Source of the DNA: Pseudomonadota bacterium
Lineage (GTDB): Bacteria; Pseudomonadota; Alphaproteobacteria; UBA2136; JAPKEQ01
Assembly: GCA_036141575.1 (NCBI GenBank)
Contig: JAYZXF010000011.1
Location: 1 to 64,000, forward strand
Direction of reading: 5' to 3'
Length of the DNA: 64,000 bases
The notes below the pieces were generated by a model, which searched no databases, was not told the origin of the DNA, and saw nothing but the letters and a program-made list of their open reading frames with translations. How positions within the stretch are numbered: position 1 is the stretch's first letter; each line of letters begins with the position of its first letter. A program made the position numbers and the translations under genes. Shown here piece by piece: positions 1-64,000 of the stretch.

Positions 1-1572
1 CGCCGTGTACTTGTTCTTCCTTCTGTTGGTGAAAAACGTATCGAAGAGTTTTCTCCGGGAACAAACGTATCCCTCTCACAGGTTGTTCGCGGTCTTGCTG
101 ACCAGTGTGACGTGAACCTTGTGATTAGTGAAAACAAGCAAAAAATTGCAACAACAACAGTAACAACAAGCTTTAAAAACATCTCTTGTAGTGATGCTTT
201 TGAGGCGGTTCTTGCTCCACATGGTATGAGCCTTGTTGATCGTGGTGACTTTTTCTCAATTGGTGGATTCCCAATTCGTGAGTGGGTTGTTGATTTGCAT
301 GAGCCTGTTCGTGAAGAGAGTCGTGTTGTAAGCTATGCCTCTGAGTTTGGTGGTACTGCTGCTGAGGATGAAGGGGGGGCAACATCCACAATTGGTGGAA
401 GTGCGAATGTTGAAGTCACATATTCTCGTGATCTTTGGCATGAAATGTACCAAAACTTAACAGACCTTATTGATATGTCTTGTGAGCCGAATTCAGCGGT
501 TTCTTCACCTGTTAATAGTGATGGGCTTCTTGCCCCCCCAACTGAAACAGCTTTGATTCCCCTCGAGGATACAAGTTCAAGTGATGATAGCAGTAGTGAA
601 GATAGTGAAGGTACGACACAGGATGGTGGTTCTGTTGAGTGTGGTTATGTACGTGTAAACAGATCTGTTGGTCTTGTGCAAATGCGTGCGCCACAAAGTA
701 CAATTGATGAAGCTGATGAAATTGTTAAACGTATCCAGGATATTGCAAGTCGTCGCCTTATGGTTGAAGCTCGCGTAATTGCAGTTGCTAAGACACGTGA
801 CTTTGAGAGTGGTGCTAGGTTTGGTACGAGTGTTGAATCTTTAGGAGAAGCTGGTCGTGTTGGCCTAGGTTACGAGCCAGGAGTAAATTCATTTACTCAA
901 CAAATGTCTAACATCGATGCAAATGGTAACTTTATTTCAAGTATTACAGGTCGTATTGCTCAACTTATTGATACATCTGGCGGTGTGTTTACACATAGAG
1001 GCAGTAACCTTGATGCTGCTGTAAGGCTTGTAGAAAGCTTTGGTACAACCTACCAGCTTATGCAGCCAACAATTGAGGTGATGGACCGTCAAACAGCAAC
1101 TTTGATTGATGGACGTAATGAACGTTACTTTATTCGCGAAGGTTCTGTTGAGACAGATGATAGTGGTATTACAACACGTAATGTGACATCAAATGAACGT
1201 GTGCAGTTTGTGGGACTCCAATTTAGCGTTACAGCTCAAGTTGCAGAAGAAGGGGATGCTCACACAGTTTCTCTTCAAATTCCAATGACAGATATTGTAC
1301 GCTTTGAGAGCATTACAAACACATTTGATGGTGAAGACTTTACAGACCGTATTCCAATTGCGACAACTCGCCTCATTGACCAGAAGGTACGTGTGCGCGA
1401 CGGTGAAGTCAAAGTTATTGGTGGTTTGACCCGTACCGTCGCTGTTGATAATGAATCTGGAATTCCTTTACTGAAAGATCTTCCTGTTGCAGGAAAGGCA
1501 CTGAGCGAAGAGGATATCTCTTATGAAGAGGTTGAATTCCTTGTTCTTTTACAAGTCAGACGTTTACAATAA
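1..1572 (+). CDS. Type IVb pilus / type II secretion secretin (5' end missing)
   Basis: The reading frame is open from base 1, so the gene starts before the window; 523 residues are visible. The C-terminal ~300 residues read like a secretin domain: a VEARVIAV strand, a long beta-rich stretch, and the characteristic end with IPIATTRLIDQKVRVRDGE and then IPLLKDLPVAGKAL, matching the IPxLxxIPxxG signature of outer-membrane secretins. An acidic Ser/Asp-rich linker lies near bases 570-630, between the N-domains and the secretin ring. The protein would form the outer-membrane channel for a pilus or pseudopilus. The following pilin, ATPase and platform genes support this. Similarity is closest in style to PilN/BfpB of type IVb pili, but that subfamily is an inference. 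The signal peptide or lipobox lies outside the window. Confidence 0.88.
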   Translation, partial: RRVLVLPSVGEKRIEEFSPGTNVSLSQVVRGLADQCDVNLVISENKQKIATTTVTTSFKNISCSDAFEAVLAPHGMSLVDRGDFFSIGGFPIREWVVDLHEPVREESRVVSYASEFGGTAAEDEGGATSTIGGSANVEVTYSRDLWHEMYQNLTDLIDMSCEPNSAVSSPVNSDGLLAPPTETALIPLEDTSSSDDSSSEDSEGTTQDGGSVECGYVRVNRSVGLVQMRAPQSTIDEADEIVKRIQDIASRRLMVEARVIAVAKTRDFESGARFGTSVESLGEAGRVGLGYEPGVNSFTQQMSNIDANGNFISSITGRIAQLIDTSGGVFTHRGSNLDAAVRLVESFGTTYQLMQPTIEVMDRQTATLIDGRNERYFIREGSVETDDSGITTRNVTSNERVQFVGLQFSVTAQVAEEGDAHTVSLQIPMTDIVRFESITNTFDGEDFTDRIPIATTRLIDQKVRVRDGEVKVIGGLTRTVAVDNESGIPLLKDLPVAGKALSEEDISYEEVEFLVLLQVRRLQ

Positions 1573-1637
1573 AGCCATTAATGTGATGCTTCATAAGCTC
1601 ACGGGTAGAAATATTTTTAACTTTAGGGGAATTTTAA

Positions 1638-2246
1638 ATGACTCATTCTAAAAAACAAATGAATGCTGGTTACACGATTGATCAGACGATTCTTATCATC
1701 GCGATTATTGCGATCTTGATTACAATTATTATTGCAACAGTTGGTTGGGACCTTCTACAACGTGCTGGTGGTGCAAAAGTTGCTTCTCATCTGCGCCAAG
1801 TTGAGGGCGCTATTGGTGAGTTTTACTCTCGCCATGAACTCTGGCCACATGAAGCTCAAGCTGCACCAACTAACGCCAACAACGCACGTATCTTAAACGT
1901 TGCTAGTGTAGGTAACGCTGGTGGCTTCCAAGCCGCTGAACACAAAGCTGCCCTACCTGCATACGTTGATAACGCTGCCGGTCTAGAGCACGGTCTGGGT
2001 AACACTGCTGCAGGTTTCCTAACACTTGCTGTTGAATCGGGCCCGATTGCTGGTTCTGTTTGTGACCGTACAAACGTTGCTGAGAGTGTTTACGTAATCA
2101 CAATGGCTGACCTAACACTTGATGAGGTTGTACGTGCTGACGCTTCTCTGGATGGTGGTGATGGTAACGCCGCTGGTCGTCTACGCTGGCCTGCTGCTGC
2201 GACAGCCAACGATGCTGACATTACTTTCTGTGGTAACAGATTCTAA
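1638..2246 (+). CDS. Probable major type IV pilin with atypical cleavage region
   Basis: This is a 202-residue protein with a short basic leader ending in Gly (MTHSKKQMNAG), then YTIDQ and a long Ile-rich hydrophobic helix, the layout of a type IV prepilin. The expected Glu at mature position 5 is Gln, with Asp at position 4. The globular part is Ala/Gly/Asn-rich and has a pair of cysteines (SVCDRT and TFCGN) that could form the C-terminal disulfide typical of type IVb pilins. It lies directly after the secretin and before the assembly ATPase. A GGGG-containing purine stretch about 8 bases upstream of the ATG serves as ribosome binding site. Codon choice looks biased to a restricted set, which fits high expression. 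That it is the major subunit is inferred from its position and size. Confidence 0.75.
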   Translation: MTHSKKQMNAGYTIDQTILIIAIIAILITIIIATVGWDLLQRAGGAKVASHLRQVEGAIGEFYSRHELWPHEAQAAPTNANNARILNVASVGNAGGFQAAEHKAALPAYVDNAAGLEHGLGNTAAGFLTLAVESGPIAGSVCDRTNVAESVYVITMADLTLDEVVRADASLDGGDGNAAGRLRWPAAATANDADITFCGNRF

Positions 2247-2261
2247 TTTAGAGTCTCGTTA

Positions 2262-4385
2262 ATGACAGAAGAAAAACAAGATCCAAAAATCTCCCCAGAG
2301 CAAAGCTCTGGGGAGGCTTTTGTTGATAATAGTCAGTTTGAGAACTGGCTCGAAGAAGAAGTGGTTGCTTCTCCTTCTTCAGCACGAGAAGCTGATGTTC
2401 AGGATTCTGGTGTACCATCAGAACCTCTTACTCTTAAAAAGCCATCAGAAGATGTTTTAGAAAGCCTTATGAATCGCCGTCAGGTGAAAAAACCATCAGG
2501 TTCTGTAAAATCTCTTTTCCCAGCTATTGAAGGTGACTCTGTGTTAGAGCCTAAGGCTGAAGCACCTAAGGAAGAGCCTAAAGTTGAGGAAAAAGCCTCC
2601 CCGAAGCCTCTTTTCTCTCGTAAGAAAAGCAATTTTGATAAAATTGATGAATCACAAATTGCCGATCCTAAAGAAGAAGAGGTTAAGATTGAGTCAGCAA
2701 ATGACTTTTATAAGCGAGCTCTTCAACTTATTTATAAGTCAGAAGACTTGGGTGTTGATGCAACAGCAAAGGCAAACTTATCTGAGGCTTTGCGTGAGAA
2801 CAAAATTCCTCAGCTTGCTGTGAGGGAACTTGTTGCAAATAAGGTTATTAATAACATTCAGCTTGCTCGTGCAATGGCGCGTACACGTAATCGACGTGAA
2901 ATTATGTCTTTCTTGGATGTGCCGCCAGAAGCGCTAGATTTAAAATCAAGCCTTGATAGGCGTATTTTGGATGTGTTGCGAGAACCTCGTATCATCCCTC
3001 TTTGGAAAAAAGAGAATGATGGTTATACAGAGTTTCACTTAGCATATGACCAAGGCGTTAGAAATATTATGATTGAGTCTCAGCTGAGCGACATGATGCC
3101 AAGAACACGTTTCTTCTGGCACTTTGCGATGCGAGATGTTTGTGGTGCTTACTGGCTTTCTGGGTCAAATGATGAAAATATTGATTCAAACATGGAAGCT
3201 GAAGCGCTTCTTGACCGTATTGTTGCGACCGCAATTGATGCACGTTCATCTGATATTCACATTGACCCCAATATTCGTGGAGAACTTAAAGCTGTATTGA
3301 AATACCGTATTGATGGTGCTGTACAGTCTAAAGAGGTGATCACGCAGGATCAGCTTGAGAAGTTGAAAGTTCGTATTGAAAACTTAGCACGTATGCCAAA
3401 GGTTAACCAAAACCACCCCAACAAAGGTGCGTTTTCACGTGCAGGTTTTGACTGGCGTGTTCAAATTCAGCCCCATTCTGGTCGTCAAGGAGCAGTACCT
3501 CGTATCGTTATTCGTCGTTTACAGCCAGACGTGATGCCGATGGAAACACTGGGTTACCCTGAGTACTTTATTGAAAAAATTAAATCTGCAGCCTCTGCTG
3601 CAAACGGTGTCATCTTTTGGACGGGACCTACAGGTTCTGGTAAAACAGAGTCAATTCACTCGGCTGTTGTGAGTGTAAACCCAATGGGGCGCGGCCTGAG
3701 TGTTCATACAATTGAAGATCCTCCAGAGAAACGTGTACCAGGATATGCGGTACAAATGGAAATCTCAGATATGGATGATGCACGTAGCGGAATGGAGCTC
3801 TTGAAGTCTTCTTTGCGTGCTGACCCTGATGTTATTATCTTTGGTGAGGTTCGTGACCAAGAAATGGCTGAGCTTGTATTTGAAGCAGCTAACACGGGTC
3901 ACCTTGTGTTTACAACCCTTCACACCAATACAGCTATTGATGCGATTTCAAGGCTTACAGAACTTGGTATTAATGGGTTCCTTCTGTCATATATTCGCGG
4001 TATTACTGCTCAGCGCCTTGTGCGTCGCCTATGTACACACTGTCGTGTGCCTGTAGAAGAAGCTGATGAATATACACGCTATGTTTTTGAGCGCTATGAA
4101 GTGCCTATGGAGGGTGCGACTCTTTATAAGGCTAACCATGATGGCTGTCCGAGTTGTAACTATTCTGGTTACCATGGCCGTATTGCCATTGCGGAATGGC
4201 TTGTTCCGAATAAAGAGCTGATTGAAGCAACTGTTGATGAGCGTTTTGATGAGCTCGAAGATATTGCCAAAAGAGCTGGATGGTTGCCGATGGGTCACAT
4301 GGGTACTCTACATATGAAGTACGGAATCACCGATGCAGAGGAATTAAGCGACAAGGTACTGGAGTTGTCTACCGAGATTTCCTAG
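2262..4385 (+). CDS. Type II/IV secretion assembly ATPase (GspE/PilB/PilQ family)
   Basis: This 707-residue cytoplasmic ATPase should power pilus assembly. The first ~170 residues are charged and Pro/Lys/Glu-rich and probably disordered. A GspE N-terminal-like domain and the catalytic core follow. Walker A GPTGSGKTES lies near residues 455-464, an Asp box and Walker B (VIIFGEVRD) near residue 527, and a His box (TTLHTN) behind it. Two Cys pairs, CTHC near 590 and CPSC near 630, make the zinc-binding C-module typical of assembly (PilB/GspE) rather than retraction (PilT) ATPases. It follows the pilin by 15 bases. The acidic N-terminal extension is longer than usual. No PilT-like retraction ATPase is seen in the window. 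Confidence 0.93.
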   Translation: MTEEKQDPKISPEQSSGEAFVDNSQFENWLEEEVVASPSSAREADVQDSGVPSEPLTLKKPSEDVLESLMNRRQVKKPSGSVKSLFPAIEGDSVLEPKAEAPKEEPKVEEKASPKPLFSRKKSNFDKIDESQIADPKEEEVKIESANDFYKRALQLIYKSEDLGVDATAKANLSEALRENKIPQLAVRELVANKVINNIQLARAMARTRNRREIMSFLDVPPEALDLKSSLDRRILDVLREPRIIPLWKKENDGYTEFHLAYDQGVRNIMIESQLSDMMPRTRFFWHFAMRDVCGAYWLSGSNDENIDSNMEAEALLDRIVATAIDARSSDIHIDPNIRGELKAVLKYRIDGAVQSKEVITQDQLEKLKVRIENLARMPKVNQNHPNKGAFSRAGFDWRVQIQPHSGRQGAVPRIVIRRLQPDVMPMETLGYPEYFIEKIKSAASAANGVIFWTGPTGSGKTESIHSAVVSVNPMGRGLSVHTIEDPPEKRVPGYAVQMEISDMDDARSGMELLKSSLRADPDVIIFGEVRDQEMAELVFEAANTGHLVFTTLHTNTAIDAISRLTELGINGFLLSYIRGITAQRLVRRLCTHCRVPVEEADEYTRYVFERYEVPMEGATLYKANHDGCPSCNYSGYHGRIAIAEWLVPNKELIEATVDERFDELEDIAKRAGWLPMGHMGTLHMKYGITDAEELSDKVLELSTEIS

Positions 4386-4432
4386 AATGAAGTTAGGTTA
4401 TAACTTTTATTTGAGGGAAGTCTTTACACCTT

Positions 4433-5518
4433 ATGGGTATTGAAATTGGACGCACCAGTTTAGCGCTAGATGATCGGATTGAATTTTTCCGATCTCTTGC
4501 TTCATGGTTACAATCTGGTGGTGGTTCTATGCCTGTGCATGAGGCCCTCAAAAACACGTGTGACTCATTTTCTCGTGATGAATATCGCACACTAAAGTCT
4601 AAGTTTGATAAAATATATAATGAATTTCATTCTGGTCAAACAACGATTACAGCAGGTTTGCGTTCATCAAACTTAGGGTTTATGCACCAAGAACTTGCTA
4701 TTTTAGATGCTGCTGAAAAAGCAAACCAGCTTCGTCTTGCTGTTCCTGCCCTTGTAGAAGCCCTTGAAATGCGTGCAAAGGCAACAAAAAGCCTAAAAGG
4801 TAAACTGACAATGCCACTTGTGGGTGGTTTTATGCTTATTCTTATGTCGATTGGTGTATTGGTATTTATGATGCCGACGGTTATGGAGCCTGTACTTTCA
4901 CGTGATGCTTCAAAGGTTGATTCATTCCCGAGTATTATCCGTTACTATTGGTACCTTTCTGTTTGGATTAGGTCTAACCCTTGGATTGTGACAGGGTTCT
5001 TCTCTGCACCTATTCTTTTCTTCCTTTTGAGAAAGGTTTCATTTGTAAAGCCTCATTATGAAAAAATGATGATGGGTTTTGGCCCTGCTCGTAAAATTAT
5101 TATCTCTTTTAACTCTGTATTGGTTGTGTACTTTATGCCTGCACTTGTACGTGCTGGCATGCCATTACCAGAGGTATTAAAAGCGATTGCAGAACTTTTA
5201 GATAACTCAAAAATTAAAGGTATTTTTAGCCGAGCTGCCATTGATCACGAACAAGGATACCGCCTTGGTGAAGTTTTAGAGGGTGTTCCTTTTAAAGGGG
5301 CCTTTAGAAGTGCTGTAGAGGCAGGAGAGAAAACAGGTATGATTGCAGAAAGGGTGGAAGATCTAAAGACACCATTTCTAAATGATTATGAACGTATTGT
5401 TAAGAAAAGTGTATCAGCACTTATGATGATTGTTATGGGGCTTCTTATGCCAATGTTCCTTATGAGTATGTACACAACTCTTGTAACCCCGATGATTGCA
5501 CTGATGGAGTACTCATAA
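4433..5518 (+). CDS. Inner-membrane platform protein (GspF/PilC/PilR family)
   Basis: This 361-residue polytopic protein has the GspF layout: a cytoplasmic helical domain (residues 1-120), a hydrophobic segment around 125-150, a second near 185-205, a repeated cytoplasmic domain with a GMPLPEVLKAI-type motif and a VEAGEKTGMI motif, and a last membrane segment at the C-terminus. The G-E-x-T-G type motif is diagnostic for the family. It anchors the assembly ATPase and pilin extraction at the inner membrane. The gene sits 47 bases after the ATPase and one base before the next gene, so it is almost certainly in the same operon. The start is set by a GAGGGAAG stretch upstream of the ATG. Confidence 0.9.
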   Translation: MGIEIGRTSLALDDRIEFFRSLASWLQSGGGSMPVHEALKNTCDSFSRDEYRTLKSKFDKIYNEFHSGQTTITAGLRSSNLGFMHQELAILDAAEKANQLRLAVPALVEALEMRAKATKSLKGKLTMPLVGGFMLILMSIGVLVFMMPTVMEPVLSRDASKVDSFPSIIRYYWYLSVWIRSNPWIVTGFFSAPILFFLLRKVSFVKPHYEKMMMGFGPARKIIISFNSVLVVYFMPALVRAGMPLPEVLKAIAELLDNSKIKGIFSRAAIDHEQGYRLGEVLEGVPFKGAFRSAVEAGEKTGMIAERVEDLKTPFLNDYERIVKKSVSALMMIVMGLLMPMFLMSMYTTLVTPMIALMEYS

Positions 5519-5519
5519 A

Positions 5520-6662
5520 ATGTTTTTAATTTCATCCGCCGGAGTTCACGTTCCATTACCTGATAAAGGTGATGCAGTCGGCATGTTTGTGCCCAATAAT
5601 GCTGTGACACGCCGCTATAATGATATTCAAAACCCTTCAAAAGGTGCTGTGAAATCTCGCGTAGGGCTAGATGGTGCTGAGCAACCGCTATGGCGTATGT
5701 TTGAGGATAGAAGTGTAGAGTTTTATGGATCTGTTAACGAGAGTGTAACAGAGCGCCGTTCTTCTGTTTCTGTTTACTTACCAAAAGATTTCCTTCCAGA
5801 AGGTTATAGTGTTTTTTACTACGTGTTTAACGATCGTTGGGTCGTATATGGTGAGCGAATTCTATCTGATGAAGGTGTTGCCAGTTGGGTTTATACGAAG
5901 TTTGATGCAGATGGTGAGGACCTCGCAGACTTTTTAATTGGGACAATTTCTGACCGCCTTGTAAAAGGGGTGAGGGAGCGTATTTGTGTTGCCGTTGAAA
6001 ACTGCCCTCAATCTGAAGGCAACTTAAAGGATAACTTAGAACCTTTTGATATTGAGGTTATGCCATTTTCAAGCCTCAAAGTTGCTAAAGTTAAGCCTGT
6101 TTACCAGCATAGAGACTTTGGTCTTGTTATGCTTTTAGGTTTTTTGTGCGGTTTTATTATGATGGCAGCAGCAACAGGTATTTTTGCAAAAAGTTACTTT
6201 GAGCTGACCTCTGTTGAAGAAGAAAATGCCATGATTAGAGGCCAGATTCGTGAAATGCAGAGGCAGATGGTTCTGGGACAGATTGCAGATCCTGATTCAG
6301 TACTAAAGCTAATTAAACAGGAAAAGACAGTTAAACCTTCTTCACTGATTCATGAAACAGGTACGATTGCAGCAATGTTTGGCAATTTGGAAGAAATGAA
6401 AGTTTCTTATCAGGATGTAAATGGTAGAGTTAGTCAGGGTGGCGGTAAAGCTGTTCCTGGAATTCTTGGTTATAGAAATAATAAAGAAATTTTAACAATT
6501 GCTACTGTTGGTACAGAGACGCCCCAAATGCTTGTAGACCAAGAAAGGGTGGCGGCTTCTGTTTTGAAAAATAGAGAGCATGTGAGAGAGATTACAAGAA
6601 CCAGCTCGGATATGGCGACGCTAGATCTGTCTATTAAAATGCAACTGGGGGCACAAAAATGA
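5520..6662 (+). CDS. Bitopic pilus assembly protein (PilM/PilN- or GspL-like position)
   Basis: The protein has 380 residues: a cytoplasmic N-terminal domain of ~200, one strong membrane helix (about 202-225, LVMLLGFLCGFIMMAAATGI), a short coiled coil and a periplasmic domain. This is the topology of GspL or of fused PilM/PilN, which couple the ATPase to the periplasmic alignment complex. I do not recognise a clear actin-like nucleotide motif, so the family assignment rests on topology and gene order (after the platform protein, before PilO- and PilP-like genes). It starts one base after the previous stop and overlaps the next gene by the four bases ATGA, so translation is probably coupled. 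Confidence 0.6.
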   Translation: MFLISSAGVHVPLPDKGDAVGMFVPNNAVTRRYNDIQNPSKGAVKSRVGLDGAEQPLWRMFEDRSVEFYGSVNESVTERRSSVSVYLPKDFLPEGYSVFYYVFNDRWVVYGERILSDEGVASWVYTKFDADGEDLADFLIGTISDRLVKGVRERICVAVENCPQSEGNLKDNLEPFDIEVMPFSSLKVAKVKPVYQHRDFGLVMLLGFLCGFIMMAAATGIFAKSYFELTSVEEENAMIRGQIREMQRQMVLGQIADPDSVLKLIKQEKTVKPSSLIHETGTIAAMFGNLEEMKVSYQDVNGRVSQGGGKAVPGILGYRNNKEILTIATVGTETPQMLVDQERVAASVLKNREHVREITRTSSDMATLDLSIKMQLGAQK

Positions 6663-7195
6663 CGCGTTCAGGTTTTAGACGGTTATGGATTTTAGTGCTT
6701 GTGGTGCTTATGGGGGCTTCATACCTGATTTATAATAAAACATCAGATAAGCAGCTTCAAATTAACTCGCAGTTACAAACTAAAAAGCTTCTTATTTTGC
6801 AGCGCGAATCAATTCAATCAATGGCTGAAAAGCTAAAGTATATTGATGAGCTAACACTTCATGAGCAAGATGCGACGCGTTTGGATATTTTGAAGTTCCT
6901 ATCCCTTGAAGAAGATCGATCTTTTGAGTTTGTTCCTGGAACAAAAATATATTTGCCAGTAGGGAGTGTTCAAATTTATGAGCGTGGGTTTGATCTAAAA
7001 GGAACGATGCCATACAAGCAAATGCAAAAGAAGCTAGATGAACTTTATGAAAATGAGCGCATTGTTCTGAAAGATATTGAAATTGAGCATGTTGATGAAC
7101 CAGGCTCACTTGTTCGGGTTAAGGTTGCAGCCAAAATGTTTGCTCTAGATAAAGGGCAAGCCTATAAGAGAAATATTATTAGGAGAAAGAGATAA
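6659..7195 (+). CDS. PilO/GspM-like alignment protein
   Basis: This is a 178-residue protein with one N-terminal membrane helix (about 9-26), a coiled-coil stretch (residues 35-65) and a small alpha/beta periplasmic domain near 90-165. Length and layout match PilO or GspM, which form periplasmic heterodimers linking the inner-membrane complex to the secretin. Sequence identity to known members is not obvious by eye, so the call rests on topology and its place between the bitopic protein and the PilP-like gene. It overlaps its upstream neighbour through ATGA and its downstream neighbour through TAATG, a tightly coupled operon. Confidence 0.55.
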   Translation: MTRSGFRRLWILVLVVLMGASYLIYNKTSDKQLQINSQLQTKKLLILQRESIQSMAEKLKYIDELTLHEQDATRLDILKFLSLEEDRSFEFVPGTKIYLPVGSVQIYERGFDLKGTMPYKQMQKKLDELYENERIVLKDIEIEHVDEPGSLVRVKVAAKMFALDKGQAYKRNIIRRKR

Positions 7196-7815
7196 TGCTT
7201 CGTAAAGTATGTTTGGTCGCAGTATTTACCTGTTATGCTGCCTCTTCTTTCTCTCAATCTGCTGAGCCGTTTTGGCGTGTACTTGCGGATGAAACAGACG
7301 TTTCGATGCCTGCTTACAATGGAGAAAGATCCCCGTTTCCTTACGTAGAGCCTCCAAAGGTAGAAATTGTTGAAGTTTTTAAAGAGCCAGAAATTATTTA
7401 TGATCCGAGCTTGATTGAACGTGAGGCGCGCAATAAAAAAGCCGCAGAAATTTTAGCTGAAATTAGAGATATCCTTCTTTCAGAGACAGCCTTCAATCCT
7501 GATTTGAGTAATGTTGTTGTCAGTGGTGTTATTAAAGGTGAAAGAGGTAACTCTGCGCTGATTGATAACCAGTGGGTCGGGTCTGGAGAAGAGCTTAAAG
7601 TTCCCGTTCAGGCTGTAGACCGTCTTGTTGGCCTTGTCGGCTACTTGAGATCTTTGAGCCCTGATCTATCTGAGAGCGTTCAGCAGAAAATTGATATTAA
7701 GCTTGCTGAGATTGGAAGGTTTAAACTTCGTTTAGATCGTATTGAAGAGAGAAGTGTTGTTTTTAAAGATAACAATAACAAAACATATGTCATTTTATTT
7801 GAGCATATGAGTTAG
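7195..7815 (+). CDS. PilP/GspC-like periplasmic protein
   Basis: This 206-residue protein has an N-terminal signal-like segment (MLRKVCLVAVFTCYAASSFS). A Pro/Glu-rich linker and helix follow, then a C-terminal beta domain beginning around VVVSGVIKGERGNSALIDN with a GSGEELKVPV turn and a final RSVVFKDNNNKTYVI strand pair. This is the homology-region fold of PilP/GspC, which binds the secretin N-domains. It follows the PilO-like gene with a TAATG overlap, the usual order (N-O-P). The signal sequence could be an uncleaved anchor. Its C-terminal pattern resembles the end of the 690-residue protein at 30194-32266. Confidence 0.6.
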   Translation: MLRKVCLVAVFTCYAASSFSQSAEPFWRVLADETDVSMPAYNGERSPFPYVEPPKVEIVEVFKEPEIIYDPSLIEREARNKKAAEILAEIRDILLSETAFNPDLSNVVVSGVIKGERGNSALIDNQWVGSGEELKVPVQAVDRLVGLVGYLRSLSPDLSESVQQKIDIKLAEIGRFKLRLDRIEERSVVFKDNNNKTYVILFEHMS

Positions 7816-7855
7816 TGTGAAACCTCATAAATACTAGGGTAAAAGGAGGTTTTTT

Positions 7856-8842
7856 GTGCAAGTTATCTATATCATGGGCGTATTTATGTTTGTATTCTCT
7901 ATTGTTATGGGGCTTACAACCACTTTGACGCGTTCCGCTATGCAGAATAAACTTGATAGTATTGCTCAAGTTGAGAGCATGTTTTTAGATATTGAGCGCG
8001 GCACAAATAATGGTATTTTAGCCAATCAAGCTGATCTTAGATATCTTCACAACCATTTTCGAAATGGTGTTTCGAATGAATTTTCACAAAATGCGACAAC
8101 GCGGGCAGCTAGAGATGGCTTTAATGCGGCCCTTCTCGACTATGTAAACTGGAGTGAAGATCAGTTACGTACTGACCCTTGGGGGACGCCTATGCGCGTT
8201 TATTACTCAACAAGCTATAGATTTTTAGATGCAGGTGTGCAGGCGCCTATTACAACATTTGCATATATTTCTGCAGGTCCTAACAAAGGGTTTGAGGCTT
8301 CATCAACGCTGGCAACTGTGAATACCAATAATATTACAGCAATGGAGGTCTCTGCTGGTTCAGATGATATTCTGTATGTGTTTAGCACGTATGATGCAAT
8401 GGCGAGAACGTGGAATATTTTAACAAAGGCAGTGGATGGTGTGATTGGTCTTATTCAAACGGACTATTCAGATCAATATGCGGAATTTTTACCACAAATT
8501 GAAACCTATAACGCGGGGCGTTTTGCTGCAGATCCAACATTTGGCTTTGATAACGCAAGTTTAAATGAGTGGTTGACGGCTCCATCACTTACAGGTCTAG
8601 CAGGGTACCCAACATTACCAGACGGAACGGCTGGCGTTGCAGCTGTTGGTGGGTCGGTATACTTTAATGGAGCACCGCTTTTTAATATTACGCCACCTGC
8701 TAATGTTGTGACGATTAACAGAACAAATGCATTTACTGCTCAAGTGGGAATTAATCTGTCTGCAGCAGGTGCGCCAGCACTTATTGGGTGGAATATTAAC
8801 TATATGCGTACGATTGATGGACGCTCAATTGTTTCAAACTAA
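7856..8842 (+). CDS. Large pilin-like (pseudopilin) protein, GTG start
   Basis: This 328-residue protein begins with GTG, supported by an AGGAGG seven bases upstream. The hydrophobic helix starts almost at the first residue (QVIYIMGVFMFVFSIVMG), so there is no ordinary basic leader; if there is a processing site it would be the Gly at residue 8, and no Glu follows at position 5. A GspG-like DPWGTPMRVYYS motif lies near residues 104-115, as in pilin-like proteins that carry the same element. It precedes two further pilin-like genes and is probably a minor subunit. The pilin assignment is an inference from the helix, the DPWG motif and the neighbours. Confidence 0.6.
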   Translation: MQVIYIMGVFMFVFSIVMGLTTTLTRSAMQNKLDSIAQVESMFLDIERGTNNGILANQADLRYLHNHFRNGVSNEFSQNATTRAARDGFNAALLDYVNWSEDQLRTDPWGTPMRVYYSTSYRFLDAGVQAPITTFAYISAGPNKGFEASSTLATVNTNNITAMEVSAGSDDILYVFSTYDAMARTWNILTKAVDGVIGLIQTDYSDQYAEFLPQIETYNAGRFAADPTFGFDNASLNEWLTAPSLTGLAGYPTLPDGTAGVAAVGGSVYFNGAPLFNITPPANVVTINRTNAFTAQVGINLSAAGAPALIGWNINYMRTIDGRSIVSN

Positions 8843-8853
8843 GGGGTAGGGTT

Positions 8854-10017
8854 TTGAAAGATATGCAAAAGAAAAGCGCAGGTTTTACACTGCCAGAGAT
8901 GATTCTAGTTGTTGTGGTTTTGGGGATTTTCTTAACGATGGTTTTTCCAGATATTACAAGGCTGATACAGTTTAATGCCGCTAAAATTCAAGAAGCAAAC
9001 ATGAAAGACATTCAGCTTGCTGTTGAGGCGCGTGCAAAAGACGCTGATGCAATTCGTGCTGATGGTGCTGTACTTACAGATGTAAGCAATACCTTGATTA
9101 ACTATCTAAGTCCTTACACGCGACTCCCAAGGAACCGTATTGCTGAAGATGAGTGGGGGCAGCCACTTCTGTTAGAACATGCTGTTGCTTTTGATACATA
9201 CCGAGGTGTTTCTATTACTGTAAACTACTTTGCAGCCCTTTCAACTGGGGTAAATAAAGCACGTGATACGGCGCAAGGTACAGCTTTCCCTGGTGCTGGT
9301 GGGTTTGGCGCAAACTTAACGGCTGCAAACTACGCTAACCTTGCCGCTGCTGGTGATGATTACCTTATTAAATTTACAGATTACCCGCAAAAAATTGCGG
9401 TTATTGATGACGCGGTGAAGAAGTTAGAGGCTATTGAGAGGCGTTTGGAAGCTTACGCTGAAGCGCGTTTTGCCGAATATATTACAGTGAAAGAAAACTG
9501 GTGTACAACGGCACCTCGTACGACGACATACAGTAACGATCTTCTGGCGTGTTATGCAGGTGAGTTTGCCGCAGGTAATCAGCAAGATGAAAACAAGATT
9601 GTATTTTACCCTGCCGACCAAGTGGATAGTAACAACTCTCGAAGAAACGTTTATGGACGTAGTGCTGGCCCAGGGTCTGATCGTACCAACACGGCTTATG
9701 CAACAAACCTTACATTTACTGATGGTGTAGACGTTGCTGCAAACTCTATTGCTGAATTTAATCCCCATACGGCGAATACAGAAAACTTTATTTCAAACTC
9801 ACATAACGCAGCAAACCGAAACAACCGTGGGGCTGCAATGGTTAGGCTTATGCGCATTATTGGTCTGCCTGATGATTACTGTTGTACTTCAGACGGTGAA
9901 CCTTTCTATTATTACTCACTTCCTGCAAATTCAGGATCAGATTGTGTGCGTGCGAACAGGCCTTGGCTTGGAGATATTAAGAAGCCACCAATTGTGAGCA
10001 TTGAAGCACGATGCTAA
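8854..10017 (+). CDS. Large minor pilin / pseudopilin with GFTLPE cleavage site
   Basis: The N-terminus KKSAGFTLPEMILVVVV is a canonical prepilin site: cleavage after Gly, Phe at +1, Glu at +5, then a hydrophobic helix. At 387 residues it is about twice the size of ordinary pilins. A DEWGQPLLLE element near residue 105 corresponds to the GspG DPWG motif. Several cysteines are present (ENWCTT, LLACYAG, YCCTS, DCVRAN, EARC), consistent with disulfides outside the cytoplasm. A TTG start at 8854 sits seven bases after AAGGGG; an ATG at 8863 is the alternative. It is paralogous to the next gene: both end with an IGLPDDYCC / LGLPSRYCC segment. Confidence 0.8.
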   Translation: MKDMQKKSAGFTLPEMILVVVVLGIFLTMVFPDITRLIQFNAAKIQEANMKDIQLAVEARAKDADAIRADGAVLTDVSNTLINYLSPYTRLPRNRIAEDEWGQPLLLEHAVAFDTYRGVSITVNYFAALSTGVNKARDTAQGTAFPGAGGFGANLTAANYANLAAAGDDYLIKFTDYPQKIAVIDDAVKKLEAIERRLEAYAEARFAEYITVKENWCTTAPRTTTYSNDLLACYAGEFAAGNQQDENKIVFYPADQVDSNNSRRNVYGRSAGPGSDRTNTAYATNLTFTDGVDVAANSIAEFNPHTANTENFISNSHNAANRNNRGAAMVRLMRIIGLPDDYCCTSDGEPFYYYSLPANSGSDCVRANRPWLGDIKKPPIVSIEARC

Positions 10018-10038
10018 GAGGTTAAAGGGGTAGCATAT

Positions 10039-11184
10039 ATGACATATCAGCAAAAAAACAAAGGCTTTACCCTTCCAGATGTAATTCTGGTGATGGCAAT
10101 CCTTGCTGTGCTTATTACATCGCTTTACCCAAGTTTGAGCAGTTACTTGCTGAAAGGTAAAGAAAAGGAAGAGTTAAACAGGCAAATTGAGATTGTTGAT
10201 GCGTTTGAGTCGTACTTAAGTGCTGTTGGAGAATTTCCAACACTTCCGGCAACTGCCAATATTTTGAATGCTCCTAACTTTAATAATGCTTGGACACGTG
10301 TCAGCACGGTATTTTCGAGTGATACAACTGTAACAAACCTTTCTTTAAGTGATATGCAAACGGATGAGTTTGATCAAACTCGTTTGCTCTTAACAGATAC
10401 ATCAACTGTAAACTTCGCAGGTGGAACATATAATGTCTACTACATTGCTGTAGTCTCTCTTGGAGCTGATGGATGTTTTGGTGTGGAAGCTAACCCTGCA
10501 CCGCCTTGTGATAATGTAGCGCCAACAAGTCTTGCAGATGTTGATGGTGCGCCAGCCTTTACAATTAATGACTATGACTCTCTTGTTGCGGCAGCAGGCT
10601 CAGATGACATTATTACCAAATATACAGATGCCTCCGTTAAAACTCAGTCTTATAACTCGCTCCTCTTGCAGATTTCATCAATAGAAGAGGCTTTGGATCA
10701 GTTTGCTTATCAGACAAGGAAGCGTGCTGAAACAATTATTGAGCGAGAGTGTCAGGATAACCATGTGTCTCTCACATACTCAATATATAACTGTTATTCA
10801 GATATTAGAACCAACACTGCGCCAGGGAATGCTGTGGCAACTGTTATGCCGGATACTCAGATATTTGTTCCACCTTCAACAGGTGAGGTTATGGCAGACT
10901 ATGATGTTGTTTTGTTAGGGAGTCGATATATTCAGGACGAAGTAAGAACGGCGACTGGTGCTGTGGGTACGTTGCGTAACCGTATTTATAATACAGATGG
11001 CGCAAGCCAAGCTATTATTCGTAACCGTAAAGATGGTATGGTCGCTCTTATGTCTATTTTGGGTCTTCCAAGCCGTTATTGTTGTAATCCACTGGATAAA
11101 TATTTTGATCATACGACAAGGAAATGGGAAAAAATGCCATTATTTTACCAATCTAACCCGCGTCGTGTGAGTGTTGCTCCTTAA
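10039..11184 (+). CDS. Large minor pilin / pseudopilin with GFTLPD cleavage site
   Basis: The N-terminus KNKGFTLPDVILVMAIL is a prepilin cleavage site with Asp instead of Glu at mature position 5. The 381-residue length, internal Cys pairs (ERECQD, IYNCYSD) and the YCCNP motif near the C-terminus match the preceding gene, so the two are paralogues. Asp at +5 is rare in major pilins but occurs in minor ones, and could place this subunit at a fixed position such as the tip. AAAGGGG lies eight bases before the ATG. The function as a minor pilin is inferred. Confidence 0.78.
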   Translation: MTYQQKNKGFTLPDVILVMAILAVLITSLYPSLSSYLLKGKEKEELNRQIEIVDAFESYLSAVGEFPTLPATANILNAPNFNNAWTRVSTVFSSDTTVTNLSLSDMQTDEFDQTRLLLTDTSTVNFAGGTYNVYYIAVVSLGADGCFGVEANPAPPCDNVAPTSLADVDGAPAFTINDYDSLVAAAGSDDIITKYTDASVKTQSYNSLLLQISSIEEALDQFAYQTRKRAETIIERECQDNHVSLTYSIYNCYSDIRTNTAPGNAVATVMPDTQIFVPPSTGEVMADYDVVLLGSRYIQDEVRTATGAVGTLRNRIYNTDGASQAIIRNRKDGMVALMSILGLPSRYCCNPLDKYFDHTTRKWEKMPLFYQSNPRRVSVAP

Positions 11185-11186
11185 AG

Positions 11187-11594
11187 ATGTTTGATTTATT
11201 GCTTCAGGAATTTCCACTATATGGAGCGTTTGCTCTGTTCGCTTTCGGCACTATTATGGGATCTTTTATACATTGTATGGGGTATCGGGTGGCTATAGGT
11301 ATGAGCTTGCGCACCCCTCCAAGCCAATGTGGCTCCTGTGGACGAACGCTTAAGGCAATCGATTTAATACCAGTTATTTCTTACCTTATGTTTCGTGGTA
11401 AATGTCGTAAGTGTGGTGCACGATTCTCTATTATTTATGTTGTGATTGAGGTTTTGGCAGGTGCCGGCTATCCGGTTATATATTTTGCGACACATAGTTT
11501 TGTGTGGGCTTCAATTACTGTGGCATTTTGGTGGCTGGCTCTTTATAGGTTTTCATATCTTTTGCATAAAAAGACAGCGATTCATCAGGAATAA
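11187..11594 (+). CDS. Stand-alone prepilin peptidase N-terminal (DiS_P_DiS) domain protein
   Basis: This is a 135-residue membrane protein with a hydrophobic start containing GTIMGSFIHCMGYR, followed by two Cys pairs, CGSC and CRKC, separated by the LIPVISYLMFRGK stretch, and then two more membrane segments. This is the N-terminal zinc-binding domain of type IV prepilin peptidases, where N-methylation activity has been placed. The aspartyl protease part (first Asp and the GxGD motif) is absent because the gene stops at 11594 and the next gene starts at 11668. It starts two bases after the preceding pilin-like gene. A separate catalytic peptidase must act elsewhere if the pilins are cleaved. 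It could also be a decayed pilD. Confidence 0.8.
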   Translation: MFDLLLQEFPLYGAFALFAFGTIMGSFIHCMGYRVAIGMSLRTPPSQCGSCGRTLKAIDLIPVISYLMFRGKCRKCGARFSIIYVVIEVLAGAGYPVIYFATHSFVWASITVAFWWLALYRFSYLLHKKTAIHQE

Positions 11595-11667
11595 GTAGTC
11601 AAAACGTATAATCTTGCGTATTCTACAGATAATAAAAACAAAATTTAGGACGTCGGATTTTTAAATC

Positions 11668-14319
11668 ATGACTATGCCTTATCGTAAGTTTCTATGGGTA
11701 ACTACGCCTATGATGGCGTCTGTTTGGCTATTGGCGGGGTGTGGAGCCCCTATTGATGCTGCCTCTAATACTGGAGAGGTTTCTCCAAATATTTCTTTTG
11801 TAAATAAGGGCGCTGTTCAGGGTGAAGTTGTTGGACAAACTCAAATTACAGCAACACCTAAAAAGCCATCAATCCAAGATTACTCTAAATATTATTTTGA
11901 AAACGAAGTTGTTTTCGATATTGAGCCTACAATTCAAAAAGGCAAAATTTTCATGCGTAAAACGCAAGATGCAGCACCTCCAAGAGAAGTTGTTGCAGAA
12001 ACTGAACGTTTGAAGCAAGAAGTGGGCGCTTTAAAGAGCCAATTTGCAGCAACGCAAGATGCATATCAGCGTGAACGTGCGGAGACGCTTGCCGGGTTTA
12101 ATAACAAACTTCAAAGAATGTCTGACGCAAGTGCTAAAGAAATTCAAATGCTCTTTGATGCAAACGCCAAAGAACGCCAGGCCCTTGTGGGTGAAATCTC
12201 TGGTCTTAAATCTAACCTGAGGCAGGTTGAGGCTTCAAAGCAGGTTCTTAAAGATGAGATTGCAGCTCTTGCACAAAAACAAGAGCTGGATAAGCGTATT
12301 AATGAAGAACGTCGTCAGGCTGCTAGAGATGCGCGTGCAGAATCTTTCATGGAAGAGCTTGAGATTCGTAAGAAGCTTGATGAAATTCGCCGTCATGAAC
12401 TTTTACAAACAGCTGAGCTTCAAAAACGTAGTGCTCTTGATAATGAGCGTAGGCTTGCCATGCTTGAATCTGAGCGTAAAAGTCTGATTGGTAAAATTAC
12501 AGATCTTGAAGGTGAGTTGACGCAGTTTGCTCGTGAAGATGATGTTCTGCAAACATCAAAATCATTTGAAACAATGGTGGCAAGTTTAAGCAAGCAACTT
12601 GATATTCTTGGCGCAGATGCAGTACGCCGTAGCGAGTTTGCCTTGTCTGATACTTGGACAAGAGAGGCGCTTAATAAGCTTTCTTACACCATTGATGGTT
12701 TAGAAACTGCAGCAGCGAGAAAAGATGATATTCAAGCACAGAATCGTGCGATTGAAGGTCGTCTTCTTGCAATGCAAAACCATATTGAAGGTGTAAAAGC
12801 TTTTGCGGATAAAAACCGTGAAATGACTTATGAGCAGCGCCGTGTTGTTGATCGCGTAACGGCCTTATCTAAAGGCATTGATGCGATTCAATATCAGCTA
12901 GATAGTCAAAATAGTGTTTCTGCGGCCGCACAAACAGCTCTTCAAGCTCAGCTTGCGAGCTTGAATAATGAATTTACAGAGCTGCGTAAGGTTTCTGCAA
13001 GTAAAGGTGATGTTGGTGCGACACGTGCACTTGTTGAAGCACGTGCAAATCACTTGAATGAGAGTATTGCTCTTCTACAAAACCAAGTTCTTTCTGGTCA
13101 GTCGATGGATCAACGTGCGCAAAGTGCCCTTGATGAAAAAATTCATGAGGTTGGTATTGAAATTACAGCTCTAAATGCGGCTGTTGATTACATGAAAGAT
13201 GGTCTTGACGATGGGTTGGGTCAGACACGTGCACTACGTGACTCTATTCAAAACCAGCTTGCGAGCTTGAATGATGAGTTTACAGCGCTTCGTCAAATTT
13301 CAGCGACGAAGAGTGATATTGATGCGGCAAGAGAGCTTGTGAATACACAGCTTGCAGCAAGTCAAAATGCACTTGATGCAACAAATGCTCTTATGATTGT
13401 GACGTCTGACGGTATTAATGAGAGTTTGAATATGGTTCAGGAGCAGATGGAGCGCGATCGTTTGCGTGATGCTGATGCGCGTCTAGCTCTTAACCGTGAG
13501 CTTTCACGTGTGGGTACAGATATTCAGGCACTAAGAACTCACTTTGATTATGTTCAAGGTCAAGGCGATGTACGTTTTGATAACTACGTTAAATCACAAG
13601 CAGGTTTACAGCAAAAATTAGATAGCTTTACAGATGAGCTACACGCTCTTAGAGCTGCTGCTGCACAAAAGAGTGATGTAGATAATGCGACGACAATGGT
13701 TGAAGAGAGGCTTGCTGCCCTTCAAAGCGATATTGGTGCTGTAAAGGCTGATATGGCAAGTAAAGTTGACCTAGATGCTTTGAAGTCAGATCTTGAAGAG
13801 AAAATCTTCTCAATTAAGAACTCTGCAGGCTTTACACGTAACAGCGCGGATCTTTTGGAGCAGCGCACACAGTTTGAAGCTGTACAAAATGGTGAAAATA
13901 TCAGCTCTGAGAACCTAAGGGTTGCTATCCTTCAGCCCCCGTCAGTGAATGGTGATATTACAAATGATATTCATGTAACACATTTGCCAGAGGGATATGT
14001 CGCTGAAACCTCAATGGAGAACTGGATTGATTTGCAGGACTACCAAGTTGTTGTGCACGCTGAAAATGATACTCTGGAAGATATTCTTGGGGATGTGCTC
14101 CACTCTGCAACGCCGTTTACAGGTAAGTGGGAGTTGAAGTGGAAGTTGAGATCTGAAAACCAAGATATTTTGAATGAGAAATTCAGTTTAAATGCTGAAA
14201 CATCCTTTGCAGACTTTGCAAATTACATTTCTAGCTATATGTTTAACTACCGTGGATTTAAACTTTCTTTCAATATGTTTGATAAAGAACGAATTGTATT
14301 GGTAACTGACAGTGAATAG
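11668..14319 (+). CDS. Long coiled-coil lipoprotein with TcpQ-like C-terminal domain
   Basis: This 883-residue lipoprotein has a lipobox LLAGC with Cys25 as the lipidation site. Residues ~100-760 are almost entirely coiled coil, with at least three repeats that begin QLASLNNEF, QLASLNDEF and KLDSFTDEL, each followed by an ALR-type and a KSD(I/V)D-type segment. The C-terminal ~100 residues form a small domain (DTLEDILGDVLHSA, then a W-rich strand, and FKLSFNMFDKERIVLV) that resembles TcpQ/PilL C-terminal domains, which bind and localise pilus secretins. It would extend from a membrane across the periplasm. It overlaps the next lipoprotein gene, which shares the same terminal domain. Which membrane it is anchored in is unknown. 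Confidence 0.7.
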   Translation: MTMPYRKFLWVTTPMMASVWLLAGCGAPIDAASNTGEVSPNISFVNKGAVQGEVVGQTQITATPKKPSIQDYSKYYFENEVVFDIEPTIQKGKIFMRKTQDAAPPREVVAETERLKQEVGALKSQFAATQDAYQRERAETLAGFNNKLQRMSDASAKEIQMLFDANAKERQALVGEISGLKSNLRQVEASKQVLKDEIAALAQKQELDKRINEERRQAARDARAESFMEELEIRKKLDEIRRHELLQTAELQKRSALDNERRLAMLESERKSLIGKITDLEGELTQFAREDDVLQTSKSFETMVASLSKQLDILGADAVRRSEFALSDTWTREALNKLSYTIDGLETAAARKDDIQAQNRAIEGRLLAMQNHIEGVKAFADKNREMTYEQRRVVDRVTALSKGIDAIQYQLDSQNSVSAAAQTALQAQLASLNNEFTELRKVSASKGDVGATRALVEARANHLNESIALLQNQVLSGQSMDQRAQSALDEKIHEVGIEITALNAAVDYMKDGLDDGLGQTRALRDSIQNQLASLNDEFTALRQISATKSDIDAARELVNTQLAASQNALDATNALMIVTSDGINESLNMVQEQMERDRLRDADARLALNRELSRVGTDIQALRTHFDYVQGQGDVRFDNYVKSQAGLQQKLDSFTDELHALRAAAAQKSDVDNATTMVEERLAALQSDIGAVKADMASKVDLDALKSDLEEKIFSIKNSAGFTRNSADLLEQRTQFEAVQNGENISSENLRVAILQPPSVNGDITNDIHVTHLPEGYVAETSMENWIDLQDYQVVVHAENDTLEDILGDVLHSATPFTGKWELKWKLRSENQDILNEKFSLNAETSFADFANYISSYMFNYRGFKLSFNMFDKERIVLVTDSE
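12949..13650 (+). repeat. Tandem ~102-residue coding repeats in the coiled-coil lipoprotein
   Basis: The stretch CAGCTTGCGAGCTTGAAT recurs at 12949 and 13255, 306 bases (102 codons) apart, followed by near-identical ATGAxTTTACAG. A third, more diverged copy begins near 13609. At protein level each unit carries a QLxSLNxEFxxLR segment and a KxDVDxA segment. Confidence 0.75.
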
Positions 14320-14320
14320 C

Positions 14321-15865
14321 ATGTTTAAAAAATCTGTATGTATGACAGCTTTGGTGCTGCTTTCTGGCTGTGGTGGGGTCTCTATTGCTCCCCATAAAAT
14401 GGTAAGTGAGGCCAAGCCTCGTGAACATAAATATGGTGGTGGTATTCTTGTTGCTGAATCTGAGATTGTTGAATACGAGCACTCAAAAACAGAGTATAAA
14501 GACTGCGATAATACATTACCTTTAGAAATTGCAGTACAAAGTAGTACGTCTAGGCATGCTGAGCTTTATGAATCAGCAAGAGAGCACTGTGGTCACGCAG
14601 AAATTATTTTTGATGGCCAAACTCCAGAAGGGCAACGATCTGCGGACCCTGCCATTCAGATTAAGTTTACAGACTTTAAGGGGGCACCAATTCAAAGCCA
14701 AACTAAGTCTAAAAATATTGTTATTGCCCTTGAGGGTGAAGAGGCTGTTCTTCCGAGTGACTTTTCTCTAAAGCCACAAACCCAAGCAGCTAAGGTACAG
14801 ATTGCACGTAATACAGCAGATCCTTACACAAAGACTGTGAGTGATTGGCAGGAAAATCGTGAACGCACACTTCTTTTAAAAGAATCTGAAAAGCTGCTGG
14901 CTAACGTGAGAGATCTTGATCGTATGAAAGACACTGCAATTATTGCAGCTCACCAAAAAGAGATTCAGCGCTTGCTTGCAAAGTTGCGTAACCTTGAGGT
15001 TGAGGATGAATCTAAGCAGGAACGCAATGAAGAAGCCCTTGCGATGCTTGATAAAACACGCCTTGAGTCAGAAGCGCGTCGCCGTCAACAAGAGCAGGAA
15101 CATAGCCACCTACGTTCTAAGCTTGAAGAGCAAGCAGCTCGTATTATTGAGCTAGAGAAGCAAAAACAAGCTATGGATCATCAGATGGCGCGTAAGCAAG
15201 ATGTTTACACACAGCAGCTTGAGCGCTTGAGTACGGATCTAAAGATTGCTGAGGCTATGGCAGAGAAAGGCCGACAAGAGCTTGTTTTGGAGGCAGCGTC
15301 TAAGATTGCTGAAGCTGAACGCCTAGCCTTTGCTGCTAAAATGCAAGAAAAGGCATCTATGGAGCGTGAGGCTGAGCGTCTGCGTGATGAGGCCGATAGT
15401 ATTATGGCGCGTGCGCATACGCTATCAGGAGGTCGTCAGATTATTATTCCAGGGCTAACACCTCTTTCTAAGACAGTGTTTAACAGGTCTGAGGCTAAGC
15501 TGCTTTCAGGCACGACAGCTCTTGTTAATGAATGGACAGATATCCCTCTTGTAGATAGACAAGGAAACCTTCGATTAGAAGACATTGAGCTTGCCATCTA
15601 TGAAGAAGATAAAACGATCCCAGAAATCCTAGAGAGTGTATTTACAGCCATTAATACACGTGCACCAGGGTGGCGCACTCAGTTTGAGCTTCCTGAGAAT
15701 AGGAAGTACGTACTGGAAGAAAAGTGGACAATTGCGGCTGAGTCTCGTTTGGATGAGCTGTTAAGTTATATTGCAAACCGTGTAAAAACAGAACATGGTG
15801 TTCAGTTATCATTCCAACAGTTCGATGCAACGCAACTCCTTCTAGTAGGGGTTTGGGATAAGTAA
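14321..15865 (+). CDS. Second coiled-coil lipoprotein with TcpQ-like C-terminal domain
   Basis: Starting at the ATG at 14321 the protein begins MFKKSVCMTALVLLSGC, a short signal sequence with lipobox LLSGC. A GTG at 14312 in the same frame, inside the upstream gene, is a possible alternative start. Residues ~180-370 are charged coiled coil rich in Glu, Arg, Lys and Gln. The C-terminal ~90 residues (KTIPEILESVFTAIN, then LDELLSYIANRVK and LSFQQFDATQLLLVG) show the same pattern as the end of the preceding 883-residue lipoprotein, resembling TcpQ-type secretin partner domains. The pair therefore look like paralogous periplasmic spacers of different length. Transcription probably ends after this gene, since a promoter-like sequence precedes the next. 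Confidence 0.68.
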   Translation: MFKKSVCMTALVLLSGCGGVSIAPHKMVSEAKPREHKYGGGILVAESEIVEYEHSKTEYKDCDNTLPLEIAVQSSTSRHAELYESAREHCGHAEIIFDGQTPEGQRSADPAIQIKFTDFKGAPIQSQTKSKNIVIALEGEEAVLPSDFSLKPQTQAAKVQIARNTADPYTKTVSDWQENRERTLLLKESEKLLANVRDLDRMKDTAIIAAHQKEIQRLLAKLRNLEVEDESKQERNEEALAMLDKTRLESEARRRQQEQEHSHLRSKLEEQAARIIELEKQKQAMDHQMARKQDVYTQQLERLSTDLKIAEAMAEKGRQELVLEAASKIAEAERLAFAAKMQEKASMEREAERLRDEADSIMARAHTLSGGRQIIIPGLTPLSKTVFNRSEAKLLSGTTALVNEWTDIPLVDRQGNLRLEDIELAIYEEDKTIPEILESVFTAINTRAPGWRTQFELPENRKYVLEEKWTIAAESRLDELLSYIANRVKTEHGVQLSFQQFDATQLLLVGVWDK

Positions 15866-15947
15866 GGCTGTTTGTGGCTAAAATGCGCCACTTCTTTTTT
15901 AAAGCAGCTGTTTTTTAAGGAAAAAATAAAAAAAATACACTTCATAC

Positions 15948-15976
15948 TTGATTTTTGGGTGTGTGACTCCAATACT
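15948..15976 (+). promoter_or_regulatory. Candidate sigma-70-type promoter for the traA-like gene
   Basis: TTGATT at 15948-15953 and AATACT at 15971-15976 are separated by 17 bases. They lie in the 178-base gap before the pilin-like gene at 16044, the longest gap in this part of the locus, giving a leader of about 60 bases. The -10 element is weak. Confidence 0.4.
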
Positions 15977-16043
15977 TTTACATGTAGGGAGAGCAAAACC
16001 TTAGGGTTATGCTTTGTTTAGGTAAAAACGAGGAAATATTAAA

Positions 16044-16400
16044 ATGATTTCAAAAAAATTCTCAATGATGATGTTTGCTGGTCTTGTAGCAGTGCTATTT
16101 ACACTGATGCCGGAAATGGCAAACGCGGCAACTGGTGATGATGCTCTTGGAGATATCCGTGATGTTATTGCTGGTAACGTTGGTACTCTAATTGGTCTTG
16201 GTATTGCACTATTAGGTCTGTACACATGGCTTGTACAGCAGTCTAGCTGGGGCGTTATCATGATTGTTGGTGGTGTTGCGATTACAGCATTCCCAGGTAT
16301 CTTCAGTGGTATGCAGGACGGTTTTGCAACAATGTTTGCTGCGACTGGTGCGACAGACGATACTACGGCAATTCTTGATGCTGCAGCTGTGGCCAAGTAA
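16044..16400 (+). CDS. TraA/VirB2-like T4SS pilin
   Basis: This 118-residue protein has a signal peptide ending PEMANA, followed by a mature part with two hydrophobic helices (VGTLIGLGIALLGLYTWLV and WGVIMIVGGVAITAFPGIF), the layout of VirB2/TraA-type conjugative pilins. It is the first gene of the F-like block, immediately before traL-like and traE-like genes, as in F plasmids. An AACGAGGAAA purine stretch lies before the ATG. A strong terminator follows the stop, so the pilin is likely made in excess over the downstream assembly genes. The exact processing is not determinable from sequence. Confidence 0.75.
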   Translation: MISKKFSMMMFAGLVAVLFTLMPEMANAATGDDALGDIRDVIAGNVGTLIGLGIALLGLYTWLVQQSSWGVIMIVGGVAITAFPGIFSGMQDGFATMFAATGATDDTTAILDAAAVAK

Positions 16401-16410
16401 GACTACATAT

Positions 16411-16443
16411 AAAAAAGTGGCCGCTTGCGGCCACTTTTTTTTT
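16411..16443 (+). terminator. Rho-independent terminator between traA-like and traL-like genes
   Basis: GTGGCCGC (16417-16424) pairs with GCGGCCAC (16427-16434) over a TT loop, followed by a run of nine T and preceded by six A. Its place inside the operon suggests partial termination that favours the pilin transcript. Confidence 0.9.
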
Positions 16444-16459
16444 GGCTTATAGTTAATTT

Positions 16460-16729
16460 ATGAGTAGTACACGTCCCGTCCCTAGAAATATTGATAAGCC
16501 TAACCGTATGGCAGAGTACGTTGTTGCGTTCCTTGTGACATATTATGGTCTAATGTTTCTGATTCATAAGCCTTTTGTTTCTATTGGGGCAGGGGGGCTT
16601 GCTGTTTATGTAATGTATAAATTTACAGCAAACAAGCCTGAAGGAATGGCATTCCGTTGGTGGTATCGTTATTTTTCGATTGGTAAGATGGTGCCAAACC
16701 CAAAAAAAGCAAAAAAATTTGAAATTTAG
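16460..16729 (+). CDS. TraL-like T4SS inner-membrane protein
   Basis: This is an 89-residue protein with two hydrophobic segments (about 18-35 and 40-55) flanked by basic residues, beginning PRNIDKPNRMAEY, a pattern like the FIPRxLDxPxR start of TraL proteins. TraL corresponds to VirB3, a small inner-membrane subunit that works with the VirB4/TraC ATPase. It sits in the expected position between traA-like and traE-like genes. No clear ribosome binding site precedes the ATG, and it starts only 17 bases after the terminator's T-run, so expression may depend on read-through. Confidence 0.75.
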   Translation: MSSTRPVPRNIDKPNRMAEYVVAFLVTYYGLMFLIHKPFVSIGAGGLAVYVMYKFTANKPEGMAFRWWYRYFSIGKMVPNPKKAKKFEI

Positions 16730-16783
16730 CCCAATATCGGCGACACTATTTCCAATAATAAATAAAACTGGATTTCTGTATAA

Positions 16784-17422
16784 ATGGATTTTTTGGCTCG
16801 AGCTGGAAGTTCTCTAGAGCGCGCGCACCGTCTTGCTGGTGTGCTTCTTGGTGTGATTTTTGTTTTAATCGCAATTTTATTCTATTTCGTTAAGGCAAAC
16901 TCAGAGATTAAAGTTGAGTACGAGCGTTTGAGAAACGAACTTAAGGTTTATGTTGTGCCAGGAAGCATTTCTGGTATTTATCAGCCAACGCAGCCTGATA
17001 TGCTGCTACGTGAGTTCTCTTCATTTGTTGTACAAAGTTTGAGCACATATACATTTGCAAATATTGAGTCGCAATATAAAGAAGCGAGAAGCTTTTTTGT
17101 GAAAGATCTTCGAAAAGTGACGGATCAAGCATTTAAATCTAAAATTTTGCAAGTCCGAAATGATGAACAAAGCTCAATTTTTATTGAAGATAGAGATTCT
17201 TTTAAGGTTGAAACTCTTGGTGATGGGCGAAACTTGGATGAAACGGTTTACCAAGTCACAATGAGAGGTCTTAGCCAGTATATTATTGGTGGCTCTGTTG
17301 TGGAAGCTGTGCCTGTTAGAATTCAAATGAAATTACTTCCAGCTTTTATTGGTAAGGACAACCCGTTTGGATTTGTGCTTAAAGAATACAAAGCGACAGA
17401 AATAGAGAAAACGCCATCGTGA
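16784..17422 (+). CDS. TraE/VirB8-like T4SS inner-membrane protein, copy 1
   Basis: This 212-residue bitopic protein has one membrane helix (about 18-38) followed by a periplasmic domain, the layout of TraE (VirB8-like). It contains a VYVVPGSISGIYQP motif near residues 50-63 and a long amphipathic region. The following gene carries the corresponding VYISPGAYGGIYQ-type motif and the same topology, so the two are tandem paralogues. The stop codon overlaps the GTG start of that gene. It should bridge the inner-membrane and core-complex parts of the secretion system. Confidence 0.7.
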   Translation: MDFLARAGSSLERAHRLAGVLLGVIFVLIAILFYFVKANSEIKVEYERLRNELKVYVVPGSISGIYQPTQPDMLLREFSSFVVQSLSTYTFANIESQYKEARSFFVKDLRKVTDQAFKSKILQVRNDEQSSIFIEDRDSFKVETLGDGRNLDETVYQVTMRGLSQYIIGGSVVEAVPVRIQMKLLPAFIGKDNPFGFVLKEYKATEIEKTPS

Positions 17423-18048
17423 TTGCCATAAGGTTTAAGGGAAAAAGCTTTCTTCTGGGAGTTTTAACTCTTTGCATATTTGTGCTGACTTTTCTGTCTG
17501 TGGCCTTTATTAAAAATATGGAATCACTTTTAAAATCCTACGACACTGTACGTAGTGAAGGGCGTATTTATATTAGCCCTGGTGCATATGGTGGAATTTA
17601 CCAAGTGAATGAGAGATATCAAGATGTAAAATATTTCTCAAAATGGGTTGTAAGGCAACTTCATATGTATGAAAAAGAGAAGTTTTTAAAGCAATACCTA
17701 GCTGTACAACCTTTCTTTTCTCCAGAGCTTCTTGTGACTGCTGATAACCACTACCGAGGTGTGGCATCAGCTGCTGATGGCAAAGAGAGTTATGTTTCTA
17801 TTGACCATGCTCAAATTGAAGTGGATGAAGTTCCTGCAAAAGAGCGCCATAGACGCGGAGAAAAAGATTACTTTGTGATCGTTTATGCGACGGTTCATGA
17901 GTTTGGTAGAATGGGGGTAAGTGACCCTTTGCCACTACAGATTACAATTCGATTAAAATCTGTTAGTATCACTAACAGTAACCCTTATGGGTTTGTGATT
18001 TTGAATTATACAGAAAAAGAAAAAGCTAAAATAGAAAGAGCTGCGTAA
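17419..18048 (+). CDS. TraE/VirB8-like T4SS inner-membrane protein, copy 2
   Basis: This is a 209-residue protein starting with GTG that overlaps the previous stop (GTGA). It has one membrane helix at residues ~10-30, followed by a periplasmic domain with ISPGAYGGIYQVNE near residue 51, aligned with the VPGSISGIYQPT element of the preceding gene. It ends with a TAATG overlap into traK. F-type systems normally carry one traE; here two diverged copies lie in tandem, so a heteromeric VirB8-like layer is possible. Confidence 0.68.
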   Translation: MIAIRFKGKSFLLGVLTLCIFVLTFLSVAFIKNMESLLKSYDTVRSEGRIYISPGAYGGIYQVNERYQDVKYFSKWVVRQLHMYEKEKFLKQYLAVQPFFSPELLVTADNHYRGVASAADGKESYVSIDHAQIEVDEVPAKERHRRGEKDYFVIVYATVHEFGRMGVSDPLPLQITIRLKSVSITNSNPYGFVILNYTEKEKAKIERAA

Positions 18049-18767
18049 TGCGTTTCGTTAAAGTTTTCATGTTGAGTGCACTTATGTTTGTGTCTACCCC
18101 ATCTTTTGCAGATGTGATTAAATGGTACGGCCCAACTCAAACAATGACACTAGGACTTTCTGATACAGATATCTCGCACATTGAGTTTCCTGAAGAAATT
18201 ACAAACATCACAATTGAAAATAGTGACTATGTAGATGTTCTTGTTGTTGAGGGGTATGCAAACCGTGCGTTTCGTATGCGTTCACTCCTCCCCAAGATGG
18301 CAACGCGTGCCTTTCTAACAGGTGCAAGTGGTAATACTTACATTGTGATTATGACGACAGACGTTCCTTACCGCTCTTTTGTGCGTATTGAAGACGGTAA
18401 CCGTTTGAGTGAGATTGCACGCAAAGTTTCTAAAAAATTCAACATGACAGATCTTCTTCGTGCCATGTCAGAAGATGCTGAGCTTCCAGGTGTAACGCGT
18501 GAAACTCATGTGATTCCAAACTGGTTTAAAGGTGCAGGCCTGAGCTTTGAGCTTTCAGAAGTGTGGCAAACAGCAACGCTTACAGGGCTTGTTGTGCATG
18601 TGAAAAACGACTATCCAGTTCCAAATGAGGTGAATCTTCCAGCCATCTCTCTACCAAAGACAAGTGAGTGGGGAACGCTGCGTAAGGCTGCTATGGAAAA
18701 CATGCGCCTTGCAGGTAAAGGGAAAGCCAACGATACAGGTATTCTATATTTGATGTTTGCACGATAG
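18048..18767 (+). CDS. TraK/VirB9-like T4SS core protein
   Basis: This 239-residue protein has a signal peptide ending near STPSFA. An N-terminal beta-rich domain follows with LGLSDTDISHIEFPEEITNI, the GLS...N(R)I pattern of TraK, where the periplasmic protein binds the lipoprotein TraV and the outer-membrane ring of TraB. Its position after the TraE-like genes agrees with the F order. It is coupled to the preceding gene through TAATG. Length matches TraK of F (about 240). Confidence 0.75.
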   Translation: MRFVKVFMLSALMFVSTPSFADVIKWYGPTQTMTLGLSDTDISHIEFPEEITNITIENSDYVDVLVVEGYANRAFRMRSLLPKMATRAFLTGASGNTYIVIMTTDVPYRSFVRIEDGNRLSEIARKVSKKFNMTDLLRAMSEDAELPGVTRETHVIPNWFKGAGLSFELSEVWQTATLTGLVVHVKNDYPVPNEVNLPAISLPKTSEWGTLRKAAMENMRLAGKGKANDTGILYLMFAR

Positions 18768-18812
18768 GAGAAAATTGTGTATACCTTTTGTCTCGTATAA
18801 GGACAAGGTGAA

Positions 18813-19550
18813 ATGAAACTGGTACAAAAAACAACGATTTTTCTAGCTTTAGTACTAACAGTGGTTAGTCCAAAGGCGTTTAGTTACGATAGTGCTGTTG
18901 CTTACCAAGCTTGGTATGTTCTCCATCAAATGGAAAAACAAGCTTCTATTCCACGCGGCCTTTTAATGGCTATGAGCCTTGTAGAAACAGGGCAAGCAAT
19001 GGAAGGGAGCATTCTTCCTTGGCCTTACACAATTAATGCAAATACAAAAACTCTTTACGTCACTCAGCAAGATCTTAAAAAGAAACTTCCATACATGGAA
19101 CGTGCTGGCGTGCGCTCAGTAAGTTTATCTTGGAGAGGTTCTGAGGCTAAGAAGTATAAGCTAGATGAAATTGAAAATGTTATTGCAGATCTTCCGAAAG
19201 AAAAGCCTTTAAAAGCTAAAATACATTCCTTTAGTAAACGTTATCAAACGAAGAACGAAGCTGCAAACGTGGCGAGAAGTCTCATTTCTTTAGGACATAA
19301 TAACTTTGATGCTGGCCTTTTACAGGTAAACTGGATGTACCATGGTGAAAACTTTAAACAAGTCGACCATGTCTTTGACCCTTCTAAAAATGTGACTTAT
19401 GCCGTGAACTATCTTAGAAAGCATAAAAAAGATCGTGACTGGTGGCGTAGTGTTGGTCGTTACCATTCTGGTACAGAAAAGCACGCAAAGCGCTATATTG
19501 AAAACGTTTGGGAAATGTACCAAAAGGTGCATAGGCTTCCGAGCGTGTAG
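18813..19550 (+). CDS. Exported lytic transglycosylase (SLT fold, VirB1/PilT-like)
   Basis: This 245-residue protein has a signal peptide ending near SPKAFS. The catalytic-Glu motif is MSLVETGQ (Glu near residue 58), followed by AGLLQVNWMYHG near 167-178 and YAVNYLRKHK and GRYHSGT near the end, the order found in soluble lytic transglycosylases. An insert of roughly 80 residues separates the Glu motif from the GLLQVN motif, longer than in minimal SLT domains. It would open peptidoglycan for the secretion or pilus machine. AAGGACAAGGTG precedes the ATG, supporting the start. Confidence 0.88.
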   Translation: MKLVQKTTIFLALVLTVVSPKAFSYDSAVAYQAWYVLHQMEKQASIPRGLLMAMSLVETGQAMEGSILPWPYTINANTKTLYVTQQDLKKKLPYMERAGVRSVSLSWRGSEAKKYKLDEIENVIADLPKEKPLKAKIHSFSKRYQTKNEAANVARSLISLGHNNFDAGLLQVNWMYHGENFKQVDHVFDPSKNVTYAVNYLRKHKKDRDWWRSVGRYHSGTEKHAKRYIENVWEMYQKVHRLPSV

Positions 19551-19559
19551 TGAGGCTTT

Positions 19560-21311
19560 ATGCTGAAACTTTCTCCACAACAAAAACAAGCTGCAACTCA
19601 TCAAGGTCATAGCCTTGTTTTGGGTTCTGCGGGAACAGGTAAAACAACTGTTCTTTGTGAAAAGGTGAAACAGCTTTTAGATCGTGATATTGAAGGTCGC
19701 GATATTTGTGTGGTTCTTTTTACTTATAGAGCTTGTTTACATGTTGAGGTGGCCCTGCGTGAATACCTTGGTGAGCGTGCAGAGCACGTTACTGTTGTCA
19801 CGCTAAGAGATCTTTGTCTTGAAACTTTAAAAGATGTAGAGCTTGAGGATGCTGTGGCAGATGGCCAAGATATGCGACGTATCTTGCGTTATGCAATGCG
19901 CTCTGTAGAGTTTGCGGGCACAGTAAAAGAAGCAGAGCATATTATTCGTAAGTTTTACGGCCAAATGGAAGAGCCGCAAGAGAATGAACGTCACGCAAAT
20001 TTATTTACAGCTTATCAAAACTATATGAAGCAATATGGCTTTATTGATCGTTTTGCTTTGATTCGCAAATCTTTGGCTTTGTTAGAGTCAAGTGAGGCCT
20101 CTAAAGTTCCTTATCAGCATATTATTGTCCCTCATGTACATGAGGCAACTCCTGTGCAGCTGATGTGGCTTCTTAAGCATCATGATAGTGCAGAGCTCAC
20201 TTGTTTTGCAGATGATAATCAGCACTTGTTTGTACATGATGGTGCAATAGGTGGCGGTGTTGTGAAGCTTTTACAGGAAGAGCATGGTTTTCCATTGTTC
20301 CACCTTGAGACGAATTATGTTCAAGATCAGGGCATTGGGCGGGCGGCTGAAAATTTTGTTGCAGGCGCTAAAGGGTATGTGAGAAAGAAAATACAGTTCT
20401 CTCGTTCAGGAAAAGGGCAGCTTCAAACGCGTATATATAAAAGCTATGCAGATGAAGTTTCTGCTCTGATGAGTACGATTCATGAAATTCTTTCAAAAGA
20501 TGACTCACAAAAAATTGCTATTTTAACGCGTCATGATAGAGAGGCTCAGCGTATTGAGCGCGTGCTTCGTACAAAGGGCTATGGAGCGCATATGGCCTCT
20601 CGTGCAACACCTATTTGGGAGTTCCCTGGGGCTATTCTTGTACTAGATCTTCTTGATCTTCTGTTTGATCAAGCAAAGCCACAGCAACTCATGAATATTC
20701 TTACATCGTTTGGTATTAGCCACTCATTAACGCAAATCCTGTTTAGAGAAGGGCTTGTGTCTGAGAAATGGCTTGCAGAGGGTGCGCCAATCCCGAAAGG
20801 GTTAGACCTTCCTAAAAATGTCTTCTCTGAGCTTCAGCTTGTAAGGTCTAGATTAACGAAGCCGTATGAAATTCTTGTGAAGCAGCAAGCACCTTCACGT
20901 GATGTGTTTAAATCAATTGTTTTTGACCTTCTGCAAAGTTTGGGCGAGGAGGCTAAGAGAGATGCCCTTATTGCGACCGAGTTTGTTCTATCGTTTGAGG
21001 GTAAGGTTAAAGACCTGCCATCTGTCGCGAGAAAAACCTTTAGTGATTTCAGTAAAGATAAGCCAGTGGTGGTATCACCTGTTCATACAAGTCAGGGCCT
21101 TGTCTGTGATGTTGTAATCATTCCGTTTGTCTCTGAGGGCATGTTCCCGTTCACAGGCTATACATCCATTGGTAAAGATATGCACCATGACCGTCGTTTG
21201 ATGTATCAAGCCATCACGCGTTCAAAACATCAAATTATCCTCTCTTGCCATGGCGAGCCTTCACCATTTATGGATGAGTTAAAAGCGCTCTTTTCTCAAG
21301 TAAGCCATTAA
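19560..21311 (+). CDS. UvrD/Rep-like SF1 helicase with degenerate motif II
   Basis: The protein has 583 residues, shorter than UvrD (~720). Motif I is GSAGTGKTT at residues 22-30 with a preceding Q-motif (LSPQQKQAA). The position expected to hold DExQD reads IIVPHVHEATPVQ (residues 188-200), so the Walker B Asp and Glu are replaced by Pro and His. Later motifs are recognisable: ADDNQHLF (III), AILTRHDREA (IV), VSPVHTSQGLVCDVVII (V, with Val in place of the usual Glu) and RRLMYQAITRSK (VI). It may bind DNA or ATP without normal unwinding. Its presence between T4SS genes suggests a role in handling DNA or in regulation; that is inference. A GAGG lies seven bases before the ATG. Confidence 0.8.
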   Translation: MLKLSPQQKQAATHQGHSLVLGSAGTGKTTVLCEKVKQLLDRDIEGRDICVVLFTYRACLHVEVALREYLGERAEHVTVVTLRDLCLETLKDVELEDAVADGQDMRRILRYAMRSVEFAGTVKEAEHIIRKFYGQMEEPQENERHANLFTAYQNYMKQYGFIDRFALIRKSLALLESSEASKVPYQHIIVPHVHEATPVQLMWLLKHHDSAELTCFADDNQHLFVHDGAIGGGVVKLLQEEHGFPLFHLETNYVQDQGIGRAAENFVAGAKGYVRKKIQFSRSGKGQLQTRIYKSYADEVSALMSTIHEILSKDDSQKIAILTRHDREAQRIERVLRTKGYGAHMASRATPIWEFPGAILVLDLLDLLFDQAKPQQLMNILTSFGISHSLTQILFREGLVSEKWLAEGAPIPKGLDLPKNVFSELQLVRSRLTKPYEILVKQQAPSRDVFKSIVFDLLQSLGEEAKRDALIATEFVLSFEGKVKDLPSVARKTFSDFSKDKPVVVSPVHTSQGLVCDVVIIPFVSEGMFPFTGYTSIGKDMHHDRRLMYQAITRSKHQIILSCHGEPSPFMDELKALFSQVSH

Positions 21312-21423
21312 GTTGCAAATTTCTGACAGGGGCTCTTCTTTTAAAGGGGAGTTGTTCAGTTTTTGTTTGGATGCTGCTGAGAATTCAGTACTCTTGTAGG
21401 GTGCAGAAAAAATGGAGTGCATT

Positions 21424-23535
21424 ATGGCCGTTAAAGCAGCAAAGAAAACTTTGAAGAAAATGCCAACTGCGAAGCAGATGGAAGCTTTGAAAAAAGATGA
21501 TAAAAATTACATGGCTGCGCTGGAAGACAGTGTGACGTTTCTTGATGGGCGGCAGCAGGCCATTTACGCAATTGCGCGTAAGTATCACTTAGACCGTGAT
21601 GAGCTTTACCAAGAAGCTTATGAAACACTCCTGACTTGCCTGCGTGACTTCACTCCAGTCTTTCAACAGGCTTCTGGTAAAATCATTTCTGTGCAATTTA
21701 CAACATTCTTTGGTAGTCGTCTTGAAACGCGCGCGATGGAGCTGCGCAACCGTGACCCTGAATACCAAGCACGTGCAGCCTACATTAACGATATGAGTGA
21801 TGAGGAGAAGGAAGCATTCCGTAAAGACCCTCCACTTCTTGTGCAGCACCTTGACCATGAAATGAACATGCATGATGGCCTTGAGAACGAGGTGTATGAA
21901 TCTCGTGAGGGTAGCAAGACAGATGTGGCTATGAAGATTCTTCGTGATAGCTTCTTTGAGAAGAAGATTGAAGAGCTTGTTGAGCGAGAAACAGACGAGA
22001 AAAAGCGCGCAGCCCTGATGTACGTTAAGGTTGGTGGTGTTTATAATTTCCAAGAAATTGCTTACCATTTTGGTGTGACTGACTCTCGTGCTAGTCAAGT
22101 TATGAACGAGCTTATGGATGCGTTTTACATCCAACGTATGATTGATGGCAGCCTTGAAAGCGTTGCTCATGATTTTGAAAAGCTGAAATTTAACGATAAG
22201 CGTATTATCCGTCTTGTTACAGAAGCGGTTAAGAATTCAAGTGAAGAGCGCGGTCAGCTTATTGGTGAAACATTTAATGGTATTAAGGGCCTTGATAAGG
22301 CCATTAGTGCCATCTCTTCTGAAAAAGAAAAAGCCCAAATTGAAGAGAAAAAGCCTGCGAAGAAGAAGGTGAGCCATTACGCGCCACCATCTTACGAGGA
22401 CATCTTTACTGAGGAGGATAACGACAAGTTCCCGCTTGTTGGTGTTGAAGTTCGCCCAATCGAAACACTTAAAATTCCTGAAATGACATTTAGACCGCCA
22501 GAGGTTGAGGAAAATTTTGACCAATTCTTAGAGGTCTTTGATGCATCAAATAACAGTCTGTACCCAGCGCTTGTGGCTGAAGACGGGACTGTGATTGATG
22601 GTGCGTGGCGTTTACGTGCTGCGAAGGAGCAGGGTGTAGACTCTTACGTGTGTATTACACGTCGTGTGAGAGATCCTCTTGAGCAAAAAATCCTTCGTAT
22701 TAAGGTGAACCATGCCCTTCACCCGCCTAAGAAGATTGATCTGTACTACGCAATCGGTGTGCTTTCAGATGAGGGTATGTCCCAGCAAAAGATTGCAGAT
22801 GCTCTTGGTACAAGCCGCACAAACGTTCTTGTTTACGTAAAGGTGCGTGATAAGGCTTCTCTGAAGATGCGTGCCTTGTATGAGGATGGTTTGATTCAGA
22901 TTACGAATGCAAGTAACTGTGCAGATTTGGCTGAAGATCAACAGGACCGTATTGCGGCGTTTATTCGTAAATATGGTGTGGTTTGGTCAAAAGGTGCCAA
23001 ATTTAACGAGCTGTTTGAAGCGATTCATAACGGTAAAATTGATGGTCTTGAGGCGAAGCTGAATAAGACGCTGCCCGATCAAAAAGCCCCTGTAGAGACA
23101 TCTACAGCTGTTATGGCACAATCTGATAGTAAGCTTGTTTCTTCACTGCAAAGCAGCATTAAAACATATGAGCAAAGCCTGAAAGATAATGAAATCTGGG
23201 CCGCGCAGCGTGAAGGTGTGATTACAAGCCTGCGTGAAGAGCTTGATAAGGTAAAGGCAGACTCTGAAGCCTTGAAAAAAGAGCTGGATGCCGCAGAACT
23301 TATGAAGTTTGGTAACCCTAAAGCAATTGAGGAAGAGCTTGAAAACCTTAAGCGTTTTTATGGGGTGACTGAACGCCTCACAGGTGCAACGCATAATCTG
23401 AAAAAAGCCTCTCGTGAAATTAATAAAGTGCCGCTCAAGCGTAAGCAGTTGGTAGAAATTGATGAAATTATGGACTCTCTTGAAGAGGCGTTGAATACTT
23501 TTAGGGTCACTGTAGCGAGCCATAAGAAGGTTTAA
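21424..23535 (+). CDS. Sigma-70-like / ParB-like fusion protein
   Basis: This is a 703-residue protein from the ATG at 21424, which has GGAG seven bases upstream; an ATG at 21412 is less well supported. Residues ~54-110 read like sigma region 2: DRDELYQEAYETLL followed by VQFTTFFGSRLETRAMELRN. Residues ~195-234 read like sigma region 4: RAALMYVKVGGVYNFQEIAY then FGVTDSRASQVMNELM. After a Lys-rich linker, residues ~360-411 carry a ParB-type element (VAEDGTVIDGAWRLRAAKE), and ~452-476 a ParB-like helix-turn-helix (MSQQKIADALGTSRTN). Residues ~560-700 are coiled coil. The combination suggests a DNA-binding regulator or initiation factor for this locus. I know of no named protein with this architecture. 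Confidence 0.7.
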   Translation: MAVKAAKKTLKKMPTAKQMEALKKDDKNYMAALEDSVTFLDGRQQAIYAIARKYHLDRDELYQEAYETLLTCLRDFTPVFQQASGKIISVQFTTFFGSRLETRAMELRNRDPEYQARAAYINDMSDEEKEAFRKDPPLLVQHLDHEMNMHDGLENEVYESREGSKTDVAMKILRDSFFEKKIEELVERETDEKKRAALMYVKVGGVYNFQEIAYHFGVTDSRASQVMNELMDAFYIQRMIDGSLESVAHDFEKLKFNDKRIIRLVTEAVKNSSEERGQLIGETFNGIKGLDKAISAISSEKEKAQIEEKKPAKKKVSHYAPPSYEDIFTEEDNDKFPLVGVEVRPIETLKIPEMTFRPPEVEENFDQFLEVFDASNNSLYPALVAEDGTVIDGAWRLRAAKEQGVDSYVCITRRVRDPLEQKILRIKVNHALHPPKKIDLYYAIGVLSDEGMSQQKIADALGTSRTNVLVYVKVRDKASLKMRALYEDGLIQITNASNCADLAEDQQDRIAAFIRKYGVVWSKGAKFNELFEAIHNGKIDGLEAKLNKTLPDQKAPVETSTAVMAQSDSKLVSSLQSSIKTYEQSLKDNEIWAAQREGVITSLREELDKVKADSEALKKELDAAELMKFGNPKAIEEELENLKRFYGVTERLTGATHNLKKASREINKVPLKRKQLVEIDEIMDSLEEALNTFRVTVASHKKV

Positions 23536-23553
23536 AATCAGCACTTGTCAGTT

Positions 23554-23590
23554 GTTTATGGCTTGTTTTCTCTTGCTTGGCACCATAAAC
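23554..23590 (+). repeat. 8-bp inverted repeat over the promoter before the exported Cys protein
   Basis: GTTTATGG at 23554-23561 and CCATAAAC at 23583-23590 are perfect inverted copies, 21 bases apart. They flank or overlap the candidate -35/-10 elements, so they could be an operator or an RNA stem. Confidence 0.4.
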
Positions 23591-23591
23591 T
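23563..23591 (+). promoter_or_regulatory. Candidate promoter before the exported Cys-containing protein
   Basis: TTGTTT at 23563-23568 and TAAACT at 23586-23591 are separated by 17 bases, in the 86-base gap before the gene at 23622. No terminator is visible before it. Confidence 0.35.
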
Positions 23592-23621
23592 TTAGGATGA
23601 GTGTAATTTAAGGGTATAGCT

Positions 23622-25538
23622 ATGCTTTCAAGGCTGTTTTTTGTATTTGCCATTTTAATGGGTGTTTCACCTACTTTATTAGTCCATGCGCAGGAAATGG
23701 ACCCTGCGAACCATGATGTATATGATTCTTCTTCTGGTGGATATGCTCCTATTACGCCTGGTAAGGCCTTGAATGTAAATAGCGCGGCAAAGTACGGTGT
23801 ACTTGGTAATATTGGTCGCCCTGTCACAGGTGGTAGTTCTGTTGCTGCAAGTGATTTTCAGTTAGATGATACTGCTATTGGTGGTCTTTTGCATGGTGAT
23901 GCTAATTCAGCACGTGAAAGAACAGAGCTTATGGGTTGTAGTGCTATGGACTACCATGCGTCAGCCATTACAAGCTTAAATACAAATGAAGACCATGTGA
24001 GAGAGTATGTCGATTCTCCAATGGGAACGTTTATGCTGACAACTCTTTTAAATAGTCCAGCTATTGCATCAACCTTTAACAGTGTTGAAGCCTTTGGTGC
24101 TAAGCGTGTTCAGCTTATGCAGGACCGTTGCCAGGCGATGCAGGCAGATGCAACTGTGAGTGCTGAAGGGATGATGCGCTGGCAAGCTTTGCAGGCTTGT
24201 GTTGCAGAAAATGCTAATCTGGATACAGGTGGTACTGTAAGTTCTAGTGGAAGTATGAGAAGTGAAGACGAAGCGGTGTCTATTGCAATTGCTTATAGAA
24301 CATGCTTGTACGGTTCTCAAGGCCAAGATGGCACGTTTTCATCAGATAGTGTACAGGCTTTTGGGCCTGGTGGAGCAGATGTAGCACCATCAGCCGCGAC
24401 ATCTCTTGAAGGTGCTATGAGAGAGCATGTGCTTATGTTTGATGGTGATGAGCCAAGTTTATGGACAGGAACGCTTTTCCATGCACTTCGAAATACAGGA
24501 TTTTGCATAATGGAAGGTGGTGGTGCTGAAACAGCCTTCACTTCAGCAACTGGTGATGCACAGTGTGCCCTTATGGCAGCTATTCCAAATGTAAGGTGGT
24601 GTGCAGGTTCTCAAAAGTATAACCGTGAGTGTTTAGATGATGGAAAGGTGCGTATGTCACGTGCCACCTATACACCTCAGCAAGTGTTTGATTTGATCTT
24701 TGCATTTTCTGAGTTAGAGCTAGGGTATAGGGATGCATATACACGTTGGTTAATTGAGGAAGTGGGGACGCCTTTGGCTGAGGAAATTGCGATTAAAGGG
24801 GAAAATATATACAACCCAATGACTGGAAGGCCTGTAGATGATGCTGGTGTGACCCAAAGGGTTGATGAAGTAAAGCTTTTTTCTGGCTGTATTTCAGGTG
24901 GTGCCATAGCAAACGATGCTGAAGATTTTAATGAATATATTGATCGTGCAATTAACCTAGATACAACTGATGACTTAGATGCTGATACAACAGTAAGTTT
25001 CTTTGGTGGAACGACGTTAGGGGCATTGCAATCCGCTCCTGCTGTAACCCCTCCAGACTTGTATGCAGTACTTTCTAGTGGCGTGCTTGATGATACTGGG
25101 ATTGCTGGGCAAGTTTCAGCTAAGATTGGTTCTGATTTGGTAGATGATATGTACCATACGAGAATGTTTGCACAAATGGTAGTAACTGCAACACGGTGTG
25201 TGATGAAGCACCAAACGCGTTTGTCTCTTATGGATCATATTAAGTTAACTGAGCTTGCTGATGAGGAAAAAATTGGTGCTATGCTTGCAATTCGTATGAA
25301 TATTGCGCAAACAACAACAGAGCTGATGTATAGGCATATTAAAGAGAAATTACTGTTTGCTCAACTTGATATGCAAAATGGTGGTTCTTTGAGTAGTAGA
25401 CGGGCCACGCCTCCACATGTTTTGGCATCTTTAGACACCCTAATTAAGGTGATTGATAATCAATTAGAATACATGGAGTCTTTGAGTGAGCGTCAAACAG
25501 GTATGTCAAATCTATTGAGTGTGCTTCGGAGAGAATAG
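23622..25538 (+). CDS. Exported cysteine-containing protein of unknown function
   Basis: This 638-residue protein has a clear signal peptide (FAILMGVSPTLLVHAQ). I count ten cysteines spread through the mature part (for example MGCSAM, DRCQAM, LQACVA, YRTCLYG, GFCIME, RWCAGS, SGCISG, TRCVMK), an even number that fits periplasmic or surface disulfides. It is otherwise acidic, Gly/Ser-rich in the first 90 residues and helical at the C-terminus. It lies between traK-like and traB-like genes. F-type systems carry large Cys-rich exported proteins (TraN, TraH, TraU), but I see no specific motif of these and do not assign it. A terminator follows. Confidence 0.7.
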   Translation: MLSRLFFVFAILMGVSPTLLVHAQEMDPANHDVYDSSSGGYAPITPGKALNVNSAAKYGVLGNIGRPVTGGSSVAASDFQLDDTAIGGLLHGDANSARERTELMGCSAMDYHASAITSLNTNEDHVREYVDSPMGTFMLTTLLNSPAIASTFNSVEAFGAKRVQLMQDRCQAMQADATVSAEGMMRWQALQACVAENANLDTGGTVSSSGSMRSEDEAVSIAIAYRTCLYGSQGQDGTFSSDSVQAFGPGGADVAPSAATSLEGAMREHVLMFDGDEPSLWTGTLFHALRNTGFCIMEGGGAETAFTSATGDAQCALMAAIPNVRWCAGSQKYNRECLDDGKVRMSRATYTPQQVFDLIFAFSELELGYRDAYTRWLIEEVGTPLAEEIAIKGENIYNPMTGRPVDDAGVTQRVDEVKLFSGCISGGAIANDAEDFNEYIDRAINLDTTDDLDADTTVSFFGGTTLGALQSAPAVTPPDLYAVLSSGVLDDTGIAGQVSAKIGSDLVDDMYHTRMFAQMVVTATRCVMKHQTRLSLMDHIKLTELADEEKIGAMLAIRMNIAQTTTELMYRHIKEKLLFAQLDMQNGGSLSSRRATPPHVLASLDTLIKVIDNQLEYMESLSERQTGMSNLLSVLRRE

Positions 25539-25576
25539 TTCTCTATAGGTAAAACTCTAAGTTTGTGATGCTAAAT

Positions 25577-25606
25577 AAAAGGGGTTGCTGATTGCAATCC
25601 CTTTTT
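25577..25606 (+). terminator. Rho-independent terminator before traB-like gene
   Basis: GGGGTTGC (25581-25588) pairs with GCAATCCC (25594-25601) with one G-T pair over a five-base loop, flanked by A4 and T5. It separates the exported Cys protein from the traB-traV-traC unit. Confidence 0.85.
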
Positions 25607-25698
25607 CTTTGGGGTATTCTTACGGTGTAAATTTATATTTTAGCTTAAGAGAGGGCGCTTTTTGTGTACCGTTTTTCTTTGTGTGAGGAGAAGTTTAA

Positions 25699-27168
25699 AT
25701 GACTGATGAATATGAAAAGCAACAGTCTTCAGAAAATGCTGAGGGATTACAGTTAGCTGTTCAGCGATTTAACGAGCTCCCACCTGCTGGTAAGTATGCC
25801 CTGATCGGGGTTGGTCTTTTCTTTGTTATGGTTATTTTATTTAGAGGTGGTGGCGGTGGCTCTCAGCCTGCGCCTCGCGTTGTACAATCAGATGTCTCTC
25901 GTGCAAGTGTTCAAAGTCTTGAAAAAGCTAATTCATCTCAAGAGGATTTGTTTACAACTGTTGAGGCGGAGCGTGATTCGTTGTATCGAGGGTTTGTGTC
26001 TCAGCAACAGGTTGCTTTATCTAAGCTCAGAGATGATGTGAAAACCGAAATGGATGCACGTGATTCCCAGTTTTTAGAAATTCAAAACCGTGTGATTGAG
26101 CAAACATCCAAGCTTGATGAGATGATCCGCACATTTGAGGTACAGATTCGCTCTATGCAAGAAGATAATGTTGAGTTTAGAGAGCAGATGAGTCGTCTTG
26201 CTGAAGAAGCTCAACGTCAGGGTGTTCGCCAAGGTATGGGTATGGGTGGTACGCCTGAACGTAGAAGGCAGAGAGTTTCTCAAACCCCTTTAGGTAGTGG
26301 CGGCGTTGCTGGCGGTATCAGTGGCCAACCGCTTATTCCTGGAATTATTGGTGGTGCAACGGGTGGTAATGTGCGCCTTGATAGAAATGGAAACGTTATT
26401 GGTCCTGTCCCTCAAGAAATTATTATTGATGAGCCTAACCCATTTTTACCTCCTCTTGGCTTTATTAAAGGCACGCTTCTTAACGGTGTAGACGCCCTTG
26501 CAGGGGCGGGGGTTGCAGCTCCAGCGCTTGTACGCATGTCTGGTGTTTATAAAACAGCTATGAACTCTACGGTCAATCTTGATGGGTGTTTAATGCTTGT
26601 TGAATTTGAAGGTGAAATTTCAACTGAACGTGCATTAGGTAAACCAAGCCAAATGACATGTGTGTACCCGGACCGTGGTGCTGTAACGTACTCTGTAACA
26701 GGTTATGTTGTTGATGCTAAGGATGGTATTGTTGGGGTTCCAGGTGTGTTTTATGAGGGGGATCCAAGTAGGCTTGCTGCTGCCTTTGCTGCAGAATTCC
26801 TTGCGGGTGTCGCTTCTCTTGTAGAAGAAAGCCAGGTTACAAGAACATCTGACCTTGAAGGTAATGAGCAAACAACAGTTACAGGAAGCCAAGTACAGGC
26901 ACAGCTGGCAAGTGGTGTGAACGACTCTATTCAAACGTTAAGAGATTATTTGGTTGAACGTTTGGACCGTGTACAGTCATTTATTCGCTTAGACTCTACA
27001 CGTGATATTCACATTGTTATGTTGAGTGGTATTGAACTGCGTGAAGCAGGAAACCCTTGGACACTTCTGTTTGATGGTATTGCTTTAGATACAGCAACAG
27101 AGGCTGCAGAAGCTGCAGCAAAGCAGGCCCAAGCTCAGCAAGCTTCACAACAGAATGAAAACTTTTAA
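25699..27168 (+). CDS. TraB/VirB10-like T4SS core protein
   Basis: This is a 489-residue protein: a cytoplasmic N-terminus, one membrane helix (about 34-51), a Gly-rich linker and coiled coil (residues ~70-175), then the VirB10-type beta-barrel domain. That domain includes GVYKTAMNSTVNLDGCLMLV, STERALGKPSQMTCV with the matched Cys, a VTGYVVDAKDGIVGVPGVFY strand and AAAFAAEFLAGVASLVEE. These are the order and motifs of F-type TraB (LxGC...ERA...C...GYVxGxDG...G). It spans both membranes as the central scaffold. A GTGTGAGGAG sequence precedes the ATG. It heads a unit with the TraV- and TraC-like genes. Confidence 0.9.
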   Translation: MTDEYEKQQSSENAEGLQLAVQRFNELPPAGKYALIGVGLFFVMVILFRGGGGGSQPAPRVVQSDVSRASVQSLEKANSSQEDLFTTVEAERDSLYRGFVSQQQVALSKLRDDVKTEMDARDSQFLEIQNRVIEQTSKLDEMIRTFEVQIRSMQEDNVEFREQMSRLAEEAQRQGVRQGMGMGGTPERRRQRVSQTPLGSGGVAGGISGQPLIPGIIGGATGGNVRLDRNGNVIGPVPQEIIIDEPNPFLPPLGFIKGTLLNGVDALAGAGVAAPALVRMSGVYKTAMNSTVNLDGCLMLVEFEGEISTERALGKPSQMTCVYPDRGAVTYSVTGYVVDAKDGIVGVPGVFYEGDPSRLAAAFAAEFLAGVASLVEESQVTRTSDLEGNEQTTVTGSQVQAQLASGVNDSIQTLRDYLVERLDRVQSFIRLDSTRDIHIVMLSGIELREAGNPWTLLFDGIALDTATEAAEAAAKQAQAQQASQQNENF

Positions 27169-27195
27169 AACAATAAAAACAAGGTATAAAATAAT

Positions 27196-27609
27196 ATGAA
27201 ACAAATCAGAATTTTCGGTGCGATCCTTCTTGTGTCGATCTCTCTTTCTGGATGTAAGTACTATGGTAGTGCTGTTCCACCAGAGTATCCAGTTTCAATG
27301 GATGATGCCTTGGATGTAGCAACGGATAGAAACACTGTTTCAGGCGGTATTCAGCGCCCTATCGTAAGAAAACTTACACGTCCAGCTATTGACCAGCCAA
27401 CATATGTACCTGAAAAAGAGCTTGCGGTTGTCGCACCTCCAAAAACGCTACTTGTATGGTCATACCCTCATGTAACAGATGATAATACACGTGTGTTTGG
27501 TAACTGGTCTACAATCTTTATTAATGATCGATATGAGTGGATTCCACCAAACAATGAAGTTGCAGCAGAAGAAATGACATTTGGAGGGGGCTATGGGGCT
27601 TCTCGATAA
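27196..27609 (+). CDS. TraV/VirB7-like lipoprotein
   Basis: This 137-residue protein has lipobox SISLSGC (Cys20). The C-terminal segment PPKTLLVWSYPHVTDDNTRV resembles the conserved TraV pattern in which a PPxxLxxW(I/Y)xP segment is followed by an acidic turn. TraV is the outer-membrane lipoprotein partner of TraK and TraB. The position between traB-like and traC-like genes matches F. Its stop overlaps the start of the traC-like gene by 17 bases. Confidence 0.72.
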   Translation: MKQIRIFGAILLVSISLSGCKYYGSAVPPEYPVSMDDALDVATDRNTVSGGIQRPIVRKLTRPAIDQPTYVPEKELAVVAPPKTLLVWSYPHVTDDNTRVFGNWSTIFINDRYEWIPPNNEVAAEEMTFGGGYGASR

Positions 27610-30190
27610 GGATGTGCATGCACCAATACGTCCAAACCGTATTGGTGAGCAACTGCCATATTTTGAATATGAAGACAAAGAGGATTCTGACTACCATGGA
27701 TACTATCTCTTAAAAGATGGTTCTCTGGGTATTGCTTGGAAGACTGCTATTCCTCCATCGTACTCATATGACCAAGGGTATTTACAGACGAACAATGAAT
27801 TTAGAACATTCATTGAAAGTGTACCTATGGGCTATGAAGTCCAGATTACGATGACTTCACACAATAACCTGACTGATAAGATGAAAAAGTACCTGTCTCT
27901 TGAGTCAGGTGCTGAAAAAGGGAAAATTCTTCGCCATTCCCGAGCTGAAAAATTGTTAGATGCTGGTTTTAATGGGTATCAAGTGAGTGATGCAAGTTTC
28001 ACAATGCTTCGTGATACTTATATGGTGATTACACTGCGCTCCCCAACATTTATTGAAAATATGGGACTACTTGCAACAGTTATGGAATCACTGTTCCAAT
28101 TGTTTGCAACGGTGTTTAGTGCTGTAGGTTTAGACCTTTCAAAAATGATGGATGGTTTCCTAACCAAAATGGTTCGTGAAAACATGGCTGAATTTTCTGA
28201 GGCTGTGATGTCTGCGGAATCAACGCTAAATGAAATGTTTGGTATTGGGGCGCCATCTCGTATGGACCCTGCGGACATGAAAAGCCATTACTGGACAATG
28301 TATGCGCCATCTTACAAAGAGCCAGGGCAGCAAGTTTCAGTTGACCCTCATGTTGATTTGAACAACCAAATGTTCCCGCTCCCGATTGAACAGGACTTTG
28401 ATATGATCAAGGTTGGGAATGATTATCATGGCCTTGTGATGATGGCAATTATGCCTGACAGTGTTGGCCCTGATTACCTAGGTGTGATTCGAAGAACGCT
28501 GATTACGCAGTACACATTCTTTGTCAATATTGCGCAAGCAAACCAAATTTTTGAACGAGCAGCGTTATCTGTATCTTCAGCACTGCGTAGTCGTGTTGCG
28601 ACGATGTTTTCTAAAGAGGAAGCTGTTGCTTTTGCTGAAGAAGCCTCTCAAGTTAAGTTCCGTATGTTTGATGGTCGTAAAATTCTTTACATTATGTGCG
28701 GCGTGATTGTTCATGGTAAGTCTCGTAAAGAGGTTGAGAACAAGATGCTTCGCATGAACTCTACATTTAAGAAACTTTCTGTGGTTCCTGATATGGAACG
28801 TACAATGTCTCTACAAGGGATTAGCTATAGTTTCCCGCTTTCATGGCGTAATAACTACACGAAGCCATTTGCAAGAACACGTCGTGTCCTTTCAGATGAC
28901 CTCACGGACCTTCTACCTTTCCATGGGCACTGGGGTGGTCACGATTATCCTCAGTCAGTTTATGTGAACCGTGACGGTGAAATTACCTTCTTTGATCATA
29001 CGTCTCCAGATTTTGTGAACTGGCACTACGCGATTACTGGTACTTCGGGTTCTGGTAAATCGTTTGCCGTGGTTGACTTAACGCTGCAGCTTTTTGCAGC
29101 AGGTGTTGAGAAACAGTTCCTGATGACAATTAAGGATGACTACGACCGCTTTGCTCAAACAATGGGTAAACTGGTTATTATTGACCTTGATAACGTTTCA
29201 TCTTGCATTAACCCGTTTGCTGGCCCTATTACAAAGCACCGTTTACAACAATGGTCTACAGCTCTTGAGCTGATGATTCAAAAGGGTAGTGATGTTGAAG
29301 CTAGCATTATGGAAAGCCGCCTAACGGAGCAGATTGTACAGTACGCATATGAGCTTGTACCTGAAGGTGATGTCCTGCGTCCAACATGGATCCGTGAGGC
29401 TTACTTCAAGTTCCCTTATGTAAGTGAAGAGCAGCGTGCGATTGGCTTTAGCCATGCAGAGCTTGTGGGTTCATACTGTGAAGATGGTATTTACGGAAAA
29501 CTGTTTGATGGATTCCCTTCAATTACTGAAGATGACAAGCTTGTTGTCTTTAACCTGCAAAACGTACTGAGTGAAAAGATTTCAGACGTTATTGTAAACG
29601 CGATCTTTACCATGCTTGATAACGTGATGTACATGGGTGACCGTGCGGCTAAGAAGCACCTTCTGGTCGATGAGATGATTACGATGATTACCTCTAAGGG
29701 TGGTGCACAGGTTGCTAACCAGTTGAAACGTGCGTTCCGTACATATCGTTCTTTGAACTGTATGTGTGGTATTGCTTCTCAAAACGAGGAAGATTTAACA
29801 ACTGAGGTTGGTCAGGCTATTATTGGTAACATTACCAAGCGTATGGTCCTTAAACCTCGTCGTGAAATGATTCCTCTTCTCATGGAAACTCTAGGGCTTC
29901 GTAGTGAACGTCACCAAGCGAACATTGAGTCGCTTGAAACAAAACCTGGTTTCTATAGTGAATTTTACCTCATGTCACCATCTGGTGAAGTTGTGTGTCG
30001 CTTAATTACAGATAAGCTGACGTATGCGATTGCAACAACAACACCTGAAGATGTGGCAGAGATTAACCGACTTAGACAAGACAATGGTGGAGATTGGTGG
30101 AAAGCAACATTGCAATTTAGCCAAATCTACCCGCATGGTGTTCGCGCCGCGATTAAAGCCGCACGCCAGCAAGAAGGAGACGCAGCGTAA
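27593..30190 (+). CDS. TraC/VirB4-like T4SS ATPase
   Basis: The protein has 865 residues from the ATG at 27593, which has GGAGGGGG just upstream. The N-terminal half matches the F-type TraC region (residues ~20-330, beginning LPYFEYEDKEDSDYHGYYLL). The C-terminal half is a VirB4-type ATPase: Walker A GTSGSGKSFA near residue 482 and Walker B HLLVDEMITM near residue 690, followed by a CGIASQNEED sensor segment. VirB4 ATPases energise pilus assembly and substrate transfer at the inner membrane. It overlaps the TraV-like gene and is followed four bases later by the next gene. Full-length, with intact motifs. Confidence 0.92.
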   Translation: MGLLDKDVHAPIRPNRIGEQLPYFEYEDKEDSDYHGYYLLKDGSLGIAWKTAIPPSYSYDQGYLQTNNEFRTFIESVPMGYEVQITMTSHNNLTDKMKKYLSLESGAEKGKILRHSRAEKLLDAGFNGYQVSDASFTMLRDTYMVITLRSPTFIENMGLLATVMESLFQLFATVFSAVGLDLSKMMDGFLTKMVRENMAEFSEAVMSAESTLNEMFGIGAPSRMDPADMKSHYWTMYAPSYKEPGQQVSVDPHVDLNNQMFPLPIEQDFDMIKVGNDYHGLVMMAIMPDSVGPDYLGVIRRTLITQYTFFVNIAQANQIFERAALSVSSALRSRVATMFSKEEAVAFAEEASQVKFRMFDGRKILYIMCGVIVHGKSRKEVENKMLRMNSTFKKLSVVPDMERTMSLQGISYSFPLSWRNNYTKPFARTRRVLSDDLTDLLPFHGHWGGHDYPQSVYVNRDGEITFFDHTSPDFVNWHYAITGTSGSGKSFAVVDLTLQLFAAGVEKQFLMTIKDDYDRFAQTMGKLVIIDLDNVSSCINPFAGPITKHRLQQWSTALELMIQKGSDVEASIMESRLTEQIVQYAYELVPEGDVLRPTWIREAYFKFPYVSEEQRAIGFSHAELVGSYCEDGIYGKLFDGFPSITEDDKLVVFNLQNVLSEKISDVIVNAIFTMLDNVMYMGDRAAKKHLLVDEMITMITSKGGAQVANQLKRAFRTYRSLNCMCGIASQNEEDLTTEVGQAIIGNITKRMVLKPRREMIPLLMETLGLRSERHQANIESLETKPGFYSEFYLMSPSGEVVCRLITDKLTYAIATTTPEDVAEINRLRQDNGGDWWKATLQFSQIYPHGVRAAIKAARQQEGDAA

Positions 30191-30193
30191 GCT

Positions 30194-32266
30194 ATGGTAC
30201 TAAAACGTAAACTCCCTACAAAAAATGACGCTGAAGCAAATGCAAATAAAGATGCTGCAGCCTCAACGCCTGCTGAAAAGCCAGAGGTGAAAGAGGAAGC
30301 TGAACAGCGACCTTCTCGTTATGCGGATAAAGCAAAAGAAGATGCGGCGGAAGTCGCTGCTTCTGCTGAGCCTGTAGCTCCTGCTGAAAAACCTGCGCCT
30401 CAAGCGGAAGCTCCTGCCCCTGAAGCGCCAAAAGAAAAGCCTAAAGCCACGCCTCTAAAAAGAAGCATGCCGAAAAAATCTGAATCTGCTGATAAGCCTA
30501 AGAAGCAAGAAAAGAAAGCAGAGGCCCCGAAAAAGCCTGACGTTCCTAAAAAAGTAGAAGAAAAGCCAAAGGCAGAGAAAAAGGCTGCTGAAAAGAAACC
30601 TGAGCAGAAAAAAGCTGAGCCTAAGCAAGAGAAGCCAGAAACTCCTCAAGCTGCCGCTCCGGCACCAACAGCCCCTGTTAAGGCACCACCACCTTCAGAT
30701 TTTAAAGTTCCAGATATAGCCCCTCTCGGAGTACCTCCGGAATCTGAGAGTGCTCCTGCGCCTATGGTATCGCCAAGCGATGAAATGGCCTCGCCTTCTG
30801 ACAATAAAGAAAGTGCAATGCCTTGGATGGAGCAAAAGGCAACGCCAATGGAAGCGCCAAAAGAGCCTGCTATCGAAGAAAAACCACCAATTCCAGATAA
30901 TGTGGAAACACCCACAACACCTGCTGGGGGAAGTTGGCTTACAGATGATGTTACACCTCCATCACTTGGTGGCGGCGAAGTACCTGAAAAGCCAGAAAGC
31001 GCAGCAAACCCATTTAGTGTTGAACCCATTACACCCCCTTCAATGACACCTCCGCCAATTTTTGGCGAGGGTGAGGTAGAAGAAAAACCTGCAGAGCCTA
31101 AAAAAGAAGATAAGTCATTTTCTTTTGGTGGGGCAGGGCAGCCTCCTTGGAAGCTAAATGACGCGGGAACATCTAAAGGTGATGACAATAACCCGCCAGT
31201 TCTTCCTGACGCGTTCCAAGTTGCAAAAGATGTTGGTAAAAAAGGTCTTATTGGTAAAGTTGTAACCGTTGTTATTGCTCTTGTTGTGATCGTATTTGCA
31301 GTGAAGATGTATAACCAGCGTGATAAGGCAACAGAAATGCTGGCCCGTTGGACAGGGACACTCAAGCAAGTAAGTGAAGAAGTACCTGAGACAGCTGAAG
31401 ATAAGACAGCTCTTGTACAGCCTGAAAACATTGTACAACCAGGTCAGGATGAAGAGATTGTTCAAAGCGATGATGTTGAGTCTGAAATTTTTGACGAGCT
31501 ACCAGACCTAGAAGAGTTTAGTGTTGGCGATACACAAATTGAAGTGCTTGATGTGCCACTTGATGAAGCTGGTCAGCCTATTGTTGCTGGTGATGACGAT
31601 GAGATGCCAGAGGACCTAAGCCTCTTTGCAAACATTCAGCGTGCGATTAGTGATGCACAAACAGAAAAGAGCGTTGAAGAAGCTAAAGAAAAAGGCTTTG
31701 ATGTTGAGGCTGGTAAAGCTGAACCAACAGAAGAAGAAATTTACTTACGTAACAGAGAGATGACTTTAGAGCTTCAGCAACAGCTTGCTGAATATCGTAA
31801 AGCACTTGCTGGTGAGTCCGATCCTTTGAAGAAGCCAAAGCCTTCTGAGTTTTTTGAGAATGCGTCAGAGGGTGGCACAGAACAGGCGGTGCTTCAGCCG
31901 CCACAGCAAGAGACTGCACGCTTTGGTGCGAACCCTTACGACCTTCCTGTTGTGCCTGAGCCATCAGGTGAGGAAGAAGTGCCAACTGTACGCACACTTG
32001 CCGATTTTGAAGCAACCATGTACGAAAAACAGGAAACACGTATCAGAATGCCACGTGGTATTCGTCCAAAATTGGAAAATTCTGATATGGTAGCCCTTGA
32101 AATTTTATCTTTCGTACCCAATAGAGGTATTATAGCCTTCCATCAGGGACGCGAGGGTGTTCTCCTGATTGGTGAGTCGATTGAGGGCTGGGAATTGGTT
32201 GCAGTATTTGAACATTATGCAGAGTTCAGCAACGGTACCCGTCGCCAAACAGTAACAATGAGATAG
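30194..32266 (+). CDS. Bitopic protein with Lys/Pro/Ala-rich cytoplasmic arm and GspC/PilP-like C-terminus
   Basis: This is a 690-residue protein. Residues 1-340 are rich in Lys, Pro, Ala and Glu and probably disordered. A single membrane helix (about 353-373, VVTVVIALVVIVFAVKMY) is followed by an acidic periplasmic region, a short helix and a C-terminal beta domain. That domain begins VALEILSFVPNRGIIAF and continues with HQGREGVLLIGESIEGWELV and VFEHYAEFSNG, similar in pattern to GspC/PilP homology regions. It follows the TraC-like gene by four bases. F-type systems have no counterpart that I recognise, so it may connect the T4SS core with the pilus secretin. That is inference. Confidence 0.6.
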   Translation: MVLKRKLPTKNDAEANANKDAAASTPAEKPEVKEEAEQRPSRYADKAKEDAAEVAASAEPVAPAEKPAPQAEAPAPEAPKEKPKATPLKRSMPKKSESADKPKKQEKKAEAPKKPDVPKKVEEKPKAEKKAAEKKPEQKKAEPKQEKPETPQAAAPAPTAPVKAPPPSDFKVPDIAPLGVPPESESAPAPMVSPSDEMASPSDNKESAMPWMEQKATPMEAPKEPAIEEKPPIPDNVETPTTPAGGSWLTDDVTPPSLGGGEVPEKPESAANPFSVEPITPPSMTPPPIFGEGEVEEKPAEPKKEDKSFSFGGAGQPPWKLNDAGTSKGDDNNPPVLPDAFQVAKDVGKKGLIGKVVTVVIALVVIVFAVKMYNQRDKATEMLARWTGTLKQVSEEVPETAEDKTALVQPENIVQPGQDEEIVQSDDVESEIFDELPDLEEFSVGDTQIEVLDVPLDEAGQPIVAGDDDEMPEDLSLFANIQRAISDAQTEKSVEEAKEKGFDVEAGKAEPTEEEIYLRNREMTLELQQQLAEYRKALAGESDPLKKPKPSEFFENASEGGTEQAVLQPPQQETARFGANPYDLPVVPEPSGEEEVPTVRTLADFEATMYEKQETRIRMPRGIRPKLENSDMVALEILSFVPNRGIIAFHQGREGVLLIGESIEGWELVAVFEHYAEFSNGTRRQTVTMR

Positions 32267-32284
32267 CAAGGGTACGTTCCGTTT

Positions 32285-33175
32285 ATGCGCATTGATCTAG
32301 ATAAAGTCCGTCAACTCGGTGAAGAATACGGTTGGGCAATCCCACAAATTGAGCAAGCACTCGCAACAGCTGTGCGTCTATGTTACGCCGACCAAGATAT
32401 GTTGGTTGAAGTTGATGTTGACCTAGACGAAGGTGAGATTGCTTGTCGTCGTTTTACTGGTGATGGCCCAAGCGCCACTTGGACAGATATCCGTAACCCG
32501 CTTATGCCAACAATTAAGTCCTTCATGAAAGTGATGGAGATGGTGCAGTGGGGCGATGGTTCTCCTGGCCGCGTACTTGACGGTACAGTGACAGGTTACC
32601 GTGATGGTGGTGTAATCTACCGTGTTGGCGCTAACATGGTCTTTGTGCCAGAAAACCTTCTTGCTGTTATGGACTACCATACACGTCCTCCTCTTGGCAC
32701 TGAACAAGTTCTTGTTCTTATTAATAGCCGTGAAGGTGGTGAGCGTGGTATGCGTATGGCGACACGCCGTGGTAAAGAGTTTGTTGCTGCTGTTATGGAA
32801 AGTTTCCACCCTGAAAGCCTCAGTGGTATTTGGATGGGTGCATCAAACTCATGGGCAGTTCTGCGTATGAAGCAAGAGCACATGAACACATGGCTTGAGT
32901 CTGGTGGTGTAAACATTAAATACATGCAACAGATTCTAGGCATACGTCGTATTACAGTGATTCCTGAAGGTCGCGGTGAAAATGCTCTCGAGCGTCGTAA
33001 CAACGAAATTGAAACATTTATTTCAAACGCATGGCGTGATTGCCGTGTGGCAAAGCTGGACGATCAGGCAGTGGTGGTTCATACACCGCTGGATAGTACA
33101 GACCCACGTAAGATCCGTACATTCCTGTCAATGCTGAAGAAATTTGCTCCAGATCGCGAGCAGGTTATTCTTTAA
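32285..33175 (+). CDS. NusA-like transcription factor paralogue
   Basis: This 296-residue protein aligns by eye with the first ~300 residues of NusA. The N-terminal RNA-polymerase-binding domain has IEQALATAVRLCY and VEVDVDLDEGEIACRRF. An S1-like domain (GRVLDGTVTGYRDGGVIYRV, VFVPENLL) is followed by the MRMATRRGKEFVAAVM segment, equivalent to the conserved VTRSKPEF region of NusA. A KH-like part (VNIKYMQQILGIRRITVIPE) follows. It is shorter than full NusA (~500) and lacks the C-terminal acidic repeats. It closes the T4SS operon and is followed by a strong terminator. The KH glycine loop GxxG is not evident, so RNA binding may be altered. Confidence 0.78.
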   Translation: MRIDLDKVRQLGEEYGWAIPQIEQALATAVRLCYADQDMLVEVDVDLDEGEIACRRFTGDGPSATWTDIRNPLMPTIKSFMKVMEMVQWGDGSPGRVLDGTVTGYRDGGVIYRVGANMVFVPENLLAVMDYHTRPPLGTEQVLVLINSREGGERGMRMATRRGKEFVAAVMESFHPESLSGIWMGASNSWAVLRMKQEHMNTWLESGGVNIKYMQQILGIRRITVIPEGRGENALERRNNEIETFISNAWRDCRVAKLDDQAVVVHTPLDSTDPRKIRTFLSMLKKFAPDREQVIL

Positions 33176-33197
33176 GTCTTTGTTTTTATTTTAAAGG

Positions 33198-33238
33198 GCA
33201 GTTTTTTCTGGTTTTTTACTAGGAAAAGCTGCTTTTTT
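33198..33238 (+). terminator. Rho-independent terminator after the NusA-like gene
   Basis: GCAGTTTTTTCT (33198-33209) pairs along 12 positions with AGGAAAAGCTGC (33221-33232), two of them G-T, followed by six T. It marks the end of the long + strand locus. Confidence 0.85.
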
Positions 33239-33296
33239 CGTATACATTGTTTTGCATAACAAATATCTTTGTTCTCTTTTCTGTGAGGAGTGCTAC

Positions 33297-34115
33297 ATGC
33301 ACAACGAAGAACAGCGCCTTTTCTTTAAGGATGACAACGGTCAATATCGTGGCCAAGACAAACAACTTCTGCGCATCAAAGTGAAAGATGGTGATTACAT
33401 CCATCCCAAAAATGATGGTCAGGCAGAGCTGATTGCAAGGCTTGATTTGGGACTTGCTCTCAATATCGCAGAAGGTGACGCAGGTACAGGTAAAACCTTT
33501 ATCATGTTCGCTCATGCGTTGTCCAAAGAACTGGCGCGTCAAGAAACTTTTGGCAAAAAGGCCCATGGTGAGAAGAAGAAATTCTTCTTGGTTCGTCCGC
33601 TTCTTGAAGTGGAAGAAAAAATTGGCCACTTGCCTGGCACGATTGCTGAAAAGCTGTCGCCATCGTTCCAGCCTTTCTTCGATGTTTTGCATTACTTCTT
33701 CGGTGATCAAATTCAAGAAGCAAAGGCGATTCTTGGTCGCTATATCATCACTGCTGGTGGTATTGAGTTTGAAATTTCGCCCTTGGCCTTTATTCGTGGC
33801 CGGAACATTCGCAACGCGTATATGTTCTTGGACGAAGCTCAAAACGCAACCGTACGTCAGATGGATGCTTTCCAGACGCGTGCAGCAGAAGGAACGCAAA
33901 TCTTTGTGACTGGTGACACACGTCAGTGTGACTTGCCTCGTGGTGTAGAATCTGGTCTGGCAGATTTGCTGGATATCTTGGAACATGCGCCTGAAGCAAC
34001 AGGGCCCGAAGACGATATTGTACGTGTTCGGCTCACTGAAGTTGAACGTGCACCTATTGTGAAACGCTATGTTGCTGCCCGTCGGGCACGTGACAAGGCA
34101 AAAGAGCTCCCTTAA
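33297..34115 (+). CDS. PhoH-like ATPase, locus-associated copy
   Basis: This is a 272-residue protein starting at the ATG at 33297, which has GAGGAG seven bases upstream; the open frame extends upstream to 33252 without ribosome binding site support. Motifs are EGDAGTGKTF (Walker A, ~residues 59-68), VRPLLEVEEKIGHLPG, MFLDEAQNAT (Walker B) and VTGDTRQCDLPRG, all typical of PhoH family ATPases, whose role is linked to RNA helicase or RNA processing work. A second, unlike PhoH is encoded at 54598-55629. This copy is flanked on both sides by terminators, so it is a single-gene unit placed between the NusA-like gene and a nuclease gene. Confidence 0.88.
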   Translation: MHNEEQRLFFKDDNGQYRGQDKQLLRIKVKDGDYIHPKNDGQAELIARLDLGLALNIAEGDAGTGKTFIMFAHALSKELARQETFGKKAHGEKKKFFLVRPLLEVEEKIGHLPGTIAEKLSPSFQPFFDVLHYFFGDQIQEAKAILGRYIITAGGIEFEISPLAFIRGRNIRNAYMFLDEAQNATVRQMDAFQTRAAEGTQIFVTGDTRQCDLPRGVESGLADLLDILEHAPEATGPEDDIVRVRLTEVERAPIVKRYVAARRARDKAKELP

Positions 34116-34124
34116 ACGACTTAG

Positions 34125-34158
34125 AACACATCCCCTTTTTGGGGGTGTGTTTCTTTTT
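34125..34158 (+). terminator. Rho-independent terminator after PhoH-like gene
   Basis: AACACATCCCC (34125-34135) pairs with GGGGGTGTGTT (34141-34151) over a five-base T loop, followed by TCTTTTT. Confidence 0.85.
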
Positions 34159-34186
34159 GGTGTTTCTGGATATCTTTTGCTATAGT
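34157..34186 (+). promoter_or_regulatory. Candidate extended -10 promoter for the nuclease gene
   Basis: TATAGT at 34181-34186 is preceded by TGC (extended -10), and TTGGTG at 34157-34162 lies 18 bases upstream. It follows the terminator and gives a leader of about 40 bases. Confidence 0.45.
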
Positions 34187-34233
34187 GTCGCCATACATCA
34201 GATCTTTCTCCCGTTTTAGAAGTGGATATACCA

Positions 34234-35013
34234 ATGGCATCTGTACTTGCAGAGCATTTGGTTGAGAAGGCCTATTACATTAAAGGCAGTGACGAGCCTG
34301 AACGTAGTGGGCATGGAGAATGTCTACATTACGTTTTTGAACACTACATCAAAGCTCTGAGAGCAAACCCTCGCCTTAACCGCAAAAATGCCTCTAAAAA
34401 GGCTCAAAATGCGCTTGAGAGGTTTTTTAAACATGAAAATGCAAAAGGGTTCCTTACGCTTCATAAAAGTACTCAGCGTTCTGATATGTGGACAGTGAAG
34501 GAAATTAAGCGTTGGGCGATGAAATGTCTGGAGAAACTCATCAAATGGTTTAAGAAGAACCAGATTGTTTGGATTGAAGAAGAGATGTCTCTCTCTTTTG
34601 AGGTCGATAATGATGATGGTACGGTAACTGGTTATAACCTTGGACGCCCCGACCTTGTGGGGTATAGCGCAAAAACTGGTAGATATATTGTGATGGATTA
34701 TAAAACCTCGCAAAAATCTCTCAGTGAGCGTCTGAGCTCAAGTGTTGTGCACCAATTGCTTAAGCATGCGTTGGGGCTTCATCTGTATTTTAAAAAGCAA
34801 AAACCTGTTAAACACCTTCTTGAGGTAGAGACGGTTGCTCTGTTTTTTACAGTCAGCAAAAAGAAGCCTGACTTCAAACCGCGTTTCCATCAGGTTCATA
34901 ACCCGTTTGAATTGTTTCGCCGTAAAGGGCAAAGCTGGCGGCGCCGTCAACGGCGCTATAAACCGCTCGTCAAAAATTTCTCGAAGGCACGTTATGTGCC
35001 AGCCAAGCGATAA
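34234..35013 (+). CDS. PD-(D/E)XK (RecB/Cas4-like) nuclease
   Basis: This 259-residue protein starts at the ATG at 34234, with AGAAGTGG upstream; a GTG at 34222 is possible. The nuclease core is visible: GRPDLVG with the motif Asp near residue 140, then IVMDYKTSQKS with Asp155 and Lys157. This is the PD...DxK signature of RecB-family exonuclease domains, with a Q-bearing QLLKHALGLHLYF helix behind it as motif QxxxY-like. No Cys cluster for an iron-sulfur centre is seen. The C-terminus is strongly basic (RRKGQSWRRRQRRYK). It has its own promoter and terminator and lies at the border between the secretion locus and housekeeping genes. Confidence 0.75.
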   Translation: MASVLAEHLVEKAYYIKGSDEPERSGHGECLHYVFEHYIKALRANPRLNRKNASKKAQNALERFFKHENAKGFLTLHKSTQRSDMWTVKEIKRWAMKCLEKLIKWFKKNQIVWIEEEMSLSFEVDNDDGTVTGYNLGRPDLVGYSAKTGRYIVMDYKTSQKSLSERLSSSVVHQLLKHALGLHLYFKKQKPVKHLLEVETVALFFTVSKKKPDFKPRFHQVHNPFELFRRKGQSWRRRQRRYKPLVKNFSKARYVPAKR

Positions 35014-35047
35014 GACAAGACCCTCCGTAAGGAGGGTCTTGTCCTCT
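35014..35047 (+). terminator. Hairpin terminator after the nuclease gene
   Basis: GACAAGACCCTCC (35014-35026) and GGAGGGTCTTGTC (35031-35043) form a perfect 13-bp stem with a GTAA loop. The T-rich tail is weak (CTCTTTA). Confidence 0.75.
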
Positions 35048-35062
35048 TTAGGGATGTAGGTC

Positions 35063-35323
35063 TTATGCCGTTGCAGTCCTAAATGGTGTGGCTTGCACTG
35101 GCTGTTTTGGTGTTATACGAGAGGAGCTAAAGTTCGCGACATGGTCCAACACTTTGGTGAGCTCATGGGTAGTATAAGCTGTGTGCACTGTGTAGCGCGG
35201 TGTTGGGTATTTGTTTTGAACTGAAGAGACTGCGAGGCTGTGAGCGCCTTTCATCTGCATCGTTGTGGTGACAAATTCTTCACCAGTTTTATTGTTACGG
35301 ATAAAAACAACATATCGTTCCAT
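35063..35323 (-). CDS. Small hypothetical protein
   Basis: This 86-residue protein begins MERYVVFIRNNKTGEEFVTT. The start is fixed by a very strong AGAGGAGGA sequence a few bases upstream of the ATG at 35323; an upstream in-frame start adds 13 residues without support. It is basic and has no membrane segment or recognised motif. The N-terminal half could form a small beta sheet. It is convergent with the nuclease gene, and the hairpin at 35014-35043 lies just downstream of its stop and could act for both genes. Function unknown. Confidence 0.6.
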   Translation of the reverse strand: MERYVVFIRNNKTGEEFVTTTMQMKGAHSLAVSSVQNKYPTPRYTVHTAYTTHELTKVLDHVANFSSSRITPKQPVQATPFRTATA

Positions 35324-35445
35324 GTCTATCCTCCTCTTTTGTATATGTTTAGTATGTTGCATGCCTAAATTTTAGGCAAGAGGGGGCAAGGCGAACATGT
35401 AAGGGTATGTCTCTTTCTCGTCACAGTTTTTAGGGGTGTAAAAAA

Positions 35446-35468
35446 GGGCAGCATCAGCTGCCCTTTTT
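35446..35468 (-). terminator. Terminator after the AI-2E family permease gene
   Basis: GGGCAGC (35446-35452) and GCTGCCC (35457-35463) form a stem with an ATCA loop. On the minus strand it is followed by a T6 run. The T5 on the + side may make it act in both directions. Confidence 0.8.
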
Positions 35469-35469
35469 G

Positions 35470-36498
35470 TTATTGGCTTTCGTGCCATTTCTCAATCACA
35501 AACGGAATGAGAACAGAGGCAAAAATTGCAAATGGGACAGCGAGCATCATGCCCAGCAGTCCAAACTGATGTCCACCTGCCATAAGGGCAAATACAATAG
35601 CGACAGGGCCAAGGCCTGTTCGGTCTCCAATAATTTTAGGTGTCACCACGTAGCCTTCTAATATTTGACCAAGAGAGAAGACAACAGCAAGGCCAATGTA
35701 TGGCACCCAGCTTTCAATACCAAACTGTGCAAAAGCGACAAGGAAAGATGTTACACAACCGAGCAGCATGCCAACAAATGGAATGAAAGATAGGAAGCCT
35801 GTAAGTAGGCCAAGCATAAACCCGTTGTTAAGGCCTACCATGATCAGGCCAATGGCGTAAAATATTCCTAGAAGTGAGCATACAATCATTTGGCCACGCA
35901 GGAAGCCTGCAAGTTTGTAATCAATCTTGCCTGCAAGGTTACGTACTGTTTTACGCCAATCTTTTGGGAGCTTGTTTTCAGCATTCTCAAGAATACCTGG
36001 CCAGTCTTTCAGGGTAAAGTAGAGAACAAACGGCGTTAGGATAAACATCATGGCAAAGCCAACAACACTGTTGAGTGACAGGAAGATGTTTTTAGCGACA
36101 GTTGTAAAGAATGACACAATAAATGATGTGTAGTTTTCAAGCATAGCCATTAGGCTTGCACGCTCAAGTGATAAGTTAAGGCGATCTGCAATTTCCCAAA
36201 TATAAAGCTCAATGCTTGTTAGGTTAAAGGCATTATCAGCGCTTAAATCTGTAATGAGCCCACCAAGAACTGGCAGGAAGAAAAGAGGGATGCACATGAA
36301 CACGCAGATGCTGATGAAAACCCAAAAGAGCGAGCTGCCACTGTTGCCCATGTAGCGAATTGTTTTTTCATGCATCGGGTAAAGGATGTAAGCAATAATC
36401 AGTGCAGCAATAAATGGTGTGAGCACTGGTGAAAATAGATAAAGCGCACCAATAAATGCGGCAAAGACAAAGAAAGTTGTCGTAATAGCTTTGTTCAT
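35470..36498 (-). CDS. AI-2E family / PerM-type transporter
   Basis: This is a 342-residue membrane protein with about seven to eight hydrophobic segments. The N-terminal pair (ITTTFFVFAAFIGALYLFSP, then FIAALIIAYILYPMHE) and the C-terminal FIPFVGMLLGCVTSFLVA and GPVAIVFALMAGGHQFGLLG segments are typical of the PF01594 family. Substrates of the family vary and are mostly unknown; PerM naming does not imply AI-2 transport. The gene is divergent from SURF1, with 77 bases between the two starts. Confidence 0.88.
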   Translation of the reverse strand: MNKAITTTFFVFAAFIGALYLFSPVLTPFIAALIIAYILYPMHEKTIRYMGNSGSSLFWVFISICVFMCIPLFFLPVLGGLITDLSADNAFNLTSIELYIWEIADRLNLSLERASLMAMLENYTSFIVSFFTTVAKNIFLSLNSVVGFAMMFILTPFVLYFTLKDWPGILENAENKLPKDWRKTVRNLAGKIDYKLAGFLRGQMIVCSLLGIFYAIGLIMVGLNNGFMLGLLTGFLSFIPFVGMLLGCVTSFLVAFAQFGIESWVPYIGLAVVFSLGQILEGYVVTPKIIGDRTGLGPVAIVFALMAGGHQFGLLGMMLAVPFAIFASVLIPFVIEKWHESQ

Positions 36499-36575
36499 GT
36501 TTGAACCCTTTTCTTGTACAAATGGTCTGGCTCATAGTACTGTTTTTAAAACATCAAGGAAAGAGAAAGTCATTC

Positions 36576-37295
36576 ATGCGTTTTTACGTGGGTCTTGTAT
36601 TATCATTTATTGTTTTTGCGACTGCTGAATATACCGTGGTTAACTTGGGTGTATGGCAATGGAACCGTATGCATGAAAAAGATGCGCAAAGGCAAGCTTA
36701 TGAAGATGCCTTGAAAGGGGATTATAAACCTTTTGATGGTCGCTTTACTGAGTTCACACCTGTACGTGTTGCTGGCCAGTGGTCAAAAGAGCCGGAAAAG
36801 TACCTTGCTAATATTCGCAGCGAAACAGGTATGCGCCGTGGTTACCGTGTGGTGAAAGCTTTTCAAATTTCTCCAGTGCGCGATGTGTTGGTTGATGTGG
36901 GTTGGGTCTCTGAACTGCCTCAAACACCTCTTATGCCATCTGGTGAAGCGGCTGTTCTGCGAGGTATTATTCAAAATTATCCTGAGCGCAAAGGGTGGAT
37001 CTCTGGCCCAACAGAAGGGGGTGAAGAGGGGACACTTCTTTTCTTTGATCCATTAGCTGTAGAGCAAAGTCAGGGTGTGGTGAGGGAGCCTGTTTATGTG
37101 CAATTGACGCAAAATGCGCATGCAGATATTTATGCCTTTCATACGCCGTTTCCAGATAGTTCACAGCACTTAGAATATATGCTGACATGGTTTATCATCG
37201 CGACCATTTGGCCACTTATGTATATTTTTGCCGTTATGAACGCTTTCTCGAGAGGGCGGCGCGGACGTCAGCAGGTGTCGCAAGCTTCGTCATAA
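36576..37295 (+). CDS. SURF1-like cytochrome oxidase assembly protein
   Basis: This is a 239-residue protein from the ATG at 36576, which follows AAGGAAAGAGAAAG; the open frame upstream to 36501 lacks support. It has an N-terminal membrane helix followed by GVWQWNRMHEKDAQ (the G-WQ-R-K signature of SURF1), periplasmic strands with the PVRVAGQW-type and VDVGWVSELPQ segments, and a C-terminal HLEYMLTWFIIATIWP helix, all in the family order. It acts in maturation of heme-copper cytochrome c oxidase. The last 62 bases overlap the convergent murJ gene. Confidence 0.82.
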   Translation: MRFYVGLVLSFIVFATAEYTVVNLGVWQWNRMHEKDAQRQAYEDALKGDYKPFDGRFTEFTPVRVAGQWSKEPEKYLANIRSETGMRRGYRVVKAFQISPVRDVLVDVGWVSELPQTPLMPSGEAAVLRGIIQNYPERKGWISGPTEGGEEGTLLFFDPLAVEQSQGVVREPVYVQLTQNAHADIYAFHTPFPDSSQHLEYMLTWFIIATIWPLMYIFAVMNAFSRGRRGRQQVSQASS

Positions 37296-38787
37296 AGACA
37301 GTTGCAACAAATACACCGCAAGCTAGCGTAATAACGCTGAAGAGTCGAATGACTGCAATAAGCTTGCTTTCTGCAGCTGGAATGATGATAGAAAACCCAA
37401 ACAGGAAAATAGCCATAATAATTGCTGGGAATACGCTTTTAGCAAGCCCTGGGATCAGTGTGCTCACAGGCATAAGTGGTACGCGCTTCTTTCTTCTGAG
37501 GAGGTAAATCTGTACACCTGCATTGAGCCAGCCACAAATACCAGTCGCAAGTGCAATACCAACATGCGCAAGGTGTTGCATGAGGATAAGGTTGAGAATC
37601 ACATTACAGATCAGGATAAAGATACTGATGTAGAAGGGCGTTTTTGTATCTTCTGATGCATAAAACGCAGTGAGCGTCACTTTACTTAGAATAAAAGCGG
37701 GGAGACCAATGCTGTAACCCATCATGGCCAGCGCACTTTGGCGCACAGATTCATCACCAAATGCACCATGTCCAAATAGAGTACCCATAAGGTCAAAGGC
37801 AAGGAAAAGCAGCCCTACCATCGCGGCGCTTCCAAGCATAAGCCCGAAGATCAAGGCATTGAAGAATGTTGTTCTAATTTCCTCCCAGTCTTCACGTTTT
37901 AGGGCACGTGAAAAGTGCGGGAGCAGGACTGTCGCCATAGCGACACCAATCAGTGAAAGTGGAAGTTGGTAAAATCTATTGGCGTAGTTAAGGTATGAAA
38001 TTGCACTTTCGCCAAGGTAAGATGCGAGGTGCATATCAATGATAAAGCTGAGTTGTAAAATGCCGACCGCCATAGCAGCAGGGCCAAGGCGTCTAAAGAA
38101 TGGTTTAAGCTCTTTGTGTGTGCGTGACTCAGGCTTATGGAGTCTAAGTGGGGTTTTCTTGAGGGCGTAAGCCATGTAACCAAACTGCATGATTCCAGCA
38201 ATTGGAAGACCAATAGCACCGGCGAGTGCTGGATTAATGCCTCCATAAGGAAGAGTAACAAGTGTAGAAATAAGGGCTACGTTAAATAAAATTGGCATTG
38301 AGGCGTACGCGCTAAATCTGCCAATTGTGTTGCACATGCTACCAATCAGGCTGGCTGCAGAAATAAAGATAATGTAAGGGAAGGTGATGCGCCCAAGGAA
38401 GACCGTCATCTCCATAACATCAGGCTGGTTCTTCATGCCAGGAGCAATGATCGTTCCGATAATCCAAGGCATAAACATCCATGCCAGAACAGTAATGAGG
38501 CTCAAACTCAGCATAAGAATAACAAAAATAAGGCTCGCAAACTTACTTGAAGCGTCTGCGCCGTCCCCTTCATGAATGCGTGAAAAGATTGGCACAAAGG
38601 ATACGTTAAAGGCGCCTTCAGCAAACAGTCTGCGTAGGAGGTTTGGAAGGGTTAGGGCTACAAAGAATGCATCTGCGGCACCGCCTGTTCCAAGCTTGCC
38701 AGCAATCACCATATCTCTCACGAAGCCAGAAATACGTGAAGCAAAAGTCCAAAGGCTAACAACAAGAGAAGATTTTAAAATCGACAT
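37234..38787 (-). CDS. murJ: Lipid II flippase MurJ
   Basis: This 517-residue polytopic protein (about 14 membrane segments) starts MSILKSSLVVSLWTFASRIS and continues with GFVRDMVIAGKLG, the MurJ/MviN signature containing the conserved Arg residues of the central cavity. ADAFFVALTLPNLLRRLFAEG follows as in all members. It moves lipid II across the inner membrane for peptidoglycan synthesis. It follows mutS by 16 bases on the same strand. Its 3' end overlaps the end of the convergent SURF1 gene by 62 bases. Confidence 0.95.
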   Translation of the reverse strand: MSILKSSLVVSLWTFASRISGFVRDMVIAGKLGTGGAADAFFVALTLPNLLRRLFAEGAFNVSFVPIFSRIHEGDGADASSKFASLIFVILMLSLSLITVLAWMFMPWIIGTIIAPGMKNQPDVMEMTVFLGRITFPYIIFISAASLIGSMCNTIGRFSAYASMPILFNVALISTLVTLPYGGINPALAGAIGLPIAGIMQFGYMAYALKKTPLRLHKPESRTHKELKPFFRRLGPAAMAVGILQLSFIIDMHLASYLGESAISYLNYANRFYQLPLSLIGVAMATVLLPHFSRALKREDWEEIRTTFFNALIFGLMLGSAAMVGLLFLAFDLMGTLFGHGAFGDESVRQSALAMMGYSIGLPAFILSKVTLTAFYASEDTKTPFYISIFILICNVILNLILMQHLAHVGIALATGICGWLNAGVQIYLLRRKKRVPLMPVSTLIPGLAKSVFPAIIMAIFLFGFSIIIPAAESKLIAVIRLFSVITLACGVFVATVFMTKLATPADVRAALSRKRS

Positions 38788-38803
38788 GGGTGATTTTCAG
38801 CCT

Positions 38804-41398
38804 TTAATTTTTTGCAAGCGTTTTTAAATTGTAGAGCATGTCATGCGCTTGCTTAGGTGTCATTTCATCTAGTGAAAGAGCCATAATTTGTGTTTCAAGT
38901 TCGCTTGGTTCTTGTTTATCTGGCTCTGGTTGAGCTTCAAAAAGGGGCAGATCAGCAGGGGATAGGTTTTTACCCGTACCTGATGCTTTTTCTAGTTTGT
39001 TGAGAATGCGGTCTGCACGCTGTGTCAGGCTTGCTGGCATGCCAGCAAGTTTAGCAACATGGATCCCGTAAGAGCGTGGTGCTTGGCCTTCAACAACTTT
39101 ATAGAGGAAGGTGATTGTATTCTTCCATTCTTTTACGCTTACTGAGTGATTTTCAATATCAGGGTAAGTATCGCTCAGTGTTGTGAGTTCGTGGTAGTGG
39201 GTTGCAAAGAGTCCACGTGCTTTCACATTGGTCATTAAATGTTCTACACAGGCCCATGCAATTGACAGCCCATCATATGTAGCAGTCCCTCGACCAATTT
39301 CATCAAGAAGGATAAGGCTACGATCTGTGGCGTTGTTCATGATTGAGGCTGTCTCAACCATTTCCACCATAAATGTTGATTGGCCATGTGCAAGGTCATC
39401 GCCGCTGCCAAGGCGCGTAAAGATGCGATCTACGATACCAATATGCGCACTTTCAGCAGGGACATATAGGCCCATGTGGGCAAGTAGAGTGATGAGAGCA
39501 TTTTGGCGCAGGAATGTCGACTTACCAGCCATGTTGGGTCCGGTAATCAGCCAAAGTTTTCCATCTGAAAGCGTTGTATCATTAGCAATAAAGTTTTTCA
39601 CAGATTGTTCAACCACAACGTGGCGGCCGCCTTTAATATCAAACGTACGGCTGTCATCTACTGTTGGGCATACGTAATGATTATCACGTGCAAGGACGGC
39701 ACCTGAAGCAAGGGCATCTAGTGTTCCTAGCGCATTTGCAAGGAGAGAAAGCTCTGACGTGTAAGTAAGAACAAGGTCTGAGAGCTCTTCAAAAATTTCT
39801 AGTTCGCGACGTGTTGTTTCTGTTTCTGCGCTGGCAAGATCACGTTCAAGTGTCATCAGCTCAGGTAGAGAAAAGCGCTGTGCGTTTGTTGTTGTTTGGC
39901 GGTGGATATAGTGCTCAGGCACTTTATCTGTTTGCCCTTTGCTGACCTCTAGGAAGTAACCCCACACTTTATTGTACTTCACCTTGAGAGTGGTGATGCC
40001 TGTGAGCGCTTTCTGCTCTTCTTCTAAATTGCGAATGAGAGAAAGGCCATTTTCAGCAAGGTCAGTATATTTATCAAGTTCCGCGCAGAAGCCTTTTTTC
40101 ACAAACCCACCATCACGTGCAAGAAGTGGTAAACCGTCTTCTTCAAGTGCTGAAGATAGTTTAGTTTGTAGTTTTTCAAAACCTGAGAGGTGTTTTGTAA
40201 TAAGGCTAAATAGCTCTGCTTCTTCTGATTTTTTTAGGGCATCAGAGAGGGCAGGGAGGTTTGCCAGCGTCTTTTGGAACATATCTAGATCACGCGGGCC
40301 AGAGCGTCCAAGTGAAAGACGTGTAAGGGCACGGGCAATGTCGCATGTGCTTTTCAGGTGGGTCTGAATATCAGTGAGGGCTGTGCTATGACGGGTAAGC
40401 CAGCCAATTGCGTCTTGGCGTGCCTTGATTTGCCCTGCATTACTGAGCGGGTTTTGCAGCCAACTTGCAAGGGTTCTGGCACCGGCTGCGCTGGTTGTTT
40501 TATTAATGGTGTGGTAAACGCTGCCTTTTTTCTCGCCTTTTTGCGTGTACATCAGTTCAAGCGTTTCGCGTGTTGGAGCGTCCATTTTTAGCCCGTCAGC
40601 AACAGTGGCTTTGGTTGGCGCGTTTAGTTTTGGTGGTTTACCGATGTTTGTGCTTGTTGCGTAACCGACAAGGGCACCAAATGTTTTAATATGGTCGTCG
40701 CTATCAAGCCCGAGTGAAAATAATGATTGTGTGTTATAGGCAGCTTTTAGAGCGTCAGTTGCTGCCATTTCATCAAAGTAAAAGTCATGAACACTGAGCA
40801 AAAACTTAAACGATGTTTGGAATGGTTTTAGCGTACCTTCAAGCTCTGTTGGAATAAGAACTTCAGATGGTGCAAGTTGGGAAATTTCTGTGCTGAGCAT
40901 ACCCTCAGAAACTGTTTTGACGCCACATTCACCTGTTGAAATGTCTGCATAAGCCATATCAAGTTTACCTGTGCGTGGTGAAAACAGGCTGACAATGTAG
41001 TTGCTTTCATCTGCTTTGAGCATGGCATCTTCAGTGAGTGTACCTTTGGTGTAAAGACGGGTGACATCACGTTTTACGAGTGCTTTAGCGCCGCCGCGGG
41101 CTTTTGCTTCAGCTGGTGTTTCAACCTGTTCGCAAAGGGCGACTTTATAGCCTTCCTCTACAAGGGTTGCAATGTAACCTTCAGCAGCGTGGAAAGGTAC
41201 GCCGCACATAGGAATACCTTCATCGCCTTCCTTAGATGAGCGTCTGCGTGTCAGTGTGATGCTGAGCACTGAAGATGCGATAAGCGCATCATCAAAAAAC
41301 ATTTCATAAAAATCACCCATGCGATACATCAGAAGTGTATCTGGGTGCTCGGCTTTAATGGCCTTGTACTGCTGCATCATTGGGGTGTCTTTACTCAT
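38804..41398 (-). CDS. mutS: DNA mismatch repair protein MutS
   Basis: This is an 864-residue protein. The mismatch-recognition motif GDFYEMFFDDA is near residue 28, Walker A GPNMAGKSTF near residue 625 and Walker B ILLDEIGRGTATYDG near residue 700, followed by FATHYHELT. Length is standard for MutS. It recognises mispairs and signals to MutL. The C-terminus ends with the short MutS dimerisation helix pattern (SLDEMTPKQAHDMLYNLKTL). It is upstream of murJ in an apparent operon. Confidence 0.97.
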   Translation of the reverse strand: MSKDTPMMQQYKAIKAEHPDTLLMYRMGDFYEMFFDDALIASSVLSITLTRRRSSKEGDEGIPMCGVPFHAAEGYIATLVEEGYKVALCEQVETPAEAKARGGAKALVKRDVTRLYTKGTLTEDAMLKADESNYIVSLFSPRTGKLDMAYADISTGECGVKTVSEGMLSTEISQLAPSEVLIPTELEGTLKPFQTSFKFLLSVHDFYFDEMAATDALKAAYNTQSLFSLGLDSDDHIKTFGALVGYATSTNIGKPPKLNAPTKATVADGLKMDAPTRETLELMYTQKGEKKGSVYHTINKTTSAAGARTLASWLQNPLSNAGQIKARQDAIGWLTRHSTALTDIQTHLKSTCDIARALTRLSLGRSGPRDLDMFQKTLANLPALSDALKKSEEAELFSLITKHLSGFEKLQTKLSSALEEDGLPLLARDGGFVKKGFCAELDKYTDLAENGLSLIRNLEEEQKALTGITTLKVKYNKVWGYFLEVSKGQTDKVPEHYIHRQTTTNAQRFSLPELMTLERDLASAETETTRRELEIFEELSDLVLTYTSELSLLANALGTLDALASGAVLARDNHYVCPTVDDSRTFDIKGGRHVVVEQSVKNFIANDTTLSDGKLWLITGPNMAGKSTFLRQNALITLLAHMGLYVPAESAHIGIVDRIFTRLGSGDDLAHGQSTFMVEMVETASIMNNATDRSLILLDEIGRGTATYDGLSIAWACVEHLMTNVKARGLFATHYHELTTLSDTYPDIENHSVSVKEWKNTITFLYKVVEGQAPRSYGIHVAKLAGMPASLTQRADRILNKLEKASGTGKNLSPADLPLFEAQPEPDKQEPSELETQIMALSLDEMTPKQAHDMLYNLKTLAKN

Positions 41399-41502
41399 GG
41401 GCTCACGTTAGCATTTTCAGTTGTTTTTTACTACCCGTTTGTTTGTTCTGAATGAAAAGAAAATGTTTTGTTTTGATAGGGGAGGATAAAGGCATTAAGT
41501 GC

Positions 41503-41531
41503 AAAAAAGAACCCGTAGCAGGTGCTACGGG
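41503..41531 (-). terminator. Terminator after the exported hypothetical protein gene
   Basis: CCCGTAGCA (41512-41520) and TGCTACGGG (41523-41531) form a 9-bp stem. On the minus strand it is followed by TTCTTTTTT. Confidence 0.85.
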
Positions 41532-41558
41532 CCAAGTGTTGGGTGGTGTTTAGGGTTT

Positions 41559-42008
41559 TTAGGGCATGACAAAAGATGCGTGATCACCCAGGAAAGAGCC
41601 CCGAGCCGCATCTGATTGTGCGAGATAGGTTGCTGTGTTGCCCACAGTCTCGTTTTTATAACTGTCCAGAGCTTTATCAAAGGCAGCAGCAAGAATGTTT
41701 TGCTTCGCCGTTTCTTCCATGGCATCGAGGATGGCCATTTTCTCTGAGAATTTTTCTTTTAGAGTTTTCTCACGTTCTGTAATGAGCACACGTAGGGTAT
41801 AGCGCTCTTTAGGTGTGAGATTGTTTTGGTAGAGCTTTTGACGCTCTTCCGCGAGGCTGTAACGGCGCTCTGTAAAGGCCGTTTTAGCATCCGTCTTCAT
41901 TTTTTCGATAAATGAGAGATGATCGAGATATGTTCCAGCATGAGATGCATGACTTGCCAGCGTCATAGACGCAGTCGTAATCGCAAGTGTTAGGTACATA
42001 GATTTCAT
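41559..42008 (-). CDS. Exported hypothetical protein, helical
   Basis: From the ATG at 42008 the protein has 149 residues and begins MKSMYLTLAITTASMTLASHASHAG, a clear signal peptide; an upstream in-frame start would spoil it. The mature part is charged and helical, with a SLAEERQKLYQNNLTPKERYTLR segment and no cysteines. No family recognised. It is downstream of the exported nuclease gene on the same strand, with the nuclease terminator hairpin between them. Confidence 0.65.
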   Translation of the reverse strand: MKSMYLTLAITTASMTLASHASHAGTYLDHLSFIEKMKTDAKTAFTERRYSLAEERQKLYQNNLTPKERYTLRVLITEREKTLKEKFSEKMAILDAMEETAKQNILAAAFDKALDSYKNETVGNTATYLAQSDAARGSFLGDHASFVMP

Positions 42009-42073
42009 TTTACTGGAGCAATCCCTTCTCGTTCCACATTTGCTTATAGGGGGTGCAAAAAGCATCTGTATAC

Positions 42074-42115
42074 ATAAAACTGACAATTATGCGATTATTT
42101 TGATAAAATTGTCAG
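42074..42115 (-). terminator. Terminator overlapping the end of the SNase-like gene
   Basis: CTGACAATT (42080-42088) and AATTGTCAG (42107-42115) are perfect inverted copies. On the minus strand TTTTAT follows. The stem begins inside the coding end of the gene. Confidence 0.65.
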
Positions 42116-42877
42116 TTGTTGTGGGTGGGTGATAGAAATCATGGGGCCATTAATAGGGATGAGTTTCCCTCTCACAGTCACCTTTTTGCCTTGTAGACCT
42201 TTGAATTTTTGCAGGGTTTCTTTTGAGAAATTGCGTTTGTAACGGTCACTGATTTGAACGGTGAAGTCCTGACGCCAGTTTTTTCCAAAGTTAATATAAA
42301 ACTTGTCACCAACTTGATTGGCTTGGCTGACAGTGCCTTCTACAATGACAAACTCACCAATACGCTTTTCAAGGTTATAAAGATCTGACGCTTGGAATGT
42401 TCGCCATTTTTTATGTGACCACAGGCCTTTTTTCGCCTGCTGTGCTTTTGCTTCTTCAGCAAGTAGGGTGTCTACATGTTTGGTGTTTTCATGGAAGCTA
42501 TACACATGAGCCAGACCTTCTGACACGAGTGCTTTGTTGAGCCATAGGCCGTCTTTTGTATAAAGGTGGGCAAGCTCTCTACCAAACTTGTCGGTTTTTC
42601 TTTTGTCGTACTCTAAACGGACAGGCTTCCTATCTACAAGGCGCTCAAGTCTTGATTTAGCCTGATAGGCAAAAGGCTCTGCTTTACCATTCTTGTAGTT
42701 GATCTCTGGTGTGTTAATACCTAGAAGCCTCACTTTTTTACCGTTATTCAGGAGAACAGTATCTCCATCAAAAACAGATCTGACATAAAAATAGCCCTCA
42801 GGTGCGCTGTAAGCGTTTGGCATCCCTGCAACAAATAAAAGCAGAAGGAAAGTGAAGGTTTGTCTGATACGGTTCAT
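42095..42877 (-). CDS. Exported staphylococcal-nuclease-like (thermonuclease) protein
   Basis: This 260-residue protein has a signal peptide (RIRQTFTFLLLLFVAGMPNAYSA). The SNase core follows: VRSVFDGDTVLLNNGKKVRL, LGINTPEINY, VRLEYDKRKTDKFGRELAHLY and GLAHVYSF, containing the catalytic Arg/Glu pattern and the calcium-binding Asp residues. The last ~90 residues form a second OB-like domain (IGEFVIVEGTVSQANQVGDKF, then KKVTVRGKLIPINGPMISI), as in some exported bacterial nucleases. It likely degrades nucleic acid outside the cytoplasm. Confidence 0.88.
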   Translation of the reverse strand: MNRIRQTFTFLLLLFVAGMPNAYSAPEGYFYVRSVFDGDTVLLNNGKKVRLLGINTPEINYKNGKAEPFAYQAKSRLERLVDRKPVRLEYDKRKTDKFGRELAHLYTKDGLWLNKALVSEGLAHVYSFHENTKHVDTLLAEEAKAQQAKKGLWSHKKWRTFQASDLYNLEKRIGEFVIVEGTVSQANQVGDKFYINFGKNWRQDFTVQISDRYKRNFSKETLQKFKGLQGKKVTVRGKLIPINGPMISITHPQQLTILSK

Positions 42878-42941
42878 GTGGCTTGCAATCCTTTATTCTT
42901 AACGGCATTATAAGTGGGTTAAATGAAGAAAGAAAGTTTAT

Positions 42942-43427
42942 ATGGCGCTAAGAGCGGAAACATCAGCTGACAGAGCGAACGTAGCAACATTGATTGCGCG
43001 TACTTACGGAACTGCTGCGGCAGAGATTATCGAGAAAACAGGTATTCTGCGTGATGATGAAACGTTTGGTGAGCCGTATGGCTACGTTTGGGAAGAAGAG
43101 GGCACGCTAAAAGCCTACACGCTTTGCTCTCCAGTTGTAGAAGGTGGCTCAGTTGTGTTTATGGCACCGCTTGCTTTTGACCTTCTGGATGAGTCTTTCG
43201 ATTTCTCAGTTTTCCTTCCTGCTGTTTTTGACGGTGCTGAAAAGCGCGGCGTAGAAGCGATTGTGATTGCAGGTGACGCAGAGCAAAACGCTGAAGCCGG
43301 CTTTAAGCGCGCCACTGACATAGGTATGACATCAAACAAGAGCATCCCGGGTGGTGAGCTTCTTGTAAAACCTCTTGTGGACGGGTTTGTCGGTAAGGTG
43401 GATATTAAGCTGCCAGAAGCCCTATAG
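42942..43427 (+). CDS. GNAT-like N-acetyltransferase (YhbS-type)
   Basis: This is a 161-residue protein starting MALRAETSADRANVATLI, as in COG3153-type acetyltransferases. EAGFKRATDIGMTSNKSIPG and a C-terminal GFVGKVDIKLPEAL match the end of that family, where a helix is followed by a valine-rich strand. The acetyl-CoA loop (R/Q-x-x-G-x-G/A) is not clear, so activity is uncertain. It is convergent with ahcY, sharing a two-way terminator. Substrate unknown. Confidence 0.62.
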   Translation: MALRAETSADRANVATLIARTYGTAAAEIIEKTGILRDDETFGEPYGYVWEEEGTLKAYTLCSPVVEGGSVVFMAPLAFDLLDESFDFSVFLPAVFDGAEKRGVEAIVIAGDAEQNAEAGFKRATDIGMTSNKSIPGGELLVKPLVDGFVGKVDIKLPEAL

Positions 43428-43485
43428 CTATTAAATAGCGCAACCACTGTTGCTACAAATGTTAACGTGTCCTTTAATTAAGTTC

Positions 43486-43518
43486 ATTAAAAAGCGCCCC
43501 AGACGGGGCGCTTTTTTT
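43486..43518. terminator. Bidirectional terminator between GNAT gene and ahcY
   Basis: GCGCCCC (43494-43500) and GGGGCGC (43505-43511) form a stem with an AGAC loop, flanked by a short A run on the left and T7 on the right, so it can act for both converging genes. Confidence 0.9.
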
Positions 43519-43528
43519 ATGCCGTGTG

Positions 43529-44842
43529 TTAGTAGCGGTATGTTTCTGGCTTGTATGGACCTTCAACTGGTACATCAATGTACTCCGCTTGCTTGCTTGT
43601 CAGCTCAGTCAGCTTTACGCCAAGCTTATCGAGGTGTAGGCGTGCAACTTTCTCATCAAGGTGACGAGGCAGTACATGTACGCCAATATCATACTTGTCA
43701 GCGTGGTTCCAAAGCTCAATCTGTGCAACCACTTGGTTTGTGAAGCTGCAGCTCATCACAAAGCTTGGGTGGCCTGTTGCACAACCAAGGTTAACTAGGC
43801 GGCCTTCAGCAAGCAGTACAATGCTGTTGCCGTTGTTCAGGTGAACCATGTGTACCTGTGGCTTTACTTCTGTCCATTTGAAGTTACGCAGCGCGTCAAC
43901 TTGGATCTCTGTATCAAAGTGACCGATGTTACACACAATGGCGTGGTCTTTCATCTTCAGCATGTTATCAGCTGTGATGACATCAATGTTACCAGTTGTT
44001 GTTACAAAGATATCAGCGTCTTCAACAATGCTATCAAGCGTGTTTACTTCGTAACCTTCCATCGCAGCTTGTAGTGCGTTGATTGGGTCAATTTCAGTTA
44101 CGATTACGCGAGAACCTTGGCTCTTAAGGGCTTGTGCACAGCCTTTACCAACATCACCGTAACCACAAACAACAGAGATTTTACCAGCAATCATTACATC
44201 AGTTGCGCGCTTGATACCGTCAAGTAGAGACTCACGGCAACCGTAAAGGTTATCAAATTTAGATTTTGTTACACTGTCGTTCACGTTGATGGCAGGAAGC
44301 TTAAGCTCACCTTTTTTCATCATCTGCTGAAGCATGTGAACACCTGTTGTTGTTTCTTCACTTACACCTTTAATGTCGTCAAGAAGCTCAGGGTACTCTT
44401 TATGAATAAGTGTTGTTAGGTCACCACCATCATCAAGAAGGATGTTTGGTGTCCAGCCGTTCGGGCCTTTTACAGTGTCGCGGATGCAATCCCAAAACTC
44501 ATCGTCCGTTTCGCCTTTCCAAGCAAAAGTTGGGATGCCTGCAGCAGCCATAGCAGCGGCAGCTTGGTCTTGTGTAGAAAAGATGTTGCAGCTACTCCAG
44601 CGGATTTCAGCACCAAGGTCAATCAGTGTTTCCATAAGAACGGCTGTTTGAATTGTCATATGCAAGCAACCTGCAATACGTGCGCCTTTAAGTGGAGCCT
44701 TGCCAGCGTACTCTTTACGCAATGCCATAAGGCCTGGCATTTCTTGCTCAGCCAGTGTAATTTCTTTGCGGCCCCATTCTGCGAGGCTAATGTCTTTAAC
44801 TTTGTAGTCTGTAAATGTTTCAGCTGTAGCTGTGTTTCCCAT
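43529..44842 (-). CDS. ahcY: S-adenosylhomocysteine hydrolase
   Basis: This is a 437-residue protein. It has the NAD-binding [13 protein letters not shown] motif near residue 225, a substrate region beginning [16 protein letters not shown], the [15 protein letters not shown] segment and the C-terminal signature ending KPETYRY. It hydrolyses S-adenosylhomocysteine to adenosine and homocysteine, recycling the methyl-donor by-product. Length and termini are normal. The leader upstream (to about 45000) holds two hairpins. Confidence 0.98.
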
Positions 44843-44945
44843 TACTAAAATCCTATTTGTGTGGTTACCTTTTTCCGTTTTTGTCAGACTTTAAGTAGGA
44901 GAACTACTTTGCAGCTGCCAAAAAAGAAAAAATCTATCCCAAAAT

Positions 44946-44978
44946 AAGGCTTTTGCCTTGTACCTTAACCGTTAAGGT
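44946..44978 (-). promoter_or_regulatory. Paired inverted repeats in the ahcY leader
   Basis: AAGGC-TTTT-GCCTT at 44946-44959 is followed by ACCTTAAC-C-GTTAAGGT at 44962-44978, about 105-135 bases upstream of the ahcY start. They could be an operator or a structured leader. I could not match them to the SAH riboswitch consensus. Confidence 0.35.
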
Positions 44979-44994
44979 TTTTGGGGGCAGTATT

Positions 44995-45040
44995 AAAAGC
45001 AAAAGGCCTGCCTTAATACGTGATCGTATTAAGCCAGACC
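44995..45040 (-). terminator. Terminator after the glutamate dehydrogenase gene
   Basis: On the + strand GGCCTGCCTTAATACG (45005-45020) and CGTATTAAGCCAGACC (45025-45040) form a 16-position stem with one mismatch and one G-T pair. On the minus strand TTTTGCTTTT follows. Confidence 0.85.
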
Positions 45041-45061
45041 CCGCCTAAAAAGGCAATCATT

Positions 45062-48000
45062 TTAAGATTTTGCTGTTAGGCCTCTCAGTTGGCCAATGAT
45101 GCTGTTAATGTGTGCAATGCCAACACCATCAAGGCGCTTGAGTTCTGCCACCATAGAGAGGTAGTTATCCAGGCGTTCAGACCTTTCCTCTGACCATTCT
45201 TTGAGTGCTGCATCTTGACCACAGTTTTTGCTGAGGGCCATAACGCCTCGTGTACCTTGGCGCTGTGCAGTGTAGATGGCTTCAATCAGTGAAAGGACAG
45301 CCACACGTTCCCAGTTGTTTGTGACTGGAATCGCACGCGTGATATCAATCACCGTACCAAGCTTAAGCGTTTCACCAAGGCTGAAGTGAAGTTTCGTCAC
45401 TTCCTCAGGCTTACACCCTTCTTCAAGGATGATCTTACTGATATCAGCCATACTGTTGAGTGTCGGCAGTTTGCTAAACACATCAACATCTTTCTTCGGT
45501 AGGCCTTTCTTCGTCCACTCTTTCGCACGCTTTTCAACAATTTTACCGTGAGCAGGTGTCACTGGTTTTTGTAGAATTGTTTCAAGCTTGGTAAACGATG
45601 GCTTGTAAGTATCAATGATGTCTTTAATGCCGTTTTCAATATCAGCATTACGGATTAACCAGTAACTTACCGCTTCAACAAGCTTCTTCACTGTGCGGAG
45701 CATATCGCGTTGGTGCTCAGCTGAAATCTTGTTATCAAGCATTTCGGCTTTTTTGTACCAGCGCTCAGCATCAAGCAAACGAGAGGCTGCAATATGTGCT
45801 TTCGCAACGGTCTCTACAGATGAACCTGTCTCGTTCACCATACGGTACGTGTATGTCAGCCCCATACGGTTAACGAGCTCGTTAGAAACAACTGTTGCAA
45901 TGATTTCACGCTTTAGACGGTGGTTGTTAATTTCCGCTGTGTACTTCTTGCGCAGAACTTCTGGGAAGTAATGGAAGAGGTAGCTCTCAAGCGCTTTGTC
46001 ATCAATCATGTCTGTATCAAGAAGGATACTGAAGATATCCATCTTCACATAAGCCATCAGTACTGAAAGTTCCGGGCGTGTGAGGCCTTTCTTGTTTTGA
46101 GCACGATCTGCAAACTCATCATCAGATGGCAGGAACTCAAGCTCACGATCCAGGAAGTCTTCTTTCTCAAGGTCGCGCGTGAGGCGTGCGTAAGTGTCAA
46201 GAGATTCAATACTGACTTGCTCAGCAATTGTGAGAATTTGAGCTTGGAGGTAGTTATCACGCAGAACGTGTTTTGCAACATCGTCTGTCATTTCTTCAAG
46301 AAGTGCAGAGCGCTTCTTCTCTGTGAGCTTACCTTTTTCATGTACAGCATTTAGAAGAATCTTGATGTTTACTTCATTATCCGAGCAGTCTACACCTGCA
46401 CTGTTATCAATGGCGTCTGTGTTAACAAGGCCGCCTTTACGGGCAAACTCAATACGACCAAGTTGTGTCGCACCAAGGTTACCCCCTTCACCAAAGACCT
46501 TAGCACCCAGCTCTTCACCGTTAATACGGATCTGATCGTTGGCACGGTCGCTGGCATCAGCATGTGTTTCAGTTTTGCTCTTAATGAATGTCCCGATACC
46601 ACCGTTCCAGAAGAGGTCTGTTTTCATCATAAGGATGGCGCGCATAATTTCATTTGGCGTCGCTTTATCCTTATTGATGCCAAGCATCTTCTTCATTTCT
46701 TTTGTCAGCTCAATAGATTTATCATGGCGAGAGAAGACGCCACCACCTTTAGAGATGAGTTTCGGGTTGTAATCTGTCCACTGTGAGTGCTTCTCATGGA
46801 AGAGGCGGTTACGCTCTTTCCAAGATTTCGCAGCATTTGGTGTTGGGTCAATAAAGATGTGCATGTGGTTAAAGGCTGCAACCAATTGCGTATGCTTAGA
46901 AAGCAGCATGCCGTTACCAAATACGTCACCGGCCATGTCACCAATGGCAACACATGTGAAGTCTTCAGTCTGGATATCTTTACCAAGTGTACGGAAGTGG
47001 TGTTTCACACATTCCCATGCACCACGGGCGGTAATCCCCATCTTCTTGTGGTCGTAACCGTTTGAGCCACCAGATGCGAAAGCATCCCCGAGCCAGAAGC
47101 CGTTGTTCTTCACTGACCAAAACTGTGTTGTGTTCTCTGCAACGCTATTGGCAATATCAGAGAAAGTTGCTGTTCCTTTATCCGCAGCAACAACAAGGTA
47201 TGGGTCGTCTCCGTCATGACGCATCACTTCACGTGGTGGCACCACTTTACCGTCAATCAGGTTATCTGTAATGCTGAGAAGATGTGTAATAAAGCTAGAG
47301 TAACGCTTCTCAACCACAGCCATTAGTTCGCCGCGCTCTTTTGGTAGGTCATGCTTAATGATGAAGCCACCTTTGGCACCGAGAGGAACAATCACAGAGT
47401 TTTTCGTCATCTGTGTTTTCATCAGGCCAAGAATTTCCGTACGGAAATCTTCATGACGATCAGACCAGCGCAGGCCACCACGAGCAATCTTACCGCCACG
47501 TAGGTGTACGCCTTCAAAGAGACTGTCATACACAAAGATCTCAAACATTGGTGCAGGGCTTGGCATACCAGGTACTTTTGCACTGTCTAGTTTGAAACAA
47601 ATTGTATCTGTATCATTTTTACGTTGCCATGCATTTGTACGCAGAATTGCCTGTGTGAGTTCCATAATGCGACGCAGAATCGTGTCTTCATCAAGTACGC
47701 TTACTTGGGCAAGATCAGTTTCAATAGCTTTAATGGCAGCTTTGACTTTGCCTGAACGACCTGTGATGTTTTCAGGAGTCATGCGAATATCAAAGAGATC
47801 TACAAGCTTCTTCGCAATATGGGCATGTTTAATGAGTGTGCTACGTACGTAGTCACTGCCGTGACGTCCACCTACTTGCTTTAGGTACGCAACAAACGCG
47901 CGTAGAATCACAATTTGACGCACTGTCATGCCAGCTGCAACAATCAGTCCGTTTAGTGTGTCACTCTCAAGTGTGCCGGCCCATGCAGACTCTAAAGCAC

Positions 48001-49903
48001 CTGTGAGAATGCCCAGAGATTCTGGATTCTCAAGGTTACCACCAATACGGCTTGTTACCCCAAACTCGTGCATCCAAATTGGGTTTGCATCACTTGCAAC
48101 ACGTACGCGATTTGGTTGTTCGTTATTTACAAATAGCCCCATGTTATCAAGGATCGGCATAATGTCAGATAGGTTGACACGTTTGCCGTCTCTAAACACT
48201 TTTAGGCGTGCTTGTACTTCGCCACCACATGGCGTAATACCCACATGGAGAGACTTACCTGCGCGAATCGCTTCAAGGTGTTTAATGTCCTTGGCAGCAA
48301 TGCTTGCTGGTGTATTTTCTTTATAGCCTTCGCGGAAAGCTTCTTTATAAGCGATAAATAGAGAGTTTCCTTTTTGGTCACCGTAAAGCTTCGCCATTTC
48401 AGTGCGTAGAGAATCATCCCAGCTACGAACTGTTTCAATAATGAGGCGTTCAACAATGCTGTCATCTGTATTGATGGTTGTTGTCTTTGTACGAATCTTA
48501 AAGAAGAGGCGCGTCAGAGCAGACTCACCATATGTTGTTGAGTACTCAATATCTTCACCATTGTAAGCGTCCATCAGAATGCGAATGATCTTTTTACGAA
48601 TGGTACTGTTCATACGGTCCCTTGGTAGGAACACCATAACAGTCACAAGACGTTCACGACCTTCACGGCGTGCAAACATACGTACTTTTTGGCGTTCACT
48701 GAGGTGAACAATACCGTTTGAAATGCGACGTAGATCAGAAAGATCAATCTGGAAAAGCTCATCTTTCGGGTATGTTTCTAGAATGTTTGCAAGGGCTTTG
48801 AAGTTGTGTGTATCAGAACCTTGGTTTGCAGCGTCATCTAGAATGGTTTGGATTTTTTGACGAACGATTGGAATTTCACGGGCAGGCGTTGTGTAAGCCT
48901 TAGATGTGAAGAGGCCCATAAAGCGGTGTTCACCAATGAGTTTACCTTTTTTATCGTATTGCTTAATCCCGATGTAATCCATATCCACACGGCGGTGTAC
49001 AGGAGACTTATCTAGACCTTTTGTGATGTTCACAAGGTGGTTGTCACGCATGTTATGGGCAAGGTTTGGGGCAAGGTTTGCAAAGGCAACAGGCGTTTTA
49101 ACTGAAGACTCATCATGAGAGAGAATTCCAAGTCCAGTCCCTTTTGTCATGCCAAGGTAGTCATCATCCACTTTATGTGTAATGTCGTAGTGGCGGTAGC
49201 CAAGGAAAACAAAGTTGCCATCAATCAGCCATTTGAGGAATGTGATGTCTTCTTTGCTATCGTTTGAAAGCTTCATTTTCTTTGCGTCATGCTCAGCAAT
49301 AATTTCTTGCAGTTTTGCTGTCATTTTCGGAAAGTCGCGTGATACTGCACGCGCTTTCATCATCACATTTTCAAGGCTTGTTTTTACATCACGAAGGAGT
49401 TTGTCATCTTCAATGCGGTCAAATTCAATATGAACAAGAGATTCAGGCTGGAATGTTTGATCTTTTTCTGCGCGCTGACCAACATCTGTAAAGTCTTTTA
49501 CCTCGCCTGAAGGCGTACGCTTTGTCAGGAGTACCGGGTGGAATGTGTGGTGCACATCAAGGCCGCGGCGGTTAATCTCTGACCAAACAGAATCAACAAG
49601 GAATGGCTGGTCTGGCATATGAACTTCAGCAACAGTATGGCGTGTGTATGGAGGGTTATGTACACGTACAAACACTTCGCCTTTCCAAGATGTTTGGAAC
49701 ACGCTGTAAACGCTTTGGATGTGACTGATTACAGCCTCATCATTCAAGAAATCATACTCCACAAGAGGGAGGCCTCTAAAGTAAGCTTCAGCAAAAGCAG
49801 CAAGCTCTTTCTTACCAGTCACCTTCGCTTTGCTTAGAATACCTTGGCAGTAATCGTTGAGTGTTTGTGGATTTTTAACCGTTTTCAGCGCAGTTTTGCC
49901 CAT
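45062..49903 (-). CDS. gdhB: Large NAD-specific glutamate dehydrogenase
   Basis: This 1613-residue protein is the 180-kDa class of NAD-dependent glutamate dehydrogenases. It converts glutamate to 2-oxoglutarate and ammonia. The start at 49903 (MGKTALKTVKN) has AAGGAACG just upstream; an upstream in-frame ATG adds 14 residues. The central part contains HLRGGKIARGGLRWSDRHED followed by MKTQMTKNSVIVPLGAKGGF, the diagnostic catalytic segment, and FGEGGNLGATQLGRIEFA, part of the nucleotide-binding region. N- and C-terminal regulatory domains are present at full length. Gene name follows common usage for this class. Confidence 0.96.
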   Translation of the reverse strand: MGKTALKTVKNPQTLNDYCQGILSKAKVTGKKELAAFAEAYFRGLPLVEYDFLNDEAVISHIQSVYSVFQTSWKGEVFVRVHNPPYTRHTVAEVHMPDQPFLVDSVWSEINRRGLDVHHTFHPVLLTKRTPSGEVKDFTDVGQRAEKDQTFQPESLVHIEFDRIEDDKLLRDVKTSLENVMMKARAVSRDFPKMTAKLQEIIAEHDAKKMKLSNDSKEDITFLKWLIDGNFVFLGYRHYDITHKVDDDYLGMTKGTGLGILSHDESSVKTPVAFANLAPNLAHNMRDNHLVNITKGLDKSPVHRRVDMDYIGIKQYDKKGKLIGEHRFMGLFTSKAYTTPAREIPIVRQKIQTILDDAANQGSDTHNFKALANILETYPKDELFQIDLSDLRRISNGIVHLSERQKVRMFARREGRERLVTVMVFLPRDRMNSTIRKKIIRILMDAYNGEDIEYSTTYGESALTRLFFKIRTKTTTINTDDSIVERLIIETVRSWDDSLRTEMAKLYGDQKGNSLFIAYKEAFREGYKENTPASIAAKDIKHLEAIRAGKSLHVGITPCGGEVQARLKVFRDGKRVNLSDIMPILDNMGLFVNNEQPNRVRVASDANPIWMHEFGVTSRIGGNLENPESLGILTGALESAWAGTLESDTLNGLIVAAGMTVRQIVILRAFVAYLKQVGGRHGSDYVRSTLIKHAHIAKKLVDLFDIRMTPENITGRSGKVKAAIKAIETDLAQVSVLDEDTILRRIMELTQAILRTNAWQRKNDTDTICFKLDSAKVPGMPSPAPMFEIFVYDSLFEGVHLRGGKIARGGLRWSDRHEDFRTEILGLMKTQMTKNSVIVPLGAKGGFIIKHDLPKERGELMAVVEKRYSSFITHLLSITDNLIDGKVVPPREVMRHDGDDPYLVVAADKGTATFSDIANSVAENTTQFWSVKNNGFWLGDAFASGGSNGYDHKKMGITARGAWECVKHHFRTLGKDIQTEDFTCVAIGDMAGDVFGNGMLLSKHTQLVAAFNHMHIFIDPTPNAAKSWKERNRLFHEKHSQWTDYNPKLISKGGGVFSRHDKSIELTKEMKKMLGINKDKATPNEIMRAILMMKTDLFWNGGIGTFIKSKTETHADASDRANDQIRINGEELGAKVFGEGGNLGATQLGRIEFARKGGLVNTDAIDNSAGVDCSDNEVNIKILLNAVHEKGKLTEKKRSALLEEMTDDVAKHVLRDNYLQAQILTIAEQVSIESLDTYARLTRDLEKEDFLDRELEFLPSDDEFADRAQNKKGLTRPELSVLMAYVKMDIFSILLDTDMIDDKALESYLFHYFPEVLRKKYTAEINNHRLKREIIATVVSNELVNRMGLTYTYRMVNETGSSVETVAKAHIAASRLLDAERWYKKAEMLDNKISAEHQRDMLRTVKKLVEAVSYWLIRNADIENGIKDIIDTYKPSFTKLETILQKPVTPAHGKIVEKRAKEWTKKGLPKKDVDVFSKLPTLNSMADISKIILEEGCKPEEVTKLHFSLGETLKLGTVIDITRAIPVTNNWERVAVLSLIEAIYTAQRQGTRGVMALSKNCGQDAALKEWSEERSERLDNYLSMVAELKRLDGVGIAHINSIIGQLRGLTAKS

Positions 49904-50025
49904 GAGTGAGCGTTCCTTGTTTTTAGTTAAATGTAGCAAACTCACTCATTTCATCTACTAAGCCGTGCTGCAAATCCTTGGTTTTGCAAGCCCATTGCTC
50001 ATGTACATTTACGTACACTGCGCGA

Positions 50026-50070
50026 TGGTTTTTAAAACCAAATATTTTCGCTATGGCTTAGCGAAGATAT
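50026..50070 (-). repeat. Hairpins in the leader upstream of gdh
   Basis: TGGTTTT-T-AAAACCA spans 50026-50040, and ATATTTTCGCTA (50042-50053) pairs with TAGCGAAGATAT (50059-50070) in a 12-position stem with one G-T. The 281-base gap 49904-50184 contains no gene that I can support. The stems could be a structured gdh leader or an end for the upstream small genes. Confidence 0.5.
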
Positions 50071-50184
50071 GAATAACTTTGTTTATCAGTATAAACGCTG
50101 CACCGTGCCGCGCAGAAGCAAATCCGCAATTCTCAGATAAAGTTGTTATGTGATTCTCAGATGGGGGTGTGTCTCATGCGCCGA

Positions 50185-50505
50185 TTAGGCGAGCGTATCG
50201 ATCGCTTCGTCCATCATTTCATCGGTCGTTTTCATCACTTCAAGGCTGGCTTTATAGGCATGTTCCGCAAATTTCATATCCATAATGCCAAACAGTGGAT
50301 CCGATGTGTTTTGCGATGAAAGATAAGTTGAACTATCGAGTGTGATTTCCTCGTTAAAAGAGGCAGCAAGTTCATTGGCGCTTGCAGCAAAGCTATCTGT
50401 TGTTGCTTTGGCGGCTGCTGAAAAATCGCGAGATGACTTTTGAATGCCGCGAACAGATGTATTGAGCGCAGATGCGAGGCTTGCAGTTTGGTTGGTAATA
50501 TCCAT
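50185..50505 (-). CDS. Small protein with flagellar-axial-like C-terminal helix
   Basis: This 106-residue protein starts at an ATG with AGGAGG upstream. The N-terminal 55 residues are Ala/Ser/Thr-rich and helical. The C-terminal segment DMKFAEHAYKASLEVMKTTD followed by EMMDEAIDTLA resembles the terminal helix of flagellar rod/hook proteins (pattern A-x-x-Y-x-A-x-x-x-x-x-T-x-D-E-M). There is no flagellar gene nearby. It is the last of three small adjacent genes on this strand. Function unknown; the similarity may be convergent. Confidence 0.6.
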   Translation of the reverse strand: MDITNQTASLASALNTSVRGIQKSSRDFSAAAKATTDSFAASANELAASFNEEITLDSSTYLSSQNTSDPLFGIMDMKFAEHAYKASLEVMKTTDEMMDEAIDTLA

Positions 50506-50516
50506 GTGCGTGCCTC

Positions 50517-50816
50517 CTAAACCGAAAAATCTACGGCTGATCCAACAGAATCAAGCAGGGCTGATGTCAGTGAAGCTGACGCTGTAAGGTTATTCATAGC
50601 ATCAACAAGGCTTGAGGAAGAGTGGTTGAGCATTTCTGCTGCGACCATGGTTTCAAGAGAAACCATTTCACCGCTAGCATTCTCAAAGGCGAGGCCTTCT
50701 GGAATTTGCGGTGCATAAACTTTACTAAAGGCCGCAGCCAAATTTGCTGTCTGATTCGACAGTTGTGGCGTGCTTCCCATAATAAGCGCGTTTATGTTTG
50801 CAGTAATACTGTTCAA
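50517..50816 (-). CDS. Small Ala/Ser-rich hypothetical protein (TTG start)
   Basis: This is a 99-residue protein. The TTG start at 50816 is supported by AAGGGGAG about six bases upstream; an internal ATG twelve codons later is possible. The sequence is Ala/Ser/Asn/Leu-rich (for example SNQTANLAAAFSKVY and TASASLTSALLDSVGSAV), with NQTANLA echoing NQTASLA in the neighbour at 50185-50505, so the two could be related. The stop codon lies within the ribosome binding region of that neighbour, so translation is probably coupled. Function unknown. Confidence 0.55.
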   Translation of the reverse strand: MNSITANINALIMGSTPQLSNQTANLAAAFSKVYAPQIPEGLAFENASGEMVSLETMVAAEMLNHSSSSLVDAMNNLTASASLTSALLDSVGSAVDFSV

Positions 50817-50876
50817 CAGAACTCCCCTTGTTCTCTGCTTCTACTTATACTTATGGCTCTGTACGCGAGTTTTTCC

Positions 50877-51242
50877 TCACATCCCTGCCATCATGATACC
50901 AATCATCTTGGCGTGCGTCGTCAAAATATCATTTTCGAGCTTAATGGACGCTTCATACGAGCGGAACATTTGTGTGGACTGTGCAACGTCCATGGCTCCA
51001 ACTTGTTGTAGCGCGTCACTGACTTGCACGCTGTCAGCATCTGGCGTTAAAAACTCTGCCAGAAGTGGCGCAAGACGGTCTGTATCGTTTATGGCTCCAA
51101 AACCTGGCCTATTATCAAAGCCAGCAAAGCCGTTGGCGATATTCATAGAGTGAATATCAAACTGCGGATTTGAGCTAAATACGCCCATTGAAGAGAGCTG
51201 CATAGAGCTCATAGGCATAGCCGGTGCGGCACCGATCATCAT
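50877..51242 (-). CDS. Small Met/Ala-rich hypothetical protein
   Basis: This 121-residue protein starts at an ATG with AAGGGGAAG upstream. The first third is Met/Ser/Pro-rich (PAMPMSSMQLSSMGVFS). The C-terminal helix MFRSYEASIKLENDILTTHA has the Y-E-A-S/N-x-x pattern seen in flagellar axial protein C-termini and in the neighbour at 50185-50505. It is first in the three-gene group. No signal peptide or membrane segment. Function unknown. Confidence 0.55.
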   Translation of the reverse strand: MMIGAAPAMPMSSMQLSSMGVFSSNPQFDIHSMNIANGFAGFDNRPGFGAINDTDRLAPLLAEFLTPDADSVQVSDALQQVGAMDVAQSTQMFRSYEASIKLENDILTTHAKMIGIMMAGM

Positions 51243-51522
51243 TGTGTAACTTCCCCTTATTGTTTTTATAAGTGTCGTTAAATGGCTTGTTTGTGAGATT
51301 TTTTAATTTTTACTCAGCTTTTGCGGTTCGCATGTATATTTTTATACATTTACGCTTCCACAACTTCTAAAAATTAAAAACTCAGCACAAAGCAAATTCT
51401 TTCAAGCTCATTTTTCTTCCACTTCAGCTTTACTTTTATGTTGTATACAATTAATCTATGGGCTGACATGTGCCAGATTTAACATTGACAGAATAGCCAG
51501 AACGGCTACAAATAGAGCGTAT

Positions 51523-52224
51523 ATGAGTGAAAAGACTTACATTTTAGGGTTTGAAACAGCAGGCGACCAGTTTTCGCTGGCTTTGCTGTGCTATGAAAAT
51601 GGATCATACCAAACGCTCTTTACACATCATGAAATGGCTTATCGTGGCCAAGCAGAAGTTTTGCTTCCAACGCTAGAAAAAGCTTTGAAAGAAGCCTCTA
51701 TTACAAGGCATGACCTGTCTTTGGTTGTGACGGGTAAAGGCCCTGGCTCCTTTACAGGGGTGCGCGTGGGCTTAAGTGCAGCGCGGGGCCTTGGGGATAG
51801 TCTTGGCATTCCTGTGGTGGCTTTGCCTGTGACAGAAGTCATTTTAAAAGCAGTTGCAGATGAAAAACCTGCAACAGTATGGCTGACAGCTCATGGTGAA
51901 GATATCTATGTGCAAAACTTGAAAGCAGGCCAGTTGTCTGAGATTGTTTGCATCAAACGTTCAGAGGCACTTCTTCTGTTAGAAAAAGATCAGCTCTTAT
52001 GCGGAGATGGTATGCTTGAGGAACGCTCTATTGTTCCTGATTTTGTGGACTGTATATCTCTAGAGTATCCGCCAAAAGGCCGTTATGTTGATGCAGAAGT
52101 TCTTGCACGCTTAGGCCATGAAGCATCCCTCAAAGGTGAGGGAAGCAGTCTTAGCCCGCTTTATATTCGCCCACTTTCTTACAAAACAATTGCTGAGCGT
52201 GAAGCTTTAGCAGCAGCTAAATGA
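51523..52224 (+). CDS. tsaB: tRNA t6A biosynthesis protein TsaB
   Basis: This 233-residue ASKHA-fold protein has LVVTGKGPGSFTGVRVGLSA near residues 68-87, the TsaB/YeaZ signature. TsaB is the non-catalytic partner of TsaD in the threonylcarbamoyl transfer that makes t6A at position 37 of ANN-decoding tRNAs. Its stop overlaps the start of rimI by ATGA, an arrangement seen in many bacteria. The upstream 280 bases contain only a short palindrome, TTGTATACAA near 51451. Confidence 0.92.
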   Translation: MSEKTYILGFETAGDQFSLALLCYENGSYQTLFTHHEMAYRGQAEVLLPTLEKALKEASITRHDLSLVVTGKGPGSFTGVRVGLSAARGLGDSLGIPVVALPVTEVILKAVADEKPATVWLTAHGEDIYVQNLKAGQLSEIVCIKRSEALLLLEKDQLLCGDGMLEERSIVPDFVDCISLEYPPKGRYVDAEVLARLGHEASLKGEGSSLSPLYIRPLSYKTIAEREALAAAK

Positions 52225-52667
52225 TCCAAATACTCACCAAAGAGCATATTGCAGATATCGCTGATTTGGATCAGTTATGTTTTCCTGTTGGTTCTTTTCC
52301 TGAGGATGTGATTACGCCTATGTTCAATATGGACGGGTTTGTTGCGCTCGGTCAGTATGAGGGTGAACAGCTCATTTGTTGCCTGCTTGGTCATAGTATT
52401 TTTGATGAAGGTGAGCTTTGGAGCATTGCAACGCATCCTAACCATCGTGGAAAAGGGCTCGCGCAGGCTATTTTTAAACAGTTTGAAGACTTGGTCAAAA
52501 CTAAGGGTGTAGAACGCCTGTTTTGGGAAGTACGCGTGTCTAATACAGGGGCGCAGCGTTTTTATGATAAGCTTGGCGCAGAGTGCTTTGGTGAGCGTAA
52601 AGGATTCTACACATCAGAGGATAATTCTCCTGCTGAAGATGCACTTTTGTATCGTTACCAGTTTTAG
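52221..52667 (+). CDS. rimI: Ribosomal-protein-alanine N-acetyltransferase-like (RimI)
   Basis: This is a 148-residue GNAT protein. Motifs are ELWSIATHPNHRGKGLAQAI (acetyl-CoA binding) and RVSNTGAQRFYDKLGAECFG, as in RimI. RimI acetylates the N-terminal Ala of ribosomal protein S18. It overlaps tsaB by four bases and is the usual partner gene. Length is standard. Confidence 0.9.
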   Translation: MIQILTKEHIADIADLDQLCFPVGSFPEDVITPMFNMDGFVALGQYEGEQLICCLLGHSIFDEGELWSIATHPNHRGKGLAQAIFKQFEDLVKTKGVERLFWEVRVSNTGAQRFYDKLGAECFGERKGFYTSEDNSPAEDALLYRYQF

Positions 52668-52768
52668 GGCGTAACCCTCGCCCGATTTTTCTTGAAATCT
52701 GTATGCAATTCCGTTAGAACGGCAAGTAATTCCTAATCTTCTTTTTTACTTTTCTATGGAGATCTCTC

Positions 52769-54547
52769 ATGAGTGAAAAATTGAACATCCGAATGGTGCA
52801 GGATAATCCTGCCGTTGGGGATATGATCTGCAACTTTCAGATGGCGCTGCGCGCTCTGAAAAAAGCAGAAGCCGACGGTGTGGACATTGTGCTTTTCAGC
52901 GAGATGTTTATCACGGGCTATCCGCCGAAAGATCGGATCCTTGAAAGTCACTTCGTCAAAGCAGCTGAAACAATGGTTCTGCGTTTGGCGGAACTCACCA
53001 AAAACATGAACGTGGCGTTTGTGATGGGCTTGCCGCTGCAGCGGGAGACGGGTCGTCACAACAGTGCTATGTTCATCTACAAAGGCAAGGTCCTTCAGGA
53101 ATATCACAAACAAGAACTGCCCAACTATGGTGTGTTTGATGAAAAGCGTGTGTTTGATGCAGGGCCGGCTGTTGCCAAGGTTCTGATTTTCAAAAGTACG
53201 CGCATTGGTGTGATGATTTGTGAAGATGGCTGGCATGACGCTGTTCCGCAGCGTTGGGCCAAAAAACGCATTGACTTGATGCTGTGGCCGAACGCTTCGC
53301 CATACTTTGAAGGCAAGCCGAAGCTGCGTCTGGATGTGATTGGTAAAGCTGCCAATAATGCTGGAGCCCCTGTAGCGTACTGCAACCCGTTTGGGGCGCA
53401 GGACGAGCTGCAATTTGATGGCCGCAGCTGTGTGGCAAACCCGCGTCCGGATGGACGTTATCAAATTCAGGGCATGTGTGATGCTTGGCGGGCGGATGAA
53501 ATGGACTGTACTTTTACTGAAGGTGCTTTCCGGAGAATTCGCAACAAGCCGTATCGCAAACAGATCTGGAATGCTGAACCTGACAATTACTCTGGCGCTG
53601 TAACTGGTCTGCGTGACTATATGCGCAAAACAGGGCAGAAGAAGGTGATTCTGGGGTCTTCCGGCGGAATTGATAGTGCTGAAGTGGCTGCAATGGCCGT
53701 GGATGCGCTGGGTGCTGACAATGTGATTTTGGTCATGTTGCCGTCGCCATATTCCAGTGAAGGTTCGTTGATTGATGCAATTGCACTCGCAGAGAACTTG
53801 GGTGTGAAGCACAACTACCTGCTGAAAATTGGTGAGCCTTACGAAACCATGCAAAAGCAGCTTGGTATTGTGATGGGCGACAATTGGCAACTGCCTTTTG
53901 AAAAGGTTGGCGATGAAAACCTTCAGCCGCGCTTGCGGATGAACTACATCAACGCCATTGCCAATGAACTCACCGATAATGGCATCCCAACTATGGCGCT
54001 GACCACAGGCAACAAAAGTGAGCTGGCCATGGGCTACTTCACGGCTGGTGGTGATGGCTTCGGGTTCTATAATCCACTCAAAGATTTGTACAAGTTGCAG
54101 GTCTATGGGCTGGCCCGTTGGCGTAATACTGATGAGGCGAACCGCCTCTTTGGTACCAACGGTGAGCGTATCCCGGAAAACATCATTGTGAAAGAGCCGT
54201 CCGCTGAGCTGAAACCTGGTCAGCAAGACAGTGACTCTTTGCCGCCTTATCCGGTTCTGGATAGCGTGCTTGAGCTTGTGATGGAAAGAGGGGAAGACCC
54301 GATTTACGTCGCAAAGCATCCTTTGATGGCCTATGAAGGCACCGCACAGGAATGGTACGACACGGTGAAGTGGATCTATGGCCGTTTGGTTTTGGTGGAG
54401 TTTAAGCGTCGTGTTGGTCCTTTGGGACCAATTCTGTCGCCATACTCTTTTGACCTTGATCGTCGTTATCCCATTGTGGATGGCTACAATCCGTTCGACT
54501 ATGCCGATGAAGGCAGCATCACCGAAGCTTTGCTTCAGGTTGCTTAA
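52769..54547 (+). CDS. nadE: Glutamine-dependent NAD+ synthetase
   Basis: This 592-residue protein has two domains. The N-terminal nitrilase-type glutaminase has the catalytic Glu in LFSEMFITGYPP, Lys in EYHKQELPNYG and Cys in IGVMICEDGWH. The C-terminal ATP-dependent synthetase has the P-loop LGSSGGIDSAEVAAM. It amidates nicotinic acid adenine dinucleotide to NAD. One line of sequence counted by hand (53281-53340) was 57% GC, against 43% for a line of tsaB, and the codon choice differs from neighbours, which could mean transfer. A two-way terminator separates it from phoH. Confidence 0.96.
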   Translation: MSEKLNIRMVQDNPAVGDMICNFQMALRALKKAEADGVDIVLFSEMFITGYPPKDRILESHFVKAAETMVLRLAELTKNMNVAFVMGLPLQRETGRHNSAMFIYKGKVLQEYHKQELPNYGVFDEKRVFDAGPAVAKVLIFKSTRIGVMICEDGWHDAVPQRWAKKRIDLMLWPNASPYFEGKPKLRLDVIGKAANNAGAPVAYCNPFGAQDELQFDGRSCVANPRPDGRYQIQGMCDAWRADEMDCTFTEGAFRRIRNKPYRKQIWNAEPDNYSGAVTGLRDYMRKTGQKKVILGSSGGIDSAEVAAMAVDALGADNVILVMLPSPYSSEGSLIDAIALAENLGVKHNYLLKIGEPYETMQKQLGIVMGDNWQLPFEKVGDENLQPRLRMNYINAIANELTDNGIPTMALTTGNKSELAMGYFTAGGDGFGFYNPLKDLYKLQVYGLARWRNTDEANRLFGTNGERIPENIIVKEPSAELKPGQQDSDSLPPYPVLDSVLELVMERGEDPIYVAKHPLMAYEGTAQEWYDTVKWIYGRLVLVEFKRRVGPLGPILSPYSFDLDRRYPIVDGYNPFDYADEGSITEALLQVA

Positions 54548-54557
54548 AACGAAAAAG

Positions 54558-54584
54558 AAAACCCCCGCATTAGCGGGGGTTTTG
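54558..54584. terminator. Bidirectional terminator between nadE and phoH
   Basis: CCCCCGC (54562-54568) and GCGGGGG (54573-54579) form a stem with an ATTA loop, flanked by A-rich and T-rich tails, serving both converging genes. Confidence 0.9.
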
Positions 54585-54597
54585 TTATGTCTGTGTT

Positions 54598-55629
54598 TTA
54601 AACAGGCGTACCGTCTTCTTCGAGTTTCATATCAATCTGACGGTCGCGCTCGTCGTAAGCTTGTACAATGCGAGAGACAAGTGTTGAGCGCACAACGTCT
54701 GCTTCATTAAAGCGAATCACTTCAATATCACGCAGGCCTTCAAGCACTGTTACAGCGTCACGTAGTCCGCTACGTTGGCCTTTACGGAGGTCAACTTGAG
54801 ATGGGTCACCTGTAATGGCTGCGTGTGCATTATCACCAAGACGTGTCAGGAACATCTTCATTTGCATGTCTGTTGCGTTTTGCGCTTCATCCAAAATAAC
54901 AAAGGCGTTGTTTAGTGTACGACCACGCATGTAAGCCAGTGGTGCAATCTCAATCACGTTCTTTTCAAGAAGCTCTTTTGAGCGATCTGGGCCAAGCGTA
55001 TCTTGCAGTACATCAAAAATTGGGCGTAGGTACGGGTCAATCTTCTCTTCAAGGCTACCCGGAAGAAAACCAAGGTTTTCACCGGCTTCAACCACTGGGC
55101 GTGTGACAATAATTTTATCAATTTGTTTTGCAGCAAGTAGGCTCACTGCATATGAGGCTGCAAGGAACGTTTTACCTGTACCGGCAGGGCCTACACCAAA
55201 AACAAGTGGGCTTGTTTTAAGAGCGTTGACATACACGTGCTGCTGTACGCTTCTTGGGATAATCTTTTTAAGAGGGGTTACAACAACTGCATTTTCACCC
55301 ATAAGGTCTGATGGACGTAGACGAGAATTAATCAGGCCGTCACTAAAACGTAGAGCCGCTTCAACTTGTGGAGGGCCAACTGTAATGCCGTTTTGCAAAA
55401 GTTCGTAAAGGTCTTCTAGTACAATTTTAGCCTTGTTGGCTTGGTCTACATTACCAAGAATCGCAATTTGGTTACCTTTTGTGACCACTTGAACCGCAAG
55501 TCGTTCTTCAATCTGTTGAAGGTGAGCATCGTGCATTCCGCAAAGCTCTTGAAGAAGCTGGTTGTTATCAAATTCAAGTCTTAAAGACTCTGCTTTGTTT
55601 TTATCGTTCTGTACGGTTTCAGCTGTCAT
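54598..55629 (-). CDS. ybeZ: PhoH/YbeZ family ATPase, core copy
   Basis: This is a 343-residue protein with VFGVGPAGTGKTFLAASYAV (Walker A), the IIVTRPVVEAGENLGFLPGS segment, AFVILDEAQNATDMQMKMFL (Walker B) and AAITGDPSQVDLRKGQRSGL. Its N-terminal ~110 residues contain the KH-like domain of YbeZ. It follows miaB by eight bases, the usual order. In most relatives ybeY comes next; here a terminator follows instead, so ybeY must be elsewhere. The start has TAGGAA upstream. Confidence 0.93.
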   Translation of the reverse strand: MTAETVQNDKNKAESLRLEFDNNQLLQELCGMHDAHLQQIEERLAVQVVTKGNQIAILGNVDQANKAKIVLEDLYELLQNGITVGPPQVEAALRFSDGLINSRLRPSDLMGENAVVVTPLKKIIPRSVQQHVYVNALKTSPLVFGVGPAGTGKTFLAASYAVSLLAAKQIDKIIVTRPVVEAGENLGFLPGSLEEKIDPYLRPIFDVLQDTLGPDRSKELLEKNVIEIAPLAYMRGRTLNNAFVILDEAQNATDMQMKMFLTRLGDNAHAAITGDPSQVDLRKGQRSGLRDAVTVLEGLRDIEVIRFNEADVVRSTLVSRIVQAYDERDRQIDMKLEEDGTPV

Positions 55630-55637
55630 TTGGTTTC

Positions 55638-57011
55638 CTATGCGCTCTGTTGCATATCATTGAGAACAATCTCACCGATGATGCTTTTTGGTTTTGATGC
55701 AGTAATTTTCACACGAATCGTGTGTCCGATCAACCGTTCATTGCCATCAAAATTCACTGCAATGTTGTGTGGACTGCGACCACGTAGCTGACCTTCAATG
55801 TGTGTTTTCTCTTCAACAAGGACAGTGGTCTCTTTACCAACAAAGGTTGCGTTGAAGGCTTCTTGCTGATCATTGAGCAGGGCTTGCAGGCCTGCAAGGC
55901 GCTCTGAACTTACCTCATCAGGGATTTGATTTGTCATCGCTGCCGCTGGTGTGCCTGGACGCGGTGAGTATTTAAACGAGTAAGCGCTCGCGTAATCAGT
56001 TGCTGCGGCAATCATCAGTGTTTTTTCAAAGTCCTCTTCTGTTTCACCCGGGAATCCGACAATAAAATCACCACTAATGGCGATATCAGGGCGAACCGCG
56101 CGGAGCTTTTCAATCACAGCAAGGTAATCTTCGGCTGTATGGTTGCGGTTCATGTCTTTCAGCACTTTGTTGCTCCCTGCTTGTACAGGCAGGTGCAAGT
56201 AAGGCATCAGTTTTTCTTGTTCAGCAAAGAGGTTAATAAGCCTATCTGTCATATTGTTTGGGTGAGAGGTTGTAAAGCGAATGCGCTCAATCCCTTCAAC
56301 GTCTGCTGTTTTGTTAATAAGATCTACAAAATCAACATCGCCATCTTCATAAGCGTTTACATTTTGACCAAGCAGGCAAACTTCTTTGACGCCAAGTCCT
56401 GCAAGGTGGCGTACTTCATTCAGAACATGTTCAGCTGGACGACTGATCTCGTGGCCACGTGTGTAAGGCACAACGCAGTATGTGCAGAATTTGTCACAGC
56501 CTTCTTGAATGGTTACAAATGACGTTGGTCCGTATGCGCCCGGTAGCGGGAGGGCGTCAAACTTTTCAAGTTCTGGAAACTCTGTATCAACAGCACGGCC
56601 TTTGCCTGAAAGGCCTGCTTTATTAATAAACTCTGGCAGGCGGTGTAATGTTTGCGGGCCAAAGACAACGCGAACTTCAGGGGCGCGCTTCATAATATCT
56701 TCACCCATGGCTTGGCCAATGCAGCCGCCAACAGCAATCAGGGCTTTACCGCCTGTGGCGTCGCGCATGCGGCCAATATCTGAGAACATTTTATTGTCGG
56801 CTTTTTCACGAATGTGGCAGGTGTTTAAAACAACAAGATCAGCTTCGGCGAGATTTTCTGTCATGGCGTAACCGTGAGGTTTCATGAGTTCACCCATGCG
56901 CACAGCGTCATACACATTCATTTGGCAACCATAAGATTTAATGAAGAGCTTTTTAGCTCCTTCAGGTGCCTGTGTTTGATTGTCAATTGTGTGCTCGATA
57001 CGAATCGCCAT
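55638..57011 (-). CDS. miaB: tRNA-2-methylthio-N6-isopentenyladenosine synthase MiaB
   Basis: This 457-residue radical-SAM methylthiotransferase has the MTTase domain (SYGCQMNVYD, NTCHIREKAD, VGGCIGQ), the radical-SAM motif GCDKFCTYCVVPYTRG, and a C-terminal TRAM domain. It adds a methylthio group to i6A37 in tRNA using two iron-sulfur clusters; all six ligand cysteines are visible. It is transcribed with phoH downstream. Confidence 0.97.
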   Translation of the reverse strand: MAIRIEHTIDNQTQAPEGAKKLFIKSYGCQMNVYDAVRMGELMKPHGYAMTENLAEADLVVLNTCHIREKADNKMFSDIGRMRDATGGKALIAVGGCIGQAMGEDIMKRAPEVRVVFGPQTLHRLPEFINKAGLSGKGRAVDTEFPELEKFDALPLPGAYGPTSFVTIQEGCDKFCTYCVVPYTRGHEISRPAEHVLNEVRHLAGLGVKEVCLLGQNVNAYEDGDVDFVDLINKTADVEGIERIRFTTSHPNNMTDRLINLFAEQEKLMPYLHLPVQAGSNKVLKDMNRNHTAEDYLAVIEKLRAVRPDIAISGDFIVGFPGETEEDFEKTLMIAAATDYASAYSFKYSPRPGTPAAAMTNQIPDEVSSERLAGLQALLNDQQEAFNATFVGKETTVLVEEKTHIEGQLRGRSPHNIAVNFDGNERLIGHTIRVKITASKPKSIIGEIVLNDMQQSA

Positions 57012-57098
57012 ATTTTCTATTTCCGCCTTGCTTATGATTTAGGCAAAAAATAGTGAAAAAGACATAGGAAATCAAGGCTTGATAACGGAAAGATAAAA

Positions 57099-59276
57099 CT
57101 ATTTTGTTTGGCTGATAAATGCGCCGTCCCAATCCTTTGCAGGAGGGGTCTTTTTGTAAGCTGCAATACGCTCAAGGAAAAGTTCTTTGAGTTTGTCATG
57201 TTCTTCAAGAGATGTGTAAAGCTTTTCAGCTTTTGCCCAGTCTCTATTCTTGTAGGCTTCAAATCCTTCTTCTGCAGCTTTTTGGTCATGTTTATGTGCT
57301 TCAGAGAGAATGCCATCAACTTCTAAAAGCTCATATAAAGCAACAGGTTCTGTTTTTCCTTTTACGGCCACAAGGTCAAGGAATAGGTATTCTGCTTCTG
57401 GAACAGCTTCTTTTGTAAATTCACTGGCGATGGTTGTTACACCATATTGCTTAGACTGCCCCTCAAGACGAGAAGCAAGGTTTACACTATCTCCCATGAC
57501 AGTGTAATCAAAGCGCTGCTCTGATCCCATGTTACCCACACTACACATGCCTGTGTTGATACCAATACCAATGGCGAGGTTTGGAAGTTTTCGCTCTGTC
57601 AGTTCTTTGTTCAGCTCTGCCAGACGGATCTCCATGTCTTTTGCACTTTTACAAGCAAGGTAAGCATGGTTCTCAATATCAAGTGGGGCGTTCCAAAACG
57701 CCATAATGGCATCACCCATGTACTTATCAATTGTCCCTTCACTTTTCATGATGATATCTGTCATGGGTGTTAGATAGTCATTCAAAAGGCCGCTGAGCTC
57801 TTCAGGCGTAAGCTTTTCAGAGATGGAAGTGAAGCTACGAATATCACTGAATAGGATTGTCATATTCTTTTGTTCTCCACCAAGGTGTAGAGCTTCAGAA
57901 GATTCACTGAGCTTATTGACAAGTTCTGGTGAAAGGTAGTGAGAGAAGGCGTTACGAATTTGCTTTTTAGAGGCCTCTTCGCGGGCATACTTAATAAAGT
58001 TCTGAATCATGAACATCACAATCAATGTTGATGTTGGAACCGTAGCATCAATCAGGTATCCGTAATCTCTAAAGGCAATAATACTCACCGAAATACTTAC
58101 AGCGAGCATGCTGACCGCAACGATTCCTGCCCAGATAGAGCCAAAGCGGTTCACAAGCACAATCAGCATCACACCACTAATAAAGATAAAGAGCGTTGGG
58201 AAGAGCTCAGACCACCATGGACGTTGTAAAAATTCTCCACTGAGGATGGTTTCAAGAGTTTGTTTGTGAATATCTACCCCCGGCACAACGGCATCAAGTG
58301 GAGATGAACGTAAATCAAACAACCCTGGAGCAGATGTACCTAAGAATGCAAGACTTTGCTCAAAATACCCTTCAGGAAGGCGCTTGTTGAGAATATCACT
58401 TGCTGAAACGTATTGATCACGGCTGTATTTTTTAAAGCGTGTCCAAATACGACCGCCCTTATCAACTGGAATAATAAGATCCGTTCTACCAAGCCTAAAT
58501 GCTGTAAGACCTGCGCCTTCTTCAGTAAAAGCAAGGTAAGATTTTTGATCCATAGCAACGCGAAGTAGCTCAATAGAAAGACTTGGGTAAGCGTTACCCT
58601 TAAACTCAATAAAAGCAGGGACAGAGCGGACAATACTGTCAATTTCAGGCATCATATTAAAGTGGGCAAGGCCTGATGTGTCTGCTTCAATAATATCTAA
58701 ATTACGGGTTACATTCTCAGCGCTAGAAAGCCAGTCTTTATAGTTTGCTACGCCTGATAAGCTCACGCGTGGCGCAAGGTTATCATGGTTGCGAGTTTGC
58801 TCTTCAAAGTTAAAGGCGAGGCCTGCAATTACATTATATTTTTTGATAGTTTCAGCAAAAATGTCATCATGCTCTGGTAGAGCGTGAATGGTTGTTTTGG
58901 CTGTTTCTGATAGAGGCCAGTTTTGGCTTACAAATTCAGGTGACGTACGATCTGGCTCTGCAAATACCATATCAAATGCGAGACCTGAAAGGCCATATGT
59001 TTCAAAAGATGTTTCTACAAGCTCTGCAAGAATTGTACGTGGCCAAGGCCATTGACCAATTTCAGCCAGGCTTTTTTCGTCAATATCAATAACATATACA
59101 GGGTACGTGTTATCTGTACGAGGCCAAGTTTTTTGGTATTGATCAAAGACTTTAAGTTGAATCACCTCAATAAGGCCAATAGACGTCATAGAAATAGCAA
59201 GTCCCATAAGAAGGACAAGCCAAGGTAAGAATGAAACACTTACTGAGAAAAGCTTCTGGAAGAGTGCTTTTACCAT
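57099..59276 (-). CDS. CHASE2-domain class III adenylate cyclase
   Basis: This is a 725-residue membrane protein. An N-terminal helix is followed by a periplasmic CHASE2 sensor (about 45-320, with YVIDIDEKSLAEIGQWPWPR). Three membrane helices (about 345-430) and a class III cyclase domain follow: MTILFSDIRSFTSISEKL with the metal Asp, DKYMGDAIMAFWNAP, and FDYTVMGDSVNLASRLEG. The Lys and Asp specificity residues agree with ATP as substrate. A TPR-like tail is possible. It overlaps the upstream TPR/barrel gene by seven bases, so it belongs to a three-gene operon and probably produces cAMP in response to an envelope signal. Confidence 0.93.
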   Translation of the reverse strand: MVKALFQKLFSVSVSFLPWLVLLMGLAISMTSIGLIEVIQLKVFDQYQKTWPRTDNTYPVYVIDIDEKSLAEIGQWPWPRTILAELVETSFETYGLSGLAFDMVFAEPDRTSPEFVSQNWPLSETAKTTIHALPEHDDIFAETIKKYNVIAGLAFNFEEQTRNHDNLAPRVSLSGVANYKDWLSSAENVTRNLDIIEADTSGLAHFNMMPEIDSIVRSVPAFIEFKGNAYPSLSIELLRVAMDQKSYLAFTEEGAGLTAFRLGRTDLIIPVDKGGRIWTRFKKYSRDQYVSASDILNKRLPEGYFEQSLAFLGTSAPGLFDLRSSPLDAVVPGVDIHKQTLETILSGEFLQRPWWSELFPTLFIFISGVMLIVLVNRFGSIWAGIVAVSMLAVSISVSIIAFRDYGYLIDATVPTSTLIVMFMIQNFIKYAREEASKKQIRNAFSHYLSPELVNKLSESSEALHLGGEQKNMTILFSDIRSFTSISEKLTPEELSGLLNDYLTPMTDIIMKSEGTIDKYMGDAIMAFWNAPLDIENHAYLACKSAKDMEIRLAELNKELTERKLPNLAIGIGINTGMCSVGNMGSEQRFDYTVMGDSVNLASRLEGQSKQYGVTTIASEFTKEAVPEAEYLFLDLVAVKGKTEPVALYELLEVDGILSEAHKHDQKAAEEGFEAYKNRDWAKAEKLYTSLEEHDKLKELFLERIAAYKKTPPAKDWDGAFISQTK

Positions 59277-60625
59277 GAGTGACTAAATTGCTTTGTTGCG
59301 CTGAGAAGGATTTTTTCATTCTCATACTCATAGTTGACAAGGTTACTATCTGCTTCTGCATGTTGGTAGTTTACTGAAATTGTCCAGTCACCTTTAAACT
59401 TTTTACCAAGGAGGGCAGAAACTGTGCGGGTGTGGTCTTTTCTAACCACTGTTGGGCTTACAAGAATATCTACACCTTTGTACTGGCTGTTTTTAGCCTT
59501 CCAGCTTGCGTTAAAGAACATGTCTTTTGGCAGCACACGTGTATAAGCAACGTTTAAAGTTTGCTGTGTGTTGTCATTGTAGAGTGTTTGGGTGTCTTCA
59601 CGACGATGTGTGAGGGATACATTAAAGATATCTTTAGGTGTTGCGGCAACAAGGGCTGTACCGCCAAATTCTCTGGCTTTACCGTCTTTATCTTCATATG
59701 TTGTGGTTGTGCGGCTGTTCGTAAAATCTCGGTTTTCAACTTTACCATAGGCGCTGACCTTAACTTTTGGGTGAAGGACTTTTTCTACATCTGCTTGCAG
59801 ACTTGTAATCTCTAAATAGTCTTGGTGAGCCAGTTTAATATCACTGTAAGCACCCTCAAAACCAACTTTTGTGCCTTGTCCTAAGGTATAAGTAGGGCCA
59901 GTTTTTACGTTGTAAACCGTAAGGTCTAGCGTATCGATTGACATCTGCTCTGTCTTATAGACACTGAGCGATGTATCCCATGTGTAGCCTTTTTGATGGT
60001 TGAATGTGTAAGAGTGATTGACTGAAGCTGTCGTAAAAATACTTTCATCAGCATCTTCTCCTCCACCATCTCCAACAGGAACTAAAACATCAAAAACAGA
60101 AACAGTCCCACTGTTAGGTGCGGCAGAAGCGTTAGAATCTGACGCATAGCCAAAACCTAGTGATCCCGTTAATTTATGGCGTTTTTGGGCAGCGCCAATG
60201 CGTGTAAGCATGGCACTAATGTTTTGTTTAACGGCCTCAGGAGGGTTTCCTTCAAGGACTTCATTAAATAGCGTCTCTGCACGAGAAAAATCCTTGAGCT
60301 GCATGTAAGCAAGGGCAAGGTCAAGCTTAACGCGAGGGAGATCAGGTTTATGAATAAGCATACGCTCATAAGCAGAAATGGCTTCATCGAGAAGCCCCAT
60401 TTTTTTGGCAAGGGTAGCATATTCAAAATTGAGTTTAAGGTTTGATGGATCCTCAGTAATTTTTTTGAGGAGAATTTCTAGGTAAGCAGCTGGTGGAATT
60501 TTAGCAGATGCTTTTTGAGTTTTTTGGTCTTGAGGGTTTTCTGCCTGTTTTTCCTGCGCAAAAGTAGGTGCCGCTAATAGGCACAAACTAGAAATGGTTA
60601 GAGCAAGGGCAAGTTTTTGCCTCAT
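59270..60625 (-). CDS. TPR and beta-barrel outer-membrane protein
   Basis: From the ATG at 60625 (overlapping the previous stop as ATGA) the protein has 451 residues and begins MRQKLALALTISSLCLLAAP, a clean signal peptide. Residues ~45-155 are TPR-like helices (for example LGLLDEAISAYERMLIHKPD). The remainder is a series of amphipathic strands (GSLGFGYASDSNAS, VFDVLVPVGDGGGEDADES and others) ending with a terminal aromatic (FSHSW), typical of outer-membrane barrels. The layout resembles TPR-barrel proteins such as the DUF560/Slam group. An upstream in-frame start at 60634 adds three residues. It may sense or transport at the outer membrane for the cyclase. Confidence 0.75.
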   Translation of the reverse strand: MRQKLALALTISSLCLLAAPTFAQEKQAENPQDQKTQKASAKIPPAAYLEILLKKITEDPSNLKLNFEYATLAKKMGLLDEAISAYERMLIHKPDLPRVKLDLALAYMQLKDFSRAETLFNEVLEGNPPEAVKQNISAMLTRIGAAQKRHKLTGSLGFGYASDSNASAAPNSGTVSVFDVLVPVGDGGGEDADESIFTTASVNHSYTFNHQKGYTWDTSLSVYKTEQMSIDTLDLTVYNVKTGPTYTLGQGTKVGFEGAYSDIKLAHQDYLEITSLQADVEKVLHPKVKVSAYGKVENRDFTNSRTTTTYEDKDGKAREFGGTALVAATPKDIFNVSLTHRREDTQTLYNDNTQQTLNVAYTRVLPKDMFFNASWKAKNSQYKGVDILVSPTVVRKDHTRTVSALLGKKFKGDWTISVNYQHAEADSNLVNYEYENEKILLSATKQFSHSW

Positions 60626-61260
60626 GAAGACCATTGATCACCATCAGTTTTCATTGCTTCTTCAAGAGATTCTTCACCTGAATCTTTTCTCAGTCTTTCA
60701 ATCTCATGGATCAGGTCAATGCGCTCAACCATGGCACCAATAATTGTTGAAAGGCTTTCCATATCTTCTTGATGTTGCAATGTGAACGGATGGTAAAGCG
60801 GGCGACCATCATCACCAACACCATCGATATGGTTGATGAGTTGAACAACGCCAATAACACGGCCATAAAAGTTTTTCAGTGGGAAGGCAAGCATGCTTGT
60901 TGAGCGATAGTTTGTCTTATCGTCAAAGCTTCTGTTAAAGGTGAAAGGCACACCGCCTGGAATGTCATACAGATCGTCAATCAAAACAGATTCACCAGTT
61001 TGGGCAACGTAACCTGCAATCGATTTTAGATCGACAGGCATAGTGAAAGTTTGAGGATCGAGCTGTAGTGCATCATTTTGCATGGTCATTGCTTTAAGCT
61101 GCTCTGGCTCACCATCGTATGGGCGTACGATAAATGTGCTACCAGCCTCAGCAAATGTATGACGTCTTGCTTTCGCAAGGACAAGGTCCATCGCTTGTTG
61201 AGGGGTTAGGCGGCCAGCATTGTGCTGGAGGACTGCAATAAAATCGTCTGCAATACTCAT
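60622..61260 (-). CDS. GAF-domain protein
   Basis: This 212-residue cytoplasmic protein contains a GAF domain (about 15-190): FIVRPYDGEPEQLK, SIAGYVAQTGESVLIDDLYD, RSTSMLAFPLKNFYGRVIGV and VVQLINHIDG, the classical G(Y/W)V...G...DVY and P(L/I)...G(V/W)(L/I)QL pattern. A short coiled coil (ERIDLIHEIERLRKD) ends it. It lacks an output domain, so it may be a ligand-binding partner, perhaps for cyclic nucleotides from the cyclase two genes downstream. First gene of that operon. Confidence 0.85.
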   Translation of the reverse strand: MSIADDFIAVLQHNAGRLTPQQAMDLVLAKARRHTFAEAGSTFIVRPYDGEPEQLKAMTMQNDALQLDPQTFTMPVDLKSIAGYVAQTGESVLIDDLYDIPGGVPFTFNRSFDDKTNYRSTSMLAFPLKNFYGRVIGVVQLINHIDGVGDDGRPLYHPFTLQHQEDMESLSTIIGAMVERIDLIHEIERLRKDSGEESLEEAMKTDGDQWSS

Positions 61261-61364
61261 AGAAGTTAGACATCCACTTTTATTATTTGTTGTTCCCTCC
61301 TAGTGTATCCCTAAATGAGGGGCCTTTCATAGAAAACAACGCACCAGTTTCTTATGTCTTCTCT

Positions 61365-63137
61365 CTATAGTGGCCAGAGGAGTGGCAAGAAAACCATAGC
61401 TAGGATAAAGAAGATGATGTTCAGTGGTAGGCCTACCTTGAGGAAATCAAGGTATTTGTATCCTCCTGGACCATAGACCATAGTATTTGTCTGATATCCG
61501 ACAGGTGTTGCAAAACATGTTGACGCCGCAAACGTTACAGCGACCAGGAAAGGTTTCGGGTCAACACCAAATGAGTTTGCAACTTGCAGAGCAAGAGGTG
61601 CAATAAGAACAGCCGTTGCATTGTTAGACATAACGGCAGTCAACACCATTGTTAGGATATAAATGCTGGCAAGGCCATACATTGGGCCAAGGCTTCCCAT
61701 GTAGCTCATGACTATATCTACAAGAGAGGCCACTGCGCCTGTGCTTTCCATAGCAGCACCCAGTGGAATAAGGCCAGCGAGAAGCATCACAACGCGTAAA
61801 TCAACAGCGTTATACATCTCTTTTGCATTGAGGCACCTTGTAAAACCAACAGCCAGTGCACCACATAGGGCAGCTGTTAAAATTGAAACAGTACCAATGG
61901 CAGCCGCACCAACAACTGAGGCGAGAATGACCACTGAAAGGAAGGCTTTACTTGTTTTAAGTTTAAGAGTTGTCAGGTCTTGCAAGTATGCAAAATCAGC
62001 ATCATCAGCAAGGTGTAGAAGGTCATTTTTATGACCCTGTACAAGAAGGGTATCACCCTCTTTAAAGGTGATGTCACGGATACGCGTTTTAATTACAGCA
62101 CCACGACGGCGAACACCAAGTACGGCTGCGTGGTAGCGCCAGTAAAAGTCAAGCTGTGTGAGGGTGCGACCTACAATTGGAGAGCCTGTTGGAACAATCA
62201 CTTCAAGAAGGCTGATGTCATCTGATTCAAGGTGAGAGGCATTTAGGTGCCCTTTGGCCCAGTCTTCAAGTTTAAGGCGACTTTCAGACTCAATAATGCG
62301 GTCTACATCACCACGGATAACCAGTAGGTCACCTTCGTGAATCGTGCTGTTATGCGCAGCCCAAACCACTTTGCCTTCACGTACCATTTCAATAATGCGT
62401 CCACCAATTTCAGTAAGGGCATTATCTTGACCGCGCTGTCCAATGAGGGGAGACCCTTTAAGGACACGCATTTCTGTCATGTAATCTTGCAGGCGGTAAT
62501 CCTCAGATAGGCTTTCTGTTTGTTCGCGATCCTTCAGCATAAATTTAGAGGCAAAGATCATGTAAATAATACCAACCACAAAGCAAATAACACCAAATTT
62601 CGCAAACTCAAACATACCAAAAGGTTCAAGGCCTGCCCCAATAAGGAAGAGGTTCATAAGAAGGTTTGTTGTGGTACCAATTAGGGTACATACGCCACCA
62701 AATTGTGCGGCGAAAGAAAGGGGCATTAGGATACGGCTTGGGCTGATGTTACGCTCTGATGAAAAGCGAAGAGCCAGAGGTAAAAGAACCGCAACAGTCG
62801 CTGTATTGTTAATAAAGGCACTGAGTGTACCGCATGTTGTCATAAGCACAATGTTGAGGCGCATTTTGCTCTTACCTGCAAGGATGTAGAGCTTGTTCGC
62901 CAGAAAACGCACCACACCTGTTCGCTGCAGTGCTGCTGACAGAATAAACATTGCGGCAACAGTAATAGTTGCTGGGTTAGAAAACCCTTGAAGAATATTA
63001 TCTTCATCCACAAGACCTGTCAGGAGTAGGGCAACAAGAACAATCATTGCCACCATATCTACAGGGAGTTTTTCGCTTACAAAAAGTATAATTGATCCGA
63101 AAACGATCAATAGGACGGTGAGGATTTCATAATCCAT
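61365..63137 (-). CDS. SLC13/DASS-type transporter with two TrkA-C domains
   Basis: This is a 590-residue membrane protein from the ATG at 63137 (MDYEILTVLL), with AAAGGATCA upstream; the longer open frame has no support. N-terminal helices contain the FINNTATVAVLLPLAL motif and the C-terminal half the matching AVMSNNATAVLIAPLALQ motif, the two SNT-type motifs of sodium/dicarboxylate or sulfate (SLC13) carriers. Between them lie two TrkA-C-like domains (about residues 210-380: LKGSPLIGQRG and LEVIVPTGSPIVGRTL). Likely a sodium-coupled anion transporter; substrate unknown. Confidence 0.9.
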   Translation of the reverse strand: MDYEILTVLLIVFGSIILFVSEKLPVDMVAMIVLVALLLTGLVDEDNILQGFSNPATITVAAMFILSAALQRTGVVRFLANKLYILAGKSKMRLNIVLMTTCGTLSAFINNTATVAVLLPLALRFSSERNISPSRILMPLSFAAQFGGVCTLIGTTTNLLMNLFLIGAGLEPFGMFEFAKFGVICFVVGIIYMIFASKFMLKDREQTESLSEDYRLQDYMTEMRVLKGSPLIGQRGQDNALTEIGGRIIEMVREGKVVWAAHNSTIHEGDLLVIRGDVDRIIESESRLKLEDWAKGHLNASHLESDDISLLEVIVPTGSPIVGRTLTQLDFYWRYHAAVLGVRRRGAVIKTRIRDITFKEGDTLLVQGHKNDLLHLADDADFAYLQDLTTLKLKTSKAFLSVVILASVVGAAAIGTVSILTAALCGALAVGFTRCLNAKEMYNAVDLRVVMLLAGLIPLGAAMESTGAVASLVDIVMSYMGSLGPMYGLASIYILTMVLTAVMSNNATAVLIAPLALQVANSFGVDPKPFLVAVTFAASTCFATPVGYQTNTMVYGPGGYKYLDFLKVGLPLNIIFFILAMVFLPLLWPL

Positions 63138-63192
63138 TTTTTTGCGTGATCCTTTTTTGTGGTCTTGCAACTCAGTAAAATACACGTATTCT

Positions 63193-63726
63193 ATGGGCAT
63201 GACAAATAAAGCTTCTCGAACACAAAACCATGTCCGTTTTAATAAGCAGGTGCCACCTGCTCCTAAAACACGTAAGAAAACAGCCAAAAGGCAACCAGAA
63301 GAACTTTCTCCTTATGTATCTGATTTGAGCAAAACGCCAAGTCTTAAGCGTGCGGACAAAGTTAAATTTAGAAAGAAGATGTGGATCTTTTTTGCCATCT
63401 TTATTGTGGCTGCAGCTGATCAGGCTCTGCCAGAGATTCGAGAGACACTTGGGTTGGTCGCATCTAAAGCGCCTGAAATGGTGCCTGAGCTTTCTGGCGT
63501 GGTTGAAAAAGCAGAAGGCTTCTTTAATAGTACGCAAGCTGCTGTTCTGATTTTAGATACTGTTGGTTATAGCGAACCAAGCCACTTTAATGATCCTGTT
63601 GTACAACTCACATCAGGTACTGACCTTGAGGTACATGAGCTTAATGAGGCTTGGGCGCATGTGTCTTCTGAAGGTATGGAAGAACCGTTCTGGGTTGATA
63701 GGGGCACACTCCTACTCAGTAATTAG
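63193..63726 (+). CDS. Membrane protein with SH3-like C-terminal domain
   Basis: From the ATG at 63193 the protein has 177 residues. The N-terminal ~70 are basic and cytoplasmic. One membrane helix (KMWIFFAIFIVAAADQALPE) is followed by an extracytoplasmic part ending in an SH3b-like element, LTSGTDLEVHELNEAWAHVS and EPFWVDRGTLLL. It is divergent from the transporter gene, about 55 bases apart. No named family recognised; a ligand- or wall-binding role for the SH3-like part is only a guess. Confidence 0.6.
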   Translation: MGMTNKASRTQNHVRFNKQVPPAPKTRKKTAKRQPEELSPYVSDLSKTPSLKRADKVKFRKKMWIFFAIFIVAAADQALPEIRETLGLVASKAPEMVPELSGVVEKAEGFFNSTQAAVLILDTVGYSEPSHFNDPVVQLTSGTDLEVHELNEAWAHVSSEGMEEPFWVDRGTLLLSN

Positions 63727-63794
63727 AGTGCTGTAGGGGCGAGAATAAAAAATGTTTATTTGCAGAAACGAAAAGCTTTGATAGAGTAGGCCTT

Positions 63795-64000
63795 ATGGAA
63801 ATTAAAACTAACATGGCACCAGATACTCCAATCCCGTTCAAATTTCAGATTGATGCGGCTCAAAAAGTGGTGCGTCTTTTCATTCCGCCAATGCCTGGCA
63901 GACCTTCACCATTCCTAAGAATTGGCCGCGACTTTGTGCGCATTTCAACAGGTGGTGAGCACGGTTTCTTGCAACTTTCTCCAGTTGAAGATGATGTGAT
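63795..64000 (+). CDS. Hypothetical protein, cut at window end
   Basis: The ATG at 63795 opens a frame with no stop before the window ends (68 complete codons). It begins MEIKTNMAPDTPIPFKFQID and contains GRPSPFLRIGRDFVRISTGG. No family recognised. The frame, spacing (68 bases after the previous stop) and codon use make it a plausible gene. Confidence 0.5.
   Translation, partial: MEIKTNMAPDTPIPFKFQIDAAQKVVRLFIPPMPGRPSPFLRIGRDFVRISTGGEHGFLQLSPVEDDV

Follow-up and report, generated by a model that had tools for sequence, protein, structure and literature searches.

Type IV pili (T4P) and type IV secretion systems (T4SS) are known to occur together, and the pairings gathered in a 2025 review are all found on mobile elements, namely on IncI plasmids, where the partner is a Dot/Icm-like system, and on PAPI-1, an island of Pseudomonas aeruginosa (PMC12857230). 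In the locus described here, by contrast, the T4P accompanies an F-type core, and inheritance is chromosomal in more than one order. IncI plasmid R64, which combines an MPF_I system with a thin type IVb pilus, resembles this locus in having a T4P locus, a T4SS and a coupling ATPase on one replicon, but differs in its Dot/Icm-like core, its own PilQ-type pilus ATPase and its nature as a mobile plasmid with a MOBP relaxase. PAPI-1 resembles the arrangement proposed here: its DNA transfer system is served by a T4P (PMC5297154), and transfer requires the pilus (PMC5297154, PMC12857230); however, the only clear T4SS homologues of the island are VirB4 and VirD4 (PMC12857230), whereas the core of the present locus is F-type and nearly full. 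The gonococcal genetic island also holds a chromosomal F-type system with lytic transglycosylases, which releases ssDNA and requires ParB (PMC4207684). Unlike the present locus it possesses TraU, TraW, TrbC, TraN and a relaxase, is an island rather than fixed within a clade, and has no joined T4P described. Literature searches on a T4P/F-type pairing or on this lineage found no prior description.

The locus is a gene block of approximately 45 kb in the chromosome of an uncultured member of the Alphaproteobacteria, consisting of T4P genes and genes for a secretion channel of the DNA-transfer type. Within the window (the whole stretch of 64,000 nucleotides analysed), all genes from position 1 to 33175 lie on the + strand, with the T4P machinery first and a divergent F-type T4SS core following (Table 1). 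The initial annotation had described pilus genes running on one strand into tra genes, and this was borne out, with the genes located where it had placed them. The window starts at the end of a contig, which truncates the secretin at its 5' end, and the locus continues beyond it: contig C13 of the same genome (G000) ends with the first nine bases of the window, inside the same secretin gene. Immediately upstream, C13 encodes a coupling ATPase, a TraF-like protein and further conserved proteins. The coupling ATPase and TraF-like genes are separated from the tra half by the pilus genes, and the two halves therefore interleave. The 3' end of the block is formed by two further conserved genes, beginning at 30194 and 32285.

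Table 1. Features of the window from position 1 to 33175, with the evidence for each assignment (profile and model matches given with E-values).
Coordinates	Strand	Feature	Evidence
1..1572	+	Secretin	Pfam Secretin 4.4e-20; NCBIfam MshL 1.9e-34; 5' end cut, rest on C13
1638..2246	+	Pilin-like protein, hydrophobic helix at N-terminus	Related to other pilin-like genes; several genomes of the order have orthologues
2262..4385	+	T4P/T2SS assembly ATPase (GspE/PilB-type)	T2SSE 1.6e-69; strong orthologue in 16/18 genomes of the order
4433..5518	+	Inner-membrane platform (GspF/PilR type)	T2SSF 4.9e-21; R64 PilR 5e-4
5520..6662	+	PilO/GspL-like assembly protein, one TM	Orthologues in synteny; function judged by position and topology only
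6659..7195	+	PilN/O-like protein, N-terminal TM	Syntenic orthologues; assignment from position only
7195..7815	+	PilP/GspC-like periplasmic protein	Syntenic orthologues; resemblance by eye only
7856..8842	+	Minor pilin-like protein	Profile match to adjoining prepilins
8854..10017	+	Prepilin	N_methyl 5.5e-6
10039..11184	+	Prepilin, paralogue of 8854..10017	N_methyl 1.4e-3
11187..11594	+	Prepilin-peptidase N-terminal domain only	A24_N_bact 5.2e-26; short in relatives where found
11668..14319	+	Lipoprotein, long coiled coil, TcpQ-family-related C-terminus	Shares profile family with TcpQ-like proteins
14312..15865	+	Second TcpQ-family-related lipoprotein, last gene of pilus half	Profile family
16044..16400	+	TraA / VirB2-like pilin	TrbC/VirB2 3.7e-4 here, up to 2.4e-6 in relatives
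16411..16440	+	Intrinsic-terminator-like hairpin after traA	13-pair stem, then T-run
16460..16729	+	TraL (VirB3-like)	Pfam TraL 9e-5; NCBIfam 6e-4
16784..17422	+	TraE (VirB8-like)	PF05309 2.1e-4 among relatives; F TraE best of 50 references, weak
17419..18048	+	TraE-like duplicate	Profile match to TraE cluster; single copy in other families examined
18048..18767	+	TraK (VirB9-like outer-membrane core protein)	AlphaFold pLDDT 74.9; Foldseek
18813..19550	+	Lytic transglycosylase	SLT 5.5e-7
19560..21311	+	UvrD/Rep-type helicase	UvrD-helicase 6.2e-20; UvrD_C 8e-18; conserved in the order and pOS401
21412..23535	+	Sigma70-like / ParB-KorB fusion	NCBIfam sigma70-ECF 1.7e-7; KorB 2e-4; GERR motif in relatives
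23622..25538	+	Exported Cys-containing protein, TraH-like candidate	F TraH best of 50 references, weak; pOS401 homologue 2.4e-11
25699..27168	+	TraB (VirB10-like)	TrbI 8.9e-10; cluster profile vs F TraB 4.7e-20
27196..27609	+	TraV-position lipoprotein	Position; lipobox; match to pOS401 TraV-position gene 4.9e-6; no family match
27581..30190	+	TraC (VirB4-like ATPase)	TIGR02746 1.1e-52; 18/18 genomes
30194..32266	+	Proline-rich bitopic protein, conserved C-terminal domain (PilP/GspC-like by eye)	Conserved across the order; no match in databases
32285..33175	+	NusA-like protein (NTD, S1, KH)	AlphaFold pLDDT 71.7; Foldseek

The T4SS core was shown to be F-type, TraK by its predicted fold and TraB, TraC, TraA, TraL and TraE by profile. 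The best Foldseek matches of the TraK model were the outer-membrane core complexes 7spb and 7oko of F-type (F-plasmid) systems (E = 8.7e-13). When protein clusters were compared to references using hmmsearch plus selected hhalign, TraB and TraC matched those of F and not those of the R64 core, and a DotG/DotH/DotI/DotO-type core, as in MPF_I (Dot/Icm-like) systems, was not found. TraA and TraL of the window themselves fall below the Pfam cut-off, and for the TraG and TraH candidates F TraG and TraH rank first among 50 references with weak scores. TraF (PF13728) is above cut-off in the G002 orthologue of protein family C30, which is also the family present on contig C13. TraC shows mostly 62–68% identity across the families of the order. 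The coupling ATPase matches R64 TrbC (1.5e-12). Of the 18 genomes of the order, 16 encode it; the remaining two are MAGs with completeness of 68% and 89%.

The locus shares with the F plasmid (MPF_F) the gene order traA-L-E-K...B-V-C, homologous core proteins, a TraF-like protein and the TraK fold. The earlier description of tra genes in F order holds for A-L-E-E-K and for the B-V-C that follows, V being a candidate from its position and lipobox. K and B are not adjacent, being separated by the lytic transglycosylase, the UvrD-type helicase, the sigma–ParB fusion and the TraH-like protein. In addition to these extra genes, the locus differs from the F plasmid in the joined T4P and in being chromosomal and fixed. 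TraU was above the Pfam cut-off in none of the 18 genomes of the order, and TraW, F-type TrbC, TraN and relaxase families gave no match among the cluster proteins scanned.

The label ‘type IVb’, initially given to the pilus, is only partly supported. The TcpQ-like proteins are consistent with it, the Pfam TcpQ matches among relatives running from 3e-4 to 9e-4, with five relatives at up to 9e-4 and all below the Pfam cut-off. However, the pilus ATPases of the window's clade do not group with R64 PilQ in the tree, unlike that of plasmid pOS401, and the pilus is in this respect not R64-like. Nor is the secretin PilN-type, its best model being MSHA MshL with R64 PilN at just 0.07. The catalytic A24 domain was not found in the protein encoded at 11187..11594.

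The joined order recurs in other alphaproteobacterial genomes, as the initial annotation had proposed to check. All contigs that reach across the junction of pilus and tra genes show it unbroken; they come from 11 genomes: G000, G002, G003, G004, G007, G008, G013 and G015 within the order, and G290, G075 and G196 from other orders of the same class. For each gene of the block within 1–33175, a homologue or orthologue in synteny was found in all of six further genomes of the order, with two exceptions, the lytic transglycosylase, not found in three of the six (G003, G004 and G008), and the terminal NusA-like gene, not found in G004; such recurrence indicates that the gene set is not due to chance. 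G005 and G016 hold only weaker paralogues of the pilus ATPase. The window's own genome was searched by targeted queries.

The block is chromosomal and vertically inherited. The mutS gene lies 6–13 kb downstream in seven genomes spanning families and orders, and trees of the pilus half, the tra half and MutS agree at every well-supported node. Distances of the two halves correlate with r = 0.976, or 0.78 once the MutS distance is removed, although for nine taxa only. A recent mobile-element boundary near 15866–16044 had been named as evidence that would speak against a single system; in this region and its surroundings there was no tRNA and no long flanking repeat, and GC3 was similar on either side. 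Co-inheritance of the two halves is well shown, and the earlier proposal that they co-evolved gains support from the concordant trees and from the presence of TraC in all 18 genomes of the order and of the pilus half in 16 of them. Both halves, kept together in the same order in many lineages, suggest one inherited machine, most likely moving DNA. In the more distant genome G367 the sigma–ParB gene and the 3' end of the block are on separate contigs, with non-tra genes following the sigma–ParB gene; the block is partly rearranged there, which counts against the explanation as one machine.

We propose that the locus encodes a fixed, vertically inherited chromosomal machine for T4P-assisted DNA translocation, to which we assign a probability of roughly 55%; we infer both the DNA substrate and the cooperation of pilus and channel. 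The T4P would reach and hold a surface, a neighbouring cell or DNA. The envelope channel would consist of the F-type core of TraA, L, E, K, V, B and C with the TraF-, TraG- and TraH-like proteins. A soluble coupling ATPase of VirD4 type, together with a dedicated UvrD-type helicase, would feed it ssDNA, and the lytic transglycosylase would open the cell wall. Such a DNA-translocating T4SS would use the T4P in place of F-specific mating-pair parts, a substitution that now becomes testable. Its role may be donation or exchange of DNA rather than self-transfer of a mobile element, and chromosomal inheritance across orders points to a host function and not to selfish transfer. Counting against DNA translocation are the absence of a relaxase-family match in the cluster, the failure to find a substrate, secretion signal or origin of transfer, and the fact that SF1A helicases can serve other cellular roles.

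The same co-inherited machine could instead deliver protein effectors to protists or bacteria, with the T4P used for attachment. Small genomes of 0.9–1.9 Mb would suit a host-associated lifestyle, a fixed system lacking any recognised relaxase resembles effector systems, and VirD4-type ATPases also sort proteins, as established from Dot/Icm. We nevertheless regard delivery of effectors as unlikely, the UvrD-type helicase being a fixed member of the block that adjoins the coupling ATPase in pOS401. It is also rather improbable that two independent surface systems without any joint mechanism stay together solely through common regulation or a shared operon. Either half taken alone is close to a full machine of its type, and the core of pOS401 is paired with a different, R64-type pilus and so does not need the particular pilus of the window; yet both halves are retained with no loss observed in any well-sampled contig, and they co-vary and interleave as described above. 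That the block is an integrative conjugative element, whether active or decayed to a remnant, carried along in these chromosomes, as the usual mobility of F-type genes and the related core on pOS401 might suggest, is highly improbable given the shared mutS neighbourhood, the agreement with the MutS tree, the lack of any integrase, relaxase or tRNA match in or beside the block, and the presence of the sigma–ParB marker in 0 of 72,556 plasmids.

The locus also offers a system in which a very long gene block has apparently dedicated transcription factors, the sigma–ParB fusion and the NusA-like protein. A probable role of the sigma–ParB fusion is to initiate transcription of the block or to mark DNA. 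Full-length homologues were found in four genomes outside the order, and a search of 399 phylum-wide genomes matched the window's own genome only; since the marker was not found in pOS401, the wider family is more widespread than this search indicates. Searching the PDB by sequence with alignments of the NusA-like protein and of TraE gave nothing useful, and the fold search later settled the former: the predicted structure of the 32285..33175 product was shown to have a NusA-like fold, with all 19 Foldseek PDB matches at E ≤ 0.001 being NusA or NusA-containing complexes (best 2.6e-12). This protein probably aids RNA polymerase in passing terminators inside the block, for example the hairpin that follows traA; similar hairpins occur at this place in seven of ten genomes. 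More tentatively, and with some leaning against it, the system could represent a distinct T4SS class, sister to the F-type, with the T4P as working partner and fixed in the chromosomes of whole alphaproteobacterial orders as a dedicated organelle of DNA donation or exchange with its own sigma–ParB factor, NusA-like antiterminator and helicase.

For laboratory work, a possible starting point is pOS401 (AP026971.1), a betaproteobacterial plasmid of Comamonadaceae OS-4 with a related core. Its genes for the T4P ATPase, TraC, the coupling ATPase and the helicase are os4_36230, os4_36370, os4_36440 and os4_36450, respectively. As in the window, T4P genes are followed by SLT, traA-L-E-K-B-V-C, TraF, TraH- and TraG-like genes, a coupling ATPase and a UvrD helicase; unlike the window, the system is plasmid-borne, its pilus is R64-type by ATPase (87% support) and the sigma–ParB fusion was not found. 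Matches to the family of the window locus include the helicase (1.9e-47), the coupling ATPase (1.2e-60) and membrane protein C17 (8e-21). In the tree, TraC of pOS401 joins the clade of the window and is separate from F, R64 and Variovorax (support 95); no phage record carries this TraC. Assignment of C17 as a DotM/TrbA homologue was rejected, with no R64 TrbA match by hmmsearch or hhalign and no PDB match, and its pOS401 homologue, by eye HD-domain or MOBH-like, gave no TraI_2 or HD match in Pfam. Relatives of the coupling ATPase also occur on Halomonas and Variovorax plasmids; these are parts of ordinary F-type systems that have TraU, TrbC and TraN, and the plasmid stretches read carry no annotated pilus genes.

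The window forms the first 64 kb of a 276 kb contig (C11) in an alphaproteobacterial genome assembly of 1.85 Mb and 19 contigs (G000), and opens with 27 genes, all on the + strand, in which a pilus locus runs into F-type tra genes at 1-33175 just as the initial annotation had described. The genes past 33175 lie mostly outside the conserved block and include an AI-2E-type permease, MurJ and MutS. The duplicated traE-like gene is present as a single copy in the other families examined, and the nuclease gene adjoining the block is not conserved with it in relatives.

Coordinates of features within the window
Feature	Position	Strand	Content
Pilus half	1-15865	+	Secretin, pilins, GspE/PilB-type ATPase, GspF-type platform, PilO/P-like proteins, A24_N protein, two TcpQ-related lipoproteins
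Prepilin-peptidase gene	11187-11594		A24 N-terminal (Cys-rich) domain only
tra half, first part	16044-21311	+	TraA, TraL, two TraE-like, TraK, lytic transglycosylase, UvrD-type helicase
tra half, rest	21412-33175	+	Sigma70-like/ParB fusion, TraH-like exported protein, TraB, TraV-position lipoprotein, TraC, proline-rich bitopic protein, NusA-like protein
Hairpin	16411-16440		Strong, intrinsic-terminator-like
Duplicated traE-like gene	16784-18048		
Nuclease	34222-35013		PD-(D/E)XK
Gene group	57099-61260	-	CHASE2-adenylate cyclase, Slam-like TPR outer-membrane protein, GAF protein

TraC was found in all 18 genomes examined from the order and a strong orthologue of the pilus ATPase (61-100% identity) in 16, with only weaker GspE/PilB-type paralogues in G005 and G016 (78% and 68% complete). 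The recurrence of the joined order in other alphaproteobacterial genomes was borne out, the pilus-tra junction being the same in every genome with a spanning contig, eight within the order (G000, G002, G003, G004, G007, G008, G013 and G015) and three outside it but within the class (G290, G075 and G196). These genomes are MAGs of uncultured organisms, named for instance UBA2136, MED694, UBA6503, OFTM141 and RI_95; several carry the label of pond isolates. With the sigma-ParB fusion as marker, full-length copies were present in four of approximately 380 genomes of the class from beyond the order, and a search of 399 phylum-wide genomes gave no others. In one of the four, G367, unrelated genes follow the marker and a run of C13-TraB-V-C-C11-NusA-like genes (C13 and C11 being protein clusters) lies on a different contig, indicating that the block does not always stay intact.

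Concatenated trees, of 2,971 columns for the pilus half and 3,533 columns for the T4SS half, were compared with that of MutS, and all three were concordant at every node with support of at least 93%, discordance being confined to nodes supported at 48-63%. Between the two halves, pairwise distances correlated at 0.976, and at 0.78 once MutS was regressed out, the latter value being indicative only as it rests on nine taxa and one housekeeping gene. The mutS gene lies 5.6-13.2 kb downstream of the block in G000, G001, G003, G006, G008, G196 and G290. GC3 was 0.316 for the pilus genes, 0.343 for the tra genes and 0.411 for neighbouring chromosomal genes. No long repeats were present at the junction (15866-16043) and no tRNA within the window. 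Given the intact junctions, concordant trees, mutS neighbourhood and lack of such repeats or tRNA, neither separated halves nor a mobile-element boundary near 15866-16044 was found for the close relatives. Far greater certainty attaches to the co-inheritance of the locus as a unit than to the nature of its cargo.

In relatives, the secretin is preceded by a TraF/TrbB-like thioredoxin protein (cluster C30), small membrane proteins, a VirD4-type coupling ATPase that is soluble (C25; TraG-D_C 1.4e-9, R64 TrbC 1.5e-12), a lipoprotein (C28), a protein encoded in divergent orientation and bearing TM segments at its N-terminus (C17), and a TcpQ-like protein. The coupling ATPase is present in 16 of the 18 genomes. 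In G000 these upstream genes occupy the end of contig C13. That contig breaks off within the secretin and ends with nine bases, CGCCGTGTA, identical to those that start the window. This overlap is weak alone; the gene order and split secretin agree with the relatives in joining the two. The window's contig also encodes another, distinct VirD4/TraD-type ATPase (G000:C11:169545-170522), which may belong to a separate mobile element. Several relatives have a TraG-like gene (C47) and the conserved cluster C13 gene within the block. Both are away from the main block in G000, at the end of contig C14 (L201, 6446-12093), and likewise apart in G001; the cluster C13 gene occurs twice in G006.

The F-type core is marked by TraC (TIGR02746, 1.1e-52) and the TraB cluster (F TraB, 4.7e-20), with support from relatives for TraA, TraL and TraE (2.4e-6, 9e-5 and 2.1e-4, respectively). 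TraK gave no useful match by sequence; the best PDB matches of its AlphaFold model (pLDDT 74.9) were two outer-membrane core complexes of conjugative systems, 7spb (F) and 7oko (8.7e-13 and 4.0e-11), followed by VirB9-type proteins. Assignments of TraV, TraG and TraH are weak, TraU was above cut-off in none of the 18 genomes, and TraW, F-type TrbC, TraN and relaxase families had no match among the cluster proteins scanned. The 'type IVb' label given to the pilus was favoured by the TcpQ-like proteins, but the best secretin model was MSHA MshL and the pilus ATPase fell outside the R64 PilQ group. The pilus is referred to here as a T4P carrying TcpQ-like accessory proteins, possibly of type IVb. 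The prepilin-peptidase gene is short in relatives too, and prepilin cleavage presumably relies on another peptidase of the genome.

In the 707 aa protein at 21412, sigma70-like regions (1.7e-7) are fused to a ParB/KorB-type domain, with a GERR motif in relatives. The 296 aa protein at 32285 had no match by sequence; in a fold search all 19 PDB matches with E≤0.001 were NusA or NusA-containing complexes (best 2.6e-12), the domain arrangement being uncertain at a model pLDDT of 71.7. Taken with the hairpin directly 3' of traA, for which 7 of the 10 genomes examined have a counterpart, these proteins suggest that a very long transcript is initiated and read through by dedicated means. The UvrD-type helicase, conserved among the genomes examined, points to DNA as the probable substrate. 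The most likely reading, at a probability of roughly 0.55, is a T4P-assisted machine that would translocate DNA and has become fixed in the chromosome. Effector delivery, a main rival, is considered unlikely; that the halves are two merely co-regulated systems, the other main rival, is somewhat more doubtful still. A 2025 T4SS review describes T4P pairings with Dot/Icm-like IncI systems and with PAPI-1, the latter retaining no more than two clear T4SS homologues (PMC12857230). The T4P of the window is instead paired with an F-type core; no description of this pairing or of the lineage was found in the literature searched, which took in few subscription-journal papers.

A plasmid-wide search reached pOS401 (AP026971.1), a 305 kb plasmid of Comamonadaceae OS-4. 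It carries C17 (8e-21), a TcpQ protein (7.9e-14), SLT, traA-L-E-K-B-V-C, TraF, and TraH-like, TraG_N-like (0.012) and weak NusA_N (0.024) matches, together with a T4P locus, a coupling ATPase (1.2e-60) and a UvrD helicase (1.9e-47). In the TraC tree pOS401 joins the window's clade and is separate from F, R64 and Variovorax (support 95). Its pilus ATPase, unlike that of the window, groups with R64 PilQ (87). Either an ancestral partner pilus of the core was exchanged later, or T4P recruitment happened repeatedly; the coupling-ATPase tree (support 45) does not decide between the two. The T4P locus, F-type-like core, coupling ATPase and helicase are joined at 4919-41592 of L206 (AP026971.1 60000-109999), though the plasmid is typed 'non-mobilizable', and may represent an unrecognised transfer system.

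Follow-up and report, generated by a model that had tools for sequence, protein, structure and literature searches.

The question raised by this locus is why a pilus and secretion gene cluster ends in a gene whose product resembles the general elongation factor NusA, and whether that product is a NusA working for the cluster. The gene lies in a window of 64,000 nucleotides, the whole stretch of DNA that was analysed (Table 1). The open reading frame is intact, starts with ATG, has 296 codons and begins 18 bases past the stop codon of its upstream partner, as the second gene after the TraC-type ATPase. The coordinates, the size of about 300 residues and the place after a traC-like gene given in the initial annotation agree with the list of open reading frames and with the Pfam and NCBIfam matches. 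The dN/dS values of four orthologue pairs are 0.015-0.07, with dS at 0.8 to 1.7 and so partly saturated; the window gene and its orthologue L019 differ by a dN of 0.027 and a dS of 1.08. The frame is real, conserved and under purifying selection. A membrane helix was looked for in the protein and not found (maximum 19-residue mean hydrophobicity of 1.2), and no signal peptide was seen by eye.

Table 1. Coordinates of the features discussed, in the window unless another locus is named
Feature	Position	Strand	Basis or remarks
Type IV pilus / type II secretion-like cluster (secretin, ATPase, inner-membrane protein)	112..11594	+	PF00263, PF00437, PF00482
Strong intrinsic terminator between pilus and secretion clusters	16411..16443	+	Hairpin analysis
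First secretion-cluster ORF, 89 aa	16460..16729	+	Begins 16 bases past the T tract of the terminator
UvrD-like SF1 helicase of the locus	19560..21311	+	PF00580 6.2e-20, PF13361 8.1e-18
Sigma70-like/ParB-like fusion protein, 707 aa	21412..23535	+	TIGR02937, family profile to Spo0J 1vz0
TraB/TrbI-type secretion protein	25699..27168	+	PF03743 8.9e-10, NF010289 1.1e-14
TraC/VirB4-type secretion ATPase	27581..30190	+	PF19044 1.3e-9, PF11130 7.8e-9
Upstream operon partner, 690 aa	30194..32266	+	N part low-complexity by eye, C part conserved
NusA-like protein gene	32285..33175	+	ORF; 296 aa, predicted NTD-S1-KH1-KH2 core, no acidic repeats
NusA N-terminal domain (predicted), headless form, residues 1-93	32285..32563	+	AF2 of residues 1-95 alone
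S1-like OB domain, about residues 94-158	32564..32758	+	DSSP of AF2 model, VIA ranges
KH1-like domain, motif WMGASNSWA, no GxxG, about residues 159-229	32759..32971	+	VIA, GxxG count
KH2-like domain, about residues 230-296	32972..33172	+	AF2 secondary structure, VIA, GxxG count
Terminator-like hairpin with T tract after NusA-like gene	33193..33237	+	Hairpin analysis
Large S1-KH proteins	L039 6434-10729; L040 6113-10450; L041 15951-23336		P-loop near N-terminus by eye

The gene is not the housekeeping nusA of its genome. The assembly (1.85 Mb, 19 contigs, 97.7% complete) contains a single NusA-like gene and a separate nusA (G000:C8:37215+) of 608 codons that matches TIGR01953 at an E value of 7.8e-120. 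A gene for RimP precedes this nusA, and genes for a small RNA-binding protein and for IF-2 follow it. The housekeeping position with rimP and infB, where the initial annotation had expected a full nusA, is held by this other gene. One relative (G005), rated 97% complete, lacks nusA and suggested that the NusA-like protein might replace NusA. This idea was rejected as the absence is likely an assembly gap, because a proper infB match is missing from G005 too (only 2.9e-12, 32% identity).

The resemblance to NusA is real yet statistically invisible in sequence. No Pfam or NCBIfam profile matches the window protein at E≤10, including the curated profiles PF08529 and TIGR01953 by which membership of NusA is judged, and the NusA_N profile PF08529, to which the initial annotation had looked for confirmation, matches none of the 21 family members. 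A generic S1 model matches two of the 21, with a best E value of 0.11. BLASTP of the protein against the NusA of the same genome gave an E value of 0.32, which is not significant. Profile comparisons with hhalign were run with shallow and then with wider alignments. A NusA alignment kept 12 of 16 NusAs, the partial NusA L057 was left out of hhalign, and the 40 family sequences were reduced to 37 non-identical ones. The family matched NusA at an E value of 0.072, and 25 of 200 column shuffles scored equally high; the best path is in register, with positions 6-123 on 6-165. Sequence searches of the PDB with the protein showed no NusA homology. A joint MAFFT alignment of the two families was discarded because its KH region was out of register.

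Structural comparisons gave a different result. The AF2 model calculated from 21 orthologues has a pLDDT of 75 and a pTM of 0.55. Foldseek of the whole model against the PDB returned 19 matches at E≤1e-3, the best at 1.4e-10. The titles of 13 name NusA (one of them archaeal), and the other six belong to Nus-factor, antitermination or coupling complexes; we take these chains to be NusA as well. The best VIA score of the whole model is a Z of 9.0 to 6tqn_A, and the longest VIA alignments, to several NusA chains, place residues 1-296 of the model on residues 1-339 of NusA, which comprise the NTD, S1, KH1 and KH2 domains. Residues 162-296 superpose on residues 201-339 of NusA (5lm9, VIA) with a Z of 8.2 and an rmsd of 3.2 over 125 aligned residues. 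The query-normalised TM-scores against long NusA chains are low (0.27-0.33) because the arrangement of the domains in the whole model is uncertain. The model is only moderately confident, and its S1-like domain has low pLDDT in parts, under 50 at residues 128-131 and 147-158. The domain order of NusA is thus found in the predicted model. The segment after S1 that the initial annotation had recognised corresponds to KH1 and KH2, a more complete resemblance than was then seen. The likeness to NusA that it had called clear by eye is borne out by the predicted structure, whereas as an alignment of sequences it does not reach significance.

The N-domain, predicted alone from residues 1-95, has a pLDDT of 88.6. 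Its best VIA match is the E. coli NusA NTD (2kwp; Z of 8.4, rmsd of 3.4, 93 aligned), and VIA ranks 1-10 are all NusA or Nus complexes with Z from 8.4 to 5.4, followed by the first unrelated chain at 5.1. Only two rows reach a Z of 8, below which VIA warns that a match may mean a mere common arrangement, and three rows of NusA or Nus complexes lie below the first unrelated match (7ubn, 4.8; 5lm7, 4.7; 1k0r, 3.5). Foldseek of the N-domain returned nothing at E≤1e-3; its best value was 0.059, with NusA ranking first and second. Among the N-domain matches listed there is no clear NusG row, and one chain of a Rho/NusG complex, 6xav_G, has a Z of 3.6. The fold of the NusA N-terminal domain is thus present in the predicted structure, at modest Z. 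The initial annotation had held that the lack of a profile match to the NusA N-domain would refute the assignment; the profile match is indeed lacking, and the structural comparison of the N-domain was given more weight.

Could the model of a generic S1 and KH protein, unrelated to NusA, look like NusA by convergence? The non-significant sequence comparisons and the modest scores of the N-domain alone are consistent with such convergence, as are ribosomal chains, presumably uS3, which match KH1 alone in the whole-model VIA list at Z up to 8.7, about the level of NusA. However, four domains in the order of NusA, the E value of 1.4e-10 for the whole model, and the first rank of NusA in the VIA and Foldseek lists for the N-domain make convergence most improbable. 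From the predicted structure and the separate full nusA we conclude that the protein is, as had been proposed, a NusA-type paralogue, very diverged and with a complete core.

The paralogue is like bacterial NusA (TIGR01953; PF08529) in its predicted fold and domain order, and unlike it in several respects. It has no detectable sequence similarity to NusA, is only 296 aa long, has no acidic repeats, and has a headless NTD, a form reported for M. tuberculosis and P. limnophilus (PMC4642336). The main departures are in the KH domains. At the KH1 loop, GxxG is found in none of the 37 family members and in all 47 NusAs picked by BLASTP for comparison; at the KH2 loop, the counts are 0/36 and 46/47, the family member L037 being cut by a contig end and without KH2. 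In the AF2 model the first helix and the GxxG loop of KH2 are shrunk to a short turn. The family has a motif of its own in KH1, the stretch WMGASNSWAV, which is invariant and its hallmark, and a DPRKxRTFxSM-like stretch in KH2 is a second hallmark. Charge is a point against the assignment: the NTD of the window protein is acidic on balance, with a net of -8, and basic patches are described on the body of the NTD of E. coli NusA (PMC4642336).

In E. coli NusA, residues L27, L31, I43 and V45 are reported to be affected by RNA polymerase (PMC4642336). In a hand alignment of the N-domain they correspond to residues 22, 26, 39 and 41 of the window protein, which are hydrophobic in 21, 21, 19 and 20 of 21 orthologues (I, L or V at 22; L at 26; M at 39, with Q in two and L in one; V at 41, with T in one and A in one). 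As judged by this alignment, hydrophobic residues at the flap-contact positions are a feature shared with bacterial NusA. These observations bear on the possibility that the protein derives from NusA but no longer works at RNA polymerase, serving the locus instead as an adaptor or post-transcriptional regulator in the cytosol, for example by binding mRNA through S1 or by binding a protein of the locus. The loss of GxxG in both KH domains and the absence of sequence similarity to NusA mean a changed surface, the most invariant stretch of the family is absent from NusA (GASNSW in 0/47), and the gene is tied to the locus. Such an adaptor is possible, and the retention and conservation of an N-domain that in NusA binds RNA polymerase (PMC4642336) argues against it.

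The pilus cluster at the start of the window has the same gene order in relatives. Its pilin-like and prepilin peptidase labels are our assumption from gene position and appearance by eye. Likewise, the first secretion ORF is taken to be TraL-like by its position, and the labels TraL, TraE, TraK and TraV were assumed from gene position and appearance, without a family match. The TraC-type ORF matches TIGR02746 at 1.1e-52, which is below the curated cut-off. The adjacent ORFs 16784-17422 and 17419-18048 on the + strand have their best matches on one same gene in each of 7/7 upstream regions from relatives; because both match one gene per region, they are probably a tandem duplication in this lineage.

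Two further genes of the locus encode proteins that may act on DNA or transcription. The UvrD-like helicase gene precedes the gene of the fusion protein and keeps its place in all seven upstream regions examined (L133-L139). The fusion protein matches TIGR02937 at 1.7e-7 over residues 48-235, below the curated cut-off, and the profile of its family matches Spo0J (1vz0) at 1.1e-7. The alignments of this family were made from 13 of 23 proteins, and its N-terminal profile from nine. TIGR02937 is found in seven of nine members at E≤0.01, and a comparison of the N-terminal profile with PDB sequences found no match. Pfam Sigma70_r4 matches two of 13 members, and in the window protein it falls within the ParB-like HTH. 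The fusion gene is present in 18/18 genomes of the order.

The NusA-like gene travels with the pilus and secretion locus and closes it, as computed from genomes of the order and class. Sequence related to the upstream partner lies directly upstream of it in 15/20 loci. The usual partner does not adjoin it in 4/19 informative loci: L030 has the gene a few kb off in inverted orientation, and L033, L034 and L035 have another neighbour; L036 begins at the NusA-like gene. On 10 stretches taken from eight other genomes, matches to the proteins of the window keep the order seen there, some genes being undetected and others inserted. Samples of 385 genomes of the class, taken to be Alphaproteobacteria, and 398 of the phylum were drawn evenly from larger sets. 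The NusA-like gene (E≤1e-3), a close TraC (at least 61% identity) and the fusion protein (E≤1e-5) occur in the same nine of the 385 class genomes and in no other. These nine represent seven families and do not count as independent cases; thirteen further class genomes have only TraC relatives of at most 28% identity. This co-occurrence, together with the neighbour in 15/20 loci and the conserved order, upholds the earlier assignment of the gene to a secretion operon. On the downstream side, the gene adjoins a PhoH-type ATPase gene (33300-34115, +), which is matched downstream in 4/20 loci (L019, L021, L022, L023).

The operon position would also suit a structural or assembly protein of the pilus or secretion apparatus that uses S1- and KH-like folds as a scaffold. 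Chains of type III secretion rings do align with the model, 8axn_C to residues 159-228 (Z of 6.9) and 1yj7 to residues 18-75 (Z of 3.8). However, these scores are below those of NusA, the N-domain and the domain order are those of NusA, and the protein lacks a membrane helix and, by eye, a signal peptide, so that a scaffold role is very unlikely.

Orthologues of the NusA-like gene are found in 17/18 genomes of the order; the gene is absent from the remaining assembly (G012), which is 89% complete. Patristic distances of the NusA-like gene and of NusA, compared in the 14 of 18 genomes with both genes readable, are correlated with an r of 0.90, which 0/2000 permutations reached. Inheritance of the gene thus goes along with that of the genome. 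Searches for a viral or plasmid origin did not find one: phage sequences gave no match, no match was confirmed in viral_contigs, and in the plasmid search only an NTPase-like protein of Agrobacterium was matched.

That match belongs to the closest relatives outside the orthologue set. Three large proteins, of Idiomarina (L040), Rhodoplanes (L039) and an Agrobacterium plasmid (L041), also contain the S1-KH half, at their C-terminal end or in that direction. They share with the NusA-like protein the motifs MGASNSW and DxRKxRTFxSM in a homologous KH1-KH2 region; unlike it, they show no N-domain match, are fused to a large P-loop protein and lie outside this locus. Pfam gave weak iSTAND and NPHP3_N matches, below cut-off, in two of the three. 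A gene with the annotation Shedu nuclease is located 8 kb from that of the L041 protein, which is annotated as hypothetical and has about 900 further residues that by eye look like repeated OB-fold domains. The module is rare: among the 398 phylum genomes only the genome of the window itself matched.

These relatives raise the question of whether a module of a conflict system was taken over, in which S1-KH1-KH2 would sense or stop foreign or aberrant transcription in connection with DNA transfer or uptake. Conflict systems of the vWA-MoxR kind are reported to include a NusA-related combination of S1 and KH (PMC7159879), and the closest non-orthologous relatives are parts of large NTPase-like proteins. 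However, the matches to large proteins cover only S1-KH and number three, and a PADLOC search for defence systems gave no match. The gene tree follows that of NusA, which is atypical of defence genes, and an origin in a conflict system is accordingly unlikely.

The predicted core fold and domain order of NusA, the coexistence with a normal NusA, purifying selection and the linkage to the locus are established computationally. The reading that we favour, at about an even chance, is that the protein is a NusA paralogue dedicated to the pilus and secretion locus, which probably binds the beta flap of RNA polymerase and alters pausing or termination. The N-domain would dock on the beta flap of the polymerase transcribing the locus, as the hydrophobic contact-equivalent positions suggest. 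With GxxG lost in both KH domains, RNA would presumably not be read as NusA reads it, which is the less certain step. The protein might then displace NusA, or present its S1-KH half to a protein partner. This would change pausing or termination, possibly with read-through, across a cluster that spans at least 33 kb and includes the gene of the sigma70-like/ParB-like fusion. The simplest effect would be competition with NusA, which has a precedent in principle in LoaP, as LoaP antiterminates by antagonising NusA (PMC12691694). An effect of opposite sign, more pausing, would also be possible because the NusA N-domain, which binds RNA polymerase, is described as both required and sufficient to enhance pausing (PMC4642336).

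Specialised paralogues of NusG that serve particular operons are known. RfaH is a NusG paralogue tied to F-like tra (conjugation) operons (PMC8955417), and ActX of R6K is another, tied to a conjugation operon and with a mechanism given as unknown (PMC13250579). Like RfaH, ActX and LoaP, the NusA-like protein would serve one cluster as the diverged duplicate of a general elongation factor. Unlike these members of the NusG family, the duplicated factor here is NusA, and it is known from sequence and predicted structure. A full-text search of open-licence papers found no specialised bacterial NusA paralogue; the nearest case is a Wolbachia strain that, according to a review, appears to encode two NusA copies (PMC7397232). 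If the protein works at RNA polymerase, NusA too, like NusG, would have been duplicated and specialised. It would offer a natural test of how the NusA N-domain acts without RNA binding by the KH domains, and a secretion machine would be linked to sigma-like and NusA-like factors of its own. A more tentative extension is that the locus has its own transcription apparatus, with the sigma70-like/ParB-like protein choosing or marking the site, the NusA paralogue acting in elongation or termination, and the UvrD-like helicase as a third component. The housekeeping polymerase might then be re-tooled for a single cluster of at least 33 kb by a paralogue that displaces NusA and does not read RNA, a suggestion we regard as equally speculative.

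The terminators of the locus do not call for such a factor. The initial annotation had put forward the hairpin at 16411-16443 as an internal terminator that the protein could help transcription to pass. This hairpin is located between the pilus and the secretion clusters. A hairpin of this kind stands ahead of the first secretion gene in five of eight genomes, the window included, and was missed in L136, L137 and L138. Its stem sequence differs in the relatives, and the stretches L133, L134 and L139 have no other strong hairpin. Only 16 bases separate its T tract from the start of the first secretion gene, so the promoter of this gene either overlaps the hairpin or lies upstream. A weak promoter-like sequence, TTGCGG-17-TATAGT, was read by eye and has 8/12 consensus positions. 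It is ordinary to find a strong terminator between operons. The recurrence in five of eight genomes agrees with such a boundary and requires no antitermination, and the idea of the hairpin as an antitermination target was set aside.

The terminator that had been noted after the NusA-like gene was recovered as a hairpin with a T tract. It is not a general feature, because a hairpin directly follows the gene in only 3/14 stretches (the window, L022 and L033). Besides the boundary hairpin, the strong + strand hairpins in positions 1-35100 are at 2290-2316, 25577-25605, 33193-33237 and 34124-34152. The internal and boundary hairpins of the locus need no antitermination factor. The hairpin at 2290-2316 is GC-rich, is followed by T-rich sequence on both strands and falls within the first part of the ORF of the pilus ATPase (2262-4385).
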